A stretch of DNA of 62,700 nucleotides. It comes from a virus. Under the pieces are notes generated by a model, which was given only the letters and a program-made list of their open reading frames with translations, was not told the DNA's origin and did not search any database. Every line of letters starts with the position of its first letter. Position 1 is the first letter of the stretch. Both the position numbers and the translations under genes were made by a program. Below are positions 1-62,700 of this stretch, piece by piece. The stretch is from positions 1-62,700 of the IMG/VR virus record IMGVR_UViG_3300048625_000103, one strand, 5' to 3'.

Positions 1-1163
1 CGATTGACCTTGCGGCTGGGGCGGGTGGGGTGAATATTAGTAATGGGGGGAGTGTTACTGGTATTACTAGGACTGCTACTGGTTCTGGGTATACGTCTGT
101 TCCAGCTGTTGCAATTACTGCACCGACTACAGTAGGCGGTGTTCAAGCCACTGCTTCACCGAATATGTACTTGGCAACTGTAGCGGTTGCTGGAGGTGGA
201 ACCGGTTACACGGTCAATGACGTTTTGACTATTGTTGGTGGAACTTTCGGAATTGTTGCCACTCTGACAGTTTCAGCAGTATCGGCTGGTGCTATTACCG
301 CAGTTACTATTTCAGCGAATGGTTATTACTCTGCTTTGCCAAGCACTCCTGCATCTGTAACAGGCGGTACAGGTTTTGGCGCTACGTTTAATCTGCTTAC
401 TTGGGGTGTATCTGGTTTAACCATCACCAACGCAGGCTCAGGCTATGTAGAACAACCCACAGTGACTTTCTCGGGCGGTGGTGGCTCTGGTGCTGCTGCT
501 TATGCTACTGTGGGTTTGGGCGTTATTTTTAGAACCCTAAATGCTGCTTTAGATTTTTATACACCTAACGGAAAATCTGCTTTCAGGGTGCAGGACTACG
601 CAGGGTCTACGGGTGATGGGTTTTGGACTGCATTTGGCGGTAACAGCTCTCCAATTTTGCGATCAACAGGTGCGAATTCTGGTTCTATTCAGACAAGCTC
701 AGGTGTCCCGCTGCAATTCGGAACTAATAACGGTGTTGAGCAATTCCGTGTAGCCCACACAGCCTCTGCTGTGAACTACGTACAGGTTACTGGGGCGGCT
801 ACTGGTGGCAGTGCAACGATTTCCGTTCAAGGTTCTGATGCAAACCCTAACTTAAATATTGTAGGTAAAGGCACTGGCGCTGTTTTATTTACAACAAACG
901 GAAGAAATGCTTTCGCAGTTGAAGGTGGAACATCGGCGGCGTCAAACTTTATTTCGGTTGTAAACGGCGCTACTGGTGTTGCTCCTCAAATTAAAGTAAG
1001 CGGGTTTAGCACAGACCCAGACGCAGACTTGGCCCTGACAACAAAGGGTACAGGCGTCCTCCGATTCGGCTCCCTAACCACCAACGCAGACGCCCCCATC
1101 ACAGGCTACATCACCATCAAAGACAGCGGCGGCACCGTCCGCAAATTGGCTGTTATTGCTTAA
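1..1163 (+). CDS. Tail fibre / receptor-binding structural protein, C-terminal part (5' end off window)
   Basis: The frame is open from the first bases, so the gene begins outside the left edge. It is in phase with the truncated gene at 62229, and a circular join would give 544 residues. The visible part is rich in Gly, Thr and Ser. It has beta-type repeats of the form Gly-Ser-Gly-Tyr-x-x-x-Pro-x-Val, followed by fibre-shaft modules such as Gly-Lys-Gly-Thr-Gly-Ala-Val and a second copy ending Lys-Gly-Thr-Gly-Val-Leu-Arg-Phe. These are usual in phage fibres and spikes. No S74 chaperone domain is seen at its C-terminus. It leads the fibre cluster and is followed 20 nt later by a small conserved gene. 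The receptor is not identifiable. Confidence 0.8.
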   Translation, partial: IDLAAGAGGVNISNGGSVTGITRTATGSGYTSVPAVAITAPTTVGGVQATASPNMYLATVAVAGGGTGYTVNDVLTIVGGTFGIVATLTVSAVSAGAITAVTISANGYYSALPSTPASVTGGTGFGATFNLLTWGVSGLTITNAGSGYVEQPTVTFSGGGGSGAAAYATVGLGVIFRTLNAALDFYTPNGKSAFRVQDYAGSTGDGFWTAFGGNSSPILRSTGANSGSIQTSSGVPLQFGTNNGVEQFRVAHTASAVNYVQVTGAATGGSATISVQGSDANPNLNIVGKGTGAVLFTTNGRNAFAVEGGTSAASNFISVVNGATGVAPQIKVSGFSTDPDADLALTTKGTGVLRFGSLTTNADAPITGYITIKDSGGTVRKLAVIA

Positions 1164-1183
1164 CTATCCATTAAGGAAAAATC

Positions 1184-1453
1184 ATGGCTCTCATTAAATC
1201 TGTCCCTACCGAGTTTGGCGTGGACGCCACTTACTGGAACATCGGCGCGGTGCAAGAAGACTTCAAGGGCAAGGGCACTGAGGTCACGCTGTACGGCTAT
1301 GCCAGCGAAGAGGCGCGCGCGCAAGGCAAGCAGCCTTTGTCTGCGGCCAAGGTGCAGTTTGCAGGCGAAGAATATGTGGCCGGTGCTGCCCGTGGAACAC
1401 TGTACGCCATCATTGCGCAGCGGCCTGAGTTTGAGGGTGCACAACAGGTTTAA
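1184..1453 (+). CDS. Small conserved phage protein in tail-fibre cluster (89 aa)
   Basis: An 89-residue soluble protein beginning Met-Ala-Leu-Ile-Lys-Ser-Val, with AAGGAAA a few bases before the ATG. It has no membrane segment or catalytic motif that I recognise. Proteins with this opening are common next to phage tail-fibre genes, so a role as a small virion component or fibre accessory is inferred from position only. Confidence 0.75.
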   Translation: MALIKSVPTEFGVDATYWNIGAVQEDFKGKGTEVTLYGYASEEARAQGKQPLSAAKVQFAGEEYVAGAARGTLYAIIAQRPEFEGAQQV

Positions 1454-1472
1454 GTAGCGTACACTTCCTAGA

Positions 1473-2360
1473 ATGCTAGGCTACTACCCACTGGCACAAT
1501 CCCCAATAGGGGGTAGTCCAACACCAAATGCATCCAACAATCTTGGGTGGGGTGGTAGCGCATGGGGAGATAATGGCTGGGGCGGTACTCTTGCGGCAAC
1601 GGGAGTTTCCTCTTCAGAAGCCGTTGGCTCAGTCACGGCTGATCGCACGATTGCCTTATCTGGCGTAGCCGCATCCGGATTAGTCGGCACCGTCGTAGCC
1701 GTAGAGACAGAAGCTGGACTTGGAGATGTTGCATACGGCAGCACAGGTTCAGTTGGCAATAGCCGCACAATCGTACTCACAGGCGTATCAGCCGCAGGCT
1801 CAGTCGGCACAGTTACCCACAGCAAAGACCTCTCCATCTCCGGGGTGGCGGCTACCGGCTCGGTGGGCACAGTGTCTCGCGGCGCTACGTTACTTGCGCT
1901 CATTGGCGTATCAGCAGACGGCCAGATTGACTCAGTTGGGGTAGACCGCGACAAGACGATCACAGGGGATTCGGCCGCAGGTTTGGTAGGAACCGTTTCA
2001 GGCGTAACGCAAGTTGATGTTTCCGGCGTATGGGCTCAGGGAATTGCGGATCGCGTTATTGTTCCGTTGCCATCCAACCAAGCGCTTGGATCTGTAGGAA
2101 CAGTCGTTAAAGAGGTTCTGATTTCGCTCACCGGAGTGGCATCTTCAGGAGCGGTAGAAAGCTTAGATAAAGCACCGCGTACACTTGCTATATCTGGATT
2201 GCAAGCACAAGGCGAAGTAGGTAGCGTAATTGCTGTTTACTGGAAGCAAATTGATGACAACCAGACACCAAACTGGCAAAATGTCAACAACACACAAACG
2301 GTTACGTGGACAGACGTTAACACGACGCAGAACACGGACTGGGTAGAAGTAACCACTTGA
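1473..2360 (+). CDS. Repetitive beta-rich tail protein (295 aa)
   Basis: After a Gly/Trp-rich N-terminus (residues about 20-40, Gly-Trp-Gly-Gly-type), the chain is built from about eight imperfect repeats of 20-25 residues centred on Leu-Ser-Gly-Val-Ala-Ala-Ser-Gly-x-Val-Gly-Thr-Val. The last 40 residues switch to a Trp/Asn/Thr-rich repeat (Trp-x-x-Val-Asn-x-Thr-Gln). This composition fits an elongated beta-structured fibre or whisker. It sits between a fibre gene and an S74-type fibre gene. No enzyme motif is seen. Function beyond virion appendage is unknown. Confidence 0.65.
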   Translation: MLGYYPLAQSPIGGSPTPNASNNLGWGGSAWGDNGWGGTLAATGVSSSEAVGSVTADRTIALSGVAASGLVGTVVAVETEAGLGDVAYGSTGSVGNSRTIVLTGVSAAGSVGTVTHSKDLSISGVAATGSVGTVSRGATLLALIGVSADGQIDSVGVDRDKTITGDSAAGLVGTVSGVTQVDVSGVWAQGIADRVIVPLPSNQALGSVGTVVKEVLISLTGVASSGAVESLDKAPRTLAISGLQAQGEVGSVIAVYWKQIDDNQTPNWQNVNNTQTVTWTDVNTTQNTDWVEVTT

Positions 2361-2367
2361 GGTAAAT

Positions 2368-4194
2368 ATGACAACAGCAGCAACATCACTCTTAGGTCTC
2401 GCGCTTCCGGTAACGGGCGAGTTGAATGGCACTTGGGGCGATACGGTCAACAACTCCATCACATCCCTGCTGGACTCAGCGATTGCTGGTACAACCACAA
2501 TCAGTACCGACGGCGACGTCACACTGACGACCACAACACTGGCCGCCAACCAAGCTCGTGAAGCGATTCTGTTGTTCTCTGGCGCACGCACAGCACAGCG
2601 TACAGTTACCGCTCCTGCCCAATCCAAACTGTACACAGTCATCAACGCAACCACTGGCGGCTTCGCGGTCAAGTTGGTAGGTGCAGGTCCAACAACAGGT
2701 TTGACTATCCCTGCTGGCGCAAGCGCTTTAGTGGCGTGGAACGGCTCGGACTTCGTTGAGATCGGCGCGACTACGATTAACAGCCTGACCGTCAGCGGGA
2801 ACTTGTCTGTTGGTGGAACCACCCTGCTGACCGGCGTAGCAACTTTGACTGCAAACCCCGTGCTTAATGGCGGCACAGCCAACGGTGTAGCCTATCTCAA
2901 CGGCTCCAAAGTCCTGACCACCGGGTCTACGCTGACGTTTGATGGGACTAACTTTGGGGTAGGAATCTCCCCTGTGTCTTCTTACAGAGCGGCTGTTAAC
3001 GGAGATTATTGGCAGGGCAACGGCGCTGGCGCAGTAATCGGCACCCTCATAAACAATGGGGGCTGGTATGAGCTTGCAGGAGCTATCAACGTCACTGGCC
3101 TGCAATTCGCACACGCCACTATCCAGCGCTGGATGTTGGGCGGCTCCGAACAAATGCGCCTAACCAGCACAGGTCTGGGTATTGGGACGAGTTCGCCGCA
3201 ACGCAAATTGCACGTTAACGCAACGCCCGGAGCTACTTACGGCGATGTTGCACGCTTTGAATCAAACGGCGCTGCTGGCCCTGTCACTTTGAGTTTTGGT
3301 GATTCTGGCACTTCTTCTGCACTACCGACAATTGGTGGCAATGGTAACGATTTGGTGTTTGGCACTGGCGCTGCTACTCAAATGCGCCTTACCCTCGCAG
3401 GCAACCTAGGCTTGGGTGTTACTCCTAGTGCTTGGAATGCGTACAAGCATATTGATGTTGGCGCATTTAATGGCATTTATGGTGACAATAATTCTGCTTT
3501 TAATCGTGAAATTGGGTTGTACACAAACGCCTATTACAGCAGTGGGTGGAAATACGCAGTTACCGGAAGCGCCGCAAACTGGTTTGTAGCCTATAACGGC
3601 ACATACGCTTGGAACACCGCCCCCTCCGGCACAGCAGGAAACGCCATCACTTTCACTCAGGCTATGACGCTTGATGCTAGTGGGAATTTGTTGGCGGGGG
3701 ACACTTCTAATGTGTTTGACAGCACTGTACGACTTTATGCAAAATCGTCAGGCTTTGCTGCATTTTTCCGCACTACAGCTTCATCAGGTTACTCAGCAGC
3801 GGCTTTCAGTAGGGACGGCAACGATGGAAACGTTTGCCAATTTTATCGTGTTTATAACGGTTCTGCGGTAGGTTCAATTTCGGTTACAGCGTCGGCTACA
3901 GCATACAACACAAGCTCCGATTACCGCCTCAAAGACATCACAGGCCCAATCACAACCTCTGGCGCTTACATTGACAGCTTGAACCCCGTTGAAGGCACAT
4001 GGAAAGCTGATGGCTCTACCTTTGTTGGTTTAATTGCGCACGAAGCACAAGAAGCCTCACGCACTCAGGTAGCTACAGGCGTCAAAGATGGTGCAGAAAT
4101 GCAAGGCATGGATTACTCTAGTGCTGAAATCATTGCCAACCTGATTGCTGAAATCCAATCACTCCGTAAACGCCTCGCAGCAGCAGGTATCTAA
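2368..4194 (+). CDS. Tail fibre with C-terminal S74 intramolecular chaperone domain
   Basis: A 608-residue protein. The N-terminal 150 residues resemble a fibre attachment region (Thr/Ser/Gly-rich). The middle is a shaft with repeats of the type Leu-Gly-Val-Thr-Pro-Ser-Ala-Trp-Asn-Ala and Gly-Ile-Gly-Thr-Ser-Ser-Pro. The C-terminal ~95 residues match the peptidase S74 chaperone: Ser-Ser-Asp-Tyr-Arg-Leu-Lys places Ser517 five residues before Lys522, the spacing of the Ser/Lys self-cleavage pair in endosialidase-type domains. It then reads Gly-Leu-Ile-Ala-His-Glu-Ala-Gln-Glu and ends in a coiled coil. Such domains trimerise the fibre and are then released. Starts 8 nt after the previous gene, with GAGGTAA as ribosome site. 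Confidence 0.88.
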   Translation: MTTAATSLLGLALPVTGELNGTWGDTVNNSITSLLDSAIAGTTTISTDGDVTLTTTTLAANQAREAILLFSGARTAQRTVTAPAQSKLYTVINATTGGFAVKLVGAGPTTGLTIPAGASALVAWNGSDFVEIGATTINSLTVSGNLSVGGTTLLTGVATLTANPVLNGGTANGVAYLNGSKVLTTGSTLTFDGTNFGVGISPVSSYRAAVNGDYWQGNGAGAVIGTLINNGGWYELAGAINVTGLQFAHATIQRWMLGGSEQMRLTSTGLGIGTSSPQRKLHVNATPGATYGDVARFESNGAAGPVTLSFGDSGTSSALPTIGGNGNDLVFGTGAATQMRLTLAGNLGLGVTPSAWNAYKHIDVGAFNGIYGDNNSAFNREIGLYTNAYYSSGWKYAVTGSAANWFVAYNGTYAWNTAPSGTAGNAITFTQAMTLDASGNLLAGDTSNVFDSTVRLYAKSSGFAAFFRTTASSGYSAAAFSRDGNDGNVCQFYRVYNGSAVGSISVTASATAYNTSSDYRLKDITGPITTSGAYIDSLNPVEGTWKADGSTFVGLIAHEAQEASRTQVATGVKDGAEMQGMDYSSAEIIANLIAEIQSLRKRLAAAGI

Positions 4195-4212
4195 CCCAAA
4201 GGAAAAATCAAC

Positions 4213-4521
4213 ATGACAACTCAATTCAACTGGTCTGTACCAATGATGGATCGCCTCACTTCTGACGGCTTTGTTTGCACAGTCCATTACAACGTCACAG
4301 CCACGGATGACACCTTCAGCGCCAGCACCTACGGCACTATCGGCTACACCCAACAGCCTGATGAGACCTACACACCCTGCGCTGATCTGACTCAAGAACA
4401 AGTCGTTGGTTGGGTGCAAACCTCGCTTGGCAAAGACACCGTGGAAGCCAGCCTGCAAAACCAAATTGACTTGCAAAAGAACCCCGTGCAGGCAGCGGGT
4501 GTGCCTTGGTTAACGGTGTAA
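4213..4521 (+). CDS. Conserved phage protein downstream of tail fibre (102 aa)
   Basis: A 102-residue soluble protein with a beta-type N-terminal half (Gly-Phe-Val-Cys-Thr-Val-His-Tyr-Asn-Val-Thr-Ala) and a helical C-terminal half containing Val-Val-Gly-Trp-Val-Gln-Thr-Ser-Leu-Gly-Lys. It ends with Gln-Lys-Asn-Pro-Val-Gln-Ala-Ala-Gly-Val-Pro-Trp. Proteins of this layout occur beside fibres and lysis genes in marine and freshwater podoviruses. Their role is unknown. A short degenerate copy of its 3' end lies at 5205-5276. Confidence 0.75.
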   Translation: MTTQFNWSVPMMDRLTSDGFVCTVHYNVTATDDTFSASTYGTIGYTQQPDETYTPCADLTQEQVVGWVQTSLGKDTVEASLQNQIDLQKNPVQAAGVPWLTV

Positions 4522-4533
4522 GAAGCAAAAAAA

Positions 4534-4887
4534 ATGATAGACATTTCACAGTACACGTTAAATAAAATACTACTAGCGATCGGGGCGTTGGCTGGTGTTT
4601 CCATTATGAATGTGATGTGGCAACCGAAGTTTATTAAGCATAAAGGGGTTATCGCGGCGGCTATGATTTCCACAGCAATTGCAATTACGCTGGCACTGAC
4701 TGCGGGTGGCGCATTGCTAATTTGGTTGGGCGTTGACCAAGCCAAAGCCGATCTTGTTTTGTTTGTTGGCGTTGCCATCGGAGCGCTATCACCGTTCGCC
4801 CTGAACTCTCTGCGTAACTTCTTCGAAAAATACGAAGAAAAAGACATTATTGAACTCAAAGATGTTGTTAAAGGCATCAAAAAATGA
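4534..4887 (+). CDS. Small membrane protein, possible holin (117 aa)
   Basis: Three hydrophobic segments are visible (about residues 10-28, 38-62 and 73-95), followed by a charged C-terminal tail (Glu-Lys-Tyr-Glu-Glu-Lys-Asp). This is the layout of class I holins. It lies upstream of another membrane gene with a 4-nt overlap and 2 kb before the endolysin, which supports a lysis role. The gene at 6402 is a stronger holin candidate, so this one could be an antiholin or an unrelated membrane protein. Confidence 0.65.
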   Translation: MIDISQYTLNKILLAIGALAGVSIMNVMWQPKFIKHKGVIAAAMISTAIAITLALTAGGALLIWLGVDQAKADLVLFVGVAIGALSPFALNSLRNFFEKYEEKDIIELKDVVKGIKK

Positions 4888-5174
4888 GCACGTTAATGGT
4901 TGAGTTTTGGTTGTTGGTGGTTATGGCGTTTAGCTTAATTGCGCTGGCAATTGCAACGGTATTGATCTACAGCCCGTACTGGCAGATTCGAGACAAACCT
5001 TTTCGAGTTGGGTTTCTGCTACTGTGTCTAGGGCTTGGAGTCCAGACGTTTAGGTCGCTTCACTTCTTGCAATTTAACAGCTACCCTGTTGACTTTTACT
5101 TTCCGACGTGGATTGTCAAAGACGCAGGATTTTGCCTCATCGTTTACTCTGAGTTTAAGAAATCTCAAAAATGA
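4884..5174 (+). CDS. Small membrane protein (96 aa)
   Basis: Overlaps the preceding membrane gene by 4 nt (ATGA) and is probably translated with it. Two clear hydrophobic helices (about residues 7-28 and 42-60) and a weaker third near residues 72-90 are seen. The C-terminus is basic. It could be a holin partner. No family was recognised. Confidence 0.6.
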   Translation: MSTLMVEFWLLVVMAFSLIALAIATVLIYSPYWQIRDKPFRVGFLLLCLGLGVQTFRSLHFLQFNSYPVDFYFPTWIVKDAGFCLIVYSEFKKSQK

Positions 5175-5204
5175 AAACTATCAAAATTATTTTGAAGAAC
5201 TAAC

Positions 5205-5276
5205 ATGGCAATCATTCAGCATGATCTGCAAAAGAACCCCGTGCAAGCAACGGGAACACCTTGGGTTCAGGCATAA
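5205..5276 (+). pseudogene. Degenerate 23-codon copy of the 3' end of the gene at 4213
   Basis: A 23-codon frame whose residues Asp-Leu-Gln-Lys-Asn-Pro-Val-Gln-Ala-Thr-Gly-Thr-Pro-Trp repeat the last residues of the 102-aa protein at 4213-4521. The nucleotides agree over CTGCAAAAGAACCCCGTGCA and beyond. It looks like a remnant of a duplicated or recombined gene, or a truncated relative lacking the N-terminal ~80 residues. Confidence 0.6.
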
Positions 5277-5327
5277 TATTCATCGGTTATTGCTGCTGCC
5301 AACTCAGTGGCTACATGAAAGTAAAAG

Positions 5328-5495
5328 ATGAACGAACCTGAAATCACACTTACCCTGCTAACGCAAGAAGCTATTGCCGTTGCCAATATTGTTGGCCAGC
5401 TGCCAACAAGCTCAAACGCATATCCGCTCTTCATGAAACTGAAGTCTCAGATTGATGCGCAATTGCCAAAGCAGGACGCCACTCCAGCGGAGTAA
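5328..5495 (+). CDS. Small conserved protein (55 aa)
   Basis: A 55-residue acidic/helical protein beginning Met-Asn-Glu-Pro-Glu-Ile-Thr-Leu-Thr-Leu. It carries Gln-Leu-Pro-Thr-Ser-Ser-Asn-Ala-Tyr-Pro-Leu and ends Ala-Thr-Pro-Ala-Glu. GTAAAAG precedes the ATG weakly. It has no membrane segment. Position inside the lysis cluster is the only clue to its role. Confidence 0.6.
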   Translation: MNEPEITLTLLTQEAIAVANIVGQLPTSSNAYPLFMKLKSQIDAQLPKQDATPAE

Positions 5496-5498
5496 ATC

Positions 5499-6245
5499 AT
5501 TGATCCAATCAGCCTTTTGATGCTAGCTCAGTCCGCAGTTGCTGCGATACGCACAGGCTGCCAAATGCTCAGCGAAGGGAAGGCTGATCTCGACAAGTTT
5601 AAAAAGACTGTTGAAAAAGGTGTTGGGGATGCAAAAGCAATTTACAAAGAGGCAAGAGGGCTTTGGTCTTGGCTAAAGGGACTGTTTGCTAAAAAGGCAT
5701 CGAACCAAAACTCTTTGGTTCCCCCTGAAAAACAACTCGACGACATCAATGTCGCCGACATAACCAAAAGTACTAAGAAAGCAAAGCGTCCACCTGACCC
5801 GGAGCTGACTTACGAAGAGTTTCAAGCGCAGTCCGTACATGAGATCTGCGAAAATATGAAGGTCTACTTTGAGGCCATCCGCGCATTAAAGGCGCATTGT
5901 CGTGAGCTCGAGCATGATTCGGCTACGACGGATAAAGTGGCATCAAGTGCCATTGATAGGATAGAGATCGAATGGCAGCTCAAACAGCTGTCAACACAAG
6001 TTAGAGAGGCCATGGTGTACACGCCTGAGCACTTGGGTCTTCAGGATTTGTACGCGCGCTTCCTTGCAATGTATGAACAGATTCTTGATGAGCAGGAATT
6101 TGCCCGTGATGTGAAAGCCAAGAAAGATCGAGATAACGCATGGCGACACGAGCACCGCAAAGAAATCCTAATTTACAAGCTGGTGTACGCAGTAGCGGTG
6201 ATAATCGGTCTACTGGAACTGATTGGGCTGTATTTAACTCTATGA
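5499..6245 (+). CDS. C-terminally membrane-anchored protein of lysis cluster, probable ATT start
   Basis: The frame opens right after the previous stop. The first ATG is at 5520 and has no ribosome site. An in-frame ATT at 5499 follows GGAG with a 6-nt spacer and gives Met-Asp-Pro-Ile-Ser-Leu, so I prefer that start. The N-terminal half is helical (Ala-Ile-Arg-Thr-Gly-Cys, Lys-Lys-Thr-Val-Glu-Lys, Trp-Ser-Trp-Leu-Lys). The middle is a long charged helix region. One C-terminal membrane helix spans about residues 227-247. One of the dispersed 20-bp hairpins (5702-5721) lies inside the coding region. Its position between membrane genes and holin suggests an envelope role. Family not identified. 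Confidence 0.75.
   Translation: MDPISLLMLAQSAVAAIRTGCQMLSEGKADLDKFKKTVEKGVGDAKAIYKEARGLWSWLKGLFAKKASNQNSLVPPEKQLDDINVADITKSTKKAKRPPDPELTYEEFQAQSVHEICENMKVYFEAIRALKAHCRELEHDSATTDKVASSAIDRIEIEWQLKQLSTQVREAMVYTPEHLGLQDLYARFLAMYEQILDEQEFARDVKAKKDRDNAWRHEHRKEILIYKLVYAVAVIIGLLELIGLYLTL
5702..5721 (+). repeat. Dispersed 20-bp hairpin, copy A (class 2)
   Basis: GAACCAAAACTCTTTGGTTC: 8-bp perfect stem with a 4-nt loop, inside the coding sequence of 5499-6245. It is the exact reverse complement of copy E at 59959-59978 and a loop variant of copies B, C and D. Confidence 0.85.
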
Positions 6246-6409
6246 AAGAATTTTGGTTTTGGGTAATCATCGTCACGCTTATCATCATTGGGTTGATGGG
6301 ATTGTCGTTTTTAACCGTGTACCAAACCAAGCAGTTGAAAAAGACCGAAGCTATTTTGCTAAGGGCCGAAGAGCGTGAACGTAAACTCGAAAGGAAGAAG
6401 GATGAATAA
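6242..6409 (+). CDS. Single-pass membrane protein with charged coiled tail, i-spanin-like candidate (55 aa)
   Basis: The ATG overlaps the previous stop (ATGA). One strong N-terminal membrane helix (residues about 5-24) is followed by a Lys/Glu/Arg-rich helical tail (Arg-Ala-Glu-Glu-Arg-Glu-Arg-Lys-Leu-Glu). N-terminal anchor plus charged helix within a holin/endolysin cluster is the pattern of an inner-membrane spanin, but the tail is short and no outer-membrane partner was recognised. Confidence 0.55.
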   Translation: MKEFWFWVIIVTLIIIGLMGLSFLTVYQTKQLKKTEAILLRAEERERKLERKKDE

Positions 6410-6863
6410 CCTGTTCAATCTACTCAAAGACATCGCGCCGACATTGGCGACGGCCGTTGCAGGCCCGTTTGGTGGTGCCGCCGTTAGCGCTCTGGCCGCT
6501 AAGTTTGGCGTGTCTGACAGCGTTGAGGCGGTGGCAAAAGCCATTTCTGGCGATCCTGCGGCCGCAGCAAAGTTGCAAGAGCTAGAGTTGGAATACGCAA
6601 AACTCGACGCCGCTGACCGTGACTCTGCACGTAGAAATGAAGTTGCTTTGGCAACCAGCGAACAAGTACCCGTACTGAACAAATCGGTGACGCCTGTACT
6701 CGCCATCATCATCGTGTTGGCTTGGGGGTTTATCCAGTACCACTTGCTGACGCATGTTGTGGCTACCGAGATGCGCGAGATCATCATTCGCGTGTTGGGT
6801 ACGCTTGATGGTGCATTGGTCATGGTTTTGTCCTATTACTTTGGCGCGAGCCATAAACACTGA
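6402..6863 (+). CDS. 3TM-type holin (GTA_holin_3TM-like, 153 aa)
   Basis: The start at 6402 is chosen for its strong site (AAGGAAGAAGG) and overlap with the upstream stop. The N-terminal region is amphipathic and Ala/Gly-rich, then comes Asp-Pro-Ala-Ala-Ala-Ala-Lys-Leu-Gln-Glu-Leu-Glu, the conserved stretch of the 3TM holin family. Two C-terminal hydrophobic helices follow (about residues 96-116 and 129-147). In lytic phages such proteins permeabilise the inner membrane to release the endolysin, which is the next gene, 7 nt downstream. Confidence 0.8.
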   Translation: MNNLFNLLKDIAPTLATAVAGPFGGAAVSALAAKFGVSDSVEAVAKAISGDPAAAAKLQELELEYAKLDAADRDSARRNEVALATSEQVPVLNKSVTPVLAIIIVLAWGFIQYHLLTHVVATEMREIIIRVLGTLDGALVMVLSYYFGASHKH

Positions 6864-6870
6864 GACTTTT

Positions 6871-7395
6871 ATGCACAACAACTTTGACTTTGCTTTTGAA
6901 CGTGTCATCCAATCGGAAGGCGGCTATGTAAATGACCCTCATGACGCAGGTGGCGAAACTAATCTGGGGGTCACTAAGGCTGCTTGGAGCGCTTATATTG
7001 GCCGGGCTATTCAGGATGGTGAGATGAAGGCTTTGACGGTTGACGCAGTCAAGCCGTTCTACAAAAAAATGTATTGGGACAAGATGCACTGCGATGATTT
7101 ACCAAAAGGTCTTGACTACGCAGCGTTTGACTTTGCGGTGAATGCCGGTGTTGGCCAGTCCTCCAAATTTATTCAGCGCTGCGTAGGCGCAAAGGATGAC
7201 GGATCGATTGGGCCTGCAACGATGGCTGCTGTTGCAAAGGCTGACCCTCGGATGCTACTGCTTGGGTTTGCCAATCAGAAAGTGCTGTTCTACCGCAGTC
7301 TGGTCGAGAAGAACGCTACACAAGAAAAGTTCCTCAAAGGATGGTTGGCACGAGCTTCGGATGTTGAAAGCAAAGCCATGACAATGCTTGCTTGA
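6871..7395 (+). CDS. Endolysin, glycosyl hydrolase family 108 muramidase
   Basis: A 174-residue enzyme. Residues about 5-90 match the GH108 domain, with Ser-Glu-Gly-Gly-Tyr-Val-Asn-Asp-Pro and Gly-Gly-Glu-Thr-Asn-Leu-Gly-Val-Thr. Glu16 is the expected catalytic acid. The C-terminal part has the peptidoglycan-binding signature Asp-Gly-Ser-Ile-Gly-Pro-Ala-Thr. No signal peptide is seen, consistent with holin-dependent export. Family members cut the MurNAc-GlcNAc glycan backbone. It follows directly on the 3TM holin gene, giving a compact lysis pair. The start was chosen where the domain begins; ACTTTT precedes the ATG, so the ribosome site is weak. Confidence 0.9.
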   Translation: MHNNFDFAFERVIQSEGGYVNDPHDAGGETNLGVTKAAWSAYIGRAIQDGEMKALTVDAVKPFYKKMYWDKMHCDDLPKGLDYAAFDFAVNAGVGQSSKFIQRCVGAKDDGSIGPATMAAVAKADPRMLLLGFANQKVLFYRSLVEKNATQEKFLKGWLARASDVESKAMTMLA

Positions 7396-7426
7396 TCTTC
7401 ACACCACTTGATGGGAAAATGTCGCC

Positions 7427-9514
7427 ATGCCTCTACAGAAAATCCTCTTTAAACCGGGCGTGAACAGAGAGAATACGCGCTACACCACAGAAGGTGGTTA
7501 CTATGATTGCGACAAAATCCGTTTCCGCCAAGGAACACCAGAAAAAATTGGCGGATGGATGCAGATTTCGGCTGCAAGGTTTTTAGGTACTTGCCGATCG
7601 CTTTGGAACTGGGTAACTCTGGGCGGTGCAAACCTGCTTGGCGTTGGCACAAATTCGAAGTTTTATATTGAAAACGGTGGCGCTTATTATGACGTAACGC
7701 CTATCCGTTCTGAAGTTGCGCTGACAAATCCATTTGCTACACAAAACACAAGCACCACAGTTACCGTAACAGACGCTAATGGCGGATACAAAAACGGCGA
7801 TTACGTTACCTTTTACAACAGCACTGCCGTTGGCGGCCTGACCATTGTTGGGGAATACCAAATAACGTATTCTTCTGGATCAACATACCGTATTACAGCC
7901 GCATCTGCGGCAACATCAACTGCCACAGGCGGCGGTACGGTTTATGCTGTTTACCAAGTAAACACAGGTACAGACGTTGAGGTTCCAGCTGTTGGCTGGG
8001 GCGCTGGCGCTTGGAGCTCTGGAACTTGGGGTATTGGAACAACATCAACAACTTCTTTGCGCATCTGGAACCAAGAAAACTTTGGTCAGAATTTGCTTTA
8101 TGGTCCACGCAATGGCCCTTTGTACTTCTGGGACGCAACAATTGGCTACGCGCCACTGACAGTCACAATCTCCAATGCCTCACCTGCTGTTGTATCGACA
8201 ACCATCAATGCCTATGAAGGCATGGCCATGTCTTTCAGCACTACGGGCGCGCTGCCGACCCCACTGTTACCGGGTGTAACTTATTACGCAAAAAACGTAA
8301 CAGGCACCACGTTTAACCTGTCTTCTACTTTTGGTGGAGCGGCGATCAACACAAGTTCAGCCGGGTCTGGGATTCAAACAATTTCCCCTCGCGGCGTGCC
8401 CCTAACGGAATTGGCTGGCGCTTCGCAAACTCCACTGTCTCAAGGTTATTTCCTTGTATCTGATCAAAGCAGATTCACCATCTTCTTTGGTACCAATGAT
8501 GTTGGAAGCGTTGTGTTTGATCCAATGTTGATTCGTTGGTCAGATCAAGAATCTCTGACAGAGTGGAATCCACAAATTACAAACCAAGCTGGCAGTGTTC
8601 GCTTGTCTAGTGGATCAAAAATTGTCACCGCGCTGCAAAGCCGTCAAGAAATCTTGGTTTGGACTGACGCGTCACTTTATTCTCTTCAGTACCTTGGCCC
8701 TCCTTATGTATGGGGAACCCAACTCCTTACAGACAACATTTCGATCATCAGCCCTAATGCTGCCGTGATTGCTTCTGGTATTACGTACTGGATGGGGTTG
8801 GACAAGTTCTACAAATATGATGGCCGCTCGCAGACTTTGCGATGCGACTTGCGCCAGTACATTTTTGAAGACATCAATCAACAACAGGTGGAGCAAATCT
8901 TCTGTGGAACCAACGAAGGATTTAACGAAGTCTGGTGGTTCTATTGCTCTGCAAATTCAGACACTGTTGATAAATACGTTGTCTATAACTATTACGAAGA
9001 TGCTTGGTATTACGGCACCATGGCCAGAACGGCTTGGCTTGATACTGCACTTCGCGCCTACCCTGTGGCAGCCACTTACAGCAACAACATCGTTAACCAT
9101 GAAGATGGCGTTGATGACAATACGTCCGGAACCGCGCTTCCAATTAACGCATTCATCACATCTTCAGAGTTCGATATTGGCGACGGCCACAACTTTGGTT
9201 TTGTGTGGAGGATGTTGCCAGACATCACATTCCGTGGATCGGAAGGATCAAACACGCCACAAGTGACCATGACATTGATTCCGCTCAGCAACTCTGGATC
9301 TGGCTATAACAACCCAGCCTCTGAGGGTGGAGTTGATTACGGAACTGTGGCTCGCATTGGAACTTACACTGTTGAACAGTTCACTGGGCAGATTAACGTT
9401 CGGGTCCGCGGCCGCCAGATGTCGTTCAAGGTTGAATCATCACAGCTTGGTACGCAATGGCAGCTTGGTGCACCTCGTATTGACATCCGAACCGACGGCC
9501 GAAGAGGTACTTAA
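7427..9514 (+). CDS. Large structural protein, possible P22 gp10-like tail hub (695 aa)
   Basis: A 695-residue protein opening Pro-Leu-Gln-Lys-Ile-Leu-Phe-Lys-Pro-Gly-Val-Asn-Arg and Tyr-Tyr-Asp-Cys-Asp-Lys-Ile-Arg-Phe-Arg, a start shared by large structural proteins of many freshwater podoviruses. The rest is rich in beta strands, aromatic residues, Ser and Thr. It contains segments such as Tyr-Tyr-Ala-Lys-Asn-Val and a C-terminal Val-Asn-Val/Arg-Gly-Arg-Gln region resembling beta-propeller hub proteins. It precedes the ejection cassette, as tail-hub genes do. The gp10-like assignment is by length, position and fold impression only. Confidence 0.65.
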   Translation: MPLQKILFKPGVNRENTRYTTEGGYYDCDKIRFRQGTPEKIGGWMQISAARFLGTCRSLWNWVTLGGANLLGVGTNSKFYIENGGAYYDVTPIRSEVALTNPFATQNTSTTVTVTDANGGYKNGDYVTFYNSTAVGGLTIVGEYQITYSSGSTYRITAASAATSTATGGGTVYAVYQVNTGTDVEVPAVGWGAGAWSSGTWGIGTTSTTSLRIWNQENFGQNLLYGPRNGPLYFWDATIGYAPLTVTISNASPAVVSTTINAYEGMAMSFSTTGALPTPLLPGVTYYAKNVTGTTFNLSSTFGGAAINTSSAGSGIQTISPRGVPLTELAGASQTPLSQGYFLVSDQSRFTIFFGTNDVGSVVFDPMLIRWSDQESLTEWNPQITNQAGSVRLSSGSKIVTALQSRQEILVWTDASLYSLQYLGPPYVWGTQLLTDNISIISPNAAVIASGITYWMGLDKFYKYDGRSQTLRCDLRQYIFEDINQQQVEQIFCGTNEGFNEVWWFYCSANSDTVDKYVVYNYYEDAWYYGTMARTAWLDTALRAYPVAATYSNNIVNHEDGVDDNTSGTALPINAFITSSEFDIGDGHNFGFVWRMLPDITFRGSEGSNTPQVTMTLIPLSNSGSGYNNPASEGGVDYGTVARIGTYTVEQFTGQINVRVRGRQMSFKVESSQLGTQWQLGAPRIDIRTDGRRGT

Positions 9515-10155
9515 TGGCCAGCTTGATTCCAACAAAGTCACCGCGTTTACCTGCAAGCCCCGGTCAGCCAGACCGTGGCTACATGGATCAGCTTACAAAC
9601 GTATTGCGCTTGTATTTCAATCAGCTGGACAACATGTTTCAAACGCTGTTTGCGCCTCGTGGTGGCCAATACATCAACAACCCGTATGGTGGCTATCAAA
9701 GCAACGTAACGCAGACGGTGGCGACGATCAATACGCCAACATTGATTTATCTTGAGGTTGCTGACGTAGAGAATGGCACTTATCGGACTGCTGGGGATGG
9801 CATCCACGTAAGGCAAGGTGGTGTTTACAACGTTCAGTTCAGTTCGCAAGTTACAAACGCAGACACGCAGGCGCATGACGCAGCTATTTGGTTCCGTATA
9901 AATGGCGTTGATCATCCGTATTCAAACAGTGTGTTTACCATTTCAGGCACTCACGGAGGTCAACCCGGTTACAGCGTGGTTGCGGCTAACTTTTTCTTTG
10001 AGCTTGTGGCAGAAGATTACATCGAGATGTGGTGGTCAACAAACAGTTTGCAGGTAACTTTGAACACCTTGCCGCCAATCACATCACCATTCACAGCGCC
10101 CGGCGCGCCAGCTGTCGTTTGCACTCTATCATTTGTCTCTTCTCTGTTGACATGA
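9514..10155 (+). CDS. Structural protein with C-terminal jelly-roll-like domain (213 aa)
   Basis: The ATG overlaps the stop of the hub gene (TAATG). Residues about 25-50 are helical (Gln-Leu-Thr-Asn-Val-Leu-Arg-Leu-Tyr-Phe-Asn-Gln-Leu). After about residue 65 the sequence is beta-rich (Gly-Gly-Val-Tyr-Asn-Val-Gln-Phe-Ser-Ser-Gln) and looks like the C1q/TNF-like domains seen in head fibres or decorations. Its role as a virion surface or hub-associated protein is inferred. Confidence 0.65.
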   Translation: MASLIPTKSPRLPASPGQPDRGYMDQLTNVLRLYFNQLDNMFQTLFAPRGGQYINNPYGGYQSNVTQTVATINTPTLIYLEVADVENGTYRTAGDGIHVRQGGVYNVQFSSQVTNADTQAHDAAIWFRINGVDHPYSNSVFTISGTHGGQPGYSVVAANFFFELVAEDYIEMWWSTNSLQVTLNTLPPITSPFTAPGAPAVVCTLSFVSSLLT

Positions 10156-10192
10156 TAGACTTAACCAACCCCAAATTACCTAGGTTTTCCTT

Positions 10193-11419
10193 ATGAAAAC
10201 AAACTATTCTCGTCGTGAACTTTATGCTCTTGGAGAGCCTATTGGTGAGAGCTCGACTCGCATTGAGGTTGATCGTCGCGTGTATGGTGGCGGCGGCGGG
10301 ATTCTTGGTGATGTAACAGGTGCGATTGGGGATCTTGGTCAAGGTGCAATTGATGTCGTAAAGGACACCGGATCTACACTTGATGATTTGGCTCACAAAT
10401 CTACTTCCGCAGTGGATACACAGGTGCGTAAAACTATTCCCGGAGGTTGGGCTACGGTAGCCGCTCTGGCGGGAGCTAATGGCGCTGGTTTATTTGATGC
10501 TGCTGCCGCGGGTGGTGGGGCTGGTGCTGGATACGAAGCTGGTGTTGGTGGTACAAATTTGTTTGCTGACGGTGCAATTCCGGGTAATGCTGCGGATTTG
10601 GCTGGTGCCGGTGGAATTGACTTGGGTGGTGGAATTAGCCTTGGAGCAGATGGAAGCGTACTTGGTGGAACCTTTACTGGTGGCTCTGGATTAACTGGCA
10701 ATGCGGCAACTGATGCGCTTACAGGTTTATCTGGTGGATCTGGCGTTGGTGGTTATCTGAGCAATCTTCTGGGTAAATCTATCACTGGAAGTCCCGGTGG
10801 ATTGAGTTTGGGCGGCGCCGGTCTTGGGGCTGCTGGTTTGGCTGCCTTGATGAGCTATCTCAAGGCTGACAATGCTCGATATGGCACGCCCGGCCGTCAA
10901 GATAATGTTGGCGCCATGGGTCAATTCAAATACAACCCAGCCTCCTTTTCCGCTACACGACCCGATCCTTCCATGTTTCGCGCGCTTGGTGTTCCAACGG
11001 CAAAGGTCGGTTATGCAGATGGCGGACCAATTCAAGTTGGCCAAAACGGCCCAATGGAGCAGCAGCAGCAAGTCCCAACTCCAGATGCAGTTCCTTCGTA
11101 CATGAACTCAAATGTCGTGATGATGGCGCGCGGTGGAATCTCTAGCCTTGGCGGCTACTCGGATGGCGGCCGTATGTTGAAGGGGCCGGGCGATGGAATG
11201 TCGGATTCAATCCCAGCCTCTATCGCGGGTAAGCAGCCAGCACGTTTGGCTGATTCTGAATTTGTTGTTCCAGCAGATGTTGTTTCTCATTTGGGAAATG
11301 GATCTTCGGATGCTGGCGCCAAGAAGCTTTATCAGATGATGGACAAGGTTCGACAAGCCCGAACCGGCCGAAAGACACAAGGTAAGCAGATTAACGCAGA
11401 CAAGTTCTTGCCAAGATGA
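10193..11419 (+). CDS. Internal virion / ejection-cassette protein (408 aa, Gly-rich)
   Basis: The first ~35 residues (Ser-Arg-Arg-Glu-Leu-Tyr-Ala, then a run of Gly) closely match the start of the protein at 11829, so the two share an N-terminal module. The centre is very rich in Gly, Ala and Leu (low complexity). The C-terminal ~90 residues contain Tyr-Ala-Asp-Gly-Gly, Met-Ala-Arg-Gly-Gly and a conserved block with Gly-Asp-Gly-Met-Ser-Asp-Ser-Ile-Pro and Glu-Phe-Val-Val-Pro-Ala-Asp-Val-Val-Ser, which recurs in podoviral virion proteins. It is likely packaged in the head and ejected with DNA. The upstream gap (10156-10192) holds only a weak ribosome site. Confidence 0.65.
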   Translation: MKTNYSRRELYALGEPIGESSTRIEVDRRVYGGGGGILGDVTGAIGDLGQGAIDVVKDTGSTLDDLAHKSTSAVDTQVRKTIPGGWATVAALAGANGAGLFDAAAAGGGAGAGYEAGVGGTNLFADGAIPGNAADLAGAGGIDLGGGISLGADGSVLGGTFTGGSGLTGNAATDALTGLSGGSGVGGYLSNLLGKSITGSPGGLSLGGAGLGAAGLAALMSYLKADNARYGTPGRQDNVGAMGQFKYNPASFSATRPDPSMFRALGVPTAKVGYADGGPIQVGQNGPMEQQQQVPTPDAVPSYMNSNVVMMARGGISSLGGYSDGGRMLKGPGDGMSDSIPASIAGKQPARLADSEFVVPADVVSHLGNGSSDAGAKKLYQMMDKVRQARTGRKTQGKQINADKFLPR

Positions 11420-11832
11420 CATTGAAGCTGGAGCCTATTCAGGCACATCATGTTGCTGTGTTGTGGCCCAAGTTGGAGCCACACATAGCGGACGCCTTAG
11501 ATAAGGCTGATGTTAAAGAATATGGATCTGAGCACGTCAAATATTTTCTTGAGCAAGGACATTGGTTGGCAATTGGATTCTTTGACGAAAGCTACGAGCT
11601 GCATGGTGCGGCCACGGTTTCGTTTGTGAGCTATCCGAATTTCAAGGTTGCATTCATTACTGCTATTGGTGGCAGATTGATTGCAAACCAAGACACGTTC
11701 AATCAGTTGAAATCTATTTGTAAAACGCATGGCGCAACAAAGTTGCAAGGCTATGCTCGTGAGTCAGTTGCGCGTTTGTGGAAGCGATTGGGCTTTGAAA
11801 ACCGTGCCATTTTGGTGGAAGCAAAACTATGA
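11416..11832 (+). CDS. GNAT-fold acetyltransferase-like internal virion protein (138 aa)
   Basis: Overlaps its neighbours by 4 nt on both sides (ATGA junctions), so it is an integral member of the ejection cassette. The sequence has a GNAT-like order: an N-terminal helix, a central strand with Gly-Ala-Ala-Thr-Val-Ser-Phe, and a C-terminal Ala-Arg-Glu-Ser-Val-Ala-Arg-Leu-Trp-Lys-Arg-Leu-Gly-Phe block typical of the final helix of the fold. The canonical acetyl-CoA loop (Arg/Gln-x-x-Gly-x-Gly/Ala) is not evident, so catalysis is doubtful. GNAT-like internal virion proteins occur at this place in T7-like cassettes. Confidence 0.7.
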   Translation: MTLKLEPIQAHHVAVLWPKLEPHIADALDKADVKEYGSEHVKYFLEQGHWLAIGFFDESYELHGAATVSFVSYPNFKVAFITAIGGRLIANQDTFNQLKSICKTHGATKLQGYARESVARLWKRLGFENRAILVEAKL

Positions 11833-13595
11833 AAACCTCTTTTTCTCGTCGTGAACTTTACGCTTTTGGCGAAGCGCTGGGTGATTCAGCAACCCGTCAA
11901 GTTGCTGGTCGTCGTATTTATGGTGGCGGCGGTGGTGCATCTTCCATTTCGACAAGTGCCTTTTCTCCAACGCAAACATCCAATCCAAGCGTAAACCCAA
12001 GCGTGAGCCCGCTGTCTCAGAACGATGCTCAGCAGGGCGTGGCTGGATACGCTCAGCCATACGTCAACACCATGCTTGGTGCGACGATGCAGAACTTGTT
12101 TAACTACGACCAGAGCGGTAATGCCACCGGCTTGCAACAGTACAACCCGTACAGCTACAACCCATCTGACTACGTTGCTGGATTCTCTCCTTTGCAGCAG
12201 CAAGCTCAGCAAGGCGTATCCAATCTTCAGAATCCATACCAAGCTCAGCAAGCAACAGGCTATGCAAATCAAGCCATCCAAGGCTTGCTGGGCCAGCAAT
12301 ACAACCCTCAAACTGGCGGCTACCAATCTGTTGGCGCATCACAGTTCCAAGCCCCAAATCAACTGCAAGCGCAGAATGTTTCAGCAGAGCGCGTAAATGC
12401 ACCTCAACTGCAAGCACTGAGCATGAATGCTGCCGGTAATGTGGGCACGCAAAGCTTTACGCAACCCGGCGCGGCAGGTCAGTACATGTCTCCGTACATG
12501 CAAAACGTTGTCGATACCCAGACTCGTGAAGCGCAGCGTCAAGCAGATATTGCATCTACCAAGCGAGGTGCACAGGCAGCTGGCGCAGGAGCGTTTGGCG
12601 GATCGCGAATGGCCATTGAGAATGCAGAAGCTGCACGCAACTTGGCAACCCAAAAGGGCGACATTCAAGCAACTGGTTCTCAGGCTGCGTACAACAATGC
12701 TCAACAGCAATTTAACGCTGAACAGCAGGCTCGACTTCAGGCCAACTTGGCAAACCAAGGTGTGCAACAACAAGCAAATCTGCAAAACCTTTCTGCTGGC
12801 TTACAGACTCAAGGTCTTGGTGCGCAAACAGGATTGCAAGCGCAACAGGCAAACCAACAAACAGGTCTTCAGGCTTTGCTGGCAAATCAGCAGGCTGGCC
12901 TACAAGCTGGCCAAGCCAATCAAAACATGCAGTACAACACTGGCCTGCAAAATGCCCAGCTGTCGCAGCAAGCAAACTTGGCCAATCAATCTGCTTCTCA
13001 GCAGGCTCAGCAATTGGCGGCACAGCAGCAGCAATTTGGCGCGAACTATGGTCTACAAGGTCTGCAAGGTGCATTGTCTGGTGCTACCGCTTTGGGCAAT
13101 TTGGGTACATCAAACCTGAATAACCAACTTGGCATTTTGAATGCTCAGCAAGCGGCCGGACTCACCCAGCAGCAGCAGCAGCAAAACATCATCAATCAAG
13201 GCGTGCAGAACTATCAAACTGCACAGCAGTATCCAATGACGCAACTGACACAGATGAAAAACATCTTGTCTGGCTTGCCGATCACAACTACGTCTACGCA
13301 AAACTATCAGGCTGCTCCGTCAAACCTTTCCAACTTGGTTGGCTTGGGTCTTGGTGGTGCCGGTATTGCTCAGCTGCTTGGTGGCGGAAGCTCCGGAACA
13401 ACGGGTGGTGGTAACGCATTATCTGGATTGCTTAACCAAGGTGCCAGCGCAATTGGTGGCGGCTTGTCGAGTGCGGCAACTGGTATCGGAAATTGGTGGA
13501 ATGGCCTAAACTTTGCTGAAGGCGGCAAAATCAATTCTCAAACGAACGGCTCTGGTCTTAGCGATCTCGGCATTTACAACGCAATGAACAAGTAA
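11829..13595 (+). CDS. Gln/Ala-rich ejection-cassette protein (588 aa)
   Basis: The N-terminus (Ser-Arg-Arg-Glu-Leu-Tyr-Ala-Phe-Gly-Glu, then Gly run) is paralogous to 10193. From about residue 120 to 480 the chain is extremely rich in Gln, Ala, Asn and Leu, with imperfect ~11-residue repeats (Gly-Leu-Gln-Ala-x-x-Ala-Asn-Gln-Gln-x), predicting long helices or coiled coils. Near the C-terminus, Gly/Leu-rich segments could contact membrane, and Phe-Ala-Glu-Gly-Gly-Lys echoes motifs in neighbouring virion proteins. It probably corresponds in role to the T7 gp14/gp15 ejection proteins; there is no direct sequence proof. Confidence 0.7.
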   Translation: MKTSFSRRELYAFGEALGDSATRQVAGRRIYGGGGGASSISTSAFSPTQTSNPSVNPSVSPLSQNDAQQGVAGYAQPYVNTMLGATMQNLFNYDQSGNATGLQQYNPYSYNPSDYVAGFSPLQQQAQQGVSNLQNPYQAQQATGYANQAIQGLLGQQYNPQTGGYQSVGASQFQAPNQLQAQNVSAERVNAPQLQALSMNAAGNVGTQSFTQPGAAGQYMSPYMQNVVDTQTREAQRQADIASTKRGAQAAGAGAFGGSRMAIENAEAARNLATQKGDIQATGSQAAYNNAQQQFNAEQQARLQANLANQGVQQQANLQNLSAGLQTQGLGAQTGLQAQQANQQTGLQALLANQQAGLQAGQANQNMQYNTGLQNAQLSQQANLANQSASQQAQQLAAQQQQFGANYGLQGLQGALSGATALGNLGTSNLNNQLGILNAQQAAGLTQQQQQQNIINQGVQNYQTAQQYPMTQLTQMKNILSGLPITTTSTQNYQAAPSNLSNLVGLGLGGAGIAQLLGGGSSGTTGGGNALSGLLNQGASAIGGGLSSAATGIGNWWNGLNFAEGGKINSQTNGSGLSDLGIYNAMNK

Positions 13596-13604
13596 GGAAT
13601 AGCC

Positions 13605-15824
13605 ATGATTGGTAGCACTTTTAGTCAAATGGCCAACGCTGAAAAGCTGTCTCCGCAGCAGCTTCAGATGGCTATTCAACATGGCACGATTCCTTCTTAC
13701 ATCGGCATTCCGTTGTTGCAAGAAAAGATGAAGCAGTCTCAAGAGGCTCAAGCTTTGGCCGGTGGTCAGCAAAAGCCTTCGATTGCTCAACAGATCATGC
13801 AACAAGCTCAGTCTCAGCAAGGTGTAGGCGGCTTACCTAGCGGCCTTCCTGTAGAGGGTATGGCTGGTGGTGGCATCGTTGCATTTGCTGATGGCGGCAT
13901 GTCCGGCATGGATGATGAAGAAGATAGCTACGAAGACTACATGGATGCTGCCCATCAATCCGAAGTTAATGACTTGCTGGATGAAGCAACTCAAGCTCTG
14001 GGTAGCAGGTCAGCAGCGCGCGCACCTGAGATGCAAGAAGCAGCTCGTGAAGTTCGTGCCAATCCTTCTGTTGGCGGCTTGGAAGCTTTGGCTTTGGAAA
14101 AGAACAAAGGCCATAACGCAACTGAGCGTTTGATTCAGCACGTCATGCAAAAAGAAACTGGCGGTCTGAAAGATCGTGCCAATGCCGTTTCTCCTGCTGG
14201 CGCCATGGGTGTGATGCAGTTGATGCCCGGCACAGCCAAAGATCTTGGTGTGCGAGATCCATTTAACGCAGAGCAAAACATTGAAGGCGGCGTCAAGTAT
14301 TTGGCCCAGCTCGAGCGCAAGTACAAAGATCCTAAGTTGGCCGCCATGGCATACAACTGGGGACCGGGTAACGTTGATAAGTGGCTGATGGCTGGCGCTG
14401 ACATGTCAAAGCTTCCTCGCGAGACTCAAGGCTACGTCAAGGGATTGGCTGAAGGTGGCATCACTGAGGATGATTATTCAACAATTGAAGGTCTTGAGCC
14501 AAGTGATCTCTTGGAGATGGCTCGCCGTAAGGTTGCTGAAAGCGTTCCAAAAAGGGAAGGTTTCAAGGCTCCTGCTAAAAATGCTCCTTCTCTTTCCAAG
14601 GATGCGATGGATCGACTCAATGAGGCTGATCTTTCAAACATTCCCGGCATGGAGGCTGGAAATCTTTACGCGAATGAAATGGCACGCATTCCAAAAGAGC
14701 CACCACAGAAAGCTCCAACATCAAAGGCTGGAATTACATACGCGCCAAACGCTGGCATGGGTAATGTGACGCCTAGCCGATACATTCCAAAAGAATCAAA
14801 CGAAGCTCCCTCCGAGTATCAACAGCAGATGGGTAACGTTGCCGGTTTCTTTGGTGACATTGGCAAGAATGTTTTGGGTGGAATCGGAACCCTTGGCAAA
14901 CATTTGGTCAGCGCGCCGGGCTATGGTTTTAGCAGTCAGTCCACTCCTTCGGTAGCTCAGGTGGCAAAAGTTGTTTCTCAGTTGCCTGCTGGTAATGTTG
15001 ACTTGTTGGCTGCGGATGCTCAGCGCCGTGCTGCTGCACAGCGAATGGCGGCTCAACGTCAGAGCCCAATTGATGAAGGGTACTTGAGTGGTATTGATAT
15101 TGGTGGTGCTGGCAGCAGTCCTGCAAATATGGGTGCACCTATGGATGCGACATCTCAAGCTTCTCAAGCTGGTGCTGCGGCCGCGGCGCCAGTAAACCCC
15201 CAGCAAGAGATTTTGGATATTCTCAAAGCTCGTCAAGAGAACTTGGGTAAGCAACGTGAGCAAGATCGTGCCATGGCTTTGCTATCGGCTGGTCTCGGCA
15301 TCATGGGTGGTCAATCGCCTCATGCTTTGGCAAACATTGGTGCTGGTGCACAGCATGGCATCCAGTCTTTGGCTCAGTCAAATGCCGCGCGTACAGCAGA
15401 AGAAAACGCCATCTTGTCTGGTCGTTTAGGCTTGGCCAAGCTCGGCTCGGCAGCGGAAGACAAGAAAGCCATGATGGATCTACGTCGTGAGTTGGCAAAT
15501 CAAACCAATGAGCGTCTAACGCAAGCCGGTCAAGAGCAGGCCCATTTACGCCAGTCTGGCTTGGAAGAGCGCACACGTAAAGATCTGGCAAATCAACTTG
15601 CTCAAATGGAAAAGTTGGCGACAACAAGATATTTGGCCAAGATGAAAAATCAGATCATTCCCGGGCAAGAGAATGTTATCGAAGCTCAGGCCATGGAGGC
15701 TCTGTATTCAGATCCTGCTTACCGTGCGTTGTACAAAAAAGTTCACGGCATGGACCCAATGGGTGCTGGCGGAATGGAGTCAAAGGGCGATAATGCAGGT
15801 TGGTCAATCAAGCCTAAATCATAA
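13605..15824 (+). CDS. Internal virion protein with lytic transglycosylase (SLT) domain (739 aa)
   Basis: Residues ~170-285 form an SLT-type transglycosylase domain. Gln-Lys-Glu-Thr-Gly-Gly carries the expected catalytic Glu184. It is followed by Ser-Pro-Ala-Gly-Ala-Met-Gly-Val-Met-Gln-Leu-Met-Pro-Gly-Thr-Ala and Ala-Tyr-Asn-Trp-Gly-Pro-Gly-Asn. Such domains open the cell wall locally during genome ejection, as in T7 gp16. Before it lie Gly-Gly-Ile-Val-Ala-Phe-Ala-Asp-Gly-Gly and an acidic stretch. After it come Pro/Ala-rich linkers and a C-terminal helical region with Arg/Gln-rich coiled coil (residues ~590-690). Between 11829 and 15837 it completes a three-protein ejectosome-like set. Start 9 nt after the previous stop, with AAGGAAT. 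Confidence 0.88.
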   Translation: MIGSTFSQMANAEKLSPQQLQMAIQHGTIPSYIGIPLLQEKMKQSQEAQALAGGQQKPSIAQQIMQQAQSQQGVGGLPSGLPVEGMAGGGIVAFADGGMSGMDDEEDSYEDYMDAAHQSEVNDLLDEATQALGSRSAARAPEMQEAAREVRANPSVGGLEALALEKNKGHNATERLIQHVMQKETGGLKDRANAVSPAGAMGVMQLMPGTAKDLGVRDPFNAEQNIEGGVKYLAQLERKYKDPKLAAMAYNWGPGNVDKWLMAGADMSKLPRETQGYVKGLAEGGITEDDYSTIEGLEPSDLLEMARRKVAESVPKREGFKAPAKNAPSLSKDAMDRLNEADLSNIPGMEAGNLYANEMARIPKEPPQKAPTSKAGITYAPNAGMGNVTPSRYIPKESNEAPSEYQQQMGNVAGFFGDIGKNVLGGIGTLGKHLVSAPGYGFSSQSTPSVAQVAKVVSQLPAGNVDLLAADAQRRAAAQRMAAQRQSPIDEGYLSGIDIGGAGSSPANMGAPMDATSQASQAGAAAAAPVNPQQEILDILKARQENLGKQREQDRAMALLSAGLGIMGGQSPHALANIGAGAQHGIQSLAQSNAARTAEENAILSGRLGLAKLGSAAEDKKAMMDLRRELANQTNERLTQAGQEQAHLRQSGLEERTRKDLANQLAQMEKLATTRYLAKMKNQIIPGQENVIEAQAMEALYSDPAYRALYKKVHGMDPMGAGGMESKGDNAGWSIKPKS

Positions 15825-15836
15825 AAGGAGCCTTTA

Positions 15837-18800
15837 ATGCCGACCTATGAAGTAACGTCGCCAGACGGTCGTACATTTGAGGTTAACGCACCAGAAGGGG
15901 CATCGCAAAAAGACATTCTTGCGTATGCTCAATCAAACTTTGAAAAGTTTGCGCCAAAAGAAACTATTGGCGGAAACTTAAAAGAAGCTCTCAAGGGCGT
16001 TGTTCCCGGTGGCATTGGCTTGCTCGAAACTGCTGGCGCTGGTGCTGCTGCGTTGCTTCCTGAAGAATACGAAAAACCAACACGTCAGTTCATTCAAGAG
16101 GCTGCTACTGCTGGCAAGAAGCCATTTGAAGCCGCACCCGGCTATCAAGAATCCATCGGAAGGAAGATTGGTGAAGGCGTTGGCTCTACGCTTCCATTCT
16201 TTGCTTTGGGTCCATTGGGCTTGGCTGGTCGCGCTGCTGGTGCTGGACTTGGTGTTGCTGCGGGTGCCGGTGAAGCTCGTCTTGGCGCTGAAGCTAAGGG
16301 CGCAACGCCTGAAGAGCGGCGTACAGCTACGCAGCTTGGTGCACCAGTTGGTCTGCTGGATATTCTGGCCCCAGAGATTGGCCCATTGAAAGGCGTATTG
16401 ACCACTGCATTGGCGCGCGGCGGTGTCGAGGGTGCAACAGAAGCTGCACAAAAGATTGCACAGAACTTGATTGCAAAAGGCATCTACGATCCTAAGCAGG
16501 ATGTTCTTGCCGGTTCCGGTGAAGAGGGTGCTTATGGTGCTGGCGTCGGCGCACTTGCCAGTTTGATTGTTGATTTGACACTTGGCCGTAAAGCACATGG
16601 GGTATCAGCAAAGCCTGCCGCAACAGCTGGTGTTCCATTGGAACAGGCTCAGCCTTTACCCGAAGTTGAAGCCAAAGAGCCGCTGGCACTTGGAATGGCT
16701 CAGCCGTTCACTCCTGTTTCTTTACCTGATGGTTCCGTGGCCATGACGCAAGCAGACTTGGATGCTTACGAGCAGTCTCAGTTTGCAAACAAGTACGCTC
16801 CACAGCCAGCAGAAAAGGCTCCCGCCTTAGCTCTTGGAATGGGTGCTCCATTTACGCCTATCGCTCTTCCGGATGGCTCTGTGGCCATGACAAAAGAAGA
16901 CTTAGACGCGTACCAAAACAAACAGTTTGAAGAGAAGTATCGTCCTCAAGCTGTTGAGCAACAAGCCCCCGGCCTAGAGGCAGCAACTCCAGCTGGTGCA
17001 CAAGTACCGGCCGCCATGGCTGCTTTTACCGGAGCTCCAAATGCCAACTTGAGCATGATGGAACAGGTGCGCGCGCAAAAAGCAGAGCAAGTCAAGCAAG
17101 AAGTAAAAGCTCAGCAGGCCAAAGTAAAAGAGGTGATGAATACTGAGTTCAGCGCTGATCCTTTGCAGGATGCACTGGCACGTCAAAAGGCGCTTGAGCA
17201 GCTTGGCATTCCTCCTGTTCAAGCTCAGCAAGCTGTTGCCACAAAGACAGAGCCGAAGGTGTCTGAGCCTCCAGCTTTTGTTGAGGCAAAGCCAGCCAAG
17301 TTAACCAAAGAACAGCAAAAGCCAATTTACTCTCCAGAAGAGATTGCCGACGTTAAAGACGCGCGCGCTGCTTTGAAGGATGTCAATGCCCAAATCTCCA
17401 AAGCCAAGGAAGAGGGCACGGATCTGTTCAATCGCTTGAAGGGTGTGCTGCCGCCAGATGAGGTGCACAACATTCTTCCGGAAGAGAAGAAAGGCCGCGT
17501 TGGTACGCTTGCAAGCAAATCGGCCGGTACGCCATTGTCTAGTCTTGTGGCTGATGGATCTTTGAATGAGTTTCTGCCGCCTGATATGCGGATCACAGAA
17601 CCCGGCCAAGATGAAACACCCGGCGTCGAGTACATCACGCAAGCTATTCAAAACGGCGACACGAAATCATTTGATAGCAAGGTTGCTTTGACGCAACTAG
17701 AGAAGGCAAAGCAAGAGCTGAAGTCTCGTGTTGAGCAACCGGCTGCCGAGCGTGAAGCAAACTTGAATCTTGGCCAAGTGGCTGAAGAGCAAGCTGGCGT
17801 AGAAGGTTTGCCCATTGATGATCTGCTGGCTTATGCGCAACAGCAGGGCATCGACACGGACTCAATTGTTGAGAATGTCGCAACTCGCAATCAAGACGCA
17901 ACCACAGAGCAATACCACGGTGAAGTGCGTAAGGCATTGATTTCTGAGGTCAATAGTCGCGCGGGTTCAGCAAGCCAGACATTGGCATCTGTTGGTGCTG
18001 GCGAGAAGGGGTTGAATGCGAGCAAGGAAGAGCTGGACATGCAAAAGGCATTGACCGGCAAGACCATGGCTCAAGCTGCTCAGTACGTTATTGATAACGC
18101 ACCAAACGCTTTCTACAAGTTCGTTGGTAAAAGGGTTTTGTCAAAGCTGAACCAAATGCGTTCGCATGGCATCATCATGAACTTCTCGGTTGAGGGCGGT
18201 ACAAATCGACCAAGCAGTTTGTATGCTGCCAATGGCTTGTCAAAGTTTGTGTTTGGCCAAGACGGTAAACCTTCGTCGTTCACTGTTTTGCTGAATGGTG
18301 CACCTGTAGTTAAGAACCAGAATGGCTATCCATCTGGCATGAACTACAAGACCTTGCTTCATGAGTTGTTGCACGTAGCAACTCAAGCGGAGGTGCGATT
18401 CTTGAACTACACGGACTCAAATCATCCTGCTGTTCGTGAATTGATTCGCCTGTACAACACTGTTGCTGGCGAGTTGATTTCTCAAGAGAAGGCTGGCAAG
18501 TTGCCTGAGTTTCTTGTTGACTTCCGCAAGGGAAACAACAACGCACTTAGCTCTCCAGATGAAATGCTTGCTTGGTCCATGACTGATGACCGCATGCAAA
18601 AGTGGATGAGCGAAATCAAGGTTGGCGAGAAGTCTTTGTTCAGCAAGATCATTGAGTTGATCCGCAACGTCATGGGCATCTCAAAGCCATTTGAAACAGC
18701 CTTGGATCGCCTCGTCAGCACAACAGATCAGATCATTGACATTGACGTCCAGCAGACTGCTGATGGCATGGAAAAGCGCGGCTATTCATTTGGCCCAAAG

Positions 18801-21653
18801 GGTGGATTTAAGAAGGTTCCAAAAGAGCAGCAATCATTGTTCTCGCGCGCTGTGCAGGACATGATGAATGAGGAAACCAAATACTCAATCACCGGCAAGA
18901 AGGGTGTAGAGCCAACTCCTGTTGGTGCTGGCATTCAATCTATGCGTGTGCTCGAGCAGCTTGGCCGCGGCAATCAAGAGGTTGAGCCCGGCTACAAGGA
19001 AAAGATTCGTCAGTCTTGGGACAACGCGCGCGACAACCCAGAAGCAACAGCCAAAGCCGCCCGCAGTGCTGTCACTAAGTTTTTGGACAAGCTGGAAACT
19101 TGGGCCTTCTCGAGCGATGCCGCTTTGAACAACAACATTCGACGCTCCGTTGATGAATCAACGATCTCCAATCAAGACAAGATTGGCATGATGCTCAATA
19201 CGAGTCTGAGCCAGACCGTTCACTCCGATGCGGTGGCCAGTTTGTTCTTGCAGCGCGGCGGCATCAAGTACAACGAAGAGTTGCACAAGTGGGAAGGTGT
19301 TGAAAACCAATCCAACTTTGTGAAACTGTCTAAGCAGCTCGACGCCATGGCTGAGAAGAATGGCCTGACAAAGCAGCAGGCAGAACTTGTTGCGCATACC
19401 GCTTTCGAGGCTAAGCGTCTAAAGTCAATGGTGAAGTTCAACCAAGAGTTGGAACAGAAGATCGCTGGCATCAAGGCAGAGGCAAACGCAAAACGTAGCT
19501 CATCTCCTGTTGCCGCAAGTGCATTAAGCAAAGAAGCTGCACGCCTCAAGGATCAGTTCAAGTACATCTCCGAAGAGCAGTTGGCCATGATTGAGCCAAG
19601 CATGCAATTGTTCAAGATTCATCCAGAACTAAATGAGGTTGTGAAGACGTGGAATGAAATCCGAACCAACACAGTCAAGACGCTGGTTGATACGGGTTTG
19701 TGGAGCGAAAGCGAAGCTGAAGAAATGCTGAGCAACGCAGACTACGTACCGTTCTACCGCGAAGAGCAGCTTGAAAACAATCAGGGTCCAAAAGAGTTCA
19801 TCCGCGGCTTGCAAGTTCAAGCTAAAGAGAAGCGCCTGAAAGGATCTGATCGTCCAGTCAACGACATCTTCGACAACCAAGTTCGTTGGGTTCAGTATTC
19901 GATCAACCGTGCTGTGCGCAACCGCTCGGCATTGGCATTGGCTGATACAGCTGTTGAGGTTGGTGCTGCCAAGCAAGTATCCGAAGAGCAACGAAAAGGT
20001 GCTCCAAACGTGGTGAAGGTTTGGCGTGACGGAAAAGAACAGTTCTACTCCATGGACGATCCAATGTTCATGGATGCGTTCAATGGCTTGGAGGCGATCG
20101 TCATTCCATCATGGAAGTGGGCATCTAATCTGGCCAACGTGCTTCGCCAATCTGTGGTGATGTATCCGCTGTTCTCTGTTGCTCAGGTGCCACAGGACTC
20201 GTTTGCTGCGATCTTCTCGTCTGGCCTGAAGCCTCAGTATGCGTTGCGCATTCCTGTGCTGGCCGTCAAAGAGTTCGTCAAGACATTGACCGGCCGCAGC
20301 AAGACCCATGAAGAGCTGAAAAACGTCGGTGCCGTTGGTGTTCGTGACTTCACGTCCGCCATGGTGCGTATGGACGCAGAGATCTATGCTGGCCTGAAGG
20401 CGCCTCCCGGTGTCATGGGCAAGATCAAACACAGCTTGAATCACATTGCCATGTCTGCTGATAACGCTGTCCGTCAGGCTGTGTATGAGGCCTCTATTTC
20501 TCAGGGTTTGAGCCGCGCAGAAGCGATGGAGAAGGCATTCGAGGTGTTCAACGTGCGCCGTAAAGGTAGCAGTCGATCATTGGCATTGGCCGGTCAGCTG
20601 ATTCCCTTCTTTAACGCATATCTTGCAGCTCAGAACGTGGCCTATAAAACGATCACTGGTCGCGGTGTATCGCCTACACAGCGTCAGGACGCGTTTAAAA
20701 CGTTGGCTGCTACCACGGCATCAACCATGGTTCTTTCGTTGCTCTATGCCATGATGAACGGCGACGATGAGGATTATCTGAAGAAGCCAGCTACCCAGCG
20801 CGATCGTCTGTTGATGATTCCCGGTACCGGGATGAGCATTCCTCTGCGCGCTGACCTGTTCACCCTGCCAAAGATCGTCACAGAGCACATGTATCTGATG
20901 ATGACCGACAAGGGTTATGAGGACGGCCGCAAGTTCCGTGATTCGATGAAAGCTGCTTTGGGCTCTGCACTGCTTGGCCCAACTGCTGTGCCACAGGCTA
21001 TCAAGCCTTTGGTCGAGGTAGGCATTAACTATGACTTCTTCCAAGGACGTCCGCTGATCGGTACGTATCAGCAGAAGCTGGAAACCGAGCGTCAGTTCAC
21101 AGACAGCACATCTGAAATGGGCAAGATCCTTGGTAGCACTGGATTGGTATCGCCAATTGCGGCCGATCATTTGATCCGCGGCATGTTCGGTTCTGCTGGT
21201 GGCCTCATCATCTATGCAACCAACCCGATCCTGCACAGCGATCCAAACTCACCACGTCCATCTTTGAGTGAGCGTAATGCGATTGCTTCATTGCCCGGCA
21301 TGAGTGGCTTTGTGTCCAAGCAATACGAGACAGCACTCAAGAAAGACTTCTACGTCTTGAAAGAGGAAGTTGATCGTGCAGCAAACACATTGAACGATCT
21401 GAAGACGCGCAGCCCACAGGAAATCAAGGGCTATCTGGGTGAGGAAGAAAACGTTGCTCGTCTTGGCTTGCATAAGACCGTCAACGCGATCGGTGAGAAC
21501 CTGTCCAAGATCCGCAAAGCGATTGCCTACACAACGAATGCAGACATGCCTTCCGATGAAAAGCGTGATCGTCTTGCTCAGCTTCGCAAAGCTGAAGATG
21601 ACATGCTCAAGGGTGTGGACGTTAAGAAGCTTCGTGAGCTCGGGAAAATCTAA
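15837..21653 (+). CDS. Giant ejection protein / polyvalent protein with LPD38-like C-terminus (1938 aa)
   Basis: The largest gene. It opens with Pro-Thr-Tyr-Glu-Val-Thr-Ser-Pro-Asp-Gly-Arg, a start common to giant podoviral virion proteins. Residues ~95-145 are Gly/Ala-rich and hydrophobic. A tandem 48-residue duplication lies at ~283-378. Leu-Leu-His-Glu-Leu-Leu-His (His842-Glu843-x-x-His846) is a zinc-metallopeptidase-type motif. The remaining chain is largely helical. About residues 1575-1800 (Leu-Ile-Pro-Phe-Phe-Asn-Ala-Tyr, Met-Met-Asn-Gly-Asp-Asp, Leu-Leu-Met-Ile-Pro-Gly) match the style of large polyvalent protein domain LPD38. By size and position it corresponds to the T7 gp16 role in the ejection tube. 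AAAGGAGCC precedes the start. It is the last gene of the late operon and ends at a hairpin. Confidence 0.85.
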   Translation: MPTYEVTSPDGRTFEVNAPEGASQKDILAYAQSNFEKFAPKETIGGNLKEALKGVVPGGIGLLETAGAGAAALLPEEYEKPTRQFIQEAATAGKKPFEAAPGYQESIGRKIGEGVGSTLPFFALGPLGLAGRAAGAGLGVAAGAGEARLGAEAKGATPEERRTATQLGAPVGLLDILAPEIGPLKGVLTTALARGGVEGATEAAQKIAQNLIAKGIYDPKQDVLAGSGEEGAYGAGVGALASLIVDLTLGRKAHGVSAKPAATAGVPLEQAQPLPEVEAKEPLALGMAQPFTPVSLPDGSVAMTQADLDAYEQSQFANKYAPQPAEKAPALALGMGAPFTPIALPDGSVAMTKEDLDAYQNKQFEEKYRPQAVEQQAPGLEAATPAGAQVPAAMAAFTGAPNANLSMMEQVRAQKAEQVKQEVKAQQAKVKEVMNTEFSADPLQDALARQKALEQLGIPPVQAQQAVATKTEPKVSEPPAFVEAKPAKLTKEQQKPIYSPEEIADVKDARAALKDVNAQISKAKEEGTDLFNRLKGVLPPDEVHNILPEEKKGRVGTLASKSAGTPLSSLVADGSLNEFLPPDMRITEPGQDETPGVEYITQAIQNGDTKSFDSKVALTQLEKAKQELKSRVEQPAAEREANLNLGQVAEEQAGVEGLPIDDLLAYAQQQGIDTDSIVENVATRNQDATTEQYHGEVRKALISEVNSRAGSASQTLASVGAGEKGLNASKEELDMQKALTGKTMAQAAQYVIDNAPNAFYKFVGKRVLSKLNQMRSHGIIMNFSVEGGTNRPSSLYAANGLSKFVFGQDGKPSSFTVLLNGAPVVKNQNGYPSGMNYKTLLHELLHVATQAEVRFLNYTDSNHPAVRELIRLYNTVAGELISQEKAGKLPEFLVDFRKGNNNALSSPDEMLAWSMTDDRMQKWMSEIKVGEKSLFSKIIELIRNVMGISKPFETALDRLVSTTDQIIDIDVQQTADGMEKRGYSFGPKGGFKKVPKEQQSLFSRAVQDMMNEETKYSITGKKGVEPTPVGAGIQSMRVLEQLGRGNQEVEPGYKEKIRQSWDNARDNPEATAKAARSAVTKFLDKLETWAFSSDAALNNNIRRSVDESTISNQDKIGMMLNTSLSQTVHSDAVASLFLQRGGIKYNEELHKWEGVENQSNFVKLSKQLDAMAEKNGLTKQQAELVAHTAFEAKRLKSMVKFNQELEQKIAGIKAEANAKRSSSPVAASALSKEAARLKDQFKYISEEQLAMIEPSMQLFKIHPELNEVVKTWNEIRTNTVKTLVDTGLWSESEAEEMLSNADYVPFYREEQLENNQGPKEFIRGLQVQAKEKRLKGSDRPVNDIFDNQVRWVQYSINRAVRNRSALALADTAVEVGAAKQVSEEQRKGAPNVVKVWRDGKEQFYSMDDPMFMDAFNGLEAIVIPSWKWASNLANVLRQSVVMYPLFSVAQVPQDSFAAIFSSGLKPQYALRIPVLAVKEFVKTLTGRSKTHEELKNVGAVGVRDFTSAMVRMDAEIYAGLKAPPGVMGKIKHSLNHIAMSADNAVRQAVYEASISQGLSRAEAMEKAFEVFNVRRKGSSRSLALAGQLIPFFNAYLAAQNVAYKTITGRGVSPTQRQDAFKTLAATTASTMVLSLLYAMMNGDDEDYLKKPATQRDRLLMIPGTGMSIPLRADLFTLPKIVTEHMYLMMTDKGYEDGRKFRDSMKAALGSALLGPTAVPQAIKPLVEVGINYDFFQGRPLIGTYQQKLETERQFTDSTSEMGKILGSTGLVSPIAADHLIRGMFGSAGGLIIYATNPILHSDPNSPRPSLSERNAIASLPGMSGFVSKQYETALKKDFYVLKEEVDRAANTLNDLKTRSPQEIKGYLGEEENVARLGLHKTVNAIGENLSKIRKAIAYTTNADMPSDEKRDRLAQLRKAEDDMLKGVDVKKLRELGKI

Positions 21654-21679
21654 TCGAACCAATTTTCTTTGGTTCGATT
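21652..21679. terminator. Bidirectional hairpin terminator at convergent junction; dispersed hairpin copy B
   Basis: An 11-bp perfect stem (AATCGAACCAA pairing with TTGGTTCGATT), 6-nt loop, directly after the stop of the giant gene and just before the end of the converging minus-strand operon. The T-rich loop and flanking A/T suit termination on both strands. Its core 21656-21675 is one of five scattered 20-bp hairpins. Confidence 0.75.
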
Positions 21680-21690
21680 AAACGAAGGTA

Positions 21691-21978
21691 TTAACTTTCG
21701 TTGAGAAGCTGGATGGTGTTCGCAAGGGCATCCATCTCTCCTACGTTTGCAAGCTTCCATGCTCTTCGCTGGCCATGGATGCCGTCTGGACTGCTGTTTG
21801 CGTGATGGCGGTCACAGAGCGGCACGGTTAGGTAATTGCTGTTGCGCTGACCCATGCCTACCCCTTCTCTTAAATGGTGCACCTGAGCGGGCGTAGGGCC
21901 ATAGCCAAGGTGTCGGCACAGGTAGCAACCGAGCTCGGCAACACGGCCCATGTATTCTTTCTCAGCTTTGGTGCTCAT
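21691..21978 (-). CDS. Ref-like RecA-dependent nuclease (HNH-type, 95 aa)
   Basis: The motif order is Cys-Tyr-Leu-Cys-Arg (x-x spaced Cys pair), Gln-Val-His-His-Leu-Arg-Glu-Gly-Val-Gly-Met-Gly-Gln-Arg, Leu-Thr-Val-Pro-Leu-Cys-Asp-Arg-His-His and Gly-Ile-His-Gly. This matches the HNH-like domain of the phage P1 Ref family, nucleases that cut D-loops on RecA filaments. At 95 residues it is the catalytic domain alone. It is the last gene of the minus-strand recombination operon that also carries Erf and a Cas4-like nuclease, and overlaps the upstream gene by 4 nt. Other HNH types are possible, but the motif order is distinctive. Confidence 0.8.
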   Translation of the reverse strand: MSTKAEKEYMGRVAELGCYLCRHLGYGPTPAQVHHLREGVGMGQRNSNYLTVPLCDRHHANSSPDGIHGQRRAWKLANVGEMDALANTIQLLNES

Positions 21979-22181
21979 GCGTTCTTCTCACGTAATTTAG
22001 CTTCGACCAATGTTGCATATGTGTGAAACCTTGGAATTGCGGCACGGCTTTCAAGCCAAAGATTTGACTTTTCTCTATCTGTCAGCCCCACCCATTCACG
22101 TTTGTAAATTTGTTCTTGTGGGATAACTTGAACAACAAGTTCCCCGTCTTCCATCCAGCTTTTCGTTACCTGAGTTGTCAT
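21975..22181 (-). CDS. Small modular accessory protein with Trp-Val-Gly-Leu-Thr-Asp motif (68 aa)
   Basis: A 68-residue protein with Arg-Glu-Trp-Val-Gly-Leu-Thr-Asp-Arg-Glu, the same kind of Leu-Thr-Asp segment found in its relatives at 22178, 22628, 34018 and 37050. It ends Val-Glu-Ala-Lys-Leu-Arg-Glu-Lys-Asn-Ala, almost the end of the 22178 protein (Val-Glu-Ala-Lys-Leu-Lys-Glu-Lys-Asn-Thr). It overlaps both neighbours by 4 nt. Function unknown. Confidence 0.7.
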   Translation of the reverse strand: MTTQVTKSWMEDGELVVQVIPQEQIYKREWVGLTDREKSNLWLESRAAIPRFHTYATLVEAKLREKNA

Positions 22182-22489
22182 GTGTTCTTTTCCTTGAGTT
22201 TGGCTTCAACCAATTCCATAACGGTGGTGCGGTCATCTCTTTCGGTTGCGTAGATGATTTCCCATCTGCCCTGTGCCGTCATCCCAACCCATATGCGTTG
22301 TTGTGGTGTGGTGTAGAGAGGTTCACATCGAGGATCATTTTTGTTATCTAGGTATGTGCAATAGTTCCAAACCCAATGGTCATCTTCAACAGGCATCTTG
22401 TAGAGATATGCCACAGGCTCACCCTGCTCTTGCTTTGGTTGAACTGGGTGTGTTGCTTTTGAAATATTTTTATAGCCTTCGTCTTTCAT
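22178..22489 (-). CDS. Modular accessory protein with KQEQGEPVA linker (103 aa)
   Basis: Contains Lys-Gln-Glu-Gln-Gly-Glu-Pro-Val-Ala-Tyr, Glu-Pro-Leu-Tyr-Thr-Thr-Pro-Gln-Gln and a Trp-Val-Gly-Met-Thr segment. These are recognisable blocks of a very widespread but uncharacterised phage accessory family. The start uses the shared junction ATTAAGGAGTAAGACATG, whose first part encodes the end of the upstream gene. C-terminal 11 residues match the 21975 protein, consistent with domain shuffling. Function unknown. Confidence 0.75.
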   Translation of the reverse strand: MKDEGYKNISKATHPVQPKQEQGEPVAYLYKMPVEDDHWVWNYCTYLDNKNDPRCEPLYTTPQQRIWVGMTAQGRWEIIYATERDDRTTVMELVEAKLKEKNT

Positions 22490-22492
22490 GTC

Positions 22493-22624
22493 TTACTCCT
22501 TAATGCCGTAAACGGCTTCTGCATCCATACAAAACATTTCAAGCAACTCATACAACTCGACGCACCTGTTTTGCCAAGCAATAGCGTTGTCTAATGCTTT
22601 TAAAAATAATTCACGATCTGTCAT
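22493..22624 (-). CDS. 43-aa protein, paralogue of the plus-strand gene at 33883
   Basis: A 43-residue helical protein (Thr-Asp-Arg-Glu-Leu-Phe-Leu-Lys-Ala-Leu, Trp-Gln-Asn-Arg-Cys-Val-Glu-Leu-Tyr-Glu). It is identical at 37 of 43 positions to the product of 33883-34014 on the other strand. It begins 3 nt after the upstream stop and its end overlaps the ribosome site of the next gene. The strong conservation between copies argues that it is a real, expressed gene. Function unknown. Confidence 0.8.
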   Translation of the reverse strand: MTDRELFLKALDNAIAWQNRCVELYELLEMFCMDAEAVYGIKE

Positions 22625-22627
22625 GTT

Positions 22628-23443
22628 TTATTCCTTAATGCCGTGGGCGGCTTCGATTGCTCGTACAACTTTTACAAAGTCATCAATCTTGCACATATCG
22701 CAATCTTCAAGGCCGTTATCACGCCCCCACCATTTACGGATTTCAGCATCCGTAAGTGGCTTGCGTTGTTGTGGCGTTAGTCCTCTTATTACTTCAAGAC
22801 ATTCATTCCAGCCAGTCCGATAATCGGGACTTTCGCTGTCATCGGTAATGGAATCGGGCAATGCCATATGGTGTCGTTTGGTGTAGAGCAACGTACCAAT
22901 AGGCATAGGTTCGCCACGCCATTGGATAGTCTTTGTGTGTCTGATTTGGCCGAATCCAGCATATTCATTTGTACCGATTACTTCACCCACAGGCTCACCC
23001 TGCTCTTTCTGTGCTGCGGGTGGGGTGGAGAACAATCGGCACAAGTCAGAACGCCACCAAAACGCGCCCCTCTTTGTCGGGTGCTTTTGCTCAAACCAAA
23101 CGCCATCCCAATCGCCAGCGCCATAGAGGAAGTTCAGCATTTGCAGTTGCTCGCCTGTCCACGCCACAGGATCACCCTGCTCTTGCTTGGCTAGTGCAAC
23201 GTCGTACAAAGGAACAACCTGCCCAAGCGGTGTAAATGAAGCGCTGTTTTTATCTGTGCTCACTGCGCCATTGGACGGGTCGTACCATGCCAACGGTTTG
23301 CCATGCTCTTGTTGTGCCAAGGATTTTTCTAAAACCTCAATCGCATCGTCAACTTTGTTCAGATCAAACGATTTTTCATACGATGATGTGTAGGTGCAGC
23401 TATTCAACGCATCAAGCACCAGATTCATTTCTTCTTTGGTCAT
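22628..23443 (-). CDS. Modular accessory protein with three KQEQGEP-type linkers (271 aa)
   Basis: The N-terminus (Met-Thr-Lys-Glu-Glu-Met, Asp-Asp-Ala-Ile-Glu-Val-Leu-Glu) resembles the N-terminus of the 37050 protein. Three linkers of the type Gln-Glu-Gln-Gly-Asp/Glu-Pro-Val separate small Trp/aromatic-rich modules. The C-terminus is Pro-Leu-Thr-Asp-Ala-Glu-Ile followed by Val-Arg-Ala-Ile-Glu-Ala-Ala-His-Gly-Ile-Lys-Glu. The family is frequent in phages and has no known biochemical role. ATTCCAACATG with upstream AAGGA gives the start. Confidence 0.75.
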   Translation of the reverse strand: MTKEEMNLVLDALNSCTYTSSYEKSFDLNKVDDAIEVLEKSLAQQEHGKPLAWYDPSNGAVSTDKNSASFTPLGQVVPLYDVALAKQEQGDPVAWTGEQLQMLNFLYGAGDWDGVWFEQKHPTKRGAFWWRSDLCRLFSTPPAAQKEQGEPVGEVIGTNEYAGFGQIRHTKTIQWRGEPMPIGTLLYTKRHHMALPDSITDDSESPDYRTGWNECLEVIRGLTPQQRKPLTDAEIRKWWGRDNGLEDCDMCKIDDFVKVVRAIEAAHGIKE

Positions 23444-23453
23444 GTTGGATTCC

Positions 23454-23645
23454 TTAGTCGTACCGTTTGCGGCTTTCTATCACCATGGCATCTGCCAAGT
23501 CATAGGCTTCTTTTGGAGATGATCCGCCGAAGGCAAACACTGTTGCCATCAAGTCTTGCGCGGTCAGATCATCCACTGGCATAGGCTTTACCTTTGGCTT
23601 TAGAAGGTCGATACCTTCAGCGACTTGTGGTTTTTTTGTTGCCAT
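23454..23645 (-). CDS. Hypothetical protein (63 aa)
   Basis: A 63-residue protein with a Lys/Pro-rich N-terminus and a helical C-terminal half (Leu-Met-Ala-Thr-Val-Phe-Ala-Phe-Gly-Gly). It overlaps the 3' end of the next upstream gene by 29 nt. No family or membrane segment recognised. Confidence 0.6.
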   Translation of the reverse strand: MATKKPQVAEGIDLLKPKVKPMPVDDLTAQDLMATVFAFGGSSPKEAYDLADAMVIESRKRYD

Positions 23646-23937
23646 TTTTTACTTTCAATGTGGGAAACATATTGATCAGTTTTTCCACCAGACCAATCGC
23701 GATTGTTTTGCCGTTAAGCGCCACACTGTTGGCTGCCTCATCTTTGCTGATGGCGTTCATGGCATCACGAAGACCGGCTCTGTATCCGCTGTCGTACATT
23801 GAACCGCCTTCTATGTAAGACGTGATTGCGTCGCGTACAAGTGATGCTGCTTTGCGATTACCGGCTGCCTCTTTGATCTTGGCGTGAATATCTCGTCGCA
23901 GATGTACTGAGTACGGGATTAACGTTGTGCTTTCCAT
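23617..23937 (-). CDS. Possible CopG/ribbon-helix-helix-type protein (106 aa)
   Basis: The start at 23937 is chosen because CAGGAG lies 8 nt upstream; a longer frame upstream lacks a site. Residues 6-45 (Ile-Pro-Tyr-Ser-Val-His-Leu-Arg-Arg-Asp-Ile, then Ala-Ala-Ser-Leu-Val-Arg-Asp-Ala-Ile) have the strand-helix-helix order of small DNA-binding proteins that act on plasmid and phage operators. The rest is helical. Assignment is by pattern only; it could regulate this operon. Confidence 0.6.
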   Translation of the reverse strand: MESTTLIPYSVHLRRDIHAKIKEAAGNRKAASLVRDAITSYIEGGSMYDSGYRAGLRDAMNAISKDEAANSVALNGKTIAIGLVEKLINMFPTLKVKNGNKKTTSR

Positions 23938-24341
23938 GCTTGGAACTCCTGATGGACAAACCGAAACTGTGAAGCTGCGGCTTGATTTGTTTTTAATTCT
24001 GTTCTTGATTGGATGTTGAGTTCCATCCGTAGCCATTCTGTTGCCGTGTTTTCAGTCTCTTCAAAAGTCTGGCCGGTCTCAAGCAAAAAGGTATGGAACA
24101 ACGGATCACGGCATAGCACACCCGCCAATCGAACCAAGTCTTTTGTTGGGTATTCCTGCTCGCGAACCATCGGCTTGTCATCGTCGGTAAGTCGAACCAT
24201 TACGACCTGATAGCGTGCGCCAACGAAATCTTGAACCAAGGGCATTGGGATCTCATCTGGGTGCACAGACAGGGTAAGTACATACCCCGTCCTATCCTGC
24301 TTCATGGCGATCTTTCGACCTTCAAACTGGATGGTTTGCAT
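23919..24341 (-). CDS. Hypothetical protein upstream of SSB-like gene (140 aa)
   Basis: A soluble 140-residue protein. The N-terminal half is beta-type (Ile-Gln-Phe-Glu-Gly-Arg-Lys-Ile-Ala-Met; Gly-Tyr-Val-Leu-Thr-Leu-Ser-Val). The C-terminal half is helical and ends Phe-Val-His-Gln-Glu-Phe-Gln-Ala-Trp-Lys. It lies between the SSB-like gene and a small regulator in the recombination operon, so a role in DNA metabolism is possible but not shown. Confidence 0.65.
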   Translation of the reverse strand: MQTIQFEGRKIAMKQDRTGYVLTLSVHPDEIPMPLVQDFVGARYQVVMVRLTDDDKPMVREQEYPTKDLVRLAGVLCRDPLFHTFLLETGQTFEETENTATEWLRMELNIQSRTELKTNQAAASQFRFVHQEFQAWKAQR

Positions 24342-24343
24342 GA

Positions 24344-24661
24344 TCAGAAGGGGATCGAATCGTCTAGATCTTCATCAGCCTGCTGTTGCGGCGTCTTGGC
24401 ATATTGCTTTTGAGGTGCTTGCTGTTGCTGCTGCTGGGGCTTGTAGTTGTTCCAAGAGATTCGCATCCAAGGGCCGTAGTTGCCTTCCATGCTCCATGCA
24501 GATAGCTTGATGGTGATGTCGTCTTCGTCAGTCTCTTCAAGCAGCTGCTTTAAGGTTGAGCGAGTCATCACGATTTCGCCGTGCATGTCTGGCTTTTTAT
24601 CGCCCTGCTCTTTGTATTTGTTGCTGGAAAGTTTTCCGCTGTTTGGGTATTGCGTTGCCAT
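24344..24661 (-). CDS. Candidate single-stranded DNA-binding protein with SSB-type acidic tail (105 aa)
   Basis: The last nine residues, Asp-Glu-Asp-Leu-Asp-Asp-Ser-Ile-Pro-Phe preceded by a Gln-rich linker, copy the arrangement of bacterial SSB: Gln-rich spacer and acidic tip ending Ile-Pro-Phe that recruits recombination and replication partners. The N-terminal ~75 residues carry beta-like segments (Asp-Ile-Thr-Ile-Lys-Leu-Ser-Ala-Trp-Ser) but are shorter than a normal OB-fold domain and I cannot align them to SSB. The gene starts at the stop of erf (1-nt overlap), so the annealase and this protein are probably made together. Confidence 0.65.
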   Translation of the reverse strand: MATQYPNSGKLSSNKYKEQGDKKPDMHGEIVMTRSTLKQLLEETDEDDITIKLSAWSMEGNYGPWMRISWNNYKPQQQQQQAPQKQYAKTPQQQADEDLDDSIPF

Positions 24662-25362
24662 TACTTAGTTTCCTCAAATGATTTCTTTGCTGCTGCGAAT
24701 TTGTCCATGATTGCTTTGTGGGATTCTTCAGATTCCAACTTCAACTTGTCGAAGATGTTGCGGTTGTTCTTGAAAATGTTCATCACATCGTCTTTGCTCT
24801 TGGCCACTTCCAGCATCACTTCAACTGAATCGTTCACAAGGCTGATCCAAGTTTGGATCGGTGTGTTTTCATCTGTGGTGATTTTGATTTGCCATTCGCC
24901 GCCGTTCTTACCGTTGCCTTCGATCTTGGCTGGTGGCTTACCCACTGGCGCTGCTACCGGCTTGGGAGCTGGTTCTGCCTTCGGTGCTGGCTTTGATGCT
25001 GCATTGCCATCATCATCTTCAGGGGCGATACCACAGGCTGTCATCAGTGAGTAACGACGTGCGTAGGTGAGTGCGCTTCCGTAGCCTTGTGCGTCATGCT
25101 TGGTGGCTGGAACGTGCAACTTACCGCTGCTCATCTGCTCACCAGACTCATGGACAAAAATGGTTTCAACGATCACACCATCATTGCAGTCATGGGTTGG
25201 CTGCATCAAGAAGATGCCGTTATTGTTGAGGGCGTCAATTACAGCTTCGATACAGGCAGACAGGTTTGCATACTTGGAGCGAAATGCTGGGTTTGTATGT
25301 GTCTTCAGTGCCGGTCCAAACTCCTTCTGGGCTTTAACCAGAGCGGCCGAGATTTCTTTCAT
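24661..25362 (-). CDS. erf: Erf-family single-strand annealing recombinase (233 aa)
   Basis: Residues ~1-115 match the ERF family: Lys-Tyr-Ala-Asn-Leu-Ser-Ala-Cys-Ile-Glu-Ala-Val, Gly-Ile-Phe-Leu-Met-Gln, then the conserved Gln-Gly-Tyr-Gly-Ser-Ala-Leu-Thr-Tyr-Ala-Arg-Arg-Tyr-Ser-Leu. A Pro/Ala/Lys linker follows, then a helical C-terminal domain. Erf proteins pair complementary single strands and circularise or recombine phage genomes. Immediate neighbours are the SSB-like protein and, further upstream, a Cas4-like nuclease that could make the single strands. ATTTTCCTTTG upstream (complement) gives the ribosome site. Confidence 0.9.
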   Translation of the reverse strand: MKEISAALVKAQKEFGPALKTHTNPAFRSKYANLSACIEAVIDALNNNGIFLMQPTHDCNDGVIVETIFVHESGEQMSSGKLHVPATKHDAQGYGSALTYARRYSLMTACGIAPEDDDGNAASKPAPKAEPAPKPVAAPVGKPPAKIEGNGKNGGEWQIKITTDENTPIQTWISLVNDSVEVMLEVAKSKDDVMNIFKNNRNIFDKLKLESEESHKAIMDKFAAAKKSFEETK

Positions 25363-25412
25363 GATTTTCCTTTGTGTTTATGGTTTTCCATTTTCTTCTT
25401 TTTACGGCTCAA

Positions 25413-25583
25413 CTAGAAGGCTCCGAACCAAACTCCTGTACCGTGAATCCAAGAGATTGGGAAGATGATGCTTCCGATGATCAAGAGTGCCCAAGACGCT
25501 GTTTTGATGCAGGCCACCACATGGGTGAACCACGCCAAAACAGCCCAAACGACAAGTGCGATTGCGACTGTTCCGGAGTTCAT
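25413..25583 (-). CDS. Small membrane protein (56 aa)
   Basis: A 56-residue protein with two hydrophobic helices (about residues 5-25 and 29-45) containing several Trp residues. It follows a 43-aa membrane gene and shares the same start context (AAGGATTAATCATG). With the vWA and TPR genes it forms a membrane-directed group. Function unknown. Confidence 0.65.
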   Translation of the reverse strand: MNSGTVAIALVVWAVLAWFTHVVACIKTASWALLIIGSIIFPISWIHGTGVWFGAF

Positions 25584-25585
25584 GA

Positions 25586-25717
25586 TTAATCCTTTGAGAA
25601 TACGTCTTTGACTTTTGACTTGATGGAGTTGCCCATCTCTGTCATGGAGCCAAACTTAGATCCGCAGAAGAAACCTGCGATGAAGATGACGAGCGTGTAG
25701 AGAATGATGTCTGACAT
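25586..25717 (-). CDS. Small membrane protein (43 aa)
   Basis: An N-terminal hydrophobic helix (about residues 4-20, ending Phe-Phe-Cys-Gly) is followed by a short Ser/Lys-rich cytoplasmic-type tail. Both its own start and that of the next gene are preceded by AAGGATTAATC / AGGATTAATC. It sits between the vWA gene and another membrane gene. Confidence 0.65.
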   Translation of the reverse strand: MSDIILYTLVIFIAGFFCGSKFGSMTEMGNSIKSKVKDVFSKD

Positions 25718-25719
25718 GA

Positions 25720-26322
25720 TTAATCCTGAATGGCTGCGATGATGAGATCAGCGGTGGTTGAGAATTTCTCAGCCTCTGCCACGGTCTTGGCGTCAACGAT
25801 GTCGAACTTACAGCCACCCAAGCTGTCGTCCAAAGACTTCAGGTAAGCAGTTGCTTGTGCGTCATCGCCAACTTGAATGAACAAGATGGTCAATGCGTCA
25901 TCTGACTCTTGCTTGTTTGCTGCGTTGCGGATAACACTGGCTGCTGCTGCTTGATCGTTTGGCACGCCGTCAGTGAAGATGATGATGAAGTCTTTCTTGG
26001 AAGACTTGCCTGCGAGCTGCAAAGAGGCCACAAGAGCTTCGGCCAATGGTGTGCCGCCACGAGGTGAGTTGGTAGCAAAAGCTTCGCGTGCTTTAGCGCT
26101 GTTGACGCCATCGAACGATTGAATGTTTGAGCCACCGAACAGGACCAAGCCAATGCCGTTGTCATCGAGCTTTTCGATGTCGCGGATAAAGGTCATTGCT
26201 GCTTCTTGAACCGACTCCCAGCGCGTGATGTTTGAGCCAGCTTTCACTGGTTCGCCCATGGAGCCTGATGTATCGATGGCCACAATGAAATCGTATTCTG
26301 TGAGTGTTGATGCGTTTGTCAT
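25720..26322 (-). CDS. von Willebrand factor A domain protein with complete MIDAS (200 aa)
   Basis: The start is set at 26322, where the domain begins; AAGAACAAC precedes it. A single vWA domain fills the protein. All metal-site residues are present: Asp17-x-Ser19-x-Ser21 (Asp-Thr-Ser-Gly-Ser-Met), Thr91 in Arg-Gly-Gly-Thr-Pro-Leu, and Asp118 in Phe-Thr-Asp-Gly. vWA domains bind protein partners through this metal and in bacteria often work with MoxR-type ATPases or TPR proteins. No ATPase is nearby, but a secreted TPR protein is encoded 550 nt upstream in the same operon. No signal peptide or membrane helix, so cytoplasmic. Confidence 0.85.
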   Translation of the reverse strand: MTNASTLTEYDFIVAIDTSGSMGEPVKAGSNITRWESVQEAAMTFIRDIEKLDDNGIGLVLFGGSNIQSFDGVNSAKAREAFATNSPRGGTPLAEALVASLQLAGKSSKKDFIIIFTDGVPNDQAAAASVIRNAANKQESDDALTILFIQVGDDAQATAYLKSLDDSLGGCKFDIVDAKTVAEAEKFSTTADLIIAAIQD

Positions 26323-26335
26323 GTTGTTCTTCCGG

Positions 26336-26515
26336 TTAGTCTTTGATTGGTGTTTTGTTAACGTTGCCAGTGGTGACAAAGTTGTGGATGCGGCTGGCAT
26401 ATTCGATCATGCCGCCTGCAAACAAGGCTTCGTCTTTCAACGTCAACTTGATTGCCAGTTCAACGCATTGGAGGCGCAAAGCCTCGTCCTGCGAAAGTAC
26501 GGTGCGCTCGTTCAT
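26336..26515 (-). CDS. Hypothetical protein (59 aa)
   Basis: A 59-residue helical protein (Asp-Glu-Ala-Leu-Arg-Leu-Gln-Cys-Val-Glu-Leu-Ala; Ala-Gly-Gly-Met-Ile-Glu-Tyr-Ala). The start overlaps the upstream stop (TAATG) and the vWA gene follows 13 nt after its end. Translational coupling suggests it works with its neighbours. Function unknown. Confidence 0.65.
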   Translation of the reverse strand: MNERTVLSQDEALRLQCVELAIKLTLKDEALFAGGMIEYASRIHNFVTTGNVNKTPIKD

Positions 26516-26733
26516 TACTCTTGTGGGAGTTCGAGTTGATCTGCATCCTTGGCGCTTTCAACCTTGATGCCTTTACCGAGTGCGGTGATCAGGTCATCTT
26601 GGCTGGCCACGCGGACGGTGAACAGTGATTGAGCAACGTGCGACAAGGCTTGTTGACGGATGGTTGCTTTGACCAGACGAACTGGAAATGCTGGGTCGCT
26701 AGAACCGACGAGATAAATTCGAGAAGCAGTCAT
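26515..26733 (-). CDS. Hypothetical protein (72 aa)
   Basis: A 72-residue protein with an N-terminal strand pattern (Arg-Ile-Tyr-Leu-Val-Gly-Ser) and Leu-Val-Lys-Ala-Thr-Ile-Arg-Gln-Gln-Ala-Leu-Ser-His-Val, a pattern met in small phage proteins of unknown role. AAAAGGAAAATC precedes the start. No catalytic motif seen. Confidence 0.65.
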   Translation of the reverse strand: MTASRIYLVGSSDPAFPVRLVKATIRQQALSHVAQSLFTVRVASQDDLITALGKGIKVESAKDADQLELPQE

Positions 26734-26748
26734 GATTTTCCTTTTGAG

Positions 26749-26850
26749 TTAGTTCTTTTTCGAAGATTGGCCGAACCTGTAGCCAATGTGGAAGGCGAGG
26801 GCGATCACTACGATCAGACCTGTGCCAATTAGGATTTCAACAAGCATCAT
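26749..26850 (-). CDS. Very small membrane protein (33 aa)
   Basis: A 33-residue single hydrophobic helix (about residues 3-22) followed by a basic tail (Arg-Phe-Gly-Gln-Ser-Ser-Lys-Lys). It fits exactly between the TPR gene (3 nt upstream) and the next gene, which supports it being real despite its size. Confidence 0.55.
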   Translation of the reverse strand: MMLVEILIGTGLIVVIALAFHIGYRFGQSSKKN

Positions 26851-26853
26851 GGG

Positions 26854-27804
26854 TTAGTCCCAGCTTGATGAAGAGTCGCTAGAAGAGCTTCCGCTATCCC
26901 AGCTTGATGAGCTGCTTGAGCTGCTGCTCCATGAACTGGAGCTAGAGCTTGGTGTGTCCCATGAGCTTGACTTGCTTGAGCTGCTGTCGTCCCAGCTTGA
27001 GCTGCGCGATGGAGCGGGTGTATCCCAGCTTGAATCACGAGATGGAGCAGGAACCTCACGGATCACTTCACGCTCGACGACGCGAGTTGTGTCATGGTGA
27101 TGATGGCTCAGCATGTCATTGATCAATATGGCATTCACCAAATCGCTTGATCCTGAGCTGTGATGATGAATCACTGTTTGCGTTGGAGCTGGCGCATAGC
27201 TAGGTGTTGATTGAACGTAGCTTGGTGCTGCTGGAGCCGCGGCAGGTGCTGGCGTTGAGACTGGCTTTGTTTGCTCTTTCTTGGCTGCCGCCTTTTCCTC
27301 TAACTCGCGCTTGAAATCAGCTGCGAATTTTTCACGCAAGGCTCGACCTTCGGCGATGGCTTCTTCTTTTTGCTTGGCTTCTTTTTCACGTCGTGTTTTA
27401 CCAACGTGATACCACCAGACCAAACCAAGGACACCAAAGATCAGAGCCCACTTCAACCATGCGTAGTCATGTTCGTGCACAGGTTCAATCTTGGCTGTGT
27501 TTGGAACAATGGCTTGTTGCAGGTTCTGAACATTGCCGGTACTGGCAAACTTCAGATCAGGGTCTAAGCCGCGCGCCTTATCCAGTGCGAACTGAGCCTT
27601 CTCTTGATTGCCCAAGCCTGCCTGAGCCTGCGACATTGCGTAGTACGCCTTGGCCGACTGTGGGTGGTTCTTGATGATCTCGATCAGGCCCTGCTCTGCG
27701 GCACGGTATTGCTTCTGCTCAATGAGAGATTCGATCTGTTGAAATGACGCTTCCGCAAATGCCGATAAGCAAATGAACGAAAGCAAGAGAAACAGTTTTT
27801 TCAT
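26854..27804 (-). CDS. Secreted, membrane-anchored TPR protein with Ser/Trp-rich tail (316 aa)
   Basis: Residues 1-19 form a signal peptide (Met-Lys-Lys-Leu-Phe-Leu-Leu-Leu, cleavage after Phe-Ala-Glu-Ala). Residues ~20-90 are TPR-like (Tyr-Arg-Ala-Ala-Glu-Gln-Gly-Leu; Ala-Lys-Ala-Tyr-Tyr-Ala-Met-Ser-Gln-Ala). A membrane helix lies at ~119-137 (Trp-Ala-Leu-Ile-Phe-Gly-Val-Leu-Gly). A charged coiled coil follows, then Pro/Ala linkers, and a tail of Ser-Ser-Ser-Trp-Asp repeats. The TPR part would be periplasmic and the tail cytoplasmic, where the vWA protein of the same operon could bind it. The layout recalls bacterial BatC-type TPR partners of vWA proteins. Role in phage unknown. Confidence 0.75.
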   Translation of the reverse strand: MKKLFLLLSFICLSAFAEASFQQIESLIEQKQYRAAEQGLIEIIKNHPQSAKAYYAMSQAQAGLGNQEKAQFALDKARGLDPDLKFASTGNVQNLQQAIVPNTAKIEPVHEHDYAWLKWALIFGVLGLVWWYHVGKTRREKEAKQKEEAIAEGRALREKFAADFKRELEEKAAAKKEQTKPVSTPAPAAAPAAPSYVQSTPSYAPAPTQTVIHHHSSGSSDLVNAILINDMLSHHHHDTTRVVEREVIREVPAPSRDSSWDTPAPSRSSSWDDSSSSKSSSWDTPSSSSSSWSSSSSSSSSWDSGSSSSDSSSSWD

Positions 27805-28676
27805 GTTGATTCCTTAGTTGATAAATACTGCTGATGCGTTGTGCAAAAAGCAGACACTTGGCAGAAAGATTCGCAGCGTGTGCGTTCTCCCGGCCGGTGC
27901 TCGATGAAATACCCTTTCTCTGGAAGCATGAGGTCTGCTTCTTCGCGGGTATCGTGTACTGATTTAGCGCGTTTGCCACCTTCTTTCATGACGGCAAACT
28001 TTTCGGGTTTGGCCCACATCTCGTCTTCCGTGCAAGGTGCGATCTCGCCATTTGTTTCAACTTCAAAGAAGGCTTCGGTGTGCATGTGAATGCGGTCACG
28101 GATGTACTGTTCGCGATCTTCAAATGTCCACAGTGGGATATCGATCACAACGATAGGTGCTTGTGGGTACGTATCCTTTTGCTTGGCTTCACGGCTGGAC
28201 CAGTCTCGGATGATGGCCACGATCTGGAGCTTCTTAACCTTGATGCCTTTGGTCTTCTCCACCAGAAACGCATAGCCATTGAGCTGGTTGTGCCAGTCTT
28301 GCTTTTCGTTAACTATGGACCACGCGCTGGTAGTTTTATAGTCTGAAAGAATGATTCCATCTTCTTCAATTTCTTGAAGATCAATAGCTCCAGAAATTGT
28401 CATGCCGTCAACTTCAGCAAACACACGTTCTTCAACGATGTGGTTGTCTCCTTTGCCGTGCTCAAGAATATTATGGATTGCAGTGCCAAATAATGACCAC
28501 ACCATTGATGCCGCATCTTCTTCCAAGTCATCCCAGTGCTTACGTTTCAATTGAACAATTCTTGGGCTATTTAAAAGCTCCGTCATTGAAAGGTTTGACT
28601 TACCTTTTGAATACGTGGGCCTAGCCAACACATTCATTACCGTTTCAGGCAAAGAATATTTATTAGTTAATTTCAT
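27801..28676 (-). CDS. Cas4/RecB-like PD-(D/E)XK exonuclease with C-terminal cysteine cluster (291 aa)
   Basis: The motif order fits the PD-(D/E)XK family: His68 in Gly-Thr-Ala-Ile-His, Asp99 in Gly-Ala-Ile-Asp-Leu, Asp112-x-Lys114 in Ser-Asp-Tyr-Lys-Thr-Thr, and Gln131-x-x-x-Tyr135. The C-terminus Arg-Cys-Glu-Ser-Phe-Cys-Gln-Val-Ser-Ala-Phe-Cys, with a further Cys upstream, resembles the iron-sulphur cluster of Cas4/AddB nucleases. Such enzymes resect DNA ends, giving substrate for Erf. The start at 28676 has GGAG 7 nt upstream. It overlaps the GIY-YIG gene by 14 nt and the TPR gene by 4 nt. Confidence 0.82.
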   Translation of the reverse strand: MKLTNKYSLPETVMNVLARPTYSKGKSNLSMTELLNSPRIVQLKRKHWDDLEEDAASMVWSLFGTAIHNILEHGKGDNHIVEERVFAEVDGMTISGAIDLQEIEEDGIILSDYKTTSAWSIVNEKQDWHNQLNGYAFLVEKTKGIKVKKLQIVAIIRDWSSREAKQKDTYPQAPIVVIDIPLWTFEDREQYIRDRIHMHTEAFFEVETNGEIAPCTEDEMWAKPEKFAVMKEGGKRAKSVHDTREEADLMLPEKGYFIEHRPGERTRCESFCQVSAFCTTHQQYLSTKEST

Positions 28677-29382
28677 TTTTACGCTCCAGTTTTTGTTTCG
28701 CAAGATAAGCAAGCCTTGATTGCCTCATCTTTTCTTTTGCTTCTTCTGTGTACTTGTATCCAGTTTTTGACTTTGCTAGTTTTTCTCGCATCGCATCTGA
28801 CTTTGGCTTTCCTTTGCTTGCCTCTGACAGTTTTTTCTTATGCTCTTCTGTTAACTTGACTCCTGTTTTTGATGCGATCATCTTGGCCATTGCATCTGGA
28901 TTAACGCTCACATGTTTCGCCATCATTGCTGCATGAACATGAGGTAATGCTGGCTTACCTTTGTTTAGTGCTGGCTTGCCAAATCTTGGATGCTTTTCTC
29001 CTTTAAGAGCTTCTGATATGCGAGACCTCCACTCTTGGCTCTTAGCTTGTTCACGAACTCTTTCTGTGTGTTTTGAAAGCTGATCTGGTGGCATTTTTCT
29101 TCCTGCTGTGCCCTTTCCTCCTTCGGTGATATTTGCCAGTTCGCATCCCATATCCCTGAAGCAGGCAATCAAAAGTCGCTCATGGTCAAGCGCCTCTTGT
29201 TCTGTTTTCCATCTTGCACAGATCTCTACCGTGCGGCCATGCTTCTTCTCAATGTTGAGCCAGAACTTATTCCTGCCGTGCAGGGTGCTTGCCCGGCTTG
29301 CAATTCCCTTGCCGACATAGAAAACTGATCCATCGCTGGCTTTGCGGTGGATGTATGTGTAAAACATATCAGTCAGTTTCAT
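28663..29382 (-). CDS. GIY-YIG homing-type endonuclease with NUMOD3 repeats (239 aa)
   Basis: The N-terminal Phe-Tyr-Thr-Tyr-Ile-His and Val-Phe-Tyr-Val-Gly-Lys-Gly form the GIY-YIG signature, followed by an Arg and the Asn-Ile-Thr-Glu-Gly-Gly-Lys-Gly-Thr block. The C-terminal half has at least three NUMOD3-type DNA-binding repeats (Gly-Lys-Pro-Lys-Ser, Lys-Thr-Gly-Val-Lys-Leu-Thr-Glu-Glu-His-Lys). I place the start at 29382, 9 nt after AAGGAAG; an ATG at 29391 is also in frame. This is a mobile, free-standing endonuclease inserted in the recombination operon beside the Cas4-like gene. Confidence 0.87.
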   Translation of the reverse strand: MKLTDMFYTYIHRKASDGSVFYVGKGIASRASTLHGRNKFWLNIEKKHGRTVEICARWKTEQEALDHERLLIACFRDMGCELANITEGGKGTAGRKMPPDQLSKHTERVREQAKSQEWRSRISEALKGEKHPRFGKPALNKGKPALPHVHAAMMAKHVSVNPDAMAKMIASKTGVKLTEEHKKKLSEASKGKPKSDAMREKLAKSKTGYKYTEEAKEKMRQSRLAYLAKQKLERKNEIN

Positions 29383-29512
29383 AGTCGTCATCTTCCTTTT
29401 CTACTGGCTCACATCCTGAGCCTTTGCACTTGTAGCAACGTGAGCCATCCCACATTCCTTCTCCAGATCCGCTGCATGCAGAGCAGATGTCGTAGCTGTC
29501 GTCATCGTTCAT
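29369..29512 (-). CDS. Zinc-ribbon protein, DnaJ-type CxxCxGxG motif (47 aa)
   Basis: A 47-residue protein with Cys-Ser-Ala-Cys-Ser-Gly-Ser-Gly and Cys-Tyr-Lys-Cys-Lys-Gly-Ser-Gly, a pair of DnaJ-style zinc knuckles, and acidic ends (Asp-Asp-Asp-Ser; Glu-Asp-Asp-Asp-Tyr). The 3' end overlaps the GIY-YIG start. A similar zinc knuckle is present in the 37050 protein. Confidence 0.7.
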   Translation of the reverse strand: MNDDDSYDICSACSGSGEGMWDGSRCYKCKGSGCEPVEKEDDDYETD

Positions 29513-29705
29513 TTGGAAATGCCAGTTCAATGGTGATGCGAACTTTTACTGGGATCGCATTCAATGGAGAAATGTCGATCGCAGATTGAGCCGCGGCTTT
29601 GGTTGAGTAAATGTGGAAGCCAAGGTTGTCATCTGATTTCAAGAGACAGTTCTTGCGGTGCTCAATGGCCCATACAACTCGCTTGTGTTTCTTAACTGTT
29701 TTCAT
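29502..29705 (-). CDS. Hypothetical basic protein (67 aa)
   Basis: The ATG overlaps the upstream stop (ATGA), which sets the start at 29705. The N-terminus is strongly basic (Lys-Thr-Val-Lys-Lys-His-Lys-Arg). The remainder has a beta-alpha pattern. It overlaps the zinc-ribbon gene by 11 nt. No family recognised. Confidence 0.6.
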   Translation of the reverse strand: MKTVKKHKRVVWAIEHRKNCLLKSDDNLGFHIYSTKAAAQSAIDISPLNAIPVKVRITIELAFPNER

Positions 29706-29920
29706 TCGTCGTTCTCGATTGGTTCGCAAACAAGATTTGGAAACATCTCGTCGATCTGTCTCACCATCAAAAAGCCATCAGAGACACCCGGAATTTCAAA
29801 CATGCCGAAATACGCATCGAGCCATCTGCACTTCTTCTTTCCTGCTGGGAAGTCTGCATAGAACTCTGCCGAATCGAAACCGTTGTTCTCTGCCCATTTT
29901 TGACATTGATAGATATTCAT
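29702..29920 (-). CDS. Hypothetical protein (72 aa)
   Basis: A 72-residue soluble protein (Trp-Ala-Glu-Asn-Asn-Gly-Phe-Asp-Ser-Ala; Cys-Arg-Trp-Leu-Asp-Ala-Tyr-Phe) overlapping both neighbours by 4 nt. No motif recognised. Confidence 0.65.
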   Translation of the reverse strand: MNIYQCQKWAENNGFDSAEFYADFPAGKKKCRWLDAYFGMFEIPGVSDGFLMVRQIDEMFPNLVCEPIENDE

Positions 29921-30198
29921 GCTTCGATGGCCAACAGCTCGTTGATCTTTGCGTCAATCTCCATGACGCGCTTAGAGAAGTCTGCTTGCGCTTTTTCTCG
30001 TTGAGCCTTCAATGCTGCAATCTGGCCGGGACGAGGATCGAAGTTGTCTGGCACTTCAACATCGAAGATGTGCTCCATAACTAACGCTTCATATTCAGAC
30101 AAATATTCCACATTCCCAGACGAAGAAAGCCGGTACTTTGGGGATTTTTCCCATGGGTAGTTGATCTGTACGATGTAACCTTTGATCGTGATTTTCAT
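29917..30198 (-). CDS. Hypothetical protein, first gene of minus-strand early operon (93 aa)
   Basis: The start at 30198 follows CAGGAG with a 5-nt gap. The N-terminal half is beta-like (Ile-Thr-Ile-Lys-Gly-Tyr-Ile-Val). The C-terminal half is a coiled coil (Ala-Leu-Lys-Ala-Gln-Arg-Glu-Lys-Ala-Gln). It is the first gene after the divergent promoter. Function unknown. Confidence 0.65.
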   Translation of the reverse strand: MKITIKGYIVQINYPWEKSPKYRLSSSGNVEYLSEYEALVMEHIFDVEVPDNFDPRPGQIAALKAQREKAQADFSKRVMEIDAKINELLAIEA

Positions 30199-30227
30199 GT
30201 TCACTCCTGTTATGTGTTGGGGACTCG

Positions 30228-30256
30228 AATATAACAGGTTGTTCCCATACCAACAA
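30228..30256 (-). promoter_or_regulatory. Sigma-70-type promoter for minus-strand early operon
   Basis: Read on the minus strand: TTGTTG, 17-nt spacer, TATATT, followed about 30 nt later by the first gene's start at 30198. The -35 box is one arm of the dyad TTGTT-N8-AACAA (30239-30256). Confidence 0.65.
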
Positions 30257-30266
30257 GATATATCGT
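30239..30266 (+). promoter_or_regulatory. Weak promoter for plus-strand early operon, overlapping a dyad
   Basis: TTGTTC (30239-30244), 16-nt spacer, TATCGT (30261-30266), upstream of the VRR-NUC gene at 30304. Its -35 box is the other arm of the TTGTT-N8-AACAA dyad, so one DNA-binding protein could block both promoters. Confidence 0.45.
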
Positions 30267-30303
30267 AAAATGTTTTTGATGGAAAAAGAAAGGTCGATAG
30301 CTT

Positions 30304-30594
30304 ATGTCTAAATACGCAAGACGAGTGGATGAGAATCAAGGTGACATCGTTAAAGCGCTGCGTGCTTGTGGTGCCACGGTGCGTGTGATCTCGCAGGGAG
30401 ACGGCATTCCTGATCTGTTGGTGGGGTATCAGGGGTACACAATTCTGATTGAAGTTAAGGATGGCCAGAAGCCTCCATCGGCGCGCAAGTTGACTGAAGC
30501 TGAGCAGGATTTCTTTGACAAGTGGACTGGCGGCATGTTGGTTATCGTCAATAGCGTGGAAGAGGCGCTTGAAACTCTGAAAAAGTGCTGTTAA
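30304..30594 (+). CDS. VRR-NUC family nuclease (96 aa)
   Basis: A compact PD-(D/E)XK nuclease: Glu10 in Asp-Glu-Asn-Gln, Asp37 in Gly-Ile-Pro-Asp-Leu-Leu-Val-Gly, and Glu50-x-Lys52 in Leu-Ile-Glu-Val-Lys-Asp-Gly. Stand-alone VRR-NUC proteins are common in phages and cut branched DNA such as Holliday junctions. It is the first gene of the plus-strand early arm, opposite the Erf operon. AAAGG lies 11 nt before the start. Confidence 0.88.
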   Translation: MSKYARRVDENQGDIVKALRACGATVRVISQGDGIPDLLVGYQGYTILIEVKDGQKPPSARKLTEAEQDFFDKWTGGMLVIVNSVEEALETLKKCC

Positions 30595-30646
30595 TATCGG
30601 GGCGCGGTTTGTTCATGGGCCGCTATGTTCCTTAGTTGGTTGGATA

Positions 30647-30681
30647 GGTGGGCTACCTGACGGGTGGCTCACCTTTTCTTT
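30647..30681 (+). terminator. Rho-independent terminator-like hairpin between nuclease and nadV
   Basis: An 11-bp stem (GGTGGGCTACC with GGTGGCTCACC, two G-T pairs), loop TGACG, then TTTTCTTT. It could end the nuclease transcript or act as an attenuator for the nadV gene 10 nt downstream. Confidence 0.65.
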
Positions 30682-30682
30682 C

Positions 30683-30740
30683 AACATGAATGAGTCTTGG
30701 GGCAATCCTGCCCAGCTACAGTACAGGGCTCATTCATGTT
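30683..30740 (+). other. Structured RNA leader spanning the nadV start codon
   Basis: A perfect 12-bp inverted repeat (AACATGAATGAG at 30683-30694 and CTCATTCATGTT at 30729-30740) encloses a small inner hairpin (GGGCA, loop ATCC, TGCCC). The apparent start codon of the nadV frame (30686) is inside the left arm, so folding would hide it. Confidence 0.6.
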
Positions 30741-31822
30741 GGTGGTCAAGGACGAAAGACAAAGGTACACGCTGGGTGCAGAGCAATGTCTTGGCGACCA
30801 TCGAGAACACAGACCCAAACTGCTATTGGCTTACTACTTACTTGGAGACCGCACTATTACGTGCTGTATGGTATCCAACAACCGTAGCCACGCAGAGCTG
30901 GCACATCAAGCAAATCATCAAAGGCTTTCTGGAGAAAACAGGTGATACTTCTCTCATTGATTTTAAGTTGCACGATTTTGGCGCTCGTGGTGCATCTAGC
31001 TTGGAGTCAGCCGCAATTGGTGGTGCCGCTCACCTCGTTAACTTCATGGGTACTGATACTGTTAGCGGCTTGCTCTACGCTCGTAAGTTTTATGATGCTG
31101 GTATTGCTGGCTTTTCCATCCCCGCTGCTGAGCACAGCACCATAACCAGCTGGGGTCGTGCAGGTGAAGTAGACGCCTATCGCAACATGCTCAAGCAGTT
31201 TGGCCAAGCGGGAAAGATCTTTGCCGTGGTGTCCGACAGTTACGACATCTTCAATGCAGCTGCAAAGCTGTGGGGTGAAGAGCTGAAGGATGAGGTGATT
31301 GCAAGCGGTGCGACATTGGTTATCCGTCCCGACAGTGGCGACCCCGTGGTGATCAACAGGCAGTTGATTGATATCCTTGGCCAGAAGTTTGGCTATACGG
31401 TCAACAGCAAGGGCTTTAAGGTTCTCAACCATGTCCGCATGATCCAAGGTGATGGCGTCAATGAGCTGTCTATCCGTTCCATCCTCGGCGCTTTCATGGC
31501 CGCAGGGTGGAGTGCAGACAACATCGCTTTCGGCATGGGTGGTGCACTGCTGCAACAGCTTGATCGTGATACCCAACGCTTTGCCATGAAGTGCTCGTCC
31601 GCTCAGATCAATGGTGAGTGGGTGCCAGTGCAAAAAGACCCGGTGACAGATTCCGGCAAGAAGTCCAAGGCTGGCCGCGTAACTTTGTACAAGAACCATG
31701 AAGGTGAGTTCTTTTCTGGAGTGGAAGATTGGCCAAATCCTGAGCTAAAAACTGTTTACATGAACGGCGTGATGTTCAATCAAATCACGTTTGAGCAGGT
31801 AAGGAAAAACAGCAACAAATGA
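30686..31822 (+). CDS. nadV: Nicotinamide phosphoribosyltransferase NadV, N-terminally truncated (378 aa)
   Basis: From about residue 34 the chain matches NAMPT/NadV: Asn-Val-Leu-Ala-Thr-Ile-Glu-Asn-Thr-Asp-Pro, Lys-Leu-His-Asp-Phe-Gly-Ala-Arg-Gly, Gly-Thr-Asp-Thr-Val, Pro-Ala-Ala-Glu-His-Ser-Thr (His150 corresponds to the phosphorylated histidine), Arg-Pro-Asp-Ser-Gly (214-218), Gln-Gly-Asp-Gly-Val and Gly-Met-Gly-Gly. The enzyme makes NMN from nicotinamide and PRPP. Normal members have ~460-490 residues; the first ~120, with the conserved Asp-Ser-Tyr-Lys segment whose Tyr completes the partner's active site, are missing and not found upstream. Residues 1-33 look unrelated. No Prs or NadM partner is nearby. 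It may be a degraded gene or a shortened protein; GTG at 30777 is another possible start. Confidence 0.8.
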   Translation: MNESWGNPAQLQYRAHSCWWSRTKDKGTRWVQSNVLATIENTDPNCYWLTTYLETALLRAVWYPTTVATQSWHIKQIIKGFLEKTGDTSLIDFKLHDFGARGASSLESAAIGGAAHLVNFMGTDTVSGLLYARKFYDAGIAGFSIPAAEHSTITSWGRAGEVDAYRNMLKQFGQAGKIFAVVSDSYDIFNAAAKLWGEELKDEVIASGATLVIRPDSGDPVVINRQLIDILGQKFGYTVNSKGFKVLNHVRMIQGDGVNELSIRSILGAFMAAGWSADNIAFGMGGALLQQLDRDTQRFAMKCSSAQINGEWVPVQKDPVTDSGKKSKAGRVTLYKNHEGEFFSGVEDWPNPELKTVYMNGVMFNQITFEQVRKNSNK

Positions 31823-31824
31823 AA

Positions 31825-31848
31825 AGGGGGCTACGGCCCTCTTTTTTA
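31825..31848 (+). terminator. Rho-independent terminator after nadV
   Basis: AGGGGGC, loop TACG, GCCCTCT, then a T run (31842-31847). One G-T pair. It sits 3 nt after the nadV stop. Confidence 0.8.
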
Positions 31849-31876
31849 TTGCGCGCCGGTTCAGGATATGTATAAT
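31849..31876 (+). promoter_or_regulatory. Sigma-70-type promoter for the non-coding RNA region
   Basis: TTGCGC (31849-31854), 16-nt spacer, perfect TATAAT (31871-31876). Expected start of transcription is near 31883. No coding frame with a ribosome site follows for 740 nt. Confidence 0.7.
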
Positions 31877-31882
31877 CCAAAC

Positions 31883-32007
31883 CGTTGCTGTGAAGGGCGA
31901 CAGGATAGATAGGCCGATTACACATGCGTTCCGCCTTATTTAATGACCGAGTATGCAGAGTCATTACGTAAGGCCTTCACCGGAATGCAGTTGTAATCGG
32001 CTTTTTT
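31883..32007 (+). ncRNA. Structured RNA domain 1: long nested hairpin ending in a T6 tract
   Basis: Nested helices are visible: GCCGATTACA (31913) with TGTAATCGGC (ends 32001); GCGTTCCG (31926) with CGGAATGC (ends 31988); GCCTTA with TAAGGC (31969-31974); AATGAC with GTCATT (31960-31965). TTTTTT follows at 32002-32007. Either this is a ~120-nt RNA with its own terminator, or it is the 5' domain of the larger RNA that continues to about 32510. Start is inferred from the promoter at 31849-31876. Confidence 0.7.
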
Positions 32008-32014
32008 GTTTCTG

Positions 32015-32510
32015 TGTGTTTAATGATGGTGAATGCGTAGGCTGATACGCAACTCTGCTTGGGCCGCTACACATTCCGTGTAGCGCGTGACCTATCCCAA
32101 GGTGAGGAACCAAGCTGGGAATCAGCGCCAGCCATCATCATTAAACACATACCGCCCTCCGCAGCTTCCGTACTCCGCACGATAGCAAGCACCTGCATGG
32201 GTGGCGCGGAAGGAAACACCGTCCCAACAAATCGTAATTGGCCCCCTTTTAGTCGAGCCGGGGGGATGCTGCAAATTATGCGAGGCGGCAAGGAAAATGG
32301 GTAAAGCACGTAAGACGTGAGGGGTAAGACAGAGGTGTCAGGGCGTACCTTAAAGCGCCACCCAGATGGAAAGAGCATACGGCAGAAGATCGCGTATTTT
32401 TGTGATCCAACCGAACTTGGTCGAAGGCAGCAGCTTTTGATGGAGAAGCTACTAAGAACCCTTGTAAACAACACGGGGTCATCTGGTGGCGGCTCGACCC
32501 ATGGCGAATC
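32015..32510 (+). ncRNA. Candidate giant ornate structured RNA, domains 2-5
   Basis: About 500 nt with no credible gene on either strand but dense complementarity. Domain 2: a perfect 14-bp helix (TGTGTTTAATGATG at 32015 with its complement ending 32149) encloses hairpins 32035-32050, 32058-32101 (with a perfect 8-bp CGCTACAC/GTGTAGCG arm) and 32114-32132. Domain 3: CCGCC/GGCGG (32152-32288) encloses GCAGC/GCTGC, CTTCCG/CGGAAG, CACC/GGTG and CCCCC/GGGGG. Domain 4: TGGGT/ACCCA (32298-32364) encloses CACG/CGTG, GACA/TGTC and GGCG/CGCC. Domain 5 (32380-32500): CCAA/TTGG, AGCTT/AAGCT and GGGTC/GACCC. Size, location in a phage and multi-domain layout resemble GOLLD- and ROOL-type RNAs; the class is not established here. 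Confidence 0.6.
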
Positions 32511-32532
32511 AAAATCCAATTGCTTTTCACTA

Positions 32533-32561
32533 TTGCACTTAATTGTCGATAGTTATATTTA
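32533..32561 (+). promoter_or_regulatory. Promoter for winged-helix regulator operon
   Basis: TTGCAC (32533-32538), 17-nt spacer, TATTTA (32556-32561); an overlapping TATATT (32554) gives a 15-nt spacer. The gene at 32627 follows with TAAGGAG. Confidence 0.5.
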
Positions 32562-32590
32562 TGTGTAGCGATGTGTAGATATGTGCTTAT
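32561..32590 (+). repeat. Three 10-bp direct repeats, likely operator
   Basis: ATGTGTAGCG, ATGTGTAGAT, ATGTGCTTAT lie head to tail, one helical turn each, at the expected transcription start of the operon that begins with a DNA-binding protein. They look like phased sites for autoregulation. Confidence 0.6.
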
Positions 32591-32626
32591 TGGTGTATTA
32601 TTCGTCCACCAACTAAGGAGTAACAC

Positions 32627-32941
32627 ATGAAACAGTATTTGAAATTCTTGGAATCTGCCGGAGACTTTTCGGTTCCTTTTGACAAGACGGCACAGCAGGT
32701 TCTTGAAGAGATTGCACTGGTAGAGCTTAGTGATCCATTGACCGTTGGAGAGGCCATGAAGATGCTTCATATCGCATCCCCTGCAACCATCCACCGAAAG
32801 CTCACTGACCTTCTTGCTTTTGGTTACATCAACTTTTTCTACAAGGGTAAGAACCGTCGTACAAAGTATCTCGAGCTGACGCCGCGCGGAATTGCGTATT
32901 TCAATACGATGGAACGTTTTATGTTGAAGGTGGCCAAATGA
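32627..32941 (+). CDS. Winged-helix DNA-binding regulator (104 aa)
   Basis: Residues ~20-95 form a MarR/ArsR-like winged helix: helix Thr-Val-Gly-Glu-Ala-Met-Lys-Met-Leu, recognition helix Ser-Pro-Ala-Thr-Ile-His-Arg-Lys-Leu-Thr-Asp-Leu, and a wing Asn-Arg-Arg-Thr-Lys-Tyr-Leu-Glu-Leu-Thr-Pro-Arg-Gly. A strong TAAGGAG lies 7 nt before the start. The three 10-bp repeats upstream suggest it controls its own operon, the long plus-strand early arm. It overlaps the next gene by 4 nt. Confidence 0.8.
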   Translation: MKQYLKFLESAGDFSVPFDKTAQQVLEEIALVELSDPLTVGEAMKMLHIASPATIHRKLTDLLAFGYINFFYKGKNRRTKYLELTPRGIAYFNTMERFMLKVAK

Positions 32942-33330
32942 GCTTAGACCAAGACATTCAACTTCGTTACATTGACGCCCTTGTTGGACACACCATCAAA
33001 GCAGTGATTGAGAACCCAACTGGAAAGCGTCAGGTTGACATTGTTATCGTCACCGATACAGGTTGCTACCTTGCGCTAAGCGCCGAAGGTGGAAGTTACA
33101 GTTACGATGAAGCCCCGACAATCGAAGTGGAGCCATCGTTTTACGGCTCAAGCGACATACCGCTTGGCGAATACCTAAGTGCGTGGGACTCCTTCGAGAA
33201 TGGATTGATTAACAAAGCAACTTATGAGTTGCTGTTGACCAAAGAGCTGGAAGAAAAAGAAGCAGAGAAAAAAGCCAAGGCGGACCGTTTACGCAAACAG
33301 CTGGCAGAACTTGAAGGAGATTCAAAATGA
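32938..33330 (+). CDS. Hypothetical protein with C-terminal coiled coil (130 aa)
   Basis: The N-terminal ~90 residues have a beta-rich pattern (Val-Asp-Ile-Val-Ile-Val-Thr-Asp-Thr-Gly-Cys-Tyr-Leu). The last 40 are a Lys/Glu coiled coil (Lys-Glu-Leu-Glu-Glu-Lys-Glu-Ala-Glu). Overlaps the regulator gene (ATGA) and the next gene by 4 nt. Function unknown. Confidence 0.7.
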   Translation: MSLDQDIQLRYIDALVGHTIKAVIENPTGKRQVDIVIVTDTGCYLALSAEGGSYSYDEAPTIEVEPSFYGSSDIPLGEYLSAWDSFENGLINKATYELLLTKELEEKEAEKKAKADRLRKQLAELEGDSK

Positions 33331-33626
33331 AGACACCACATCCACACGCAGAGTTGATCAAAGCATGGGCCGATGGCGCACAGATAGAGGAGTACAAGGG
33401 AAGTGGCTTATGGATATATTTGTCAAGTCCAACATGGAATGAAGGAACAAGTTATCGCATCAAGCCAGAGCCAAAGCCTGATGTTGTGTACTACGGTGTT
33501 TTTGGTGATATTGGATCGGCAGCTTTAGAAAGTTGTTTTACAAAATTTAATGACGATGATGAAGACGCATTAAAACTCACGTTTGATGGCAAAACTGGCA
33601 AACTGAAATCGGCAGAGGTTCTATGA
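33327..33626 (+). CDS. Conserved phage protein, HAELIKAWADGA type (99 aa)
   Basis: It opens His-Ala-Glu-Leu-Ile-Lys-Ala-Trp-Ala-Asp-Gly-Ala and contains Tyr-Arg-Ile-Lys-Pro-Glu, the two landmarks of a small protein common in phages of Proteobacteria. No activity is known for the family. The C-terminal half is acidic (Asp-Asp-Asp-Glu-Asp). Confidence 0.75.
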   Translation: MKTPHPHAELIKAWADGAQIEEYKGSGLWIYLSSPTWNEGTSYRIKPEPKPDVVYYGVFGDIGSAALESCFTKFNDDDEDALKLTFDGKTGKLKSAEVL

Positions 33627-33886
33627 AACCAGAGCTTACCTTTGAAGAGTTCTGTGCAAAGCCAATGGATTTGGTGATGCACATGAGCGCGGAGAAAGAG
33701 CACTACCTTCACCGTTGCAATCGTGAGATCGGCGTGACGAAGATTGTCATCACGAAGGTAAAGAAGAATGGTGGATTTGGCAAGTCGTATACGGCTTACA
33801 TGCTGGATGACGACAAGCGAAATTTCACGACATCGGATCAGGTGTACGTGGCATACATGGAACAAGTTTGCGGGGTGAAGTCATGA
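33623..33886 (+). CDS. Hypothetical protein (87 aa)
   Basis: An 87-residue alpha/beta protein (Phe-Glu-Glu-Phe-Cys-Ala-Lys-Pro-Met; Val-Ile-Thr-Lys-Val-Lys-Lys-Asn-Gly). ATGA overlaps with both neighbours show tight translational coupling. No family recognised. Confidence 0.7.
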   Translation: MKPELTFEEFCAKPMDLVMHMSAEKEHYLHRCNREIGVTKIVITKVKKNGGFGKSYTAYMLDDDKRNFTTSDQVYVAYMEQVCGVKS

Positions 33887-34014
33887 CAGACCGTGAATTA
33901 TTTTTGAAGGCGCTAAACAACGCCATCGCTTGGCAAAACAGATGTGTTGAGCTATACGAATTGCTTGAGATTTTTTGCATGGACGCAGAAGCCGCCCATG
34001 ACATCAGGGAGTAA
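33883..34014 (+). CDS. 43-aa protein, paralogue of the minus-strand gene at 22493
   Basis: 37 of 43 residues agree with the product of 22493-22624. The downstream junction (GAG, stop, GAC, ATG) is also shared. Two near-identical copies in opposite early arms argue for function or recent exchange. Helical, no motif. Confidence 0.8.
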   Translation: MTDRELFLKALNNAIAWQNRCVELYELLEIFCMDAEAAHDIRE

Positions 34015-34017
34015 GAC

Positions 34018-34389
34018 ATGAGTGTAGGACGTTATTTGCGAGGCGAAGACCGCCACGTTGGAACTGCAAGGGTTTCTAAAATAAAACAACAAAACACAAA
34101 AGATATTTATCCAATGGATACGCCGCTACCTTGTGATGTGAAAGTTGGTCATGTGACTATTCGCAAAGGTGTCGCACTTCGCACATTGGTAATGCGGATG
34201 CAGGTGCTTTATGACATGGCACAACAACGCCCGTCACGAAGTGACATAAAGCCGCTGACGGATGAGGAAATGTATCTGGCAATTCGTCCGCTATACAAGA
34301 CGGACGCCTTGGCAAATGCCGCACTTTCTTTGAGTAAAGATGAGTATCGAGCAATCGAAGCCGCCACGACATTAAGGATTAAGACATGA
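34018..34389 (+). CDS. Modular accessory protein with PLTDEE block (123 aa)
   Basis: The C-terminal half has Ile-Lys-Pro-Leu-Thr-Asp-Glu-Glu-Met and Tyr-Arg-Ala-Ile-Glu-Ala-Ala, the ending found in the modular family members 22628 and 37050. The N-terminal half is basic and unrelated. Starts 3 nt after the previous stop using the shared junction cassette. Function unknown. Confidence 0.7.
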   Translation: MSVGRYLRGEDRHVGTARVSKIKQQNTKDIYPMDTPLPCDVKVGHVTIRKGVALRTLVMRMQVLYDMAQQRPSRSDIKPLTDEEMYLAIRPLYKTDALANAALSLSKDEYRAIEAATTLRIKT

Positions 34390-34787
34390 AGCAAAAAAAG
34401 CCAGTGCAAATGCACCCAATCTTGCGCGCGCAGATTCGTCAAAAGTGGGAATCAGAATCCATCAATGCACTGATCCATGCGCTCACAGGAAACAACAAAG
34501 ACAAGCTGTTGGCCTACGGTTCAATCATGATGTTTGTTGCCAGTGCTTGTGCCGCTTATACAGGCATCAGTGAAGACAGCATCAAGTTCAGAGTGATCCG
34601 TGGAGCCATTAATGCTCTTGATGATTTGAAAGAGCGGCCGTTAATAACATCGGTTGATCGCGGATCTATTTACTCTGGGTTGATTGCATCTCAAGAGCTG
34701 ATCAAAGGTTCGCCAGTTGAGGTTGTCAACGATGCAGCCAACATGTACAAGCTCATGGAGCAGCAGCTTGGGATGACCGCATCATGA
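34386..34787 (+). CDS. Hypothetical helical protein (133 aa)
   Basis: A 133-residue all-helical protein (Ala-Leu-Ile-His-Ala-Leu-Thr-Gly; Met-Met-Phe-Val-Ala-Ser-Ala-Cys-Ala-Ala-Tyr). The hydrophobic stretch is too interrupted for a sure membrane helix. The ribosome site lies in the recurrent ATTAAGGATTAAGACATG junction. No family recognised. Confidence 0.7.
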   Translation: MKQKKPVQMHPILRAQIRQKWESESINALIHALTGNNKDKLLAYGSIMMFVASACAAYTGISEDSIKFRVIRGAINALDDLKERPLITSVDRGSIYSGLIASQELIKGSPVEVVNDAANMYKLMEQQLGMTAS

Positions 34788-34990
34788 GCATTGAGATTGA
34801 TTCGACAGGTGCCGCGGCCGTGGACCAAGACTATTTCTGGAAAGAGATTGAGAGCTGTCCACGAGGGGTGAAGGTCCAACTTCTTAGCTCGGGTGGAGTG
34901 GCCATGTACGGCCAATACAACGGCAAAGACAAGTTTTACACACACTGGGCACCACTGCCAAAAGTAAAAAACAAAGGGGATAAAAAATGA
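34784..34990 (+). CDS. Hypothetical protein (68 aa)
   Basis: A 68-residue beta-type protein (Val-Lys-Val-Gln-Leu-Leu-Ser-Ser-Gly-Gly-Val-Ala-Met-Tyr-Gly) ending in Lys-rich residues. Overlaps neighbours by 4 nt on each side. Confidence 0.65.
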   Translation: MSIEIDSTGAAAVDQDYFWKEIESCPRGVKVQLLSSGGVAMYGQYNGKDKFYTHWAPLPKVKNKGDKK

Positions 34991-35190
34991 TGAGAGAACT
35001 TATGAATCGATTAGCTGGCGTCTTTCGTTTGCCTAGCGCAGACATGATGGCCGTTAAAGAACTTGATGAAGCAAAGCGTTCGCTGTTGCAGATGCAATCG
35101 GCACAGGACTATGCAAAGCGAATGTGCGAGTATCACCAAGATAGATGCAAGCGTTTGAGCGCATACCTTGTTAAAGAGCAGCAGTCATGA
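34987..35190 (+). CDS. Hypothetical coiled-coil protein (67 aa)
   Basis: A 67-residue helical protein. Lys-Arg-Ser-Leu-Leu-Gln-Met-Gln-Ser-Ala-Gln-Asp-Tyr-Ala and Arg-Cys-Lys-Arg-Leu-Ser-Ala-Tyr recall a small conserved phage family. Overlaps neighbours by 4 nt. Confidence 0.65.
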   Translation: MMRELMNRLAGVFRLPSADMMAVKELDEAKRSLLQMQSAQDYAKRMCEYHQDRCKRLSAYLVKEQQS

Positions 35191-35345
35191 CAGCAACGTG
35201 GGCGCTTGTTTACATGCTGTGGACTGGTGGTTGGACCCCTCAGTACGCGGTACCTTTTTCATCTCGTGCGGAGTGCATGCGCAACATTCCAAGCAAAGAA
35301 AAAGTGAACGAGAAATACATCTGCGTACCAATTTCAAAGGATTGA
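35187..35345 (+). CDS. Hypothetical protein (52 aa)
   Basis: A 52-residue protein. The Trp/aromatic N-terminus (Trp-Ala-Leu-Val-Tyr-Met-Leu-Trp-Thr-Gly-Gly-Trp) may be a signal or membrane helix. It then has Ser-Arg-Ala-Glu-Cys and a second Cys near the end, as in small secreted phage proteins. ATGA overlap with the previous gene. Confidence 0.6.
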   Translation: MTATWALVYMLWTGGWTPQYAVPFSSRAECMRNIPSKEKVNEKYICVPISKD

Positions 35346-35349
35346 AATC

Positions 35350-35421
35350 ATGATTGAGATAATGGAAGACCTGTGCGGCTTTGCTGTTGTTTGCTATTTG
35401 TTGGCGGTGTACTTCAGATGA
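35350..35421 (+). CDS. Tiny membrane peptide (23 aa)
   Basis: A 23-residue frame with a hydrophobic core (Phe-Ala-Val-Val-Cys-Tyr-Leu-Leu-Ala-Val). It fits between two small genes and overlaps the next start by 4 nt. The short length keeps confidence low. Confidence 0.4.
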   Translation: MIEIMEDLCGFAVVCYLLAVYFR

Positions 35422-35534
35422 ACGACGAACTCACGTTTCACTTATTCCTTATGGGCACATGTCTTGTTGCTCTTGGGATCATCGTCATTCCAGTGATGGC
35501 TGCAATTGCAATCAAGGCGGCAGATCGTGATTGA
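35418..35534 (+). CDS. Small membrane protein (38 aa)
   Basis: A 38-residue protein. One hydrophobic helix (Leu-Met-Gly-Thr-Cys-Leu-Val-Ala-Leu-Gly-Ile-Ile-Val-Ile-Pro-Val) spans most of it, with a charged end (Lys-Ala-Ala-Asp-Arg-Asp). Tight overlaps on both sides support it. Confidence 0.55.
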   Translation: MNDELTFHLFLMGTCLVALGIIVIPVMAAIAIKAADRD

Positions 35535-35706
35535 GTTTCACAAAATAGCCAATCCAAAACCATTGGTTTCGATTGATCAACATGGCGAGGTTCAAATCTT
35601 TTGGGATGCAGTTGAAGAGTTGGCCAAAGAGTACAAGCCACTTTGTCACAACGAAACAAACACGGCATGGGCGTATGTCTTGATGAAACTGAAAAATGAA
35701 CATTGA
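35527..35706 (+). CDS. Hypothetical protein, GTG start (59 aa)
   Basis: The GTG at 35527 overlaps the end of the previous gene and follows AAGGCGG. An earlier in-frame start would overlap it more. A 59-residue alpha/beta protein (Val-Ser-Ile-Asp-Gln-His-Gly-Glu-Val-Gln-Ile-Phe-Trp). Function unknown. Confidence 0.6.
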   Translation: MIEFHKIANPKPLVSIDQHGEVQIFWDAVEELAKEYKPLCHNETNTAWAYVLMKLKNEH

Positions 35707-35724
35707 CTTAACTTGGAAAATCAA

Positions 35725-35913
35725 ATGACAAAAACAGAAATGACAACACTCTTGCGCAGCGTGGGAGTTAACGAGAACACGATCACCGCGATGGAAAACG
35801 CTTTTGAGATCGGTGTTGAGCAAGGGAGATCTGAGTTTGTGGAAGTTGAAGGCCGCTTCTATTCAGATTCAGGATTTCATACTTATTACGAACGTCAACG
35901 AGGTGAGGAATGA
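35725..35913 (+). CDS. Hypothetical protein (62 aa)
   Basis: A 62-residue protein. The helical N-terminus (Thr-Thr-Leu-Leu-Arg-Ser-Val-Gly-Val) could resemble a helix-turn-helix, followed by an acidic and aromatic C-terminus. TTGGA precedes the ATG. No firm family. Confidence 0.6.
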   Translation: MTKTEMTTLLRSVGVNENTITAMENAFEIGVEQGRSEFVEVEGRFYSDSGFHTYYERQRGEE

Positions 35914-36293
35914 CAAACATTAATGCCTTTCATCCTGATTTTGTGAAGACGCACATGCCTCAGTTCATGAGTGACATCAAGACCAACTCACGTCAAGCGG
36001 GGGCCGGTGCAACGCTTTCAAAGCACGTCACAAAGAAGCGTGAGACAACCCCATCGCACGGAACGGTTTACGGAATGTCAAAGGTCACTCGCGAGTCCAG
36101 CAACCTAACGCCCAACCAACTTCATGAGTTCCCAAAGACCAAGAAGGTGCAGAAGGGGTGGCAGCGCACCAAGGAACGAGAGATGACAATGGAAGAGATC
36201 AAAGAAGATCTGTCGGCCATGCAGCGAGCAAAGATGGCATCAAAAGAATTTCACACGTTAACAAAACCAGTTGCATCAAAGGAAAAGAAATGA
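35910..36293 (+). CDS. Hypothetical basic protein (127 aa)
   Basis: A 127-residue protein, very Lys/Thr-rich and probably disordered, with a short helix near the C-terminus (Met-Thr-Met-Glu-Glu-Ile-Lys-Glu-Asp-Leu). It overlaps the MazG-like gene by 4 nt. The basic charge suggests nucleic-acid contact, which is only an inference. Confidence 0.65.
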   Translation: MTNINAFHPDFVKTHMPQFMSDIKTNSRQAGAGATLSKHVTKKRETTPSHGTVYGMSKVTRESSNLTPNQLHEFPKTKKVQKGWQRTKEREMTMEEIKEDLSAMQRAKMASKEFHTLTKPVASKEKK

Positions 36294-36601
36294 GCACTTA
36301 CAAAGATTTGGAAATGAAGGTTATCCAGTGGGGTGAGGCGCGCGGTATCGTGCAGAACTCAACGCCAGAGGCGCAATGGCATAAGACCAAAGAGGAAGTG
36401 CGTGAGTTGTATGAGGCCATACGAACCAACAACCTAGCCGAAATGAAAGACGCCTATGGGGACATTTTGGTCACGCTGATCATGGGTTGTGCAACGGCCG
36501 ACATTGACCTGACGGAATGCCTTGAGTTGGCATACAACGAGATCAAGGACCGCAAGGGCTACCTCAACAAGGACGGCATCTTCGTGAAAGAAGTGAAATG
36601 A
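36290..36601 (+). CDS. mazG: MazG-like nucleotide pyrophosphohydrolase (103 aa)
   Basis: The metal-binding pattern of the all-alpha MazG/dUTPase superfamily is visible: Lys-Thr-Lys-Glu-Glu-Val-Arg-Glu-Leu-Tyr-Glu followed by Glu-Met-Lys-Asp-Ala-Tyr-Gly-Asp-Ile (Glu-Glu-x-x-Glu ... Glu-x-x-Asp). The family hydrolyses nucleoside triphosphates or (p)ppGpp-type nucleotides, and is frequent in lytic aquatic phages where it is thought to manage host nucleotide signals. The start at 36290 overlaps the upstream stop. Confidence 0.82.
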   Translation: MSTYKDLEMKVIQWGEARGIVQNSTPEAQWHKTKEEVRELYEAIRTNNLAEMKDAYGDILVTLIMGCATADIDLTECLELAYNEIKDRKGYLNKDGIFVKEVK

Positions 36602-36936
36602 AGCTGTCCATTGTCCTGCTTGTGTTGTTCTTGGCGGGGTGCGCTACGGGGCACGATATCCAAGGGTTCACTGCGCTGGATAAGGACAAACGAGTCACTA
36701 ACCGAACGATGGTTGCATGGGTAGTATTGGATGATGTTCATGCTTTCTGCATGGATGATTTGAATATGTCTCAGCCCGTGGGTGCGCAAGCGCTTACGCC
36801 GCGTGGCAAAGTTCTCGCCTGCTCCCGCAACACAGGTAATACCTGCACCATCTTCACTGCAAAAGATACAAGCATGACCTTGCTAGGGCATGAGCTACGA
36901 CACTGCTTTGAAGGTGCATTCCATGACTACAACTGA
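36598..36936 (+). CDS. Lipoprotein with zinc-protease-like HExxH motif (112 aa)
   Basis: Residues 1-15 are a lipoprotein signal with lipobox Leu-Ala-Gly-Cys15, so it should be anchored to an envelope membrane. The C-terminus has His98-Glu-Leu-Arg-His102-Cys-Phe-Glu-Gly-Ala-Phe-His109, a zinc-peptidase helix with a Gly and third His placed almost as in metzincins, one residue longer. The body has two further Cys. No prodomain or known family is recognised. ATGA overlap with mazG. Confidence 0.7.
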   Translation: MKLSIVLLVLFLAGCATGHDIQGFTALDKDKRVTNRTMVAWVVLDDVHAFCMDDLNMSQPVGAQALTPRGKVLACSRNTGNTCTIFTAKDTSMTLLGHELRHCFEGAFHDYN

Positions 36937-36945
36937 GGACTAACC

Positions 36946-37053
36946 ATGTGGCCGTTCCCAACCCAAGACAACCCGCTCAAATCGTGGACACCTAAGCAGG
37001 TGCGTGAGTACGCACAGCAACAACGCAGCAAAGAAGAGGATGCACTGTTATGA
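36946..37053 (+). CDS. 35-aa protein, WPFP...WTPKQ type; paralogue at 42586
   Basis: It starts Met-Trp-Pro-Phe-Pro and contains Trp-Thr-Pro-Lys-Gln-Val-Arg-Glu-Tyr-Ala-Gln-Gln-Gln-Arg. The minus-strand gene at 42586-42687 has the same plan, which supports both as real. The stop overlaps the next start (ATGA). Confidence 0.7.
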   Translation: MWPFPTQDNPLKSWTPKQVREYAQQQRSKEEDALL

Positions 37054-37754
37054 GTAAAGAAGCAATGAAGCAGGCGCTTGAGGCGTTGACATTTTCACAA
37101 AGCGATTCAATAGCGGTAGAGGAATTGATTGACGATGCAATTATTGCCCTAGAAGAAGCACTAGCCAAGCAAGAGCAGGGTGAGCCTGTTTGGTCACTTG
37201 AAGATTGTGTGCGCACTTTAAAAACCCTGAACTACATAGAAGGAATTGCTGTAAAAGGCGAAGGTCGTCAAATGCGAGAGGATGAGTCGCTTGAGCAATT
37301 CATCCTTGGGTATGTAAAACGATTGGAAGCAGCATTTGCAAAGCAAGAGCAGGGTGAGCCAGCACCTGTGCAGAAGCCCGTTTGCCAAAAATGTGGCGGA
37401 ACAGGCAAAGTCGAAGAAGGCGGCGTTTATCCATCTGGGGATTTAGCGTATTTGCCCTGTGAATGCGCCACCACCTCACCCGCAGCACAACACAAGCCGC
37501 TGACGGATAAGACGGAAGGAAGAAGTGATCTAGAAATTGTCATTCAGACCGAAGACGTTGCGGCATTACTGATGCTTGAGATTTACCAACGAGAGTTAGG
37601 CGGCATAGCAAACCCTTTCAGGGACTCCGAGAACCCGCGAGCAAAACATTGCTGGCGCCTTGCTTGTCGCCTTCAAGAGATGCTGACAAACACCGACCCG
37701 ATGAACGCTGTCGCAGCAGTGGACGACGAAACCGCCCACGGCATTAAGGACTAA
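37050..37754 (+). CDS. Modular accessory protein with KQEQGEP linkers and zinc knuckle (234 aa)
   Basis: N-terminal helix module (Met-Ser-Lys-Glu-Ala-Met-Lys-Gln-Ala-Leu-Glu-Ala-Leu; Asp-Asp-Ala-Ile-Ile-Ala-Leu-Glu-Glu) as in 22628. Two linkers Ala-Lys-Gln-Glu-Gln-Gly-Glu-Pro. A zinc knuckle Cys-Gln-Lys-Cys-Gly-Gly-Thr-Gly ... Cys-Glu-Cys. Then Lys-Pro-Leu-Thr-Asp-Lys and a C-terminal module ending Thr-Ala-His-Gly-Ile-Lys-Asp. The nucleotides of the linkers are nearly identical to those on the minus strand at 22.4-23.3 kb. Function unknown. Confidence 0.75.
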   Translation: MSKEAMKQALEALTFSQSDSIAVEELIDDAIIALEEALAKQEQGEPVWSLEDCVRTLKTLNYIEGIAVKGEGRQMREDESLEQFILGYVKRLEAAFAKQEQGEPAPVQKPVCQKCGGTGKVEEGGVYPSGDLAYLPCECATTSPAAQHKPLTDKTEGRSDLEIVIQTEDVAALLMLEIYQRELGGIANPFRDSENPRAKHCWRLACRLQEMLTNTDPMNAVAAVDDETAHGIKD

Positions 37755-37757
37755 GAC

Positions 37758-37988
37758 ATGACAGATGAGCAATACGAAGAGCTAAGTTGCCCGCAGCCTT
37801 CATTCGTGGTTCGATCTTTGCGCGACAACCCAGACTACATAAAATGCCCGCGCTGCTGGAACTATACGCACGAAGGGTTGCATAACCATGACGGCCTATG
37901 TGATAGATGCTGCACTGTATTAATTGAAGCATGGCCGGATCATGAAAGTGTTCCACACATCAAAAAAAGGAGAGAGGCTAATGGCTAA
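37758..37988 (+). CDS. Zinc-ribbon protein (76 aa)
   Basis: Residues ~30-56 hold Cys-Pro-Arg-Cys-Trp and Cys-Asp-Arg-Cys-Cys, separated by 16 residues rich in His. This zinc ribbon resembles the end of isoleucyl-tRNA synthetase or Fpg-type fingers. A basic C-terminus follows. It starts in the shared GGCATTAAGGACTAAGACATG-type junction. Nucleic-acid binding is inferred. Confidence 0.7.
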   Translation: MTDEQYEELSCPQPSFVVRSLRDNPDYIKCPRCWNYTHEGLHNHDGLCDRCCTVLIEAWPDHESVPHIKKRREANG

Positions 37989-38154
37989 TGAGGCAGGCAA
38001 AGGCGACAAGCAGCGCCCGACAGATCATGAAAAGTTTGCGTTCAACTACGAAAACATTTTCAAAAAGAACTCATCAAAAGAGAAGAATGAAGAGTTGCGA
38101 ACTTGGTACACACCAGAAGAATTGAAAGAAAAGAAAGAGGGAAACGATGTTTAA
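37981..38154 (+). CDS. Small conserved protein, GKGDKQRPTD type (57 aa)
   Basis: The start at 37981 follows AAGGAGAGAGG. It opens Glu-Ala-Gly-Lys-Gly-Asp-Lys-Gln-Arg-Pro-Thr-Asp, a small phage protein family often found near replication genes. Lys/Glu-rich, probably disordered. Function unknown. Confidence 0.7.
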   Translation: MANEAGKGDKQRPTDHEKFAFNYENIFKKNSSKEKNEELRTWYTPEELKEKKEGNDV

Positions 38155-38302
38155 AGCACGACAGGTATTTGAAGCGTTCATGCGTTCCAAAGGTAAGGAC
38201 GTTAGCTGGGATGGCAACAAGTACAACACGCCAAACATTCAAACGAAGTGGCGCTATTTCTTGATCGGCTGGACACAGCGGGAGATGCACGATGGAGCGT
38301 AA
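38147..38302 (+). CDS. Small protein (51 aa)
   Basis: Overlaps both neighbours (8 and 11 nt). A 51-residue basic protein with Phe-Lys-Ala-Arg-Gln-Val-Phe-Glu-Ala-Phe and Trp-Arg-Tyr-Phe-Leu-Ile-Gly-Trp. Absence of a gap between 38154 and 38292 supports it. No family. Confidence 0.6.
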   Translation: MFKARQVFEAFMRSKGKDVSWDGNKYNTPNIQTKWRYFLIGWTQREMHDGA

Positions 38303-39104
38303 GTTACTTGGTATTGATGTAATCCGCATCGACGGAGATACACAATCGCGCGCTGAGATCGATCAGGCAATGGTTGCAGAGTATTCAACCAACATGCAAG
38401 ACGGAGATCAGTTTCCTGCTGTTGTTGCTTACTTTGATGGCGTCAATTACTGGCTTGGTGATGGCTTCCATCGCTATCACGCAACCAAGAAGGCTGGCAT
38501 CGGATCTATCTTGGCAGATGTGATCAACGGCACAAATCGTGATGCTCAGTTGTATTCGCTTGGTGCTAACTCTTTGCATGGCTTACGTCGCAAAAACGCA
38601 GACAAGCGTAAAGCGGTGATGACCATGCTGAACGACTTTGAGTGGCAAGAGTGGAGCAATGCAGAGATCGCACGCCACTGTCGCGTATCTCCTACGCTTG
38701 TTGCATCGTTGCGCGGTGATGATGCACCTGACGTTCGTAAATTCAAGATGGCAGACGGCACAGTTGCAGAAAAGCGTGTGCCTAAGCGAGCTGAACAGGC
38801 AGCATCTAAGCCGGTTGCAGAAGAGCCAGTTGTGGATAGCAACAGCGACCATGACGACATGGTGGCCGAGCTGGTAGCAGAGAACGAGCGTGTCAATGAT
38901 CGCTTGGCAGTGGCTGCTATGGAAGGCACAGAGGAAGAGAAGGCCATGGCTGCCGACACAATCGAAAGCCTGCGCGAAGAGATCCGCATCTTGAAGATCG
39001 AGCTGGTGGCAGTGAAGCAAAGCCGTGACCAGTACCAATCAGAGAATGGCCAGATGAAGAAGCAAATGTCCATGTACGAACGAAAGCTAAAGGCTAAATC
39101 ATGA
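38292..39104 (+). CDS. ParB-like nuclease-domain protein with HTH (270 aa)
   Basis: Residues ~8-95 match the ParB/sulfiredoxin fold: Phe-Pro-Ala-Val-Val-Ala-Tyr-Phe-Asp-Gly, then Trp-Leu-Gly-Asp-Gly-Phe-His-Arg-Tyr-His-Ala, the variant of the ParB Gly-Glu-Arg-Arg box. A helix-turn-helix follows at ~125-145 (Glu-Ile-Ala-Arg-His-Cys-Arg-Val-Ser-Pro-Thr-Leu-Val). The C-terminal ~90 residues are a coiled coil. Phage members bind DNA and some hydrolyse NTPs or nick DNA. It may act in replication or regulation with the helicase downstream. No ParA was seen. Confidence 0.8.
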   Translation: MERKLLGIDVIRIDGDTQSRAEIDQAMVAEYSTNMQDGDQFPAVVAYFDGVNYWLGDGFHRYHATKKAGIGSILADVINGTNRDAQLYSLGANSLHGLRRKNADKRKAVMTMLNDFEWQEWSNAEIARHCRVSPTLVASLRGDDAPDVRKFKMADGTVAEKRVPKRAEQAASKPVAEEPVVDSNSDHDDMVAELVAENERVNDRLAVAAMEGTEEEKAMAADTIESLREEIRILKIELVAVKQSRDQYQSENGQMKKQMSMYERKLKAKS

Positions 39105-39364
39105 TCAATATTCATGAAACTTTGAGTGAGCGACAAGCAACCCACGGTGATTTTGCAACTCATGCGTTGATTGCTCAAAGCATCAAATGCCAAATGTTTA
39201 ATGCTCATGGGTATGTAGCGCTGAGTGCCATGCAACGAGAGGCGTTGGACATGATCGCCCATAAGATTGCCCGCATTTTGAATGGCAACCCAGATGTTCA
39301 TGATCATTGGCATGACATTGGGGGATATGCAACTTTGGTCGCCAATACGATGGAACCGAAGTAG
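39101..39364 (+). CDS. Conserved phage protein, DUF6378-like (87 aa)
   Basis: Opens with Glu-Arg-Gln-Ala-Thr-His-Gly-Asp-Phe and later Gln-Arg-Glu-Ala-Leu-Asp-Met-Ile-Ala-His-Lys-Ile-Ala-Arg-Ile and Asp-His-Trp-His-Asp-Ile-Gly-Gly-Tyr-Ala. This is the signature of a small all-helical family found in many phages. The clustered His/Asp/Glu suggest a metal site and a MazG-like relation is possible. Activity unknown. The gene ends directly at hairpin copy C. Confidence 0.75.
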   Translation: MINIHETLSERQATHGDFATHALIAQSIKCQMFNAHGYVALSAMQREALDMIAHKIARILNGNPDVHDHWHDIGGYATLVANTMEPK

Positions 39365-39383
39365 AACCAATTTTCTTTGGTTC
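39364..39383 (+). repeat. Dispersed 20-bp hairpin, copy C (class 1)
   Basis: GAACCAATTTTCTTTGGTTC, identical to copy B, with the first G being the last base of the DUF6378-like stop codon. It lies between that gene and the helicase gene at 39426. Confidence 0.85.
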
Positions 39384-39425
39384 GCCCAAGCCAGCGGGCG
39401 TTGTGTGCTGGCAGTGGAGAGATAC

Positions 39426-40919
39426 ATGGGACTTAATTTACGTCCGTACCAAGCGGAGATTTTGGAAGCATTGAGAAAGGGATTTGCGGCAGGCCATCGT
39501 TCGCAGATCCTTTATCTTCCAACGGGTGGTGGCAAAACAGAGTGCGCAATTGCTCTGCTTGAAGCAACCAAGATTAAGGGAAACAAAGCGGCCATGCTGT
39601 TGGACCGCATCATCCTTTGTGATCAGACAAGCCAGCGTCTTGACAAGTACAAGATTGAACACGGTGTGCTCCAGTCTGGCCATTGGAGGCACCGGCCATA
39701 CGAGAACATTCAGATCTGCTCCGCTCAGACATTGGAGAAGCGTGGATCTTTTCCAGACCTCAAGATCTTGATCATCGATGAATGCCATGCGACCCGCGCG
39801 CAGACGGTTGAGTTCATCAAGAACAACCCAGACGTGAAGGTAATTGGCTTGTCGGCCACCCCTTTCACCAAAGGTTTATCAAACATTTATCATTCAGTGG
39901 TTAGCACAATCACGACAAAAGATCTGGTTGATCAGAAGGTTTTGGTTCCGCTCAAAGTGTTCGTGGCCAAAGAAATTGACATGGACGGAGCCAAGAAAGT
40001 AGCGGGCGAATGGTCTCAAGCAGAGTCATCAACGCGTGGTATGCAGATCACTGGCGACATCGTTGCAGAGTGGATCAAGAAGACGCACGAGATATACGGA
40101 AAGCCTCGCAAGACCATTGTGTTTTGCTCAGGTGTTGAGCATGGCGCCGATCTGTCAAAGAAGTTTGCGGAACAGGGATACAACTTCATCAGCATTAGCT
40201 ACCGTGATGATGACGAGTTCAAGAAGGATGTCATCGACGACTTTAGCAAGCCTGACACGGAGATTCACGGCCTGATCGCAACGGACATTCTTACCAAGGG
40301 ATTCGACGTGCCTGACGTGATGATCGGGGTATCTGCGCGGCCATTCTCAAAGTCTTTATCAAGTCACATTCAGCAGATGGGTAGGGTGATGCGCGGCATG
40401 CCTCATGCACCCGAAGAGAAGCCGTTTGCGGTCTGGCTTGATCACTCAGGTAACTATCTGCGCTTCCGTGAAGACTGGGACGCGGTGTATGAGAACGGTG
40501 TGCACGAGCTGGACGACGGCAAAGAGAAGGCCAAGAAAGAAAAGACAGAGACAGAGAAGAAGGAAGCCAAGTGTCCGGTGTGTAGTCATCTGTGGCCGTC
40601 TGGTTCTGATAAATGCCTGCATTGTGGCCACGAACGAGAACGTCGAAGCAAGGTGGCAGAGGTGGCCGGTGAAATGGAAGAGCTTAAAGGCGCCATGTCC
40701 AAGGACGACAAGCAACAATTCTGGTCAATGTGCCAGTACAAGATTGCCAACAGTGGATGGTCTGAAAGTAGAGCGCTGGCCGCATACAAATCTAAGTTCA
40801 GCGTGTGGCCAAAGGGCCTGCATAAAACACCAATCACTCCGGATGCGAAGTTCGACAGGACGGCGAAAGCTGGGATGATCCGTTACCTTAAGGGTAAAGC
40901 GAAAGGGGAAAACAAATGA
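39426..40919 (+). CDS. SF2 DNA/RNA helicase with C-terminal zinc finger (497 aa)
   Basis: Superfamily 2 motifs in order: Q-like Arg-Pro-Tyr-Gln near residue 6; motif I Leu-Pro-Thr-Gly-Gly-Gly-Lys37-Thr; motif II Asp118-Glu-Cys-His; motif III Leu-Ser-Ala-Thr-Pro; a second RecA-like domain with Thr-Asp-Ile-Leu-Thr-Lys-Gly-Phe-Asp; and motif VI Gln-Gln-Met-Gly-Arg-Val-Met-Arg. The C-terminus has a Cys-Pro-Val-Cys ... Cys-Leu-His-Cys zinc finger. These UvsW/RecG-like phage helicases unwind or remodel branched DNA. The start at 39426 is chosen by homology; the longer frame upstream reads through hairpin C. It is followed by a primase 660 nt later. Confidence 0.88.
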   Translation: MGLNLRPYQAEILEALRKGFAAGHRSQILYLPTGGGKTECAIALLEATKIKGNKAAMLLDRIILCDQTSQRLDKYKIEHGVLQSGHWRHRPYENIQICSAQTLEKRGSFPDLKILIIDECHATRAQTVEFIKNNPDVKVIGLSATPFTKGLSNIYHSVVSTITTKDLVDQKVLVPLKVFVAKEIDMDGAKKVAGEWSQAESSTRGMQITGDIVAEWIKKTHEIYGKPRKTIVFCSGVEHGADLSKKFAEQGYNFISISYRDDDEFKKDVIDDFSKPDTEIHGLIATDILTKGFDVPDVMIGVSARPFSKSLSSHIQQMGRVMRGMPHAPEEKPFAVWLDHSGNYLRFREDWDAVYENGVHELDDGKEKAKKEKTETEKKEAKCPVCSHLWPSGSDKCLHCGHERERRSKVAEVAGEMEELKGAMSKDDKQQFWSMCQYKIANSGWSESRALAAYKSKFSVWPKGLHKTPITPDAKFDRTAKAGMIRYLKGKAKGENK

Positions 40920-41197
40920 CAAAAGAAGAATCAGATCGCTACATTAGAAATCTAGCATCGAGGGCAACCAGACTATCTGTAGAAGATTGGCACATACCAA
41001 GCTTTTCTAAGCATGAAAAAACCATCATAGACAATATGGAATTTTTGTATTGGATGGTTCAACTTGCCAAGATAGATGAGCGTGAAGCGTGCGCAAAGGT
41101 GTGTGACACAGAATGGAACGGTGATTCAGACACATTTGAATACGCTGCCGCCTGTAACGAATGTGCCGAAGCAATCCGAGCAAGGAAGAAAGCATGA
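40916..41197 (+). CDS. Hypothetical accessory protein with EREACAKVCD motif (93 aa)
   Basis: The C-terminal half has Arg-Glu-Ala-Cys-Ala-Lys-Val-Cys-Asp and Cys-Ala-Glu-Ala-Ile-Arg-Ala-Arg, a pattern of many small phage accessory proteins related to the modular family described at 22628. ATGA overlaps with neighbours. Function unknown. Confidence 0.7.
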   Translation: MTKEESDRYIRNLASRATRLSVEDWHIPSFSKHEKTIIDNMEFLYWMVQLAKIDEREACAKVCDTEWNGDSDTFEYAAACNECAEAIRARKKA

Positions 41198-41421
41198 CAC
41201 AAGAAATTATTGATATGGCTATACGTGCTGGTATACCAAGTGTAAATGTACCTTCATTGGGGTTTGGGCGCGTTGAAACTGGCTTGGAATTACTGGTAGC
41301 CTTTGCCAAACTGGTAGCAGCTAAAGAGCGCGAGGAGTGTGCTGATCTGATGTTTGAAATTGATCTATGTGGTCGAGAGCATGCAGCATTTGAAGCAATT
41401 AAAGCAAGAGGTGAAGCATGA
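41194..41421 (+). CDS. Hypothetical accessory protein (75 aa)
   Basis: The start at 41194 overlaps the upstream stop. It has Lys-Glu-Arg-Glu-Glu-Cys-Ala-Asp-Leu and Ala-Ile-Lys-Ala-Arg-Gly, the same type of C-terminal helix module as the gene before it. No known role. Confidence 0.7.
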   Translation: MTQEIIDMAIRAGIPSVNVPSLGFGRVETGLELLVAFAKLVAAKEREECADLMFEIDLCGREHAAFEAIKARGEA

Positions 41422-41594
41422 CAGTAGATAGCGTAATTATTGAGAAGGTTGTGCCTATGCTTTATGAATTAATAGACCAACTGCTCAACACAGAAGGCCA
41501 TGATAAAAAATTAGTGGTGGCAGCGAAGAAGTTGCTACCTGCTAAATATAAAAATTCATTTGCAAACGAAAAAGGTAAAGCATGGACTTCTTAA
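41418..41594 (+). CDS. Hypothetical protein (58 aa)
   Basis: ATGA overlap with the upstream gene and 13-nt overlap with the primase start. A 58-residue helical, Leu/Lys-rich protein (Val-Pro-Met-Leu-Tyr-Glu-Leu-Ile-Asp-Gln-Leu-Leu). No motif. Confidence 0.6.
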   Translation: MTVDSVIIEKVVPMLYELIDQLLNTEGHDKKLVVAAKKLLPAKYKNSFANEKGKAWTS

Positions 41595-42409
41595 CCTATT
41601 GCAAACTCAACGACATTTTGATTGACTATCTGCCGCCGCTTGGAGTCTGGCGCCGGTACCCGACTGTTGACCATCCATCAAAACGTAACGGGGCCGTGAA
41701 ATACATGGGCACATACGGATTTATCCAAAACTGGGCCACCAACTTGGAGGTCGAAGTTTGGAAGTCAGATGCACCAAACGATTTTGATCGGGCCAAGCTA
41801 ATGCGTGACGTTAAGGCCGCCGAAGACAAGAAGCGCGCGCTGCAACGTGAGGCAGCAGGAAAGGCAGCATGGATTCTCAAACAGTGCCAGTTCGGCCACC
41901 ATCAGTATCTAATCGGGAAGGGATACGACGACGAGCAGGTCAACGTCTGGGCTCATGAGGGCATCAAGACAATGGTGATACCTATGCGCGTGGATGGCCA
42001 TCTTGTGGGTGTTCAGCTAATCGATGAGGCCGGTGTAAAGAAGTTTCTATTTGGCCAACGGACTAGCGGCGCCTCATTCATATTTGATAACCGAGGCCCA
42101 AACGTTTTGTGTGAAGGGTATGCCACGGCACTAGCCATTCGTAAGGCATTAAAAAACATGAAGAGGCGATACACCCTCCATGTTTGTTTCAGTGCTGGCA
42201 ATATGGTTAAAGTCGCGGCCGCTCTAGGTAGTGGGTTCGTCGTGGCAGACAACGATGCGAGCGGTACGGGTGAGCGTGTGGCCAAGGAGATTGGCTGGCC
42301 GTATTTCATGCCGGATGTTGTCGGTGAAGATGCCGACGATTCTCTAAAAAGGTTGGGCCTGTTTAAGTTCAGTCAGGCCCTTGTAAAGTCAATGCAAGGA
42401 ATCATTTGA
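41582..42409 (+). CDS. TOPRIM primase-like protein (275 aa)
   Basis: Residues ~170-235 form a TOPRIM domain: Glu178 in Leu-Cys-Glu-Gly-Tyr-Ala-Thr-Ala-Leu-Ala and Asp223-x-Asp225 in Val-Ala-Asp-Asn-Asp-Ala-Ser-Gly-Thr-Gly. The preceding region (Val-Ile-Pro-Met-Arg-Val-Asp-Gly-His-Leu-Val-Gly-Val-Gln) is the usual N-terminal core of phage primases. A classical Cys4 zinc-binding domain is absent, so substrate choice may differ. It likely makes primers used by host polymerase, since none is encoded nearby. The 3' end overlaps the converging gene at 42389 by 21 nt. Confidence 0.82.
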   Translation: MDFLTYCKLNDILIDYLPPLGVWRRYPTVDHPSKRNGAVKYMGTYGFIQNWATNLEVEVWKSDAPNDFDRAKLMRDVKAAEDKKRALQREAAGKAAWILKQCQFGHHQYLIGKGYDDEQVNVWAHEGIKTMVIPMRVDGHLVGVQLIDEAGVKKFLFGQRTSGASFIFDNRGPNVLCEGYATALAIRKALKNMKRRYTLHVCFSAGNMVKVAAALGSGFVVADNDASGTGERVAKEIGWPYFMPDVVGEDADDSLKRLGLFKFSQALVKSMQGII

Positions 42410-42589
42410 ATCGACGAACCGCTGCACTTTAAAAAGTCCGGCGGCGTCTCGCTCAAGTGCTTTGAGCCCGTCCATGATCTCAATGCCAATATCAAGGGCT
42501 CGGCTGGGCCTGCCTACGATCTCAGCTTTGGCGATCACGGTTCCGTCTGGCTCTTCGGTTAGGTAGACGGCGAATATGTGGGCCTTCAT
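42389..42589 (-). CDS. Hypothetical protein (66 aa)
   Basis: The start overlaps the upstream stop (ATGA at 42586-42589). Strand-type N-terminus (His-Ile-Phe-Ala-Val-Tyr-Leu-Thr-Glu-Glu-Pro-Asp-Gly-Thr) then a helix. It converges on the primase gene with a 21-nt overlap and no hairpin terminator between. Confidence 0.65.
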   Translation of the reverse strand: MKAHIFAVYLTEEPDGTVIAKAEIVGRPSRALDIGIEIMDGLKALERDAAGLFKVQRFVDSNDSLH

Positions 42590-42687
42590 AGTGGGGCATC
42601 CTGTTGTTGTTCGCGCTGCTGCTTGGCGTATTCGCGGCACTGTTTGGGTGTCCAAGGTACGGCGGGGAAGGGTGGAAAGGGCCACAT
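42586..42687 (-). CDS. 33-aa protein, WPFP...WTPKQ type; paralogue of 36946
   Basis: Met-Trp-Pro-Phe-Pro at the start and Trp-Thr-Pro-Lys-Gln-Cys-Arg-Glu-Tyr-Ala-Lys-Gln-Gln-Arg in the middle parallel the 35-aa product at 36946-37053. It starts on the last base of the upstream stop codon and overlaps the downstream gene by 4 nt. Confidence 0.7.
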   Translation of the reverse strand: MWPFPPFPAVPWTPKQCREYAKQQREQQQDAPL

Positions 42688-42869
42688 TATGCGGCCTCTC
42701 TCAGCTCCTCAATGGTTGAGATATGCCAGTCTCCGTCCCACCCTTTAAGCGGCGTAAACCCTCCACCATCCAGCTCTCGGGCAATACCCCACGCTTCGGC
42801 CTCGCTACTGGCCTCCACCTCAGTCTCGCAGTAGACGGTATAACTTGCGGTAACTTTAAATTTTTTCAT
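42687..42869 (-). CDS. Small conserved phage protein (60 aa)
   Basis: A 60-residue beta-alpha protein: Thr-Ala-Ser-Tyr-Thr-Val-Tyr-Cys-Glu-Thr-Glu-Val-Glu-Ala then Ser-Glu-Ala-Glu-Ala-Trp, and Gly-Asp-Trp-His-Ile. The pattern is common in short phage accessory proteins with a two-strand plus helix fold. AAAAAGGCC precedes the start. Function unknown. Confidence 0.7.
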   Translation of the reverse strand: MKKFKVTASYTVYCETEVEASSEAEAWGIARELDGGGFTPLKGWDGDWHISTIEELREAA

Positions 42870-42880
42870 GGTTGGCCTTT

Positions 42881-43111
42881 TTAAAATGCGTCGATTAATT
42901 GGTTGTCATCGGTTAGGACGGCGTAACGGATAACGGCGCCTCCTTCCATCATGTCGGTGGCAGCTTGCACAATCTCACGTAAGTCGGCCACGGGGCCTAC
43001 GTCTTTGCCTCTGTAATAGTGGTCGTCCATGTATATGAACTTAACGCCTCCCATTTCGATGGCTTGTTTAAAATGGGTGTATTGGTCGTCGCGGTAAAAA
43101 ATTACTTTCAT
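42881..43111 (-). CDS. Hypothetical protein (76 aa)
   Basis: A 76-residue alpha/beta protein (Lys-Val-Ile-Phe-Tyr-Arg-Asp-Asp; Val-Lys-Phe-Ile-Tyr-Met-Asp-Asp-His-Tyr; Leu-Arg-Glu-Ile-Val-Gln-Ala-Ala). AAAGG lies 6 nt before the ATG. No family. Confidence 0.65.
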   Translation of the reverse strand: MKVIFYRDDQYTHFKQAIEMGGVKFIYMDDHYYRGKDVGPVADLREIVQAATDMMEGGAVIRYAVLTDDNQLIDAF

Positions 43112-43123
43112 GTCGGGCCTTTG

Positions 43124-43303
43124 TTAGTTTTTGCGGGCTTCTGCGCGGCCTTGCTCAATCAGGCGGCGGGCTTCGGGTTTGTCGGTGATGTGCTCACCTT
43201 CAAGCATGTGTCGGATACCTTCGGCTATGCCTGCGGCCTTCTGTGGCTCTGCGCGTTCGTACCTGTAACCCGCGTCGATATATTGGTGCTCTGTGTGTCG
43301 CAT
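43124..43303 (-). CDS. Hypothetical protein (59 aa)
   Basis: A 59-residue charged helical protein (Tyr-Arg-Tyr-Glu-Arg-Ala-Glu-Pro; Gly-Ile-Ala-Glu-Gly-Ile-Arg-His-Met-Leu). TTGGAGAATAAAA-type leader precedes the ATG. Unknown role. Confidence 0.6.
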   Translation of the reverse strand: MRHTEHQYIDAGYRYERAEPQKAAGIAEGIRHMLEGEHITDKPEARRLIEQGRAEARKN

Positions 43304-43306
43304 TTT

Positions 43307-43465
43307 TTATTCTCCAAGTGCTGCGCGGATTCGTGCCACGGTTGCGGTTACGGCTCCAGCTTTATAGATCGGGCTTCCTTCGTGGTCTTCCACAAAGGGT
43401 AAGGCCACATAGAGGGCGTTTTCGAGTTCTTCTATCCGTGCGGATAGTGTGGCGTTATCGTTCAT
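43307..43465 (-). CDS. Hypothetical protein (52 aa)
   Basis: The start at 43465 follows GAAAGGCC. A 52-residue helical protein beginning Asn-Asp-Asn-Ala-Thr-Leu, a start shared with the next gene upstream (Asn-Asp-Asn-Ala-Ala-Leu). Ends Ala-Arg-Ile-Arg-Ala-Ala-Leu-Gly-Glu. Unknown. Confidence 0.65.
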   Translation of the reverse strand: MNDNATLSARIEELENALYVALPFVEDHEGSPIYKAGAVTATVARIRAALGE

Positions 43466-43476
43466 GGCTTGGCCTT

Positions 43477-43746
43477 TCAAAATAGAGCGTTTTGTGCCGT
43501 TGTTGTGCGCGGCTGGTTCGGTGTGTGGCTCAGCGTGAAGGCTGCGGCCTCTGTTGCTTGGTGCGGGTCGCGCGGGTGCCATAAATCGGCCTCTGTGTTT
43601 AGGTGGTTGGCGTGGTTCAGGTCTGCGGGGTTGCCTTCCTTCTCATAGCGGGCAAGATAGGTTTGTGCCATGGCGCGGAGGGCTGAGGCTTTGTTATGCG
43701 GTTTCATCGCGTCAAAGGCGCGGACTAATGCGGCGTTATCGTTCAT
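43477..43746 (-). CDS. Hypothetical protein (89 aa)
   Basis: The start at 43746 follows TTAAGGGGCAAGAC. It opens Asn-Asp-Asn-Ala-Ala-Leu-Val-Arg-Ala-Phe-Asp-Ala-Met. The N-terminal half is helical, the C-terminal half Ala/Thr/His-rich. It shares its opening with 43307, suggesting exchange of start regions. Unknown role. Confidence 0.65.
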   Translation of the reverse strand: MNDNAALVRAFDAMKPHNKASALRAMAQTYLARYEKEGNPADLNHANHLNTEADLWHPRDPHQATEAAAFTLSHTPNQPRTTTAQNALF

Positions 43747-43756
43747 GTCTTGCCCC

Positions 43757-44089
43757 TTAAATGTTGGTGTGTCGTGCGGTAATGCGGCGGGCTTTGCCTT
43801 GCTGTTGGCCTTGCCTGATTTGTGCCACGTTTCCATAGAATTCGATCTCGTCCACGGCCTCGGCAAAAGCTGCGGCGGCCTCTTCTTCATGTAGATAGAA
43901 AGTGCGGCGGGCTGGTTGCTCGTAATGGGTAATCTCCACGAAGTGAAGGCGGGTCGGCGTAATGCTCAGGATTGCAGAGCGCGGGCACCTTTCCACTGCT
44001 TGCACGATAGTGGCGGCGGCTTCGGGGCTGCTGGCCGTGGTGTGGATGCGGGCTTTTGTCGTTTCGACGGTGTATGGTTGCGGTGTCAT
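43757..44089 (-). CDS. Hypothetical protein (110 aa)
   Basis: A 110-residue protein. Residues ~5-60 look like a small alpha/beta sandwich (Tyr-Thr-Val-Glu-Thr-Thr-Lys-Ala-Arg-Ile-His-Thr-Thr; Ala-Ile-Leu-Ser-Ile-Thr-Pro). A second part contains Arg-Thr-Phe-Tyr-Leu-His-Glu-Glu-Glu-Ala. The start at 44089 was chosen over a longer frame because the latter overlaps the next gene region without a site. Confidence 0.6.
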   Translation of the reverse strand: MTPQPYTVETTKARIHTTASSPEAAATIVQAVERCPRSAILSITPTRLHFVEITHYEQPARRTFYLHEEEAAAAFAEAVDEIEFYGNVAQIRQGQQQGKARRITARHTNI

Positions 44090-44099
44090 GGTCTTATTC

Positions 44100-44324
44100 T
44101 CAGAAGTAGAACTCTTGGCAATATGTGAGAAGGGTCGATTGTTCGATGTCAAAAAATTGCGTCATTGGTGTTCCCCAGTCTTGGTATTGCAGCCATGCGC
44201 GGCATGGTTGCTGATACTGGTCAAGCTCTCCGCGAATCTCAACGTGTGGGCCACCAGTGCAAAGGACAATTCGAAACTCTGCGGCGCTCAGGTCTCCGCC
44301 TACAACGTCCCAGCCGCTACGCAC
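44100..44324 (-). CDS. Conserved phage protein, VRSGW...QDWGTP type, apparently detached C-terminal half (74 aa)
   Basis: The sequence Val-Arg-Ser-Gly-Trp ... Cys-Thr-Gly-Gly-Pro-His-Val-Glu-Ile-Arg-Gly-Glu-Leu ... Leu-Gln-Tyr-Gln-Asp-Trp-Gly-Thr-Pro matches a widespread phage family. Only a GTG (44324) is available as start, with a poor site. The frame stays open upstream through Arg-Pro-Leu-Ser-Val-Glu and would continue the upstream gene after a one-base shift, so this is probably the second half of one protein. Confidence 0.65.
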   Translation of the reverse strand: MRSGWDVVGGDLSAAEFRIVLCTGGPHVEIRGELDQYQQPCRAWLQYQDWGTPMTQFFDIEQSTLLTYCQEFYF

Positions 44325-44326
44325 TT

Positions 44327-44707
44327 CTACGCTGAGCGGTCTTCCTGTATGCGTTGTTGTGCGTCCTCTTGGTCGGTACAGTCGCCCGCTTGATCTTCTA
44401 AATCTTTCAGCTCTTCGGCGTTTTCCTCGTCCCACAATGTAAGGGCGGCGACTGCCTCGCGCATGGTGTTCTGTTCGCGTGTGCTGCTTGAATAGCTGCG
44501 GCATGCTTCGGCGTGTGTGGCTTCGGCTTCGGTCACGGCTTCGGCTAACTCTTCGCGTTCGTCTCGCAACTCTTGCAGGCGGTCATAGTCGCAGGTAAGC
44601 GCACAAACCATGTCAACAAGGCTTTCCGCTTGTGCTTTGGCCTGTTGGTGGCCGTGGTCTTCTTTGGCTTCGGCTTGGCTTGGTGTTAATAGTGTTTCGG
44701 TGTTCAT
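44327..44707 (-). CDS. Coiled-coil protein, probable N-terminal half of a frameshifted gene (126 aa)
   Basis: An acidic coiled-coil protein (Tyr-Asp-Arg-Leu-Gln-Glu-Leu-Arg-Asp-Glu-Arg-Glu-Glu-Leu; Asp-Glu-Glu-Asn-Ala-Glu-Glu-Leu-Lys-Asp-Leu) ending Arg-Ile-Gln-Glu-Asp-Arg-Ser-Ala. In relatives I recall, the Gln-Glu-Asp is followed directly by Pro-Leu-Ser-Val-x-Val-Arg-Ser-Gly-Trp, which is present here in the -1 frame. Start at 44707 after GAAAGCC. Confidence 0.65.
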   Translation of the reverse strand: MNTETLLTPSQAEAKEDHGHQQAKAQAESLVDMVCALTCDYDRLQELRDEREELAEAVTEAEATHAEACRSYSSSTREQNTMREAVAALTLWDEENAEELKDLEDQAGDCTDQEDAQQRIQEDRSA

Positions 44708-44729
44708 GGTTTGGCTTTCGGTTGGTTGG

Positions 44730-44960
44730 TTAATCGTGGCATGGTGTGAAGCTGGCGACAATCGCGCCACGGCTCACAATGACGGCTGACGGGTACAGCA
44801 TGGCCCATTCTTGGGCGGCTTCGCGTGTCAGTGTGTAATGCGTGGCGCTAGGCAGTGGCAGATACTCACCTGTGCCAATGGTTTGGAAACCATAGCGGCG
44901 AGACAATGCGCGGAGGATAGCGGCGCGTGTGATGCGGTAGAGGGTGCGTGCGGTGTTCAT
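44730..44960 (-). CDS. Hypothetical protein (76 aa)
   Basis: CAGGAG precedes the start. A 76-residue protein with a basic N-terminal helix (Tyr-Arg-Ile-Thr-Arg-Ala-Ala-Ile-Leu-Arg-Ala-Leu-Ser-Arg-Arg-Tyr) followed by beta-type segments (Ala-Val-Ile-Val-Ser-Arg-Gly-Ala). Unknown. Confidence 0.65.
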   Translation of the reverse strand: MNTARTLYRITRAAILRALSRRYGFQTIGTGEYLPLPSATHYTLTREAAQEWAMLYPSAVIVSRGAIVASFTPCHD

Positions 44961-44978
44961 GTCGTCGGCTCCTGCTGG

Positions 44979-45185
44979 TTAAAGTTTGGTGATGGTCACA
45001 TCGTCGGCTGTGTAACTGTCAACTCCAGCGCATGGCGTAAATTCATGCCCTGAGTTGCAAAGTGCGGCAAAGGCCACGGCATCAGCCTTGCTGGCGAACC
45101 TTAAGTAATCGTGATACAGGCGCCCTTTGAGCGGACCGCTAGTGATGCGCTTGGAATAGTTGACCTGATATGTGTAAGGCGGCAT
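44979..45185 (-). CDS. Small conserved phage protein (68 aa), first gene of minus block
   Basis: Contains Tyr-Gln-Val-Asn-Tyr-Ser-Lys-Arg-Ile-Thr-Ser-Gly-Pro-Leu-Lys-Gly and Phe-Ala-Ser-Lys-Ala-Asp-Ala, features of a small phage family of unknown role. CGGAG lies 9 nt before the start. The promoter should lie within 45190-45290, but no clear boxes are seen. Confidence 0.65.
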   Translation of the reverse strand: MPPYTYQVNYSKRITSGPLKGRLYHDYLRFASKADAVAFAALCNSGHEFTPCAGVDSYTADDVTITKL

Positions 45186-45320
45186 AGTGGGTGCTCCGTT
45201 GTTGATGGGTGCAAGTATGTGCGCATATCCTTACATGAAACTTACAAACCACAATTATTTTCACTGATCGTTTGTTCAGTGGTTGGACGTGGTGAGGGTG
45301 AGCGGTCGCGGCGGGTAACG

Positions 45321-45373
45321 GTTCAGGGTGTGCTCTGCCTATAGGGTAAGACACACGGCCTTGTGTTCTTTCC
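45321..45373 (+). repeat. Long direct repeat R1 upstream of terS
   Basis: R1 shares GTTC-x-GGGTGTGCTCT, then four variable bases, ATAGGG and ACA with R2 158 nt downstream, and both end in CTTTCC. R1 contains CTATAGGG, the core of T7-type promoters. It lies in a non-coding stretch (45186-45607). Confidence 0.7.
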
Positions 45374-45478
45374 TTTGTTCGTTTCCGTGCCTGTTGATTG
45401 GTGCGCGGGTGAGGTGTTCGCCTGCTGGCACATCATCGCGGCGGCTGAGTTAATCGCGGGAGCCTAGCGCAGCGGACA

Positions 45479-45530
45479 GTTCTGGGTGTGCTCTACACAT
45501 AGGGGACGATACAACGTCCTCGACCTTTCC
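45479..45530 (+). repeat. Long direct repeat R2 upstream of terS
   Basis: Second copy of the repeat (GTTCTGGGTGTGCTCT, then CATAGGGG), 70 nt before the terS promoter. Could be a TerS packaging site, a phage promoter pair or a regulator site. Confidence 0.7.
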
Positions 45531-45572
45531 ACTTCCTGCCTTCTCTTGTCTTTGCTCTATTGTTTCGGGGCT

Positions 45573-45600
45573 TTGTGCTTTTTGAATGTGTTCCTATAAT
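45573..45600 (+). promoter_or_regulatory. Sigma-70-type promoter giving a leaderless terS transcript
   Basis: TTGTGC (45573-45578), 16-nt spacer, perfect TATAAT (45595-45600), then only seven bases before the ATG at 45608. The expected transcription start is at or next to the A of the start codon, and no ribosome site exists. Confidence 0.75.
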
Positions 45601-45607
45601 CCCGACC

Positions 45608-46351
45608 ATGAAACTCACACGCAACCAAATCAAACAAGGGCTCGACCAAGTGCCGATGGTTGACATCCTCGGGCCACAGGTAAACGCCAAGCTAACCCCG
45701 AAACAGAAAGACTTCGCCATGAACTTAGCCAAGGGTGACGCACCAAGTGCAGCCTATAAGAAAGCCTTCAACCGCAAAGGTAAGGTGGCAACAATCGCCA
45801 ACGATGCGTATAAGCTGAGAAAGAAACCCGATGTGATCGCGATGCGTGATGCCTATTCGTCGGCTTTAGATGCTCAAAGATACCAAACCCCTGCTGCTTT
45901 GAGAGCTTTAGTTATCGAATCCCTCGTGTCAGTCATCATTGATCCCGAGGCTAACCATTCCCAAGTGGTCGCCGCGGCTAAGGTCCTAGGCACCGTGACT
46001 GAGGTTGCTGCCTTCACTGAGCGCAAAGAAGTGACGACCATTACTAATAGTGATGACGCTAAAGCGCGTGTCATGAAACAATTGCGCGACTTGATGGCCA
46101 GCGATGCGAGCGACGCGAACGTGATTGAAAGCGACGCCCTATCCCTTGAGAACGAGCTGCGGGGCCTGAGCGCAACCCCCACCACCCCGAATGGCCAGTT
46201 GGAGTCCCTTGTAGCCATACATACTATTCCACACGAACGATCCCCACAAAAAACAGACCCCCTCCCCTCCAACAATTCCAGCGCCGATGATGGTGATGAC
46301 GATTTTGAAACACCCCCCGGTCATGTTTCTAAACCAAATGGCCTAGGGTGA
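45608..46351 (+). CDS. Terminase small subunit (247 aa)
   Basis: Residues ~28-75 carry the small-terminase pattern Leu-Thr-Pro-Lys-Gln-Lys-Asp-Phe-Ala-Met-Asn-Leu-Ala, then Ala-Ala-Tyr-Lys-Lys-Ala-Phe and Ala-Asn-Asp-Ala-Tyr-Lys-Leu-Arg-Lys-Lys-Pro, the helix-turn-helix part that binds the packaging site. The central part is helical (oligomerisation), and the C-terminal 60 residues are disordered and acidic. TerL follows 450 nt downstream. The ATG at 45608 is chosen because the promoter ends 7 nt before it. It heads the late operon. Confidence 0.82.
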   Translation: MKLTRNQIKQGLDQVPMVDILGPQVNAKLTPKQKDFAMNLAKGDAPSAAYKKAFNRKGKVATIANDAYKLRKKPDVIAMRDAYSSALDAQRYQTPAALRALVIESLVSVIIDPEANHSQVVAAAKVLGTVTEVAAFTERKEVTTITNSDDAKARVMKQLRDLMASDASDANVIESDALSLENELRGLSATPTTPNGQLESLVAIHTIPHERSPQKTDPLPSNNSSADDGDDDFETPPGHVSKPNGLG

Positions 46352-46380
46352 TATAAAAAATGGGAACTAATAGAGGGGTA

Positions 46381-46400
46381 GAACCAAAGAAAATTGGTTC
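46381..46400 (-). repeat. Dispersed 20-bp hairpin, copy D (class 1, inverted)
   Basis: GAACCAAAGAAAATTGGTTC, the exact reverse complement of copies B and C. It lies between terS and the LexA-like gene. Confidence 0.85.
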
Positions 46401-46485
46401 GATTAAGAAGAGGGTGGTCGAGATCAATTACAAGATGACGGCCAAGAGTAGGGATTTGACGGAAGAGAAGTGTAAGGAGATGGAT

Positions 46486-46710
46486 ATGAGCCCGGCGCAG
46501 AGAGAGGTGTTTTTGATTGTGGATGAGTGGTGGAAGAAGTTTGGGTTTAGTCCGAGCTTGAGGGATATTGCGAACCAGAGGGGGAAGATGGGGTTGGGCA
46601 ATACGATGAGGTTGGTTGATCGGTTGGTGGAGCTGGGTGTGTTTAAGAAGATTGATGGGTGTGGGAGGACGGTGCGGCCGGTGTACATCAACTTTAGGAA
46701 CTTGGAGTAA
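46486..46710 (+). CDS. LexA-type winged-helix DNA-binding protein (74 aa)
   Basis: A stand-alone LexA DNA-binding domain: Gln-Arg-Glu-Val-Phe-Leu-Ile-Val-Asp-Glu-Trp-Trp, Gly-Phe-Ser-Pro-Ser-Leu-Arg-Asp-Ile-Ala, and Gly-Asn-Thr-Met-Arg-Leu-Val-Asp-Arg-Leu-Val-Glu-Leu-Gly. No peptidase domain, so it cannot be a self-cleaving repressor. AAGGAG with a 6-nt gap sets the start at 46486; the same frame is open back to 46360, through hairpin D, so a longer product is possible. It may regulate the late operon. Confidence 0.75.
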   Translation: MSPAQREVFLIVDEWWKKFGFSPSLRDIANQRGKMGLGNTMRLVDRLVELGVFKKIDGCGRTVRPVYINFRNLE

Positions 46711-46712
46711 AT

Positions 46713-46811
46713 ATGCACGGCGGATCAATTGGCTCGACATTGCTTCTACTTTTTTGTGGCTTGATGGCTGCATATTGCACAGGCAAAAAACGCAAACATG
46801 ACAAAAAATAA
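46713..46811 (+). CDS. Tiny membrane protein (32 aa)
   Basis: A 32-residue protein with a hydrophobic helix (Ser-Thr-Leu-Leu-Leu-Leu-Phe-Cys-Gly-Leu-Met-Ala-Ala-Tyr) and basic tail (Gly-Lys-Lys-Arg-Lys). GGAGTAAAT gives a ribosome site. It overlaps terL by 14 nt. Small size lowers confidence. Confidence 0.5.
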   Translation: MHGGSIGSTLLLLFCGLMAAYCTGKKRKHDKK

Positions 46812-48342
46812 AAAACCGGCTCCGCAGGAGTTGAGTGAGCTCGACAAGTTGCTTTCTGGGTTGGCGCCTAGTGAGCAGGAGCAGTTACTTGCTGACGTAG
46901 AAGAGTACAGAAATGCGCTGGAGAGGGAGAAGTGTCAGAACAGTTTCATGGCCTACGTCAAAACCATGTGGCCCGGGTTTATTCACGGCCGCCATCATGC
47001 GTTACTGGCTAAAAAGTTCGAGGATATTGCGTCAGGGAAGATCAAACGGCTGGCAATTTCACTTCCACCGCGGCATACCAAGTCGGAATTTGGCTCGTAC
47101 CTCTTTCCGTCGTGGTTTTTGGGTAAATTTCCCGGCAAAAAGGTGATGCAAGCGTCAAACACGGGCGAACTTTCGGTGGGTTTTGGCCGAAAAGTGCGTA
47201 ACTTGGTGATGTCAGAGCAATATGCCAAGACATTTCCTGATGTGGCGCTGCGACAAGACTCGAAAGCGGCTGGTCGATGGTCTACTAACCATGATGGTGA
47301 GTATTTTGCGATCGGCGTAGGCGGTACGATGACTGGTCGGGGTGCGGATTTGGTTATTATTGACGATCCACACACGGAAGGTGAGGCGGCGCTGGCTGCC
47401 CATGACCCAAGCGTGTACGACAGGTCTTATGAGTGGTACACATCAGGCCCCCGTCAACGTTTACAACCCAATGGCGCGATCATCATCATCGCAACGCGTT
47501 GGTCAGAGCGTGATTTGATTGGCCGGGTGTTAAAAGATGCGGCCGAACGTGGGAAGGTGGACGAATGGGAGGTGGTTGAACTTCCTGCCATCATGCCGAG
47601 CGGCAACCCCCTGTGGCCAGAGTTCTGGAGCTTGGCCGAACTCGAGGCGCTGCGTGAAGAATTGCCACCATCTAAGTGGAATGCTCAATATCAGCAATCT
47701 CCAACGGGCGAAGAGGGTGCGATCGTCAAAAGGGAGTGGTGGCAGACGTGGAAAAAAGACGAGCCGCCGCGGTGTGAGTTCATCATCCAAGCATGGGACA
47801 CGGCTTTCACCAAAAACGAACGTTCTGACTATTCAGCATGCTCGACATGGGGCGTGTTCTTCATGAACGAAGACCCGGCAGATCCGCACATCATTTTGTT
47901 GGATGCTTTTCAGAAACGGATGGAGTTTCCTGAGCTCAAAGAAAAAGCTCGGTCACATTATGAGGAATGGGAACCTGATGACTGCATCATCGAAGCCAAA
48001 GCATCTGGCGCGTCGTTGATTCAAGAGCTTAACAAGCAGGGTGGGATGTTCATTCGGCCGTACACACCGACGCGCGGCAAAGCTGGCCAGTCAAACGACA
48101 AGATCAGTCGCTTAAACGTGATCGCTCCGATCTTTCAAGCGGGCAAAGTTTGGGCGCCGGAGACACGTTGGGCACAGGAAATGGTTGAGCAAATGGCGGC
48201 GTTTCCCAATGCTGCACATGATGACTTGGTTGATACCGCGGTGATGGCTGTAACAAGGTTTCGACAAGGCGGATTTTTAAGACTAGAATCCGATGAACGT
48301 GAAGAAATCGCGAGCTTTAGGCGTGCGCGAACTTACTACTGA
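46798..48342 (+). CDS. terL: Terminase large subunit (514 aa)
   Basis: ATPase domain: Walker A Leu-Pro-Pro-Arg-His-Thr-Lys-Ser-Glu (residues 89-97), Walker B Leu-Val-Ile-Ile-Asp189-Asp190-Pro-His, coupling motif Ala-Thr-Arg-Trp (231-234). Nuclease domain: Ala-Trp-Asp333-Thr-Ala-Phe, Ile-Ile-Glu-Ala-Lys, and His-Asp-Asp-Leu-Val-Asp near the C-terminus supply the acidic metal site. It packages DNA into the prohead with TerS and the portal encoded next. Full length for the family. The start overlaps the tiny membrane gene; upstream ribosome site is weak. Confidence 0.93.
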   Translation: MTKNKKPAPQELSELDKLLSGLAPSEQEQLLADVEEYRNALEREKCQNSFMAYVKTMWPGFIHGRHHALLAKKFEDIASGKIKRLAISLPPRHTKSEFGSYLFPSWFLGKFPGKKVMQASNTGELSVGFGRKVRNLVMSEQYAKTFPDVALRQDSKAAGRWSTNHDGEYFAIGVGGTMTGRGADLVIIDDPHTEGEAALAAHDPSVYDRSYEWYTSGPRQRLQPNGAIIIIATRWSERDLIGRVLKDAAERGKVDEWEVVELPAIMPSGNPLWPEFWSLAELEALREELPPSKWNAQYQQSPTGEEGAIVKREWWQTWKKDEPPRCEFIIQAWDTAFTKNERSDYSACSTWGVFFMNEDPADPHIILLDAFQKRMEFPELKEKARSHYEEWEPDDCIIEAKASGASLIQELNKQGGMFIRPYTPTRGKAGQSNDKISRLNVIAPIFQAGKVWAPETRWAQEMVEQMAAFPNAAHDDLVDTAVMAVTRFRQGGFLRLESDEREEIASFRRARTYY

Positions 48343-48353
48343 TAGGAACAAAT

Positions 48354-50846
48354 ATGGCAATGGATAAAGGTTTGTATGCGGCTCCAGCTGGCTTGGAAGG
48401 TCTGGCAGCTTTAAACGAAACTCCAGAAATTGAAATCGAGATTGAAGATCCGGAAGCTGTGCGAATCGGCGTTGACGGATTGGAAATTGAGATTGAGCCG
48501 CAAGAAGAATCTGATGAAGATTTTGATGCAAACCTTGCTGAGTATTTACCAGAGACTGTCCTGTCTCAATTGGCCGGTGACTTGATTGGCGACTTTGATG
48601 AAGACGTTTCTTCACGCAAAGATTGGATTCAAACTTACGTTGACGGCTTGGAGTTGCTTGGCCTGAAGATCGAAGAGCGGTCAGAGCCATGGGAAGGCGC
48701 TTGCGGTGTTTATCACCCACTGATGTCAGAGGCGCTGGTTAAGTTTCAAGCTGAGACCATGCAGGCAACATTCCCTGCATCTGGTCCAGTCAAGACGCAG
48801 ATCATCGGCAAAGAAACAGCCGAGAAAAAAGCTGCTGCCGTTCGTGTCCAAGAAGACATGAACTATCAACTGACGGACGTGATGAAAGAGTACCGTCCTG
48901 AGCACGAGCGCATGCTTTGGGGCTTGGGTTTGTCCGGTAACGCTTTCAAGAAAGTGTATTTCGATCCTCAGTTGAATCGTCAAACATCCATCTTTGTACC
49001 GGCCGAAGATTTGGTTGTGCCTTATGGCGCCTCGGATCTGGATTCAGCTCCACGCATTACTCATGTGATGCGCAAGACGGACAACGATGTTCGTCGATTG
49101 CAAGTGGCTGGCTTTTGGCGCGACATTGATCTTGGCGAACCAGAAACAACTCTTGATGAAGTTGAGAAAAAGATCGCTGAGAAAATGGGCTTCCGTGCAA
49201 CCATGGATGACCGTTTCAAGATCTTGGAGATGTGCGTCAACCTAGACATCGAAGGTTACGAGCACAAGGATAAAGACGGCCATCCAACTGGCATCGCTAT
49301 CCCATACATTGTCACTATCGACAAATCAAGCAGCAAGGTTTTGGCTATCCGTCGCAACTGGGAACCAGACGACGAGACATACCAAAAGCGCCAGCACTTT
49401 GTGCACTACGGCTACATCCCCGGATTTGGCTTCTATTGCTTTGGCCTGATCCATTTGGTTGGTGCGTTTGCTAAATCTGGCACTTCGTTGATCCGTCAAT
49501 TGGTTGATGCCGGTACATTGAGCAACTTGCCAGGTGGTTTTAAGGCCCGCGGTATGCGCGTCAAGGGAGATGACACTCCGATTGCACCCGGTGAGTTCCG
49601 TGACGTTGACGTTCCAAGCGGCACCATCAAAGACAACTTGATGACCTTGCCATACAAGGAGCCAAGTCAGGTTCTGTTGGCTCTGTTGAACCAGATTGTT
49701 GAAGACGGCCGCCGGTTTGCAAACGTTGCTGACATGCAGATCAGCGACATGTCTGCCAATAGCCCAGTTGGTACAACATTGGCCATCTTGGAGCGCACGC
49801 TCAAGGTGATGTCTGCTGTTCAGGCCCGCGTACATTACTCGATGAAGCAGGAGCTCAAGCTCTTGAAGGTCATCATCGCTGACTACACGCCTGAAGATTA
49901 CGACTACGATCCAACAGAAGGCAGCCGACGCGCCAAGAAATCCGACTACAAGAATGTGGACGTGATTCCTGTCAGCGATCCAAATGCTGCCACCATGGCG
50001 CAGAAGATTGTTCAGTACCAAGCTGTGTTGCAGTTGGCTCAGTCAGCTCCGCAGATGTACAACATGCCTTTGTTGCACCGTCAAATGTTGGATGTGCTTG
50101 GCATTAAAAATGCGAACAAGCTGATTCCAATGGACGAAGATCAAAAGCCAATGGACCCGGTGAGCGAGAACCAAAGCATCTTGATGGGTAAGCCGGTAAA
50201 GGCATTCTTGTACCAAGACCACCAAGCGCACATCACTGTGCACATGTCGGCCATGCAAGATCCTCACATCAACCAGTTGTTGCAAGGTAATCCAAACGCT
50301 CAGTCGATCTCCGCGGCAGCCATGGCCCACATCAATGAACACTTGGGATTTGAGTATCGCAAGCAGATTGAAAAGCAGTTGGGCATGCAATTGCCGCCAC
50401 AGCAAGACGAGTCTGGCGAAGACACAAACATGTCTCCAGAAGTTGAAGCTCGTTTGGCTCCATTGTTGGCTCAGGCTGCTCAACAGTTGCTCCAACAAAA
50501 CCAAGCTCAGGTCGCTCAACAGCAAGCTCAACAGCAAGCTCAAGACCCAATGATCCAGCTGCAACAACAAGAGTTGCAACTGAAAGCTCAGGAAGTTGAA
50601 ATCAAGAAGCAAAAACTTCAGATGGATGCAAACTCAAAAGCCAATCAGTTGGCCGTCGAGCAAGAGCGTATTGCTGCCCAAGAGCGTATTGCTGGCGCGC
50701 AGATTAATGCCAAGGCTAAGAATGATGAGGCAAATCTTGCTGCAAAGCATCAAATGGAAGATATGCGAGTTGGCATTGATGCAGTCAAGCATCTGTCAAC
50801 ATTGAAACATCAAGCAAGTCAAAAACCGACAAAAGGTGAAGAATGA
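48354..50846 (+). CDS. Portal protein, P22-type (830 aa)
   Basis: Length and order fit the P22 portal family: an acidic N-terminal tail (Thr-Pro-Glu-Ile-Glu-Ile-Glu-Ile-Glu-Asp), a core with Glu-Pro-Trp-Glu-Gly-Ala-Cys-Gly-Val-Tyr-His-Pro and Gly-Leu-Ser-Gly-Asn-Ala-Phe-Lys-Lys-Val-Tyr, and a stem with Ser-Pro-Val-Gly-Thr-Thr-Leu-Ala-Ile-Leu-Glu-Arg. The C-terminal ~150 residues form a Gln/Ala-rich coiled barrel. It forms the dodecameric DNA gate and follows TerL by 11 nt. TAGGAACAA is the ribosome site. Its acidic tail has a twin in the scaffold protein. Confidence 0.9.
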   Translation: MAMDKGLYAAPAGLEGLAALNETPEIEIEIEDPEAVRIGVDGLEIEIEPQEESDEDFDANLAEYLPETVLSQLAGDLIGDFDEDVSSRKDWIQTYVDGLELLGLKIEERSEPWEGACGVYHPLMSEALVKFQAETMQATFPASGPVKTQIIGKETAEKKAAAVRVQEDMNYQLTDVMKEYRPEHERMLWGLGLSGNAFKKVYFDPQLNRQTSIFVPAEDLVVPYGASDLDSAPRITHVMRKTDNDVRRLQVAGFWRDIDLGEPETTLDEVEKKIAEKMGFRATMDDRFKILEMCVNLDIEGYEHKDKDGHPTGIAIPYIVTIDKSSSKVLAIRRNWEPDDETYQKRQHFVHYGYIPGFGFYCFGLIHLVGAFAKSGTSLIRQLVDAGTLSNLPGGFKARGMRVKGDDTPIAPGEFRDVDVPSGTIKDNLMTLPYKEPSQVLLALLNQIVEDGRRFANVADMQISDMSANSPVGTTLAILERTLKVMSAVQARVHYSMKQELKLLKVIIADYTPEDYDYDPTEGSRRAKKSDYKNVDVIPVSDPNAATMAQKIVQYQAVLQLAQSAPQMYNMPLLHRQMLDVLGIKNANKLIPMDEDQKPMDPVSENQSILMGKPVKAFLYQDHQAHITVHMSAMQDPHINQLLQGNPNAQSISAAAMAHINEHLGFEYRKQIEKQLGMQLPPQQDESGEDTNMSPEVEARLAPLLAQAAQQLLQQNQAQVAQQQAQQQAQDPMIQLQQQELQLKAQEVEIKKQKLQMDANSKANQLAVEQERIAAQERIAGAQINAKAKNDEANLAAKHQMEDMRVGIDAVKHLSTLKHQASQKPTKGEE

Positions 50847-51031
50847 CAGCTTTAGAACTTCTGGTCAAACAACTAGATGAAAAGGCTTCGTATCTCCGAG
50901 AAGGGCTCAGCTTAGGCCGGGCCTCAAACTTCGAAGAGTACAAAGGAACTTGCGGCGAGATTAAAGGTCTGCTGGTCGCTAAGGGATACATATTAGACCT
51001 CATGCAAAACATGGAAAGCTCAGATGACTAA
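50843..51031 (+). CDS. Small conserved structural-operon protein (62 aa)
   Basis: A 62-residue helical protein (Leu-Leu-Val-Lys-Gln-Leu-Asp-Glu-Lys-Ala; Tyr-Lys-Gly-Thr-Cys-Gly-Glu-Ile-Lys-Gly-Leu) located between portal and GroES-like genes in many podoviruses. Overlaps both neighbours (4 and 8 nt). May be a minor head component. Confidence 0.7.
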   Translation: MTALELLVKQLDEKASYLREGLSLGRASNFEEYKGTCGEIKGLLVAKGYILDLMQNMESSDD

Positions 51032-51431
51032 CCAATTCAACCTCCAAGCGGTTGACCTGTCGGGTATTCTCAACAAGGATACTGACCAAAAGGCAAAGCA
51101 GCTGCCTGATCCAAAAACGTTTCACATTCTTTGCGTCGTGCCAGAAGCGATGGAAGAGTATGCTGAAAGCACGTTGATTAAATCAAGCCAAACGATGCAC
51201 TATGAAGAAGTGCTGACGCCAGTGTTGTTTGTGGTCAAACTTGGCCCAGACGCTTACGCAGACAAGTCTCGCTTCCCAAGCGGTCCGTCTTGCAAGGAAG
51301 GTGATTTCATCATCGTCCGTCCAAACTCAGGCACCCGTATGAAGATCCACGGCCGTGAATTCCGCATCCTCAATGATGATTCGGTTGAAGCAACGGTCCA
51401 AGACCCCAGAGGCATAACAAGGGCGTCATGA
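51024..51431 (+). CDS. GroES-like co-chaperonin-type protein (135 aa)
   Basis: Beta-rich 135-residue protein with a GroES-like arrangement: His-Ile-Leu-Cys-Val-Val-Pro-Glu-Ala, a mobile-loop-like stretch, Val-Val-Lys-Leu-Gly-Pro-Asp-Ala-Tyr, and Gly-Asp-Phe-Ile-Ile-Val-Arg-Pro-Asn-Ser-Gly-Thr-Arg. In phages, co-chaperonins help the host GroEL fold the capsid protein. It lies between portal and capsid genes. The match is by pattern and position. Confidence 0.65.
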   Translation: MTNQFNLQAVDLSGILNKDTDQKAKQLPDPKTFHILCVVPEAMEEYAESTLIKSSQTMHYEEVLTPVLFVVKLGPDAYADKSRFPSGPSCKEGDFIIVRPNSGTRMKIHGREFRILNDDSVEATVQDPRGITRAS

Positions 51432-51895
51432 CTGACAAAGAGCGTAAAGCTCGCAACGCCGAAAAATCTAAACGGTGGAGAGCAAATAACCCGGATGCTG
51501 CAAAAGCTGCAAAACAGCGTTATTACGCGTCTGAAAAAGGAAAAGCTCAAAAACGCAAAGAGGACGAGGCGTACAAAAATTCTGGTGGAAGAGCGGAAGC
51601 AGAAAAACGAAGGCTTGAAAAACCGTTATCTGAAGTTAGAAAACAAGCAAAGTTGCGTCATCAATTGATGCGTAGAACTGGCGAAAAAGCATTGAACGAA
51701 TTTGATTCTTGGGTGTTAAAAGAAGCTGTTCATCTAACACGGTTGCGCAATAAGTTGTGCGGTGGAAGATGGCACGTTGACCATATCATCCCTGTAAGCA
51801 AAGGCGGCTTATGCTCACATAACAACCTTCAGGTTGTACCAGCAAGTTGGAATCAATCAAAATCCAACAAGCACACAAACCGTTTTTTTAATTAA
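51428..51895 (+). CDS. HNH endonuclease, free-standing (155 aa)
   Basis: The C-terminus has the HNH core Trp-His-Val-Asp-His-Ile-Ile-Pro-Val-Ser-Lys-Gly-Gly ... His-Asn-Asn-Leu-Gln-Val-Val ... Asn-Gln-Ser-Lys. The N-terminal 90 residues are a basic, Lys/Arg/Ala-rich helix. It overlaps the GroES-like stop (ATGA) and precedes the scaffold gene by 15 nt. A homing-type mobile gene inserted in the capsid operon. Confidence 0.88.
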   Translation: MTDKERKARNAEKSKRWRANNPDAAKAAKQRYYASEKGKAQKRKEDEAYKNSGGRAEAEKRRLEKPLSEVRKQAKLRHQLMRRTGEKALNEFDSWVLKEAVHLTRLRNKLCGGRWHVDHIIPVSKGGLCSHNNLQVVPASWNQSKSNKHTNRFFN

Positions 51896-51910
51896 CAGGA
51901 GCCTTCAAAA

Positions 51911-52849
51911 ATGGCAACATTCCGTTTTCCAGACGAGCTGGACCAAGAAGACAACACGCCTGAAATTGAGATTGAAATTGAGGATGACACCCCAGTTGAA
52001 GATCGCAATAAAGAGCCAATGCCTAAAGAGATCGTCGAGCAGCTAGATGCTGATGAGCTCGATGAATATGACGGCAAGGTCAAGGAAAAGCTCAAGCAAA
52101 TGAAGAAGGTGTATCACGATGAGCGACGCGAGAAAGAGCGCGCGCTACGTGATCAACAGGAAGCTATTGCTTTTGCCCAACGTGTTGCCGAAGAGAACAA
52201 GCGCATCAAAGCGATGTACTCGAATGGTGAAAAAGAATACGTAGAGTCTTTGAAGACTTCTGCTGAAATGTCACTTGAAATGGCAAAGCAGAACTACAAG
52301 AAAGCTTACGAAGAAGGCGATACGGATAAGGTAATTGAAGCCCAGCAAAAGATGCAAGAAGCAAACTTGCGGATGATGCAGGCAAAAAACTTTAAGCCTA
52401 CCGCTTTACAAGAAGAGAATTTTGAGGTACAAACTCAACGTGAGCAGACCCAATCTGTTCCAAAACCTGACAACAAAGCGTTAGCGTGGCAAGAGCGCAA
52501 CAATTGGTTTGGTCAGGATGAGGAAATGACAGCATCAGCTTTAGGCTTGCATGAAAAGCTTAAACGCAATGGTGTCCAAATTGGATCTGACGAGTATTAC
52601 GCGACATTGGACAAGACAATGCGCAAACGCTTCCCCGAAAATTTTGAGGAAGCACAAGAGGAAGAAGTCGTTTCGAAGGCTGAACCAGTACGAACCAAAC
52701 CCCGTACCGTTGTCGCCCCGGCCGTCCGCAGCACAGCTTCTAACAAAATTAAGCTGAGCCCACGACAAGTCGAACTTGCCAAAAAATTTGGTTTGACACC
52801 GGAAGCTTATGCACTTGAAATGAGAAAAATTGAGGCCCAAAATGTCTGA
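51911..52849 (+). CDS. Scaffolding protein (312 aa)
   Basis: Acidic, highly helical: a short acidic N-terminus (Thr-Pro-Glu-Ile-Glu-Ile-Glu-Ile-Glu-Asp), long charged coiled coil (residues ~60-190) and a basic C-terminal helix-turn-helix (Pro-Arg-Gln-Val-Glu-Leu-Ala-Lys-Lys-Phe-Gly), the classical capsid-binding tail of scaffolds. Position before capsid genes fits. CAGGAGCC precedes the start. Confidence 0.82.
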   Translation: MATFRFPDELDQEDNTPEIEIEIEDDTPVEDRNKEPMPKEIVEQLDADELDEYDGKVKEKLKQMKKVYHDERREKERALRDQQEAIAFAQRVAEENKRIKAMYSNGEKEYVESLKTSAEMSLEMAKQNYKKAYEEGDTDKVIEAQQKMQEANLRMMQAKNFKPTALQEENFEVQTQREQTQSVPKPDNKALAWQERNNWFGQDEEMTASALGLHEKLKRNGVQIGSDEYYATLDKTMRKRFPENFEEAQEEEVVSKAEPVRTKPRTVVAPAVRSTASNKIKLSPRQVELAKKFGLTPEAYALEMRKIEAQNV

Positions 52850-53300
52850 AGTTACACAAACACGCAAATCCCGCGAAGCTGATTCTCGCGCCGTCTTTAC
52901 ACGCCCAGAAGCATGGAGACCACCAGAAGCTCTTCCCAGTCCTGATGACCGTCCCGGATGGTCTCATCGTTGGGTTCGTTTGAGTACCTTGGGCACGTCG
53001 GACCCCAGTAACATTTCTTCCAAGCTGCGCGAAGGATACGAACCCTGTAAAGCAGATGAGTATCCTGAAATGATGATGCACGCTACTACCGAAGGTCGCT
53101 TTAAGGGCAACATTGAGGTTGGCGGGTTGATGCTCTGTCGTATTCCGTCGGAGTTCTTGGATCAACGTTCTGCGTACTACGCAAACATGAACAAGTCTCA
53201 AATGGAGTCCGTGGACAACAACTTTTTACGCGATAGTGACCCACGTATGCCTCTTTTCTCTGAAAAGAAAACGAAGGTCACTTTCGGATCTGGTTCTTAA
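52842..53300 (+). CDS. Head protein of unknown function (152 aa)
   Basis: A 152-residue protein with Ser-Arg-Glu-Ala-Asp-Ser-Arg, Trp-Arg-Pro-Pro-Glu-Ala, Lys-Leu-Arg-Glu-Gly-Tyr-Glu-Pro and Gly-Gly-Leu-Met-Leu-Cys-Arg-Ile-Pro. A family found between scaffold and capsid of marine/freshwater podoviruses, suspected head component. The start at 52842 overlaps the scaffold end by 8 nt. Confidence 0.7.
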   Translation: MSEVTQTRKSREADSRAVFTRPEAWRPPEALPSPDDRPGWSHRWVRLSTLGTSDPSNISSKLREGYEPCKADEYPEMMMHATTEGRFKGNIEVGGLMLCRIPSEFLDQRSAYYANMNKSQMESVDNNFLRDSDPRMPLFSEKKTKVTFGSGS

Positions 53301-53315
53301 ACTTGGAGTTCTAAC

Positions 53316-53933
53316 ATGGCTTATCCCACTGTTTCTGCCCCATACGGCCTGAAAGCAATCAATTCGATTGATGGCAAGCCTTATGCTGGTGCAATTCGTC
53401 AAATCCCTATCGCTTCTGGCTACGCCACAGCTATCTTTAACGGTGACACCGTGAAGATCAGCGGCGGCTATTTGGTTGCCGATACAAGCACAAACGCTGC
53501 CACGCCTTGCGGTGTGTTGGTCGGTTGTTCTTACATCAACTCTTCTGGCCAGCCAGTGCAGGGTCAATACTACCCAGCCGCTGCTGCTACCTCTACAAAC
53601 CCAGCATTTGCTTACGTGATCGATGATCAACAAGCTTTGTTCAAGGTTGCATTGGTCACTGCCGGTACAACTACCGTTGTGTCTAGCACCGTTGGCGCTC
53701 GTAGCACATTGGTCGGTCAAAACATCGCTTTGGTTCAAAACTCTGGCAGCACCATCACTGGTGACTCTGCTATTGGTGCAACCGTTACAGGCGCTGGTAC
53801 CACAGCCACCATTCCTTTGCGCGTTATTGACGTGGTTCCTGAGTCGGCTCAAGTCATCTCTGGTACTACCTATTACCGCGAAGTGTTGGTGAAAATCAAC
53901 ACACATCAGTACAACAACACCACTGGTGTTTAA
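53316..53933 (+). CDS. Capsid decoration-like protein (205 aa)
   Basis: A beta-rich 205-residue protein opening Ala-Tyr-Pro-Thr-Val-Ser-Ala-Pro-Tyr-Gly-Leu-Lys, with Phe-Asn-Gly-Asp-Thr-Val-Lys and Gly-Val-Leu-Val-Gly-Cys, the pattern of decoration or stabilisation proteins found directly before the major capsid gene. GGAGTTCTAAC precedes the start. Confidence 0.72.
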   Translation: MAYPTVSAPYGLKAINSIDGKPYAGAIRQIPIASGYATAIFNGDTVKISGGYLVADTSTNAATPCGVLVGCSYINSSGQPVQGQYYPAAAATSTNPAFAYVIDDQQALFKVALVTAGTTTVVSSTVGARSTLVGQNIALVQNSGSTITGDSAIGATVTGAGTTATIPLRVIDVVPESAQVISGTTYYREVLVKINTHQYNNTTGV

Positions 53934-53943
53934 GGAGTAAACC

Positions 53944-54855
53944 ATGGCTATTTCACGCGCACAGTTACTTAAAGAACTGCTCCCCGGCTTGAACGCTTTG
54001 TTCGGTCTTGAGTATGCACGCTACGGCGAAGAGCACAAAGAAATCTACGAAACAGAGACATCTGAGCGTAGTTTCGAAGAAGAAACCAAACTCTCTGGTT
54101 TCTCTGCCGCTCCTGTCAAGAATGAAGGCTCTGCCATCAGCTATGACAACGCTCAAGAAGCATGGTCCACTCGCTATACGCACGAGACTATCGCCCTCGG
54201 TTTCTCCATCACTGAAGAAGCTGTTGAAGATAACTTGTACGACAGCCTGTCTGCTCGCTACACCAAGTCTTTGGCTCGCGCCATGGCTTACACCAAGCAA
54301 GTGAAAGCTGCCGCTGTTCTGAACAACGGTTTCACTTCTGGCTACAACGGTGGCGACGGCGTGCCTTTGTTCTCTACAGCTCACCCACTGATCTCCGGTG
54401 GCGTGAACAGCAACACACCCGCTACTCAAGCCGACTTGAACGAGACTTCTTTGGAAGCCGCCGTTATTCAGATCGCTGCTTGGACAGACGAACGTGGTTT
54501 GCTGATCGCTGCAAAGCCCAAGAAATTGGTTGTGCCTCCAAGCCTGCAATTCGTTGCAACCCGCTTGTTGGAAACCAACCTCCGCGTCGGTACAACTGAC
54601 AACGACATCAACGCAATCAAGAACAATGGCGCCATCCCTGATGGTTACACCATTAACCACTTCTTGACCGACAACAACGGCTGGTTCTTGACCACTGACG
54701 TTCCTAACGGTTTGAAACACTTCGTGCGTTCGCCTTTGGCCAACAGCATGGACGGTGACTTCGATACTGGTAACGTCCGTTACAAGGCTCGCGAGCGTTA
54801 TTCGTTCGGTTGGTCTGATCCTTTGGGCATCTTCGGTAGCTCGGGTTCTAACTAA
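53944..54855 (+). CDS. Major capsid protein (303 aa)
   Basis: A 303-residue HK97-fold candidate. N-terminal helix (Leu-Leu-Lys-Glu-Leu-Leu-Pro-Gly-Leu-Asn-Ala-Leu-Phe-Gly-Leu-Glu-Tyr), E-loop region (Glu-Thr-Glu-Thr-Ser-Glu-Arg-Ser-Phe-Glu-Glu), Gly-Phe-Ser-Ile-Thr-Glu-Glu-Ala-Val-Glu-Asp-Asn on the spine helix, and a C-terminal P-domain (Tyr-Lys-Ala-Arg-Glu-Arg-Tyr-Ser-Phe-Gly-Trp-Ser-Asp). Followed by a strong terminator, as usual for a highly expressed gene. TAAGGAGTAAACC precedes the start. Confidence 0.9.
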   Translation: MAISRAQLLKELLPGLNALFGLEYARYGEEHKEIYETETSERSFEEETKLSGFSAAPVKNEGSAISYDNAQEAWSTRYTHETIALGFSITEEAVEDNLYDSLSARYTKSLARAMAYTKQVKAAAVLNNGFTSGYNGGDGVPLFSTAHPLISGGVNSNTPATQADLNETSLEAAVIQIAAWTDERGLLIAAKPKKLVVPPSLQFVATRLLETNLRVGTTDNDINAIKNNGAIPDGYTINHFLTDNNGWFLTTDVPNGLKHFVRSPLANSMDGDFDTGNVRYKARERYSFGWSDPLGIFGSSGSN

Positions 54856-54874
54856 TCCTAGAACGATTAAGATA

Positions 54875-54898
54875 AGGGGCTTCGGCCCCTTTTCTTTT
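54875..54898 (+). terminator. Rho-independent terminator after major capsid gene
   Basis: AGGGGC, UUCG-type loop TTCG, GCCCCT, then TTTCTTTT. Perfect 6-bp GC stem with a stable tetraloop. Confidence 0.9.
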
Positions 54899-55007
54899 GC
54901 CTAAAACGGGTGTATATTTACGCAACCCGGGATTTTTCCGGCGTATCAAACAGGCCCGGCTGACCTCATGCAGATTGATATGCCACAACGCATGTAAGGA
55001 GATCCTC

Positions 55008-55532
55008 ATGGGATTCGCAACTCACCTCGGCCCTTGGTTGTTGGGTACTGTTAAAAACACCACCGGCACCACTCCCGGCACGGTTAAAAACACTGGCGAC
55101 ACTATGGTTGCCCAGACATTCAAGAAAGATTACACAGGCACCACAACTGCTGGCCGCGCTGACGTTATCGCTTGCTTGCCTGCTGGCGCTCAGATCATCA
55201 ACATTTACCAAGACACATTGGTCGCCTTTACTGGTTCCACATTGGCCAATGCCCAAATTGGCGATGGCACAACAGTGAACAAGTATTTCACCACTACAGA
55301 CTTGACCGCAGCTGGTCGTGCAGCAAGCACAAACGGCGTTTTGGCCAACTGGGCTGGCGCTGCTACTACAGCAGTTCCATCTGGCGCTGGTATCGGTTCT
55401 ACGGACGTTTTGGTGACAGCCACAATGACTCCTACGGCCGCTACCGTTACTGCCGGTACAGTGCAATACACCATTGTTTACACAGTGCGTAACTCTGACG
55501 GTGCACAAGCTCCTACAGCGTTCCAACAGTAA
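55008..55532 (+). CDS. Structural protein, beta-rich (174 aa)
   Basis: TAAGGAG six nt before the ATG sets the start. Opening Gly-Phe-Ala-Thr-His-Leu-Gly-Pro-Trp-Leu-Leu-Gly-Thr-Val, then Thr/Ala/Gly-rich strands. Similar proteins follow the capsid in podoviruses and may be head fibre or minor capsid proteins. Flanked by terminators on both sides, so it could be its own transcript. The 100-nt leader (54899-55007) shows some dyad symmetry but no sure promoter. Confidence 0.7.
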   Translation: MGFATHLGPWLLGTVKNTTGTTPGTVKNTGDTMVAQTFKKDYTGTTTAGRADVIACLPAGAQIINIYQDTLVAFTGSTLANAQIGDGTTVNKYFTTTDLTAAGRAASTNGVLANWAGAATTAVPSGAGIGSTDVLVTATMTPTAATVTAGTVQYTIVYTVRNSDGAQAPTAFQQ

Positions 55533-55543
55533 TCAATCCTGCG

Positions 55544-55565
55544 GAGGGCTTCGGCCCTCTTCTTA
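55544..55565 (+). terminator. Rho-independent terminator
   Basis: GAGGGC, loop TTCG, GCCCTC, followed by TTCTT. A weaker U-tract suggests partial termination. Confidence 0.75.
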
Positions 55566-55584
55566 AAACTTTAGGAGATTGATT

Positions 55585-55866
55585 ATGGCTATGCAAACAG
55601 ACGTTAAAACGGGATCTGCTGCCGCTGGTGCAACAACCACTATTTTTGGTGGCCCGGCACGAATCAAGGCTGTGACCATTAGCTACCCATCGGGTGGTAC
55701 TGTGGTTTTGAATGACGGCACTGCTGGTACAGCAATGTTTTCATTTACAGCGCCAGCTGCTGCTGGATCGGTTCACATTTTGTTTCCCGGTGAAGGAACG
55801 AAATGCAACACAAATATCTCTGCCGTGTGCGCAGCAGCAACAACAGCTGTAGTGTTTTATGGCTGA
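55585..55866 (+). CDS. Small beta-rich virion protein (93 aa)
   Basis: TAGGAG precedes the start at 55585. A 93-residue Ala/Gly/Thr-rich beta protein (Ile-Lys-Ala-Val-Thr-Ile-Ser-Tyr-Pro-Ser-Gly-Gly; Phe-Thr-Ala-Pro-Ala-Ala-Ala-Gly) resembling small virion surface proteins. Overlaps the next gene by 8 nt. Confidence 0.7.
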   Translation: MAMQTDVKTGSAAAGATTTIFGGPARIKAVTISYPSGGTVVLNDGTAGTAMFSFTAPAAAGSVHILFPGEGTKCNTNISAVCAAATTAVVFYG

Positions 55867-56587
55867 TCAAAAGGTTTTCGACGTATCTGGCCGCCGCCTC
55901 ATGGTGGCAATTCCAGCTTACGACGGCAAGCTGAATATTAAGTCGGCGTTCGCCTTGGCCAACCTTGCAGTTCATACTGCACAGGCTGGGGTGACGCTGC
56001 AACTTAATCAAATTTCTGGGTGCTCGCTTATCACCAAAGCGCGCAACGTTCTAGCGGCCGACTTCCTTGCTTCGGACTGCACTGATTTGCTTTTTATTGA
56101 TGCAGACGTTATTTTCAAAGCTGAAGATGTAATGCGTTTGCTGGCACTGAGCGGTGACAAAGACATCACCGCAGGGGCGTATCCACGACGCTCAAAAGAC
56201 AAGAAATTCTTCACAGACCTGTACTTAACCGAAGATGGCAAGCTCGAGTTTGCTGACGGCATGTTGCGCGTGCAGCGTATCGGTACAGGTTTTATGCTGA
56301 TCCGTCGCCATGTGCTTGAGACTTTGCGAGACAAGCATCCTGAGTGGCGCTGTTACAACAATGTTTTGGAGCGGGATGAACATGCAATATTCGACTTCCA
56401 ACTCAAAGACGGCGAATACTATGGTGAAGACTACACCTTTTGTAACCGCGCATCTGAAGAAGGATTTACTGTGCATTTGGACACGGACATCAATCTACCG
56501 CATGTCGGCACGGAAGAGTTTGCCAACCATTTTGGTGAAGAGGTGTTGAAGCCCTTGCTTGAACATTACGAGGTGAGCAATGTCTAA
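55859..56587 (+). CDS. GT-A-fold glycosyltransferase-like protein (242 aa)
   Basis: Val-Ala-Ile-Pro-Ala-Tyr-Asp-Gly near residue 17, Ala-Arg-Asn near 63, Leu-Leu-Phe-Ile-Asp-Ala-Asp-Val (the metal-binding Asp-x-Asp near 77) and Gly-Glu-Asp-Tyr-Thr-Phe-Cys near 194 follow the GT-A order of phage glycosyltransferases. It could add sugars to a virion protein or to host surface glycans. It is unusual in the middle of the structural operon and overlaps both neighbours by 8 nt. Confidence 0.8.
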   Translation: MADQKVFDVSGRRLMVAIPAYDGKLNIKSAFALANLAVHTAQAGVTLQLNQISGCSLITKARNVLAADFLASDCTDLLFIDADVIFKAEDVMRLLALSGDKDITAGAYPRRSKDKKFFTDLYLTEDGKLEFADGMLRVQRIGTGFMLIRRHVLETLRDKHPEWRCYNNVLERDEHAIFDFQLKDGEYYGEDYTFCNRASEEGFTVHLDTDINLPHVGTEEFANHFGEEVLKPLLEHYEVSNV

Positions 56588-56834
56588 AAAAACACCATCA
56601 CTTGCAATTGGACGCGGTGAAAAGCTCCCAGTTTCAAAGGGTGCTGGCCTCACTGCCAAGGGTCGCGCCAAGTACAACGCTGCAACAGGCAGTAACTTGA
56701 AGGCTCCACAGCCACAAGGCGGTAAACGCAAAGATTCTTTTTGTGCTCGCATGTCCGGAATGCCCGGCCCCATGAAAGACGAAAAAGGTAAACCAACTCG
56801 TAAAGCAGCCTCTTTGGCGCGGTGGAAATGTTAA
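56580..56834 (+). CDS. Small basic conserved protein (84 aa)
   Basis: A very basic 84-residue protein: Ser-Leu-Ala-Ile-Gly-Arg-Gly-Glu-Lys-Leu-Pro, Lys-Gly-Ala-Gly-Leu-Thr-Ala-Lys-Gly-Arg-Ala-Lys-Tyr-Asn, Ser-Phe-Cys-Ala-Arg-Met-Ser-Gly-Met. A family common in aquatic phages (DUF6321-like by recollection). Possibly DNA- or head-associated. The last base of the stop is the next start. Confidence 0.72.
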   Translation: MSKKTPSLAIGRGEKLPVSKGAGLTAKGRAKYNAATGSNLKAPQPQGGKRKDSFCARMSGMPGPMKDEKGKPTRKAASLARWKC

Positions 56835-57100
56835 TGGATGCAAACACTATTTGGAGCACTGCTCTAACTATCATCATGGCCCTGCTTGGATTTATTGTGA
56901 AGGCAAAAGATGCTGAGCATAAAGAAACAAAAGACGAGCTTGGACGCGTCACAATCCTTCTCAATCGAACTCGCGAAGAAGTCGCTAAAGAGTACGTCAC
57001 AAAAGTTGAAGTCCACGCAGACATCAACCGGGTCTTGGACAGGCTTGATCGCTTGGATGAAAAACTGGATCGACTTATGGAGAACAAGCATGCCATCTAA
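56834..57100 (+). CDS. Membrane-anchored coiled-coil protein (88 aa)
   Basis: The N-terminal membrane helix (residues ~5-23, Ala-Leu-Thr-Ile-Ile-Met-Ala-Leu-Leu-Gly-Phe) is followed by a long charged coiled coil with Leu-Asp-Arg heptads (Val-Leu-Asp-Arg-Leu-Asp-Arg-Leu-Asp). Widespread in phages; suggested as holin-like or membrane-associated. The start at 56834 is preferred because it overlaps the upstream stop (TAATG); ATG at 56828 is also possible. Confidence 0.65.
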   Translation: MDANTIWSTALTIIMALLGFIVKAKDAEHKETKDELGRVTILLNRTREEVAKEYVTKVEVHADINRVLDRLDRLDEKLDRLMENKHAI

Positions 57101-57512
57101 AAGTGAAGCTCAAAAGCGTTTGATGGATGCCGCGGCACATAATCCATCGTTTGCAAAAAAGGTGGGAATTCCATCAAAGGTAGCAAAAGATTTCAGCGAA
57201 TCCAGTGTTGGCATGAAGTTTAAAAAGGGTGGCGCTGAATCTCAACCTCAGCGACAATCCATCAATCAACCAAAAATTAACCACGGCGATCAAGCGCTGT
57301 TTTCGAAAGGTGGCAAAGCCATGGATAAAGCGGACATCAAACAAGATAAAGCAATCGTAAAGAAGGCTTTTGGCATGCACGACAAACAGTCGCATGAAGG
57401 TAAGAAAACAAATCTTTCAAAGCTGGCACGCGGTGGTGGTATTGAGTCCAAGGGTAAAACCAAAGGCAAAATGATCACCATGTGCGGTGGCGGAATGTCG
57501 AAGAAAAAATAA
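57090..57512 (+). CDS. Basic protein with KGKT tail motif (140 aa)
   Basis: Opens Pro-Ser-Lys-Ser-Glu-Ala-Gln-Lys-Arg-Leu-Met and has Lys-Val-Gly-Ile-Pro-Ser-Lys-Val-Ala-Lys-Asp-Phe, then a basic Lys/Gly-rich tail with Gly-Gly-Gly-Ile-Glu-Ser-Lys-Gly-Lys-Thr-Lys-Gly-Lys. The tail is shared with 57522 and 59994. Likely a DNA- or RNA-contacting virion protein; unproven. Confidence 0.7.
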   Translation: MPSKSEAQKRLMDAAAHNPSFAKKVGIPSKVAKDFSESSVGMKFKKGGAESQPQRQSINQPKINHGDQALFSKGGKAMDKADIKQDKAIVKKAFGMHDKQSHEGKKTNLSKLARGGGIESKGKTKGKMITMCGGGMSKKK

Positions 57513-57521
57513 GGAATCATC

Positions 57522-57869
57522 ATGGCTACAAAAGAAATGACGTCAGCAGAGTACACAAAAAAAATGTACGAAGAATCTCCTTATAAAGATAAAGCGCGTG
57601 ACAGTGATATGAGAAACAAGTTAAACGCTATGCTGAATACAGCAGGCGCAGGCCGAGGAAATCAAGGTGGCCCTACAGCCAAACAAGTTGGCCAAAATCG
57701 TGGAATGATGAGCGATGCTGAAAAAGGTGCTCGCGAAGAGATGGAATTTAAAAAGCTATCAGAACCAAACGAAGATCAACGATACAAAAAAGGCGGTTCA
57801 GTTTCTTCTGCTTCGCGTCGTGCTGACGGTATTGCTTCCAAAGGCAAAACACGCGGTAAGGTGATCTGA
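57522..57869 (+). CDS. Small protein with RADGIASKGKTRGK tail (115 aa)
   Basis: A 115-residue charged protein, mostly disordered. The last residues Ala-Asp-Gly-Ile-Ala-Ser-Lys-Gly-Lys-Thr-Arg-Gly-Lys-Val-Ile repeat the motif of two neighbours. TAAGGAATCATC gives the ribosome site. Function unknown. Confidence 0.7.
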   Translation: MATKEMTSAEYTKKMYEESPYKDKARDSDMRNKLNAMLNTAGAGRGNQGGPTAKQVGQNRGMMSDAEKGAREEMEFKKLSEPNEDQRYKKGGSVSSASRRADGIASKGKTRGKVI

Positions 57870-58102
57870 TGCGTGCCAGTCGCGGTATGGGCGCAATCGC
57901 GCCCTCTAAGATGCCAAGCGGTGTTCGCAAAGCACGCCGTGACAATACAGACTTCACTGAATTTGCTGAAGGCGGAAAAGTGGGTCTGTACGCAAACATC
58001 AATGCCAAACGCAAGAGCGGTGCAAAAATGCGCAAACCCGGCGCAAAAGGTGCCCCAACTGATCAGGCGTTCATTGATTCAGCAAAAACTGCAAAGAAAT
58101 AA
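57869..58102 (+). CDS. Small basic protein (77 aa)
   Basis: A 77-residue very basic protein (Arg/Lys/Gly-rich) with Phe-Ala-Glu-Gly-Gly-Lys-Val-Gly, a motif also found in the ejection proteins. The start overlaps the upstream stop by 1 nt. Possibly a DNA-condensing or head protein. Confidence 0.7.
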   Translation: MRASRGMGAIAPSKMPSGVRKARRDNTDFTEFAEGGKVGLYANINAKRKSGAKMRKPGAKGAPTDQAFIDSAKTAKK

Positions 58103-58104
58103 TC

Positions 58105-59025
58105 ATGGCAAACACATCCGGTAAAACAGTATTCAACTTGGACTTGTCCGAGCTGATTGAGGACGCTTTCGAGCGTTGCGGTCAAGAGCTGCGCACCGGA
58201 TATGAGATGCGTACAGCCCGTCGATCGCTCAACCTTTTGACTATTGAATGGTCAAACAGAGGCATCAACTTGTGGACCATTGAGCAGGGCCAGATCGTAA
58301 TGAATACTGGCCAAGCCATGTACGCCATTCCATCTGACACCATTGACTTGCTGGACACGGTTACACGTACAGGCTCTGGAACTACACAAAGTGATGTGAG
58401 CGTCACTCGCATCTCAGAGCCGACGTACATGACAATTCCAAACAAGAATGCAACTGGCCGCCCGGTTCAAGTTTGGATCAACCGTCAAACAGGTTTGGTA
58501 AACACAACGTCAGTGGTTACTGTTGCTGCGATCAATGATACTGATACAACGATTACAGTTTCCGACGCAAGCCAGCTTGGCACGATTGGGTTCATCAATA
58601 TTGGCTCAGAGACAATTGCCTACCAAAACGTTTCTGGAAATCAGCTGTTGAACTGCTTCCGCGGGCAAAACAACACAACGGCAACGGCTCATGCCATGGG
58701 ATCTTCTATTTCCGTGGCAAACCTGTCGTCGATTAACGTTTATCCAACACCAAGCGCGCCGGGCAATCAGTACACGTTTGTGTATTACCGTATGCGCCGC
58801 ATTCAAGATGCCGGTGGCGGTGTGAACATTCAAGACATTCCATTCCGCATGCTTAACTGCATGGTTGCTGGCTTGGCCTTCTACTTGTCTCAAAAGGTTC
58901 CCGGTGCAGAAGCTCGCATGCCTTGGCTGAAGTCGGAATATGAAGAGCAGTGGCTTTTGGCATCCACAGAAGATCGAGACAAATCTGCCGATCGTTATGT
59001 CCCACGGAACATGATGTATGCCTAA
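58105..59025 (+). CDS. Head-tail connector / tail-tube-like protein (306 aa)
   Basis: Residues ~10-70 are helical (Glu-Leu-Ile-Glu-Asp-Ala-Phe-Glu-Arg-Cys-Gly; Ala-Arg-Arg-Ser-Leu-Asn-Leu-Leu) as in connector proteins of the gp4/gp11 type. A central beta domain then an aromatic C-terminal stretch (Phe-Arg-Met-Leu-Asn-Cys-Met-Val-Ala-Gly-Leu-Ala) follow. It lies with another connector gene at 60427. Assignment is by fold pattern and position. Confidence 0.7.
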   Translation: MANTSGKTVFNLDLSELIEDAFERCGQELRTGYEMRTARRSLNLLTIEWSNRGINLWTIEQGQIVMNTGQAMYAIPSDTIDLLDTVTRTGSGTTQSDVSVTRISEPTYMTIPNKNATGRPVQVWINRQTGLVNTTSVVTVAAINDTDTTITVSDASQLGTIGFINIGSETIAYQNVSGNQLLNCFRGQNNTTATAHAMGSSISVANLSSINVYPTPSAPGNQYTFVYYRMRRIQDAGGGVNIQDIPFRMLNCMVAGLAFYLSQKVPGAEARMPWLKSEYEEQWLLASTEDRDKSADRYVPRNMMYA

Positions 59026-59533
59026 AAAAGACGCAGAGGCCCGTAAAGCGTATCAACGCGAATACAGTCAACGCAAACGTGTTGAGGCTTATGCTCGTGT
59101 AAAACAATGGAGAAAAGAAAATCCAGAGAAGGTTGCAGAGCAAAACCGGGTCTATGCTGAAAAACATCCAGAAAAGCTGGTTGAAAAATCCATTCGATGG
59201 AAAATAAAAAATCCAGAACGTGCCTCTCAAGTCTCAAGGGCTTCTCGTTTAAAAAACAAAGGTCGGATTGTCGCAAATAAGGCGGCATATAGGGCCGCAA
59301 AAAAAAATAGAACGCCATGTTGGCTAACTGATTTTGACCGTTTAAAAATAAAATGCATGTACCAGTTGGCTGCAATGTACAGCAAAGAAAATGACTGTAA
59401 ATTTGAAGTTGACCACATAATTCCGATGTGTGGAGAGCTTGTTTCCGGCCTTCATGTACCAAGCAATCTTCAGGTGATAAGAGCATCTGAAAACAGAATG
59501 AAGAACAACAAATTTGAGGTAAGCAATGCCTAA
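59018..59533 (+). CDS. HNH endonuclease with Lys/Arg-rich repeats (171 aa)
   Basis: The C-terminus carries Phe-Glu-Val-Asp-His-Ile-Ile-Pro-Met-Cys-Gly ... His-Val-Pro-Ser-Asn-Leu-Gln-Val ... Asn-Arg-Met-Lys-Asn-Asn-Lys, the HNH core. The first ~95 residues are repeats of the type Trp-Arg-Lys-Glu-Asn-Pro-Glu-Lys that wrap DNA in homing enzymes. Overlaps neighbours by 8 nt on each side. Mobile gene in the connector cassette. Confidence 0.9.
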   Translation: MPKKDAEARKAYQREYSQRKRVEAYARVKQWRKENPEKVAEQNRVYAEKHPEKLVEKSIRWKIKNPERASQVSRASRLKNKGRIVANKAAYRAAKKNRTPCWLTDFDRLKIKCMYQLAAMYSKENDCKFEVDHIIPMCGELVSGLHVPSNLQVIRASENRMKNNKFEVSNA

Positions 59534-59954
59534 TCGTTTTGCTTCTGGTAAATATTCAATTGCTGAATGCGATCGTTGTGGTCAAAGATATAAGCTAAAG
59601 GAGCTTAGAAAATTAACCATAAAGACAAAACAAGTTAGCATTAAGGTGTGTCCTGAATGTTGGGAACAAGACCAACCACAATTGCAGATCGGTATGTGGC
59701 CGGTTAACGACCCGCAGGCGGTGCGTGAACCACGTCCAGACACAAGCTATACGGCATCTGGCACAACTGGCCTGCAAGTTAACAACTCCGGCAACACAAC
59801 GCTGCTTGGAGAAGGTTATGTTTCGGAAGGAAGTCGCAACATCCAGTGGGGATGGGCGCCTGTAGGTGGTGCTCGTCTTTTTGACGATGCGTTGACGCCA
59901 AATAACTTGTCTTTAGCTGTGATAATCGGTACAGTACAAGTCGTGGCGAATTGA
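59526..59954 (+). CDS. Zinc-ribbon structural-operon protein (142 aa)
   Basis: N-terminal zinc ribbon: Cys-Asp-Arg-Cys-Gly-Gln-Arg-Tyr and Val-Cys-Pro-Glu-Cys-Trp. Then Trp-Pro-Val-Asn-Asp-Pro-Gln-Ala-Val-Arg-Glu-Pro-Arg-Pro-Asp, followed by a Gly/Ser-rich beta part. Found in connector regions of marine podoviruses. Function unknown. Hairpin copy E follows. Confidence 0.75.
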   Translation: MPNRFASGKYSIAECDRCGQRYKLKELRKLTIKTKQVSIKVCPECWEQDQPQLQIGMWPVNDPQAVREPRPDTSYTASGTTGLQVNNSGNTTLLGEGYVSEGSRNIQWGWAPVGGARLFDDALTPNNLSLAVIIGTVQVVAN

Positions 59955-59958
59955 AATC

Positions 59959-59978
59959 GAACCAAAGAGTTTTGGTTC
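59959..59978 (-). repeat. Dispersed 20-bp hairpin, copy E (class 2, inverted)
   Basis: GAACCAAAGAGTTTTGGTTC, the exact reverse complement of copy A. It begins 4 nt after the zinc-ribbon stop and ends 15 nt before the next start. Confidence 0.85.
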
Positions 59979-59993
59979 TAAAAGGAGTTGAAA

Positions 59994-60191
59994 ATGGGAT
60001 TTAAGAAATCAGCAGATGGCGTTGCTAAAAAGGGCAAAACCGAGGGCAAGAATCTTGGTGATAGCGGCCCTACAGTTTCCATTCAGTCCGCCAAAGCAGG
60101 CAAGTCTGGTAAATCTGGTGGCAAGACCAATGAAGAAATGATGAAACTTGGCCGCGGCATGGCTAAAGTGGCAAACCAAAAGCGAGGTTAA
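59994..60191 (+). CDS. Small basic protein with ADGVAKKGKTEGK motif (65 aa)
   Basis: The start at 59994 follows AAAAGGAG. It opens Gly-Phe-Lys-Lys-Ser-Ala-Asp-Gly-Val-Ala-Lys-Lys-Gly-Lys-Thr, the motif of 57090 and 57522, and stays basic to the end (Val-Ala-Asn-Gln-Lys-Arg-Gly). Small virion-cassette protein of unknown role. Confidence 0.7.
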   Translation: MGFKKSADGVAKKGKTEGKNLGDSGPTVSIQSAKAGKSGKSGGKTNEEMMKLGRGMAKVANQKRG

Positions 60192-60193
60192 TC

Positions 60194-60424
60194 ATGGCTA
60201 CCAAGAAAAATAACAAGCCAGCATCTGCTTATGCTGGTCGTTACAAAGAAGCTGCTACTGATTTGGCAAAGAAGGCCAATATGAGCAAGGCTGATACGGT
60301 GGATATGTCTGTTGGAAACATCAGCAAGTCTGCCGGTAACGAAGGTGTGAAAACTTCTGGTATCAAAATCCGTGGTACTGGCGCAGCTACTAAGGGCCTG
60401 ATGGCTCGAGGTCCAATGGCGTAA
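60194..60424 (+). CDS. Small basic conserved protein (76 aa)
   Basis: A 76-residue protein ending Gly-Ile-Lys-Ile-Arg-Gly-Thr-Gly-Ala-Ala-Thr-Lys-Gly-Leu-Met-Ala-Arg-Gly, a tail common in aquatic phages. Two nt separate it from both neighbours. Function unknown. Confidence 0.72.
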   Translation: MATKKNNKPASAYAGRYKEAATDLAKKANMSKADTVDMSVGNISKSAGNEGVKTSGIKIRGTGAATKGLMARGPMA

Positions 60425-60426
60425 AT

Positions 60427-61077
60427 ATGGATTACCAAAGCCTCATTACAGCGGTTAGTGACTACACGGAGAACACGTTTCCCACCGTGGACATGAACAC
60501 GTTCATCACGCAGGCGGAACAGCGTATATACAACTCTGTGCAGTTCCCTTCTTTGCGTAAGAATGTCACTGGCACATTGACTCCAAGTAACAAATACTTG
60601 TCGTGTCCGCTTGACTTCTTGTCGGTGTATTCGCTGGCTGTAATTGATGATGCTGGTTCCTATGAGTACCTGTTGAATAAAGACGTCAACTTTATTCGAC
60701 AGGCTTACCCAAATCCAAGCGATACCGCTATTCCAAAATATTACGCCCTGTTTGGCCCAAACACTGTGCAGCCTAATGAGCTGTCTCTTATTGTTGGTCC
60801 AACGCCGGATGCTGTGTATTCTGTTGAGCTCCACTATTTCTTCTATCCTGAATCAATCGTCACGGCCGGTAACACTTGGCTTGGCGACAACATGGATTCA
60901 GTATTGCTGTACGGCACGCTGGTTGAGGCAAACACGTACATGAAGGGTGAGGCAGATATGACCGCTCTTTACAACACCAAGTACCAAGAGGCATTGGCAT
61001 TGGCTAAGCGTCTGGGAGATGGTTTGGAGAGACAAGATAGCTATCGCAGTGGTCAGTATCGTCAGCCGGTGAACTAA
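60427..61077 (+). CDS. Head-tail adaptor (phage-adaptor family, 216 aa)
   Basis: Helical adaptor: Leu-Ile-Thr-Ala-Val-Ser-Asp-Tyr-Thr, Ile-Thr-Gln-Ala-Glu-Gln-Arg-Ile-Tyr-Asn-Ser-Val-Gln-Phe-Pro-Ser-Leu-Arg, then a small beta domain and Val-Leu-Leu-Tyr-Gly-Thr-Leu-Val-Glu-Ala with a C-terminal helix Tyr-Gln-Glu-Ala-Leu-Ala-Leu-Ala. It matches the adaptor proteins below the portal in podoviruses. Confidence 0.8.
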   Translation: MDYQSLITAVSDYTENTFPTVDMNTFITQAEQRIYNSVQFPSLRKNVTGTLTPSNKYLSCPLDFLSVYSLAVIDDAGSYEYLLNKDVNFIRQAYPNPSDTAIPKYYALFGPNTVQPNELSLIVGPTPDAVYSVELHYFFYPESIVTAGNTWLGDNMDSVLLYGTLVEANTYMKGEADMTALYNTKYQEALALAKRLGDGLERQDSYRSGQYRQPVN

Positions 61078-61078
61078 T

Positions 61079-61525
61079 ATGACAATTGCACAAACTGCAA
61101 CAACATCTTTCAAGACGGAGTTAATGCAAGCTGTGCATAACTTTGGACCAGTCACGCCTGACACATTCTTTATTGCGCTTTACACGGGCGCAGCAAACAT
61201 TGATGCCACAACAACTGCGTACACAACTGATGGTGAGGTTGTTGGAACTGGATATACGGCAGGCGGTCAACAGCTGACCATTACAACGTCGCCAACAGCA
61301 GCAAACAACAATTACGGTGTGCCAACGGCATACGTTAACTTTGCAGATGTCACATGGGCAAATGCTACGTTCACTGCGCGCGGTGCATTGATCTATAACG
61401 CAACACAAGGCAATAAGTCGGTTGCTGTTTTGGATTTTGGTGGCGACAAGGTTAAGAGCGGAACGGACTTTACAATTCAGTTTCCTGCTGCCGGTGCAAA
61501 TACCGCCATCATCCGTATTGCGTAA
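61079..61525 (+). CDS. Virion protein, tandem paralogue of 61743 (148 aa)
   Basis: Beta-rich 148-residue protein with Ala-Tyr-Thr-Thr-Asp-Gly-Glu-Val-Val-Gly-Thr-Gly-Tyr-Thr-Ala-Gly-Gly, Leu-Ile-Tyr-Asn-Ala-Thr-Gln-Gly-Asn-Lys-Ser-Val. The same two blocks recur in the 61743 product, so the two arose by duplication. Such proteins accompany fibre genes. Confidence 0.75.
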   Translation: MTIAQTATTSFKTELMQAVHNFGPVTPDTFFIALYTGAANIDATTTAYTTDGEVVGTGYTAGGQQLTITTSPTAANNNYGVPTAYVNFADVTWANATFTARGALIYNATQGNKSVAVLDFGGDKVKSGTDFTIQFPAAGANTAIIRIA

Positions 61526-61535
61526 AGGATCTGAC

Positions 61536-61730
61536 ATGTTAGTGAACACTACAAAAGGCGAAATGGACGATTCATTGCTTGAAAAGCGTGAAGGTTCTAT
61601 CGACAACGAAAACGAACTGACCACTTGGGTTGAGTACTGGCTCTTGGATGAGCTTGTGCACCGCTCTGTGCATGTGACTTTGAAAAAGATGCCCGTATTC
61701 GCGGGCGCTGAAGCCGCTTCTATCGCGTAA
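61536..61730 (+). CDS. Small acidic protein between paralogues (64 aa)
   Basis: The start at 61536 follows AAAGGATC. A 64-residue protein, acidic then aromatic (Thr-Trp-Val-Glu-Tyr-Trp-Leu-Leu-Asp-Glu-Leu). It separates the tandem paralogues; unknown role. Confidence 0.7.
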   Translation: MLVNTTKGEMDDSLLEKREGSIDNENELTTWVEYWLLDELVHRSVHVTLKKMPVFAGAEAASIA

Positions 61731-61742
61731 AGGAAAGACCAA

Positions 61743-62219
61743 ATGGCCAATACCCAATCAATGTGCACCTCGTTCATGGGCGAGTTGTTGACAGGCACAC
61801 ACAACTTCGGCGTCGCACCTATCCGTGCAGCGGCTACGGCAGACACCTTCAAGGCTGCTCTGTATTTGACTTCGGCCACGATTAACGCGGCAACTACAGC
61901 CTATTCGTCAACAGGTGAAGTATCGGGTACTGGCTATACAGCTGGCGGCGTAACCGTCACTAACGCAACCCCTCCGTCATCTACAAACAGCTCGGCAACG
62001 GCTGGCGTGGCTTACTGGACTCCATCGGCTTCGATCACGTACACAACCGTGACGCTGACAACCGCCTTTGATACGGTATTGATTTACAACTCGACACAGA
62101 GCAACAAATCCGTATCGGTGCACACCTTCGGTTCGCAAACCATCACGGCCGGTACATTCACACTTACCATGCCATCGAACACAACGTCAACAGCTCTGTT
62201 GCGTTTGGCTACAACCTAA
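61743..62219 (+). CDS. Virion protein, tandem paralogue of 61079 (158 aa)
   Basis: Contains Gly-Glu-Val-Ser-Gly-Thr-Gly-Tyr-Thr-Ala-Gly-Gly and Leu-Ile-Tyr-Asn-Ser-Thr-Gln-Ser-Asn-Lys-Ser-Val as in its paralogue, with a Ser/Thr-rich insert between. AAAGGAAAGACC is the ribosome site. It precedes the fibre gene at 62229. Confidence 0.75.
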   Translation: MANTQSMCTSFMGELLTGTHNFGVAPIRAAATADTFKAALYLTSATINAATTAYSSTGEVSGTGYTAGGVTVTNATPPSSTNSSATAGVAYWTPSASITYTTVTLTTAFDTVLIYNSTQSNKSVSVHTFGSQTITAGTFTLTMPSNTTSTALLRLATT

Positions 62220-62228
62220 AGGGGTTCT

Positions 62229-62700
62229 ATGGCGCTGGTACTACCTGATCGCGTACAACAAACAGGGACGGCTAACACAACCGTTAGCTTTACCCTAGGA
62301 TCGACAATCTCTGGGTTTCAGTCTTTTGCAAGTGTAGGCGACGGTAATAGTACGTACTATGCAGCCACAGATACCGCAAACAACTGGGAAGTAGGGGTTG
62401 GCACATACACAGCCTCTGGCACACTGCTAACCCGTAGTGTGGTGCTGTCTTCCAGCAACAGCGGAAGCGCGGTAACGTTTGTCGGTACGGTTACTGTTTT
62501 TGTTACCTACCCGGGGTCTGTTTTCTTTAACCCTGCCGTTCCAGCTGCAATTGGAACTACAACACCTGCTGCCGGTACGTTTACTACGTTGATTGGTGGC
62601 GGTGGCTCACCCAACTACCAACAAGTGTCAGGCGCCGCCACGGGTAAAGGTGTGGTGCAGTCTGTGCTGGGCGCAGACGCCAACATTGCCCAAGTTTTTC
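62229..62700 (+). CDS. Tail fibre, N-terminal part (3' end off window)
   Basis: AAAGGGG lies six nt before the ATG. The N-terminus (Met-Ala-Leu-Val-Leu-Pro-Asp-Arg-Val-Gln-Gln-Thr-Gly; Gly-Thr-Tyr-Thr-Ala-Ser-Gly-Thr-Leu-Leu-Thr-Arg) is the virion-attachment start usual for fibres of this phage type. The frame is open to the last base and in phase with the frame entering at position 1 (one base left over here, two used there). It therefore probably continues there. Confidence 0.85.
   Translation, partial: MALVLPDRVQQTGTANTTVSFTLGSTISGFQSFASVGDGNSTYYAATDTANNWEVGVGTYTASGTLLTRSVVLSSSNSGSAVTFVGTVTVFVTYPGSVFFNPAVPAAIGTTTPAAGTFTTLIGGGGSPNYQQVSGAATGKGVVQSVLGADANIAQVF

Follow-up and report, generated by a model that had tools for sequence, protein, structure and literature searches.

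The window, the whole 62.7-kb stretch of a virus record that was analysed, encodes the small and large subunits of terminase, an Erf annealing protein, an exonuclease, a helicase, a DNA primase (Toprim) and an orphan ParB-like protein, and it carries five exact copies of a near-palindromic 20-letter word (Table 1), for which the chance expectation at up to three mismatches is 0.02. No further copies with intact GAACCAA/TTGGTTC arms occur in the window. The copies belong to two sequence classes, and their number, coordinates, strands and class membership are as the initial annotation had reported; that annotation had put the difference between the classes at three or four central bases, of which three is correct. 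The half-site GAACCAAAGA, read inward, is identical in both classes, and the other half alone varies (GAACCAATTT versus GAACCAAAAC). The window had no Megablast match in the phage collection, and the ParB-like protein found no relative when aligned against bacterial and archaeal genome contigs. Neither an integrase nor a resolvase was detected in the window or in its colinear relative, G001.

Table 1. Copies of the 20-letter word and the genes discussed in the text, in window coordinates.
Feature	Position	Strand	Sequence or identification	Context
Copy 1	5702..5721	+	GAACCAAAACTCTTTGGTTC	In frame within ORF 5520-6245; no counterpart at the orthologous place in G001
Copy 2	21656..21675	+	GAACCAATTTTCTTTGGTTC	Flanked by two convergent genes; 2 bp past the stop codon of a 1938-aa gene
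ParB-like protein, 270 aa, orphan	38292..39104	+	phrog_1033, E=1.4e-18; AF2 model	Proposed site reader
Small gene (DUF6378)	39101..39364	+		Between parB and copy 3
Copy 3	39364..39383	+	GAACCAATTTTCTTTGGTTC	Gap between DUF6378 and helicase genes; 0 bp past stop codon; 260 bp downstream of the ParB-like gene
Superfamily II DNA helicase	39426..40919	+		Downstream of copy 3
Copy 4	46381..46400	-	GAACCAATTTTCTTTGGTTC	Gap between terminase small-subunit and HTH genes; 29 bp past stop codon; 34 bp upstream of HTH start
Small winged-HTH (LexA-like) protein	46435..46710	+	phrog_3502	Upstream of the large terminase gene
Terminase large subunit (TerL)	46798..48342	+		Served to find relatives
Copy 5	59959..59978	-	GAACCAAAACTCTTTGGTTC	4 bp past the stop codon of ORF 59526-59954; next ribosome-binding site directly after

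Four of the five copies lie outside curated genes, though the coding fraction of the window is about 0.87 by our own gene list. As first described, these four sit at gene ends or borders, and the fifth lies in a coding frame; we place the four 0-29 bp past stop codons. A long ORF (46360-46710) covers copy 4; its ATG is ATA in G001, where the aligned stretch contains frame-breaking gaps. Because this ORF is not conserved there and the conserved HTH gene starts at 46435, copy 4 is most likely intergenic. Inversions or deletions between the copies were not seen here.

Dispersed palindromes in related phages

Most of G001 (62,369 bp) is colinear with the window, the DNA identity being largely 66-84%. 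Following the comparison at orthologous borders that the initial annotation had proposed, G001 contains palindromes at the orthologous places of all copies except copy 1. The word itself is altered. In G001 it reads GAACC[AC]GAAC[CG]GTTC[GT]GGTTC, with GAACCCGAACsGTTCGGGTTC as the orthologue of copies 2 (G001 position 5057) and 5 (G001 position 31802), GAACCAGAACGGTTCTGGTTC as that of copy 3, and GAACCAGAACGGTTCGGGTTC as that of copy 4. Orthologous sites are also present for copy 3 in loci L007-L011 and for copy 4 in L013, L017, L018 and L048. The site following parB in L007-L010, GAACCAACATATTTTGGTTC, has a centre unlike that of the window and, read on the opposite strand, matches exactly the site preceding the terminase in L017 and L018. 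These loci lie on separate contigs and likely belong to one phage. L011 has GAACCCAATTAATTGGGTTC at parB, and L013 and L048 have GAACCCTATTAAAAGGGTTC before the terminase.

Within one genome the copies alter together, and not along with their own flanks; variation of each copy with its local sequence, which the initial annotation had named as evidence against its reading, was looked for and not found. Because the positions are kept while the word changes, and because copies within a genome change in concert, these comparisons point to a trans-acting, sequence-specific reader of the sites and argue against recent mobility.

Relatives were gathered by their ParB-like gene (phrog_1033) alone rather than by palindromes, and repeated palindromes were sought blind to the word of the window. 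Whole records were used because 14-kb stretches gave low power, with 6/56 ParB loci and 0/45 control loci positive. Each genome was scored against its own second-order Markov shuffles, and was called positive when its statistic was at least 4 and above every shuffle. A genome-specific dispersed palindrome set was found in 18 of 21 ParB genomes versus 4 of 17 control phages (C21, C26, C32 and MinM2, two of them GC-rich); repeated palindromes are thus not unique to ParB phages. Three ParB-bearing genomes (G011, G012 and G017), two of which lack the full terminase region, yielded no repeated palindrome even under relaxed rules. The exact 20-mer pattern occurs in only two contigs of IMG/VR, which we judged to be chance.

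Each positive ParB genome has its own word or word family, among them TTCTCAAACGTTTGAGAA in G003, TGGTAACGTTACCA in G004 and G006, TGGCAACGTTGCCA in G005 (ten copies), CTCCATAAACGTTTATGGAG in G007, CTCCAGTAACGTTACTGGAG in G010, AACGAAACGTTTCGTT in G013, AACATAAACGTTTATGTT in G015, AGAAAAATTTAAAGTTTTCT in G018 (seven copies) and TACTAGTCNGACTAGTA in the complete phage MW202545 (eight copies). An AACGTT centre with variable outer bases is common to many of these sites. The parB gene contains a site, or has one at its end, in 7 of 17 genomes, and MW202898 has three copies within about 0.75 kb of its parB-like gene; other sites occur within the Toprim and portal genes, and some precede operons. 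Wherever a genome has both HTH and TerL genes (14/14), there is a site no more than about 1.5 kb ahead of TerL, in many cases directly before the HTH gene, and this region contains three copies in G013 and four in G018. A site also precedes the exonuclease gene in G003, G004, G006, G007, G010 and G016.

Candidate readers of the sites

An AlphaFold (AF2) model of the ParB-like protein, built from a 36-sequence alignment (pLDDT 82.7), has a ParB/sulfiredoxin (Srx)-type N-domain and an HTH at residues 123-141 (helices 123-130 and 134-141), and its C-terminal part is a long helix. Its structural matches by Foldseek and VIA-align are Noc, ParB and KorB. The Noc/ParB match (Z 13) covers residues 1-99, while the best match over both the N-domain and the HTH is KorB in complex with KorA and DNA (8qa9; Z 11.6, 133 residues, span 2-143). 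As modelled, the succession of Srx N-domain and HTH would place the protein in the ParB/Noc/KorB structural superfamily, and cognate-looking palindromes are found near or in parB and elsewhere. All 21 ParB-like proteins lack the ParA-binding motif [LFI]G[KR]G[LFI], as defined in PMC12704722, and have GFHRYxA instead of the GERRxRA phosphate motif, with DGFHRY invariant; CTP clamping and ParA-driven partition are therefore not to be assumed. A ParA ATPase was likewise not found, PF13614 having no match in the window (G000) or G001 and none appearing among the PHROG matches. We accordingly rejected a canonical ParABS partition system, given that both ParA and the ParA-binding motif are missing.

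Site sequence tracks ParB sequence. In Mantel comparisons over 14 genomes, site distance correlated with ParB distance at r=0.49 (p=0.0004), versus 0.34 for helicase, 0.23 for TerL, 0.10 for portal and a nonsignificant 0.11 (p=0.20) for the whole HTH protein, where the p-values are indicative and serve only to rank candidates, because the half-site consensi were hand-curated and the genomes are phylogenetically related. Over 23 genomes the correlation with ParB was r=0.56. The ParB correlation stayed significant given HTH (0.50), TerL (0.45) or helicase (0.38); given ParB, those of HTH, TerL and helicase ranged from -0.15 to 0.07, with HTH at -0.15. We consider it probable that the five palindromes are sequence-specific sites of the phage's own ParB-like protein, dispersed in the manner of parS sites or KorB operators. 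A protein-binding site was among the readings first offered for the repeats, and the kept positions, the joint change of words within a genome and the tracking of ParB speak for it.

The reader of the sites could instead be a different phage factor, or a host factor acting by way of a phage-specific adaptation, with ParB merely co-inherited. Many genes in these genomes are unannotated, and in phage MinM2 a different palindrome occurs 17 times with no ParB detected, although the missing ParB is weak evidence because PF02195 is too insensitive for the phage ParB-like family (it misses W01, W05 and W06). However, the association of ParB and sites holds in the distant phages W01 and L202, which share little besides ParB and have their sites within or beside parB, and helicase and terminase carry no signal beyond that of ParB. 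We regard such a reader as rather unlikely.

A distinctly unlikely reader is the LexA-like winged-HTH protein, for which the sites would be operators serving autoregulation and a regulon. The recurrent sites before TerL and the HTH gene, including the multiple copies in G013 and G018, would suit this arrangement, but the recognition helix (LGNTMRLVDRL) is the same in the window and G001 while their sites differ, HTH proteins 87-93% identical accompany unlike sites in L013, L015 and L017, and the whole protein shows no significant correlation with site distance, as given above. Moreover, the gene was not found in MW202545 (complete, with eight sites), G019, MW202898 or MT835519, of which G019 and MT835519 were incomplete as searched; each of these four has both ParB and repeated palindromes. 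With the helix constant while sites change and the gene not found in every genome, we rejected this protein as the site reader.

The shared terminator unit proposed in the initial annotation, or more generally RNA hairpins at gene ends, is very unlikely. Four copies do lie 0-30 bp past stop codons and could form stems of 7-12 bp, but they are without a proper T-run, and a terminator scan recovered only weak minus-strand versions of copies 1 and 5, with total terminator counts close to those of shuffles. The asymmetric centre faces either way with respect to transcription, so there is no conserved RNA loop; the sites of relatives fall within the genes for ParB, Toprim and portal or ahead of operons, and hairpin drift would not hold distant copies identical in one genome. 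Extremely unlikely are recombination sites of the lox/dif type, whose spacers must match, or a mobile hairpin, as also first suggested: arms inverted about a spacer, the identity of the spacer classes in one genome and the occurrence of both orientations fit, but searches of the window and G001 yielded no tyrosine or serine recombinase domain, copies remain at orthologous positions in colinear genomes while their sequence changes, and the palindromic AACGTT centre of relatives leaves no directional spacer.

Predicted role and relation to known systems

If the ParB-like protein reads the sites, a dimer would occupy each palindrome with one HTH per half-site, and site orientation would be irrelevant because the site is nearly symmetric. 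The complexes would lie mostly in the few non-coding gaps at gene or operon borders, namely ahead of the HTH-terminase operon and of the helicase, at the convergent boundary of structural and early genes and within the structural operon, and each lineage would rewrite the word at all sites as its ParB changes. The role of the orphan ParB and its candidate sites is probably regulatory. Setting of transcription of the KorB, VirB or StrR type, or organisation of phage DNA, would fit better than ParA-driven partition because no ParA was found. ParB-DNA complexes would likely influence transcription where operons meet, in the way that KorB works from its OB sites, a role supported by the recurrent sites before the HTH-terminase operon (14/14) and the exonuclease gene (six genomes); roles in genome organisation, replication or packaging are possible. 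A further proposal, which we think unlikely, is that the ParB-like protein and its private word form a self-identity code that only a lineage's own ParB reads. Such a code could serve packaging, replication priority, genome organisation or the silencing of co-infecting relatives, and would drive rapid rewriting of the word, as in phage immunity groups.

ParB-fold proteins, scattered KorB operators and dispersed N15 centromeres are already known. What appears to be new is a phage family whose orphan ParB and scattered word seem to diversify together; the open-access literature searched yielded no account of a phage ParB whose sites are dispersed and specific to each phage. Phage annotations often include ParB-like genes with no known target, and here likely targets can be read from sequence alone, giving a handle on the function of orphan phage ParB proteins. 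The approximately 18 phages with very different words would provide a natural series of matched protein/site pairs for the study of changing ParB specificity, and might also supply ParB/site pairs that work independently of one another for DNA labelling. They also suggest that orthologous positions be compared before a repeated "hairpin" is named a terminator or mobile repeat.

KorB of plasmid RK2/RP4 acts on transcription from OB operators (PMC11790492), which are scattered over the replicon (PMC5016525), and the likeness lies in a ParB-fold protein with many copies of one palindromic operator dispersed on a replicon. A KorB-type regulator would repress from operators next to promoters; in the phages, sites precede HTH-terminase operons in most genomes and exonuclease operons in many. 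However, KorB is a CTP-binding protein that carries an SH3-like C-domain and acts together with KorA, whereas the phage protein has another motif in place of GERR and ends in a long helix, and a partner for it was not found. Phage N15 has several scattered inverted repeats, its centromere sites, which are read by the ParB homologue SopB. N15 is a plasmid prophage with a ParA (SopA), while the phages studied here yielded no ParA or integrase and their word differs from one phage to the next.

According to a 2025 PNAS survey, mobile elements commonly encode orphan ParB proteins whose motifs have diverged, and CTP or ATP is bound by some of those from phages (PMC12704722). The present protein can be likened to such divergent phage ParB-like proteins without ParA; the survey's passages on them deal with fold, fusions and nucleotide binding rather than dispersed sites or co-variation. 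Transcription regulators of the StrR type and VirB are likewise built on this fold. Specificity switching between parS and NBS has been described (PMC7383237). The resemblance to parS and to the NBS of Noc, itself an orphan ParB, is that of 16-bp palindromes read by an HTH protein of the ParB fold. In bacteria, parS, laid out as TGTTTCAC followed by GTGAAACA, is nearly invariant. In contrast to chromosomal parS, the phage word differs even between closely related phages, whose ParB-like proteins have no ParA-binding motif; many of the phage sites share with the parS layout an AC/GT centre.

Sequence beside copies 3 and 4

Copy 3 is followed, ahead of the helicase gene, by a gap that holds GCCAGCGGGCGTTGTGTGCTGGC (inverted GCCAGC/GCTGGC); the sequence surrounding it is almost identical in G001, the colinear relative, despite being non-coding. 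Approximately 30 bp upstream of the copy 4 position, the TATAAAAAAT stretch is retained among relatives and is possibly the promoter of the HTH-terminase operon. A site also occurs inside the Toprim (primase-like) gene of four of the genomes compared (G004, G006, G009, and G016).

Repeats in other phages

In Aeromonas phage 1233 (OR359403), AAnCGGACACCTGTCCGATT occurs 18 times, spread over positions 1851-46485. Most copies lie on the strand of the neighboring gene, annotated gene starts often follow 13-24 bp downstream, and one of the genes so preceded is a distant ParB/StrR-like gene. This repeat could be a phage promoter, a 5'-UTR element, or an operator.

Synechococcus phage MinM2 (OQ594354) contains about 17 scattered copies of a TCCGGTTCAGNCTGAACCGGA-type palindrome, and a ParB_N search of this phage gave no match. 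Two control contigs, G032 (L249 record) and G026 (L220 record), contain near-palindromes repeated above their shuffles, and no relative of the window's ParB-like protein was detected in either.

Duplicated genes and shared gene starts

Diverged, oppositely oriented gene duplicates in the window repeat KQEQGEP-type motifs (inverted repeats I2-I9), and two structural genes have a near-identical start, MKTxxSRRELYAxGE.

Window coordinates of the features described
Feature	Positions	Remark
Shared start, first structural gene	10193-10248	
Shared start, second structural gene	11828-11884	
Gene duplicate	22411-23443	
Gene duplicate	37050-37768	opposite orientation to 22411-23443
GCCAGCGGGCGTTGTGTGCTGGC gap	39384-39425	copy 3 to helicase start
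TATAAAAAAT	46352-46361	directly 3' of terminase small-subunit stop

Follow-up and report, generated by a model that had tools for sequence, protein, structure and literature searches.

The region 31884-32506 on the plus strand of the window, a 62,700-nt stretch of viral DNA (IMG/VR record IMGVR_UViG_3300048625_000103, positions 1 to 62,700), is, judged by sequence comparison, a non-coding multi-domain structured RNA locus behind a conserved sigma-70-type promoter. The locus is ~620 nt long and is carried by a freshwater-type tailed phage. Three structured domains are predicted: a pseudoknotted domain S, a tRNA-topology cassette (module A1) and a large mosaic domain 3. The locus combines the characters of an ornate large phage RNA, namely size, several domains, non-coding status, a pseudoknot and covariation-supported structure, and it is a new RNA family of this kind, the ornate phage RNAs near tRNAs. 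The first-pass annotation had proposed that a large structured RNA of several domains is encoded here behind a promoter of its own, and had named covariation among homologues as one test of it. The homologues support the proposal, as covariation is strong and compensatory changes occur in S, in A1 and in the class I large RNAs related to domain 3. The features are listed below.

31849-31876, plus strand: sigma-70-type promoter, from the sequence and its conserved position among S homologues; -35 TTGCGC at 31849-31854, 16-nt spacer, -10 TATAAT at 31871-31876
31884-32007, plus strand: domain S, with a 5' hairpin, a 7-bp pseudoknot, a long three-part hairpin and T6 (model R2, covariation, fold)
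31884-31901, plus strand: 5' hairpin of S, stem 31884-31888/31897-31901, loop 31889-31896 (homologues, covariation)
31890-31896, plus strand: pseudoknot 5' strand GTGAAGG, partner 31974-31980 (covariation)
31911-32003, plus strand: long hairpin of S, with stem A 31911-31922/31992-32003 followed by a CA/GT internal loop, stem B 31925-31933/31981-31989 and stem C 31934-31947/31960-31973 (homologues, covariation)
31974-31980, plus strand: pseudoknot 3' strand CCTTCAC, a bulge at the 3' side of the long hairpin (covariation)
32002-32007, plus strand: T6 directly after stem A, a putative terminator (T tract kept in homologues)
32015-32149, plus strand: domain 2, module A1, a three-way junction of tRNA topology (model R1, covariation, fold)
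32015-32031, plus strand: A1 P1 5' strand, partner 32133-32149 (pairing, covariation)
32034-32051, plus strand: A1 P2 hairpin TGCGTA[GGCTGA]TACGCA in D-arm position, preceded by an AA spacer (covariation)
32052-32113, plus strand: A1 variable insert of 62 nt (18-208 nt in relatives; swapped between copies)
32114-32132, plus strand: A1 P4 hairpin GCTGG[GAATCAGCG]CCAGC, flush on P1', in T-arm position (covariation)
32158-32221, plus strand: domain 3a, the 5' part, a homologue of the class II large RNAs (E=7.8e-18 by nhmmer with a profile that left out the window)
32239-32506, plus strand: domain 3b, a homologue of the class I large RNAs, containing GGTAAGAC..GTCAGGGCGTACC..GCGCCACCC (nhmmer, consensus fold)

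Folding of 31875-32520 on the plus strand gave -254 kcal/mol compared to -207 kcal/mol in dinucleotide shuffles (z -6.85); the minus strand of the region had z -3.36. When the domains were folded separately, z was -6.0 for 31884-32009, -7.1 for 32010-32152 and -1.3 for 32146-32515, the last being comparable to a coding control (z -1.26). The thermodynamic signal is confined to the first two domains only. The earlier claim that the region is structured throughout holds in part: S and A1 fold strongly, while the last 370 nt show conserved structure only by comparison. No reading frame stays open across the homologues of the region, and neither frame nor codon-like conservation was found in them, in agreement with the claim that no credible gene lies here. 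Rfam 15 had no match in the window at the gathering score, and at E<=10 the region gave nothing except a weak CrcZ tail upstream, at 31800-31877. ARAGORN found no tRNA or tmRNA in the window. A BLAST search of named phages with the entire region returned only the 28-nt A1 core described below, a short match to S (L005) and chance matches. In the open-licence literature no description of S or A1 was found; a mention in catalogues of candidate structured RNAs is possible.

The TTGCGC-N16-TATAAT promoter noticed in the first reading is present, and its position is conserved. A promoter score of at least 9 out of 12 was obtained at the equivalent place in 28 of 33 S homologues, compared to 1.1% of random positions. 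In the homologues GUUG, the start of the S 5' hairpin, lies 6-9 nt past the -10 element, which corresponds to the expected transcript start. The promoter position is predicted to set the RNA 5' end at the base of S.

Domain S was characterized in 41 IMG/VR loci assembled via relatives of a small protein encoded at 30304-30594. A descriptor without the pseudoknot found S in ~20 distinct sequences, and the 7-bp complement between the 5' loop and the 3' bulge was present in all of them. Among 19 distinct S cores the pseudoknot is 100% paired, with both-side changes in five of its seven pairs, and the whole S structure has 68 both-side cells (17.5 in shuffles). Model R2, from which both the window and the pseudoknot had been left out, matched the window at E=1.9e-19 and found S in 30 of the 41 loci; overall, S is present in at least 33 related loci, with E down to 1.6e-22. 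Twelve homologues outside the training set were likewise found without the pseudoknot, and 11 of these 12 have it. Ten have the exact seven pairs and L159 has six of seven; by our own reading L149 has seven pairs in a register shifted by one nucleotide. Apart from weak opposite-strand shadows, S is a single copy per record. A scan for promoter plus leader gave two relatives, L152 (on the same contig as L110) and L153, and an exact S 27-mer had no match in bacterial genomes. tRNAs adjoin S in L110, L112, L116 and L129.

The closing helix with T6 is present as first described: GCCGATTACA/TGTAATCGGC runs into the T tract. S has the make-up of an intrinsic terminator, a GC-rich stem with a U tract immediately 3', and a terminator scan for short loops misses it because the hairpin is long. 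At the T6 transcription probably either ends, giving a ~125-nt RNA, or reads through. This fits the earlier suggestion of a ~120-nt RNA plus a larger one, the predicted short product being domain S. If T6 is a strong terminator, A1 and domain 3 may rarely be made from this promoter.

The perfect 14-bp helix around a multi-branch junction (32015-32028/32136-32149) was confirmed; an extension (32029-32031/32133-32135) brings it to 17 pairs. Within it, TCAGC of the P4 loop (32122-32126) is complementary to GCTGA of the P2 loop (32041-32045). BLAST against phages found 28 nt of perfect identity between genes of Alcaligenes phage CASP1, as well as a near match in the tRNA array of Pseudomonas phage ZC03. 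Scanning IMG/VR for the 21-mer GAATGCGTAGGCTGATACGCA yielded 80 stretches. The A1 copies follow a common plan, consisting of P1, AA, P2 with a GGCUGA loop, an insert of 18-208 nt that is unrelated between copies, and a 5-bp P4 with an AUCAGY loop, flush on P1'. P1 varies from 5 to >20 bp. P4, the complementary loop and P1 occur together in 39 of 50 distinct contexts for which the 21-mer was the sole selection criterion, compared to 33 of 5000 shuffled sequences (0.66%). In 42 copies all pairs hold and nine pairs, in P1, P2 and P4, changed on both sides (63 both-side cells vs 11.4 in shuffles); as these copies were extracted by requiring pairing, the evidence is the covariation and not the percentage paired. 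The GCUGA and UCAGY loops are complementary in every copy and nearly invariant, with only G-C/G-U changes, so that covariation is no proof of their kissing contact. A pattern with free loops, used to look for a covarying contact, gave other loops only in unrelated sequence. From their complementarity, a kissing contact between the P2 and P4 loops is likely. Model R1, built without the window, matched it at E=7.1e-17. Bacterial genomes, mainly of Gamma- and Betaproteobacteria, have 77 stretches with a related 23-nt pattern; all of these stretches score with R1, the pattern itself forming part of that score. Besides the window, A1 was found in ~140 phage and bacterial sequences. Rfam at the gathering score has nothing that marks A1 in 15 carrier loci.

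Most relatives of the locus have 400-800 gene-less nucleotides after S, followed by differing genes (crude gene finder). These stretches 3' of S are conserved in at least four classes. A class I profile built without the window matched it by nhmmer at E=7.3e-30 over 32239-32578; since 32158-32221 matches class II, domain 3 is a mosaic. Its extent is ~32158-32506, and the window copy alone folds no better than chance. Comparison nevertheless indicates that domain 3 is a conserved structured RNA, despite this weak fold of its own. The consensus fold of class III reached z -11.8 against column shuffles, with 33 both-side pairs (15.3 in shuffles, maximum 29). For class I plus the window, alifold gave z -6.3 and 24 both-side pairs vs 11.2 in column shuffles (maximum 20); class I alone had z -6.5. 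The consensus folds of classes II and IV were weak (z -1.9 and -1.5). A distal TGGGT/ACCCA helix proposed in the first-pass annotation conflicts with the homologues, which favour a local hairpin CACC[TGCAT]GGGTG at 32190-32203 that covaries in L140. Rfam searches of relatives of classes I-IV gave only tRNAs above threshold, and no large domain 3 class was found in named phages. An HNH endonuclease gene lies directly 3' of a class III large RNA (L110:3577-4092), and several relatives have similar genes after their class III or IV RNAs.

Many of the stretches 3' of S open with a domain-2 module of the form GAGACTGGGA..CTGCT[TNATGTG]AGCAG..TCCCAGTCTC, a 5-bp hairpin flush on its own closing stem; the window has A1 in the same slot. 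Since 17% of shuffles likewise match a general descriptor of this slot, the evidence lies in the recurrent sequence only.

We consider it fairly probable that the region is a three-domain non-coding RNA locus in which S is either terminated or read through, the role as mimic or scaffold being the least certain part. Host RNA polymerase would start at ~31883, and the S hairpin with T6 would end most transcripts, giving a ~125-nt pseudoknotted RNA. A fraction of transcripts would read through into A1 and domain 3 and form a ~620-nt RNA, in which S, the cassette and domain 3 would fold independently of one another and two complementary loops would hold the cassette in an L-like shape. Least certainly, this RNA might be stable during infection and act as a structural mimic or scaffold on the machinery with which the host handles tRNAs or translates, one possibility being a bait for defences that cut tRNA; the swappable insert would be its variable part. 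The grounds for a tRNA-mimic function are topology and neighbourhood, and a role as stable mimic or scaffold of the tRNA machinery is our best guess, though more likely wrong than right.

The best-surviving alternative is that two unrelated units lie side by side, S being a terminated small RNA, and A1 and domain 3 separate cassettes in a tRNA/RNA hot spot that are transcribed from upstream. This is possible, and we would still bet against it. The T tract ends S in the homologues, many genomes have A1 without S or S without A1, L031 carries both in the order A1 then S, and nadV lies upstream on the same strand. However, in the phage clade at least 13 loci have a domain-2 stem within ~10 nt of S and domain 3 next, and no second promoter was found between S and A1 or domain 3.

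The genomic settings of A1 are diverse. In HK620 it lies in the late leader between pR' and the terminator tQ, in Bas80 beside tRNAs, tRNA-Met among them, and in a 97-kb E. coli plasmid within a tRNA array; in L019, L023, L047 and L049 it stands just before a ribosome binding site and ATG. Of 137 copies, 22 have a tRNA no more than 600 nt away, where 5.4 would be expected; among the 36 tRNAs in the neighbourhood, 33 share the strand of A1 and three are on the opposite one. Such positions in the HK620 leader, between tRNAs or before a ribosome binding site would suit a processing or transcription element (an RNase P or RNase III site, or an antiterminator) rather than a functional RNA, and tRNA-like stacking of acceptor and T-arm might suit RNase P. 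This explanation is unlikely, as it leaves unaccounted for the range of P1 lengths, the range of insert lengths and the exchange of cassettes. The exchange is seen in 23 pairs of copies with the same flank and different inserts and in 16 pairs with the same insert and different flanks, a pattern which indicates that A1 inserts swap as cassettes.

Several further modules were noticed beside A1. Klebsiella phage UPM 2146 contains 3.3 kb without annotated genes (L105:1891-5225) with many long closing stems, tRNA-like T-arms, one A1 and one module of a sister class, which reads as an RNA island. In the 97-kb E. coli plasmid (L108:2079-2870), tandem alternating modules lie between tRNAs, one strand (e.g. 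GTTGTG) being able to pair with the preceding or the following module; an annotated anti-Thoeris Tad2 gene is close by. The sister class (L105:4460-4565, L108:2728-2868, L106:2440-2550) has UAWGC as its P2 loop, set between two G-C pairs, and GAGGCAC as its P4 loop; no clear Watson-Crick loop contact was found in L105, L106 and L108. On a broader and rather speculative reading, which we would not expect to hold, Pseudomonadota phages would share a tRNA-shaped scaffold (A1 and its sister classes) in which the elbow is fixed and the insert freely exchanged. Lytic and temperate phages would trade this cassette, which would be incorporated alone or as arrays into larger ornate RNAs and serve as a variable bait or display in a conflict over host tRNA and translation.

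Returning to S, it might act as an attenuator, its pseudoknot competing with or stabilizing the terminator hairpin and so gating read-through on a host factor. The pseudoknot partner inside the terminator hairpin, the conserved T tract and the leader position at the transcript start would fit such a switch. The genes that follow, however, differ among relatives and lie 400-800 nt away, so no common regulated gene is seen, and we consider attenuation improbable. Chance structure or an unrecognised protein gene is refuted and has a negligible probability: open frames (81-172 aa) do overlap this part of the window, but they are broken in the homologues, and covariation exceeds that of shuffles in S, A1 and class I.

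The phage RNAs GOLLD and ROOL lie near tRNA islands, form cages and are of unknown function (PMC12286853). The first-pass comparison with them stands as to kind, an ornate phage RNA, and fails as to family, since neither model matches the window. GOLLD (RF02032) is a large phage or prophage RNA, often near tRNA islands, with a conserved and a variable part (PMC12286853). The window RNA is shorter and has three separable domains and an exchangeable tRNA-topology cassette. The setting is GOLLD-like, with phage genes around the locus and tRNAs adjoining S in relatives, though none in the window. The GOLLD model had no window match by cmscan at E<=10, nor in an RF02032 search of the window's own record. 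ROOL (RF03087), likewise an RNA of phages or prophages close to tRNA islands, is ~570-600 nt long and has kissing loops (PMC12286853). Its model did not match the window, the positive control of one ROOL search being likewise silent; membership in either family is excluded at the profile level, with this same reservation for ROOL.

T4 RNAC and RNAD (species 1 and 2 RNAs), late RNAs visible on Northern blots (PMC9697503), are also stable phage RNAs of unknown function encoded in a tRNA cluster. Neither R1 nor R2 had a match in T4. T4 RNAC (L109:1409-1547) ends in CCGGGTTCGAATCCCGG, a canonical T-arm sequence, which suggests a tRNA-like 3' domain.

A1 resembles tRNA in the order of its helices, the 2-nt spacer after the acceptor-like stem, the 5-bp T-arm-like hairpin flush on the closing stem and a putative contact between the first and last hairpin loops. 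Helix order and spacing are tRNA-like in the 42 copies; the loop contact in three dimensions is a prediction. Unlike tRNA, A1 has a longer P1, a 9-nt loop in T position and no CCA end, and where tRNA has its anticodon arm A1 has an insert that may be of any sequence. A true tRNA was rejected, as a cloverleaf with anticodon arm and CCA is absent and ARAGORN and the Rfam tRNA model were silent. Between tRNA genes of ZC03 (L003, ~2138-2185), a hammerhead-like core (CTGATGAG...CGAAAC) was seen by eye, on which Rfam at the gathering score was silent.

The large phage RNAs near tRNA genes, GOLLD, ROOL and T4 RNAC/RNAD, have no known function. The present analysis adds two widespread, precisely defined and unlisted elements, S with its covarying pseudoknot, and A1. 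The latter is present in E. coli phages that are amenable to laboratory work, Bas80 and HK620 for example, and since its insert and scaffold are swappable, it offers a direct handle on what such RNAs do.

The window phage encodes a terminase, a portal protein, a helicase and nadV. Its terminase shares ~50% identity with that of Pelagibacter phage HTVC027P and that of phage DSL-LC04; in the stretches examined of the nearest cultivated terminase relatives (HTVC027P, DSL-LC04 and 023Pt_psg01, ~50% identity), neither S nor A1 was found. A QGDGIPD motif is present in the small protein at 30304-30594, for which Pfam gave no hit; we take this protein to be VRR-NUC-like. The nadV gene (NAPRTase by Pfam) lies at 30686-31822, upstream of the locus on the same strand, and in L110 this position, immediately ahead of the S promoter, is occupied by three genes for tRNAs (Met, Pro and Asn). 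A repeat, AAGCAAGAGCAGGGTGAGCCTGT, occurs with close variants at 22411-22437, 22987-23013 and 23164-23190 on the minus strand and at 37152-37186 and 37326-37360 on the plus strand of the window, as well as in L110 and L153; it is possibly a recurrent coding motif. Window positions 33888-33991 and 22516-22619 are similar to each other on opposite strands and both resemble one place in L110, as paralogous small genes.
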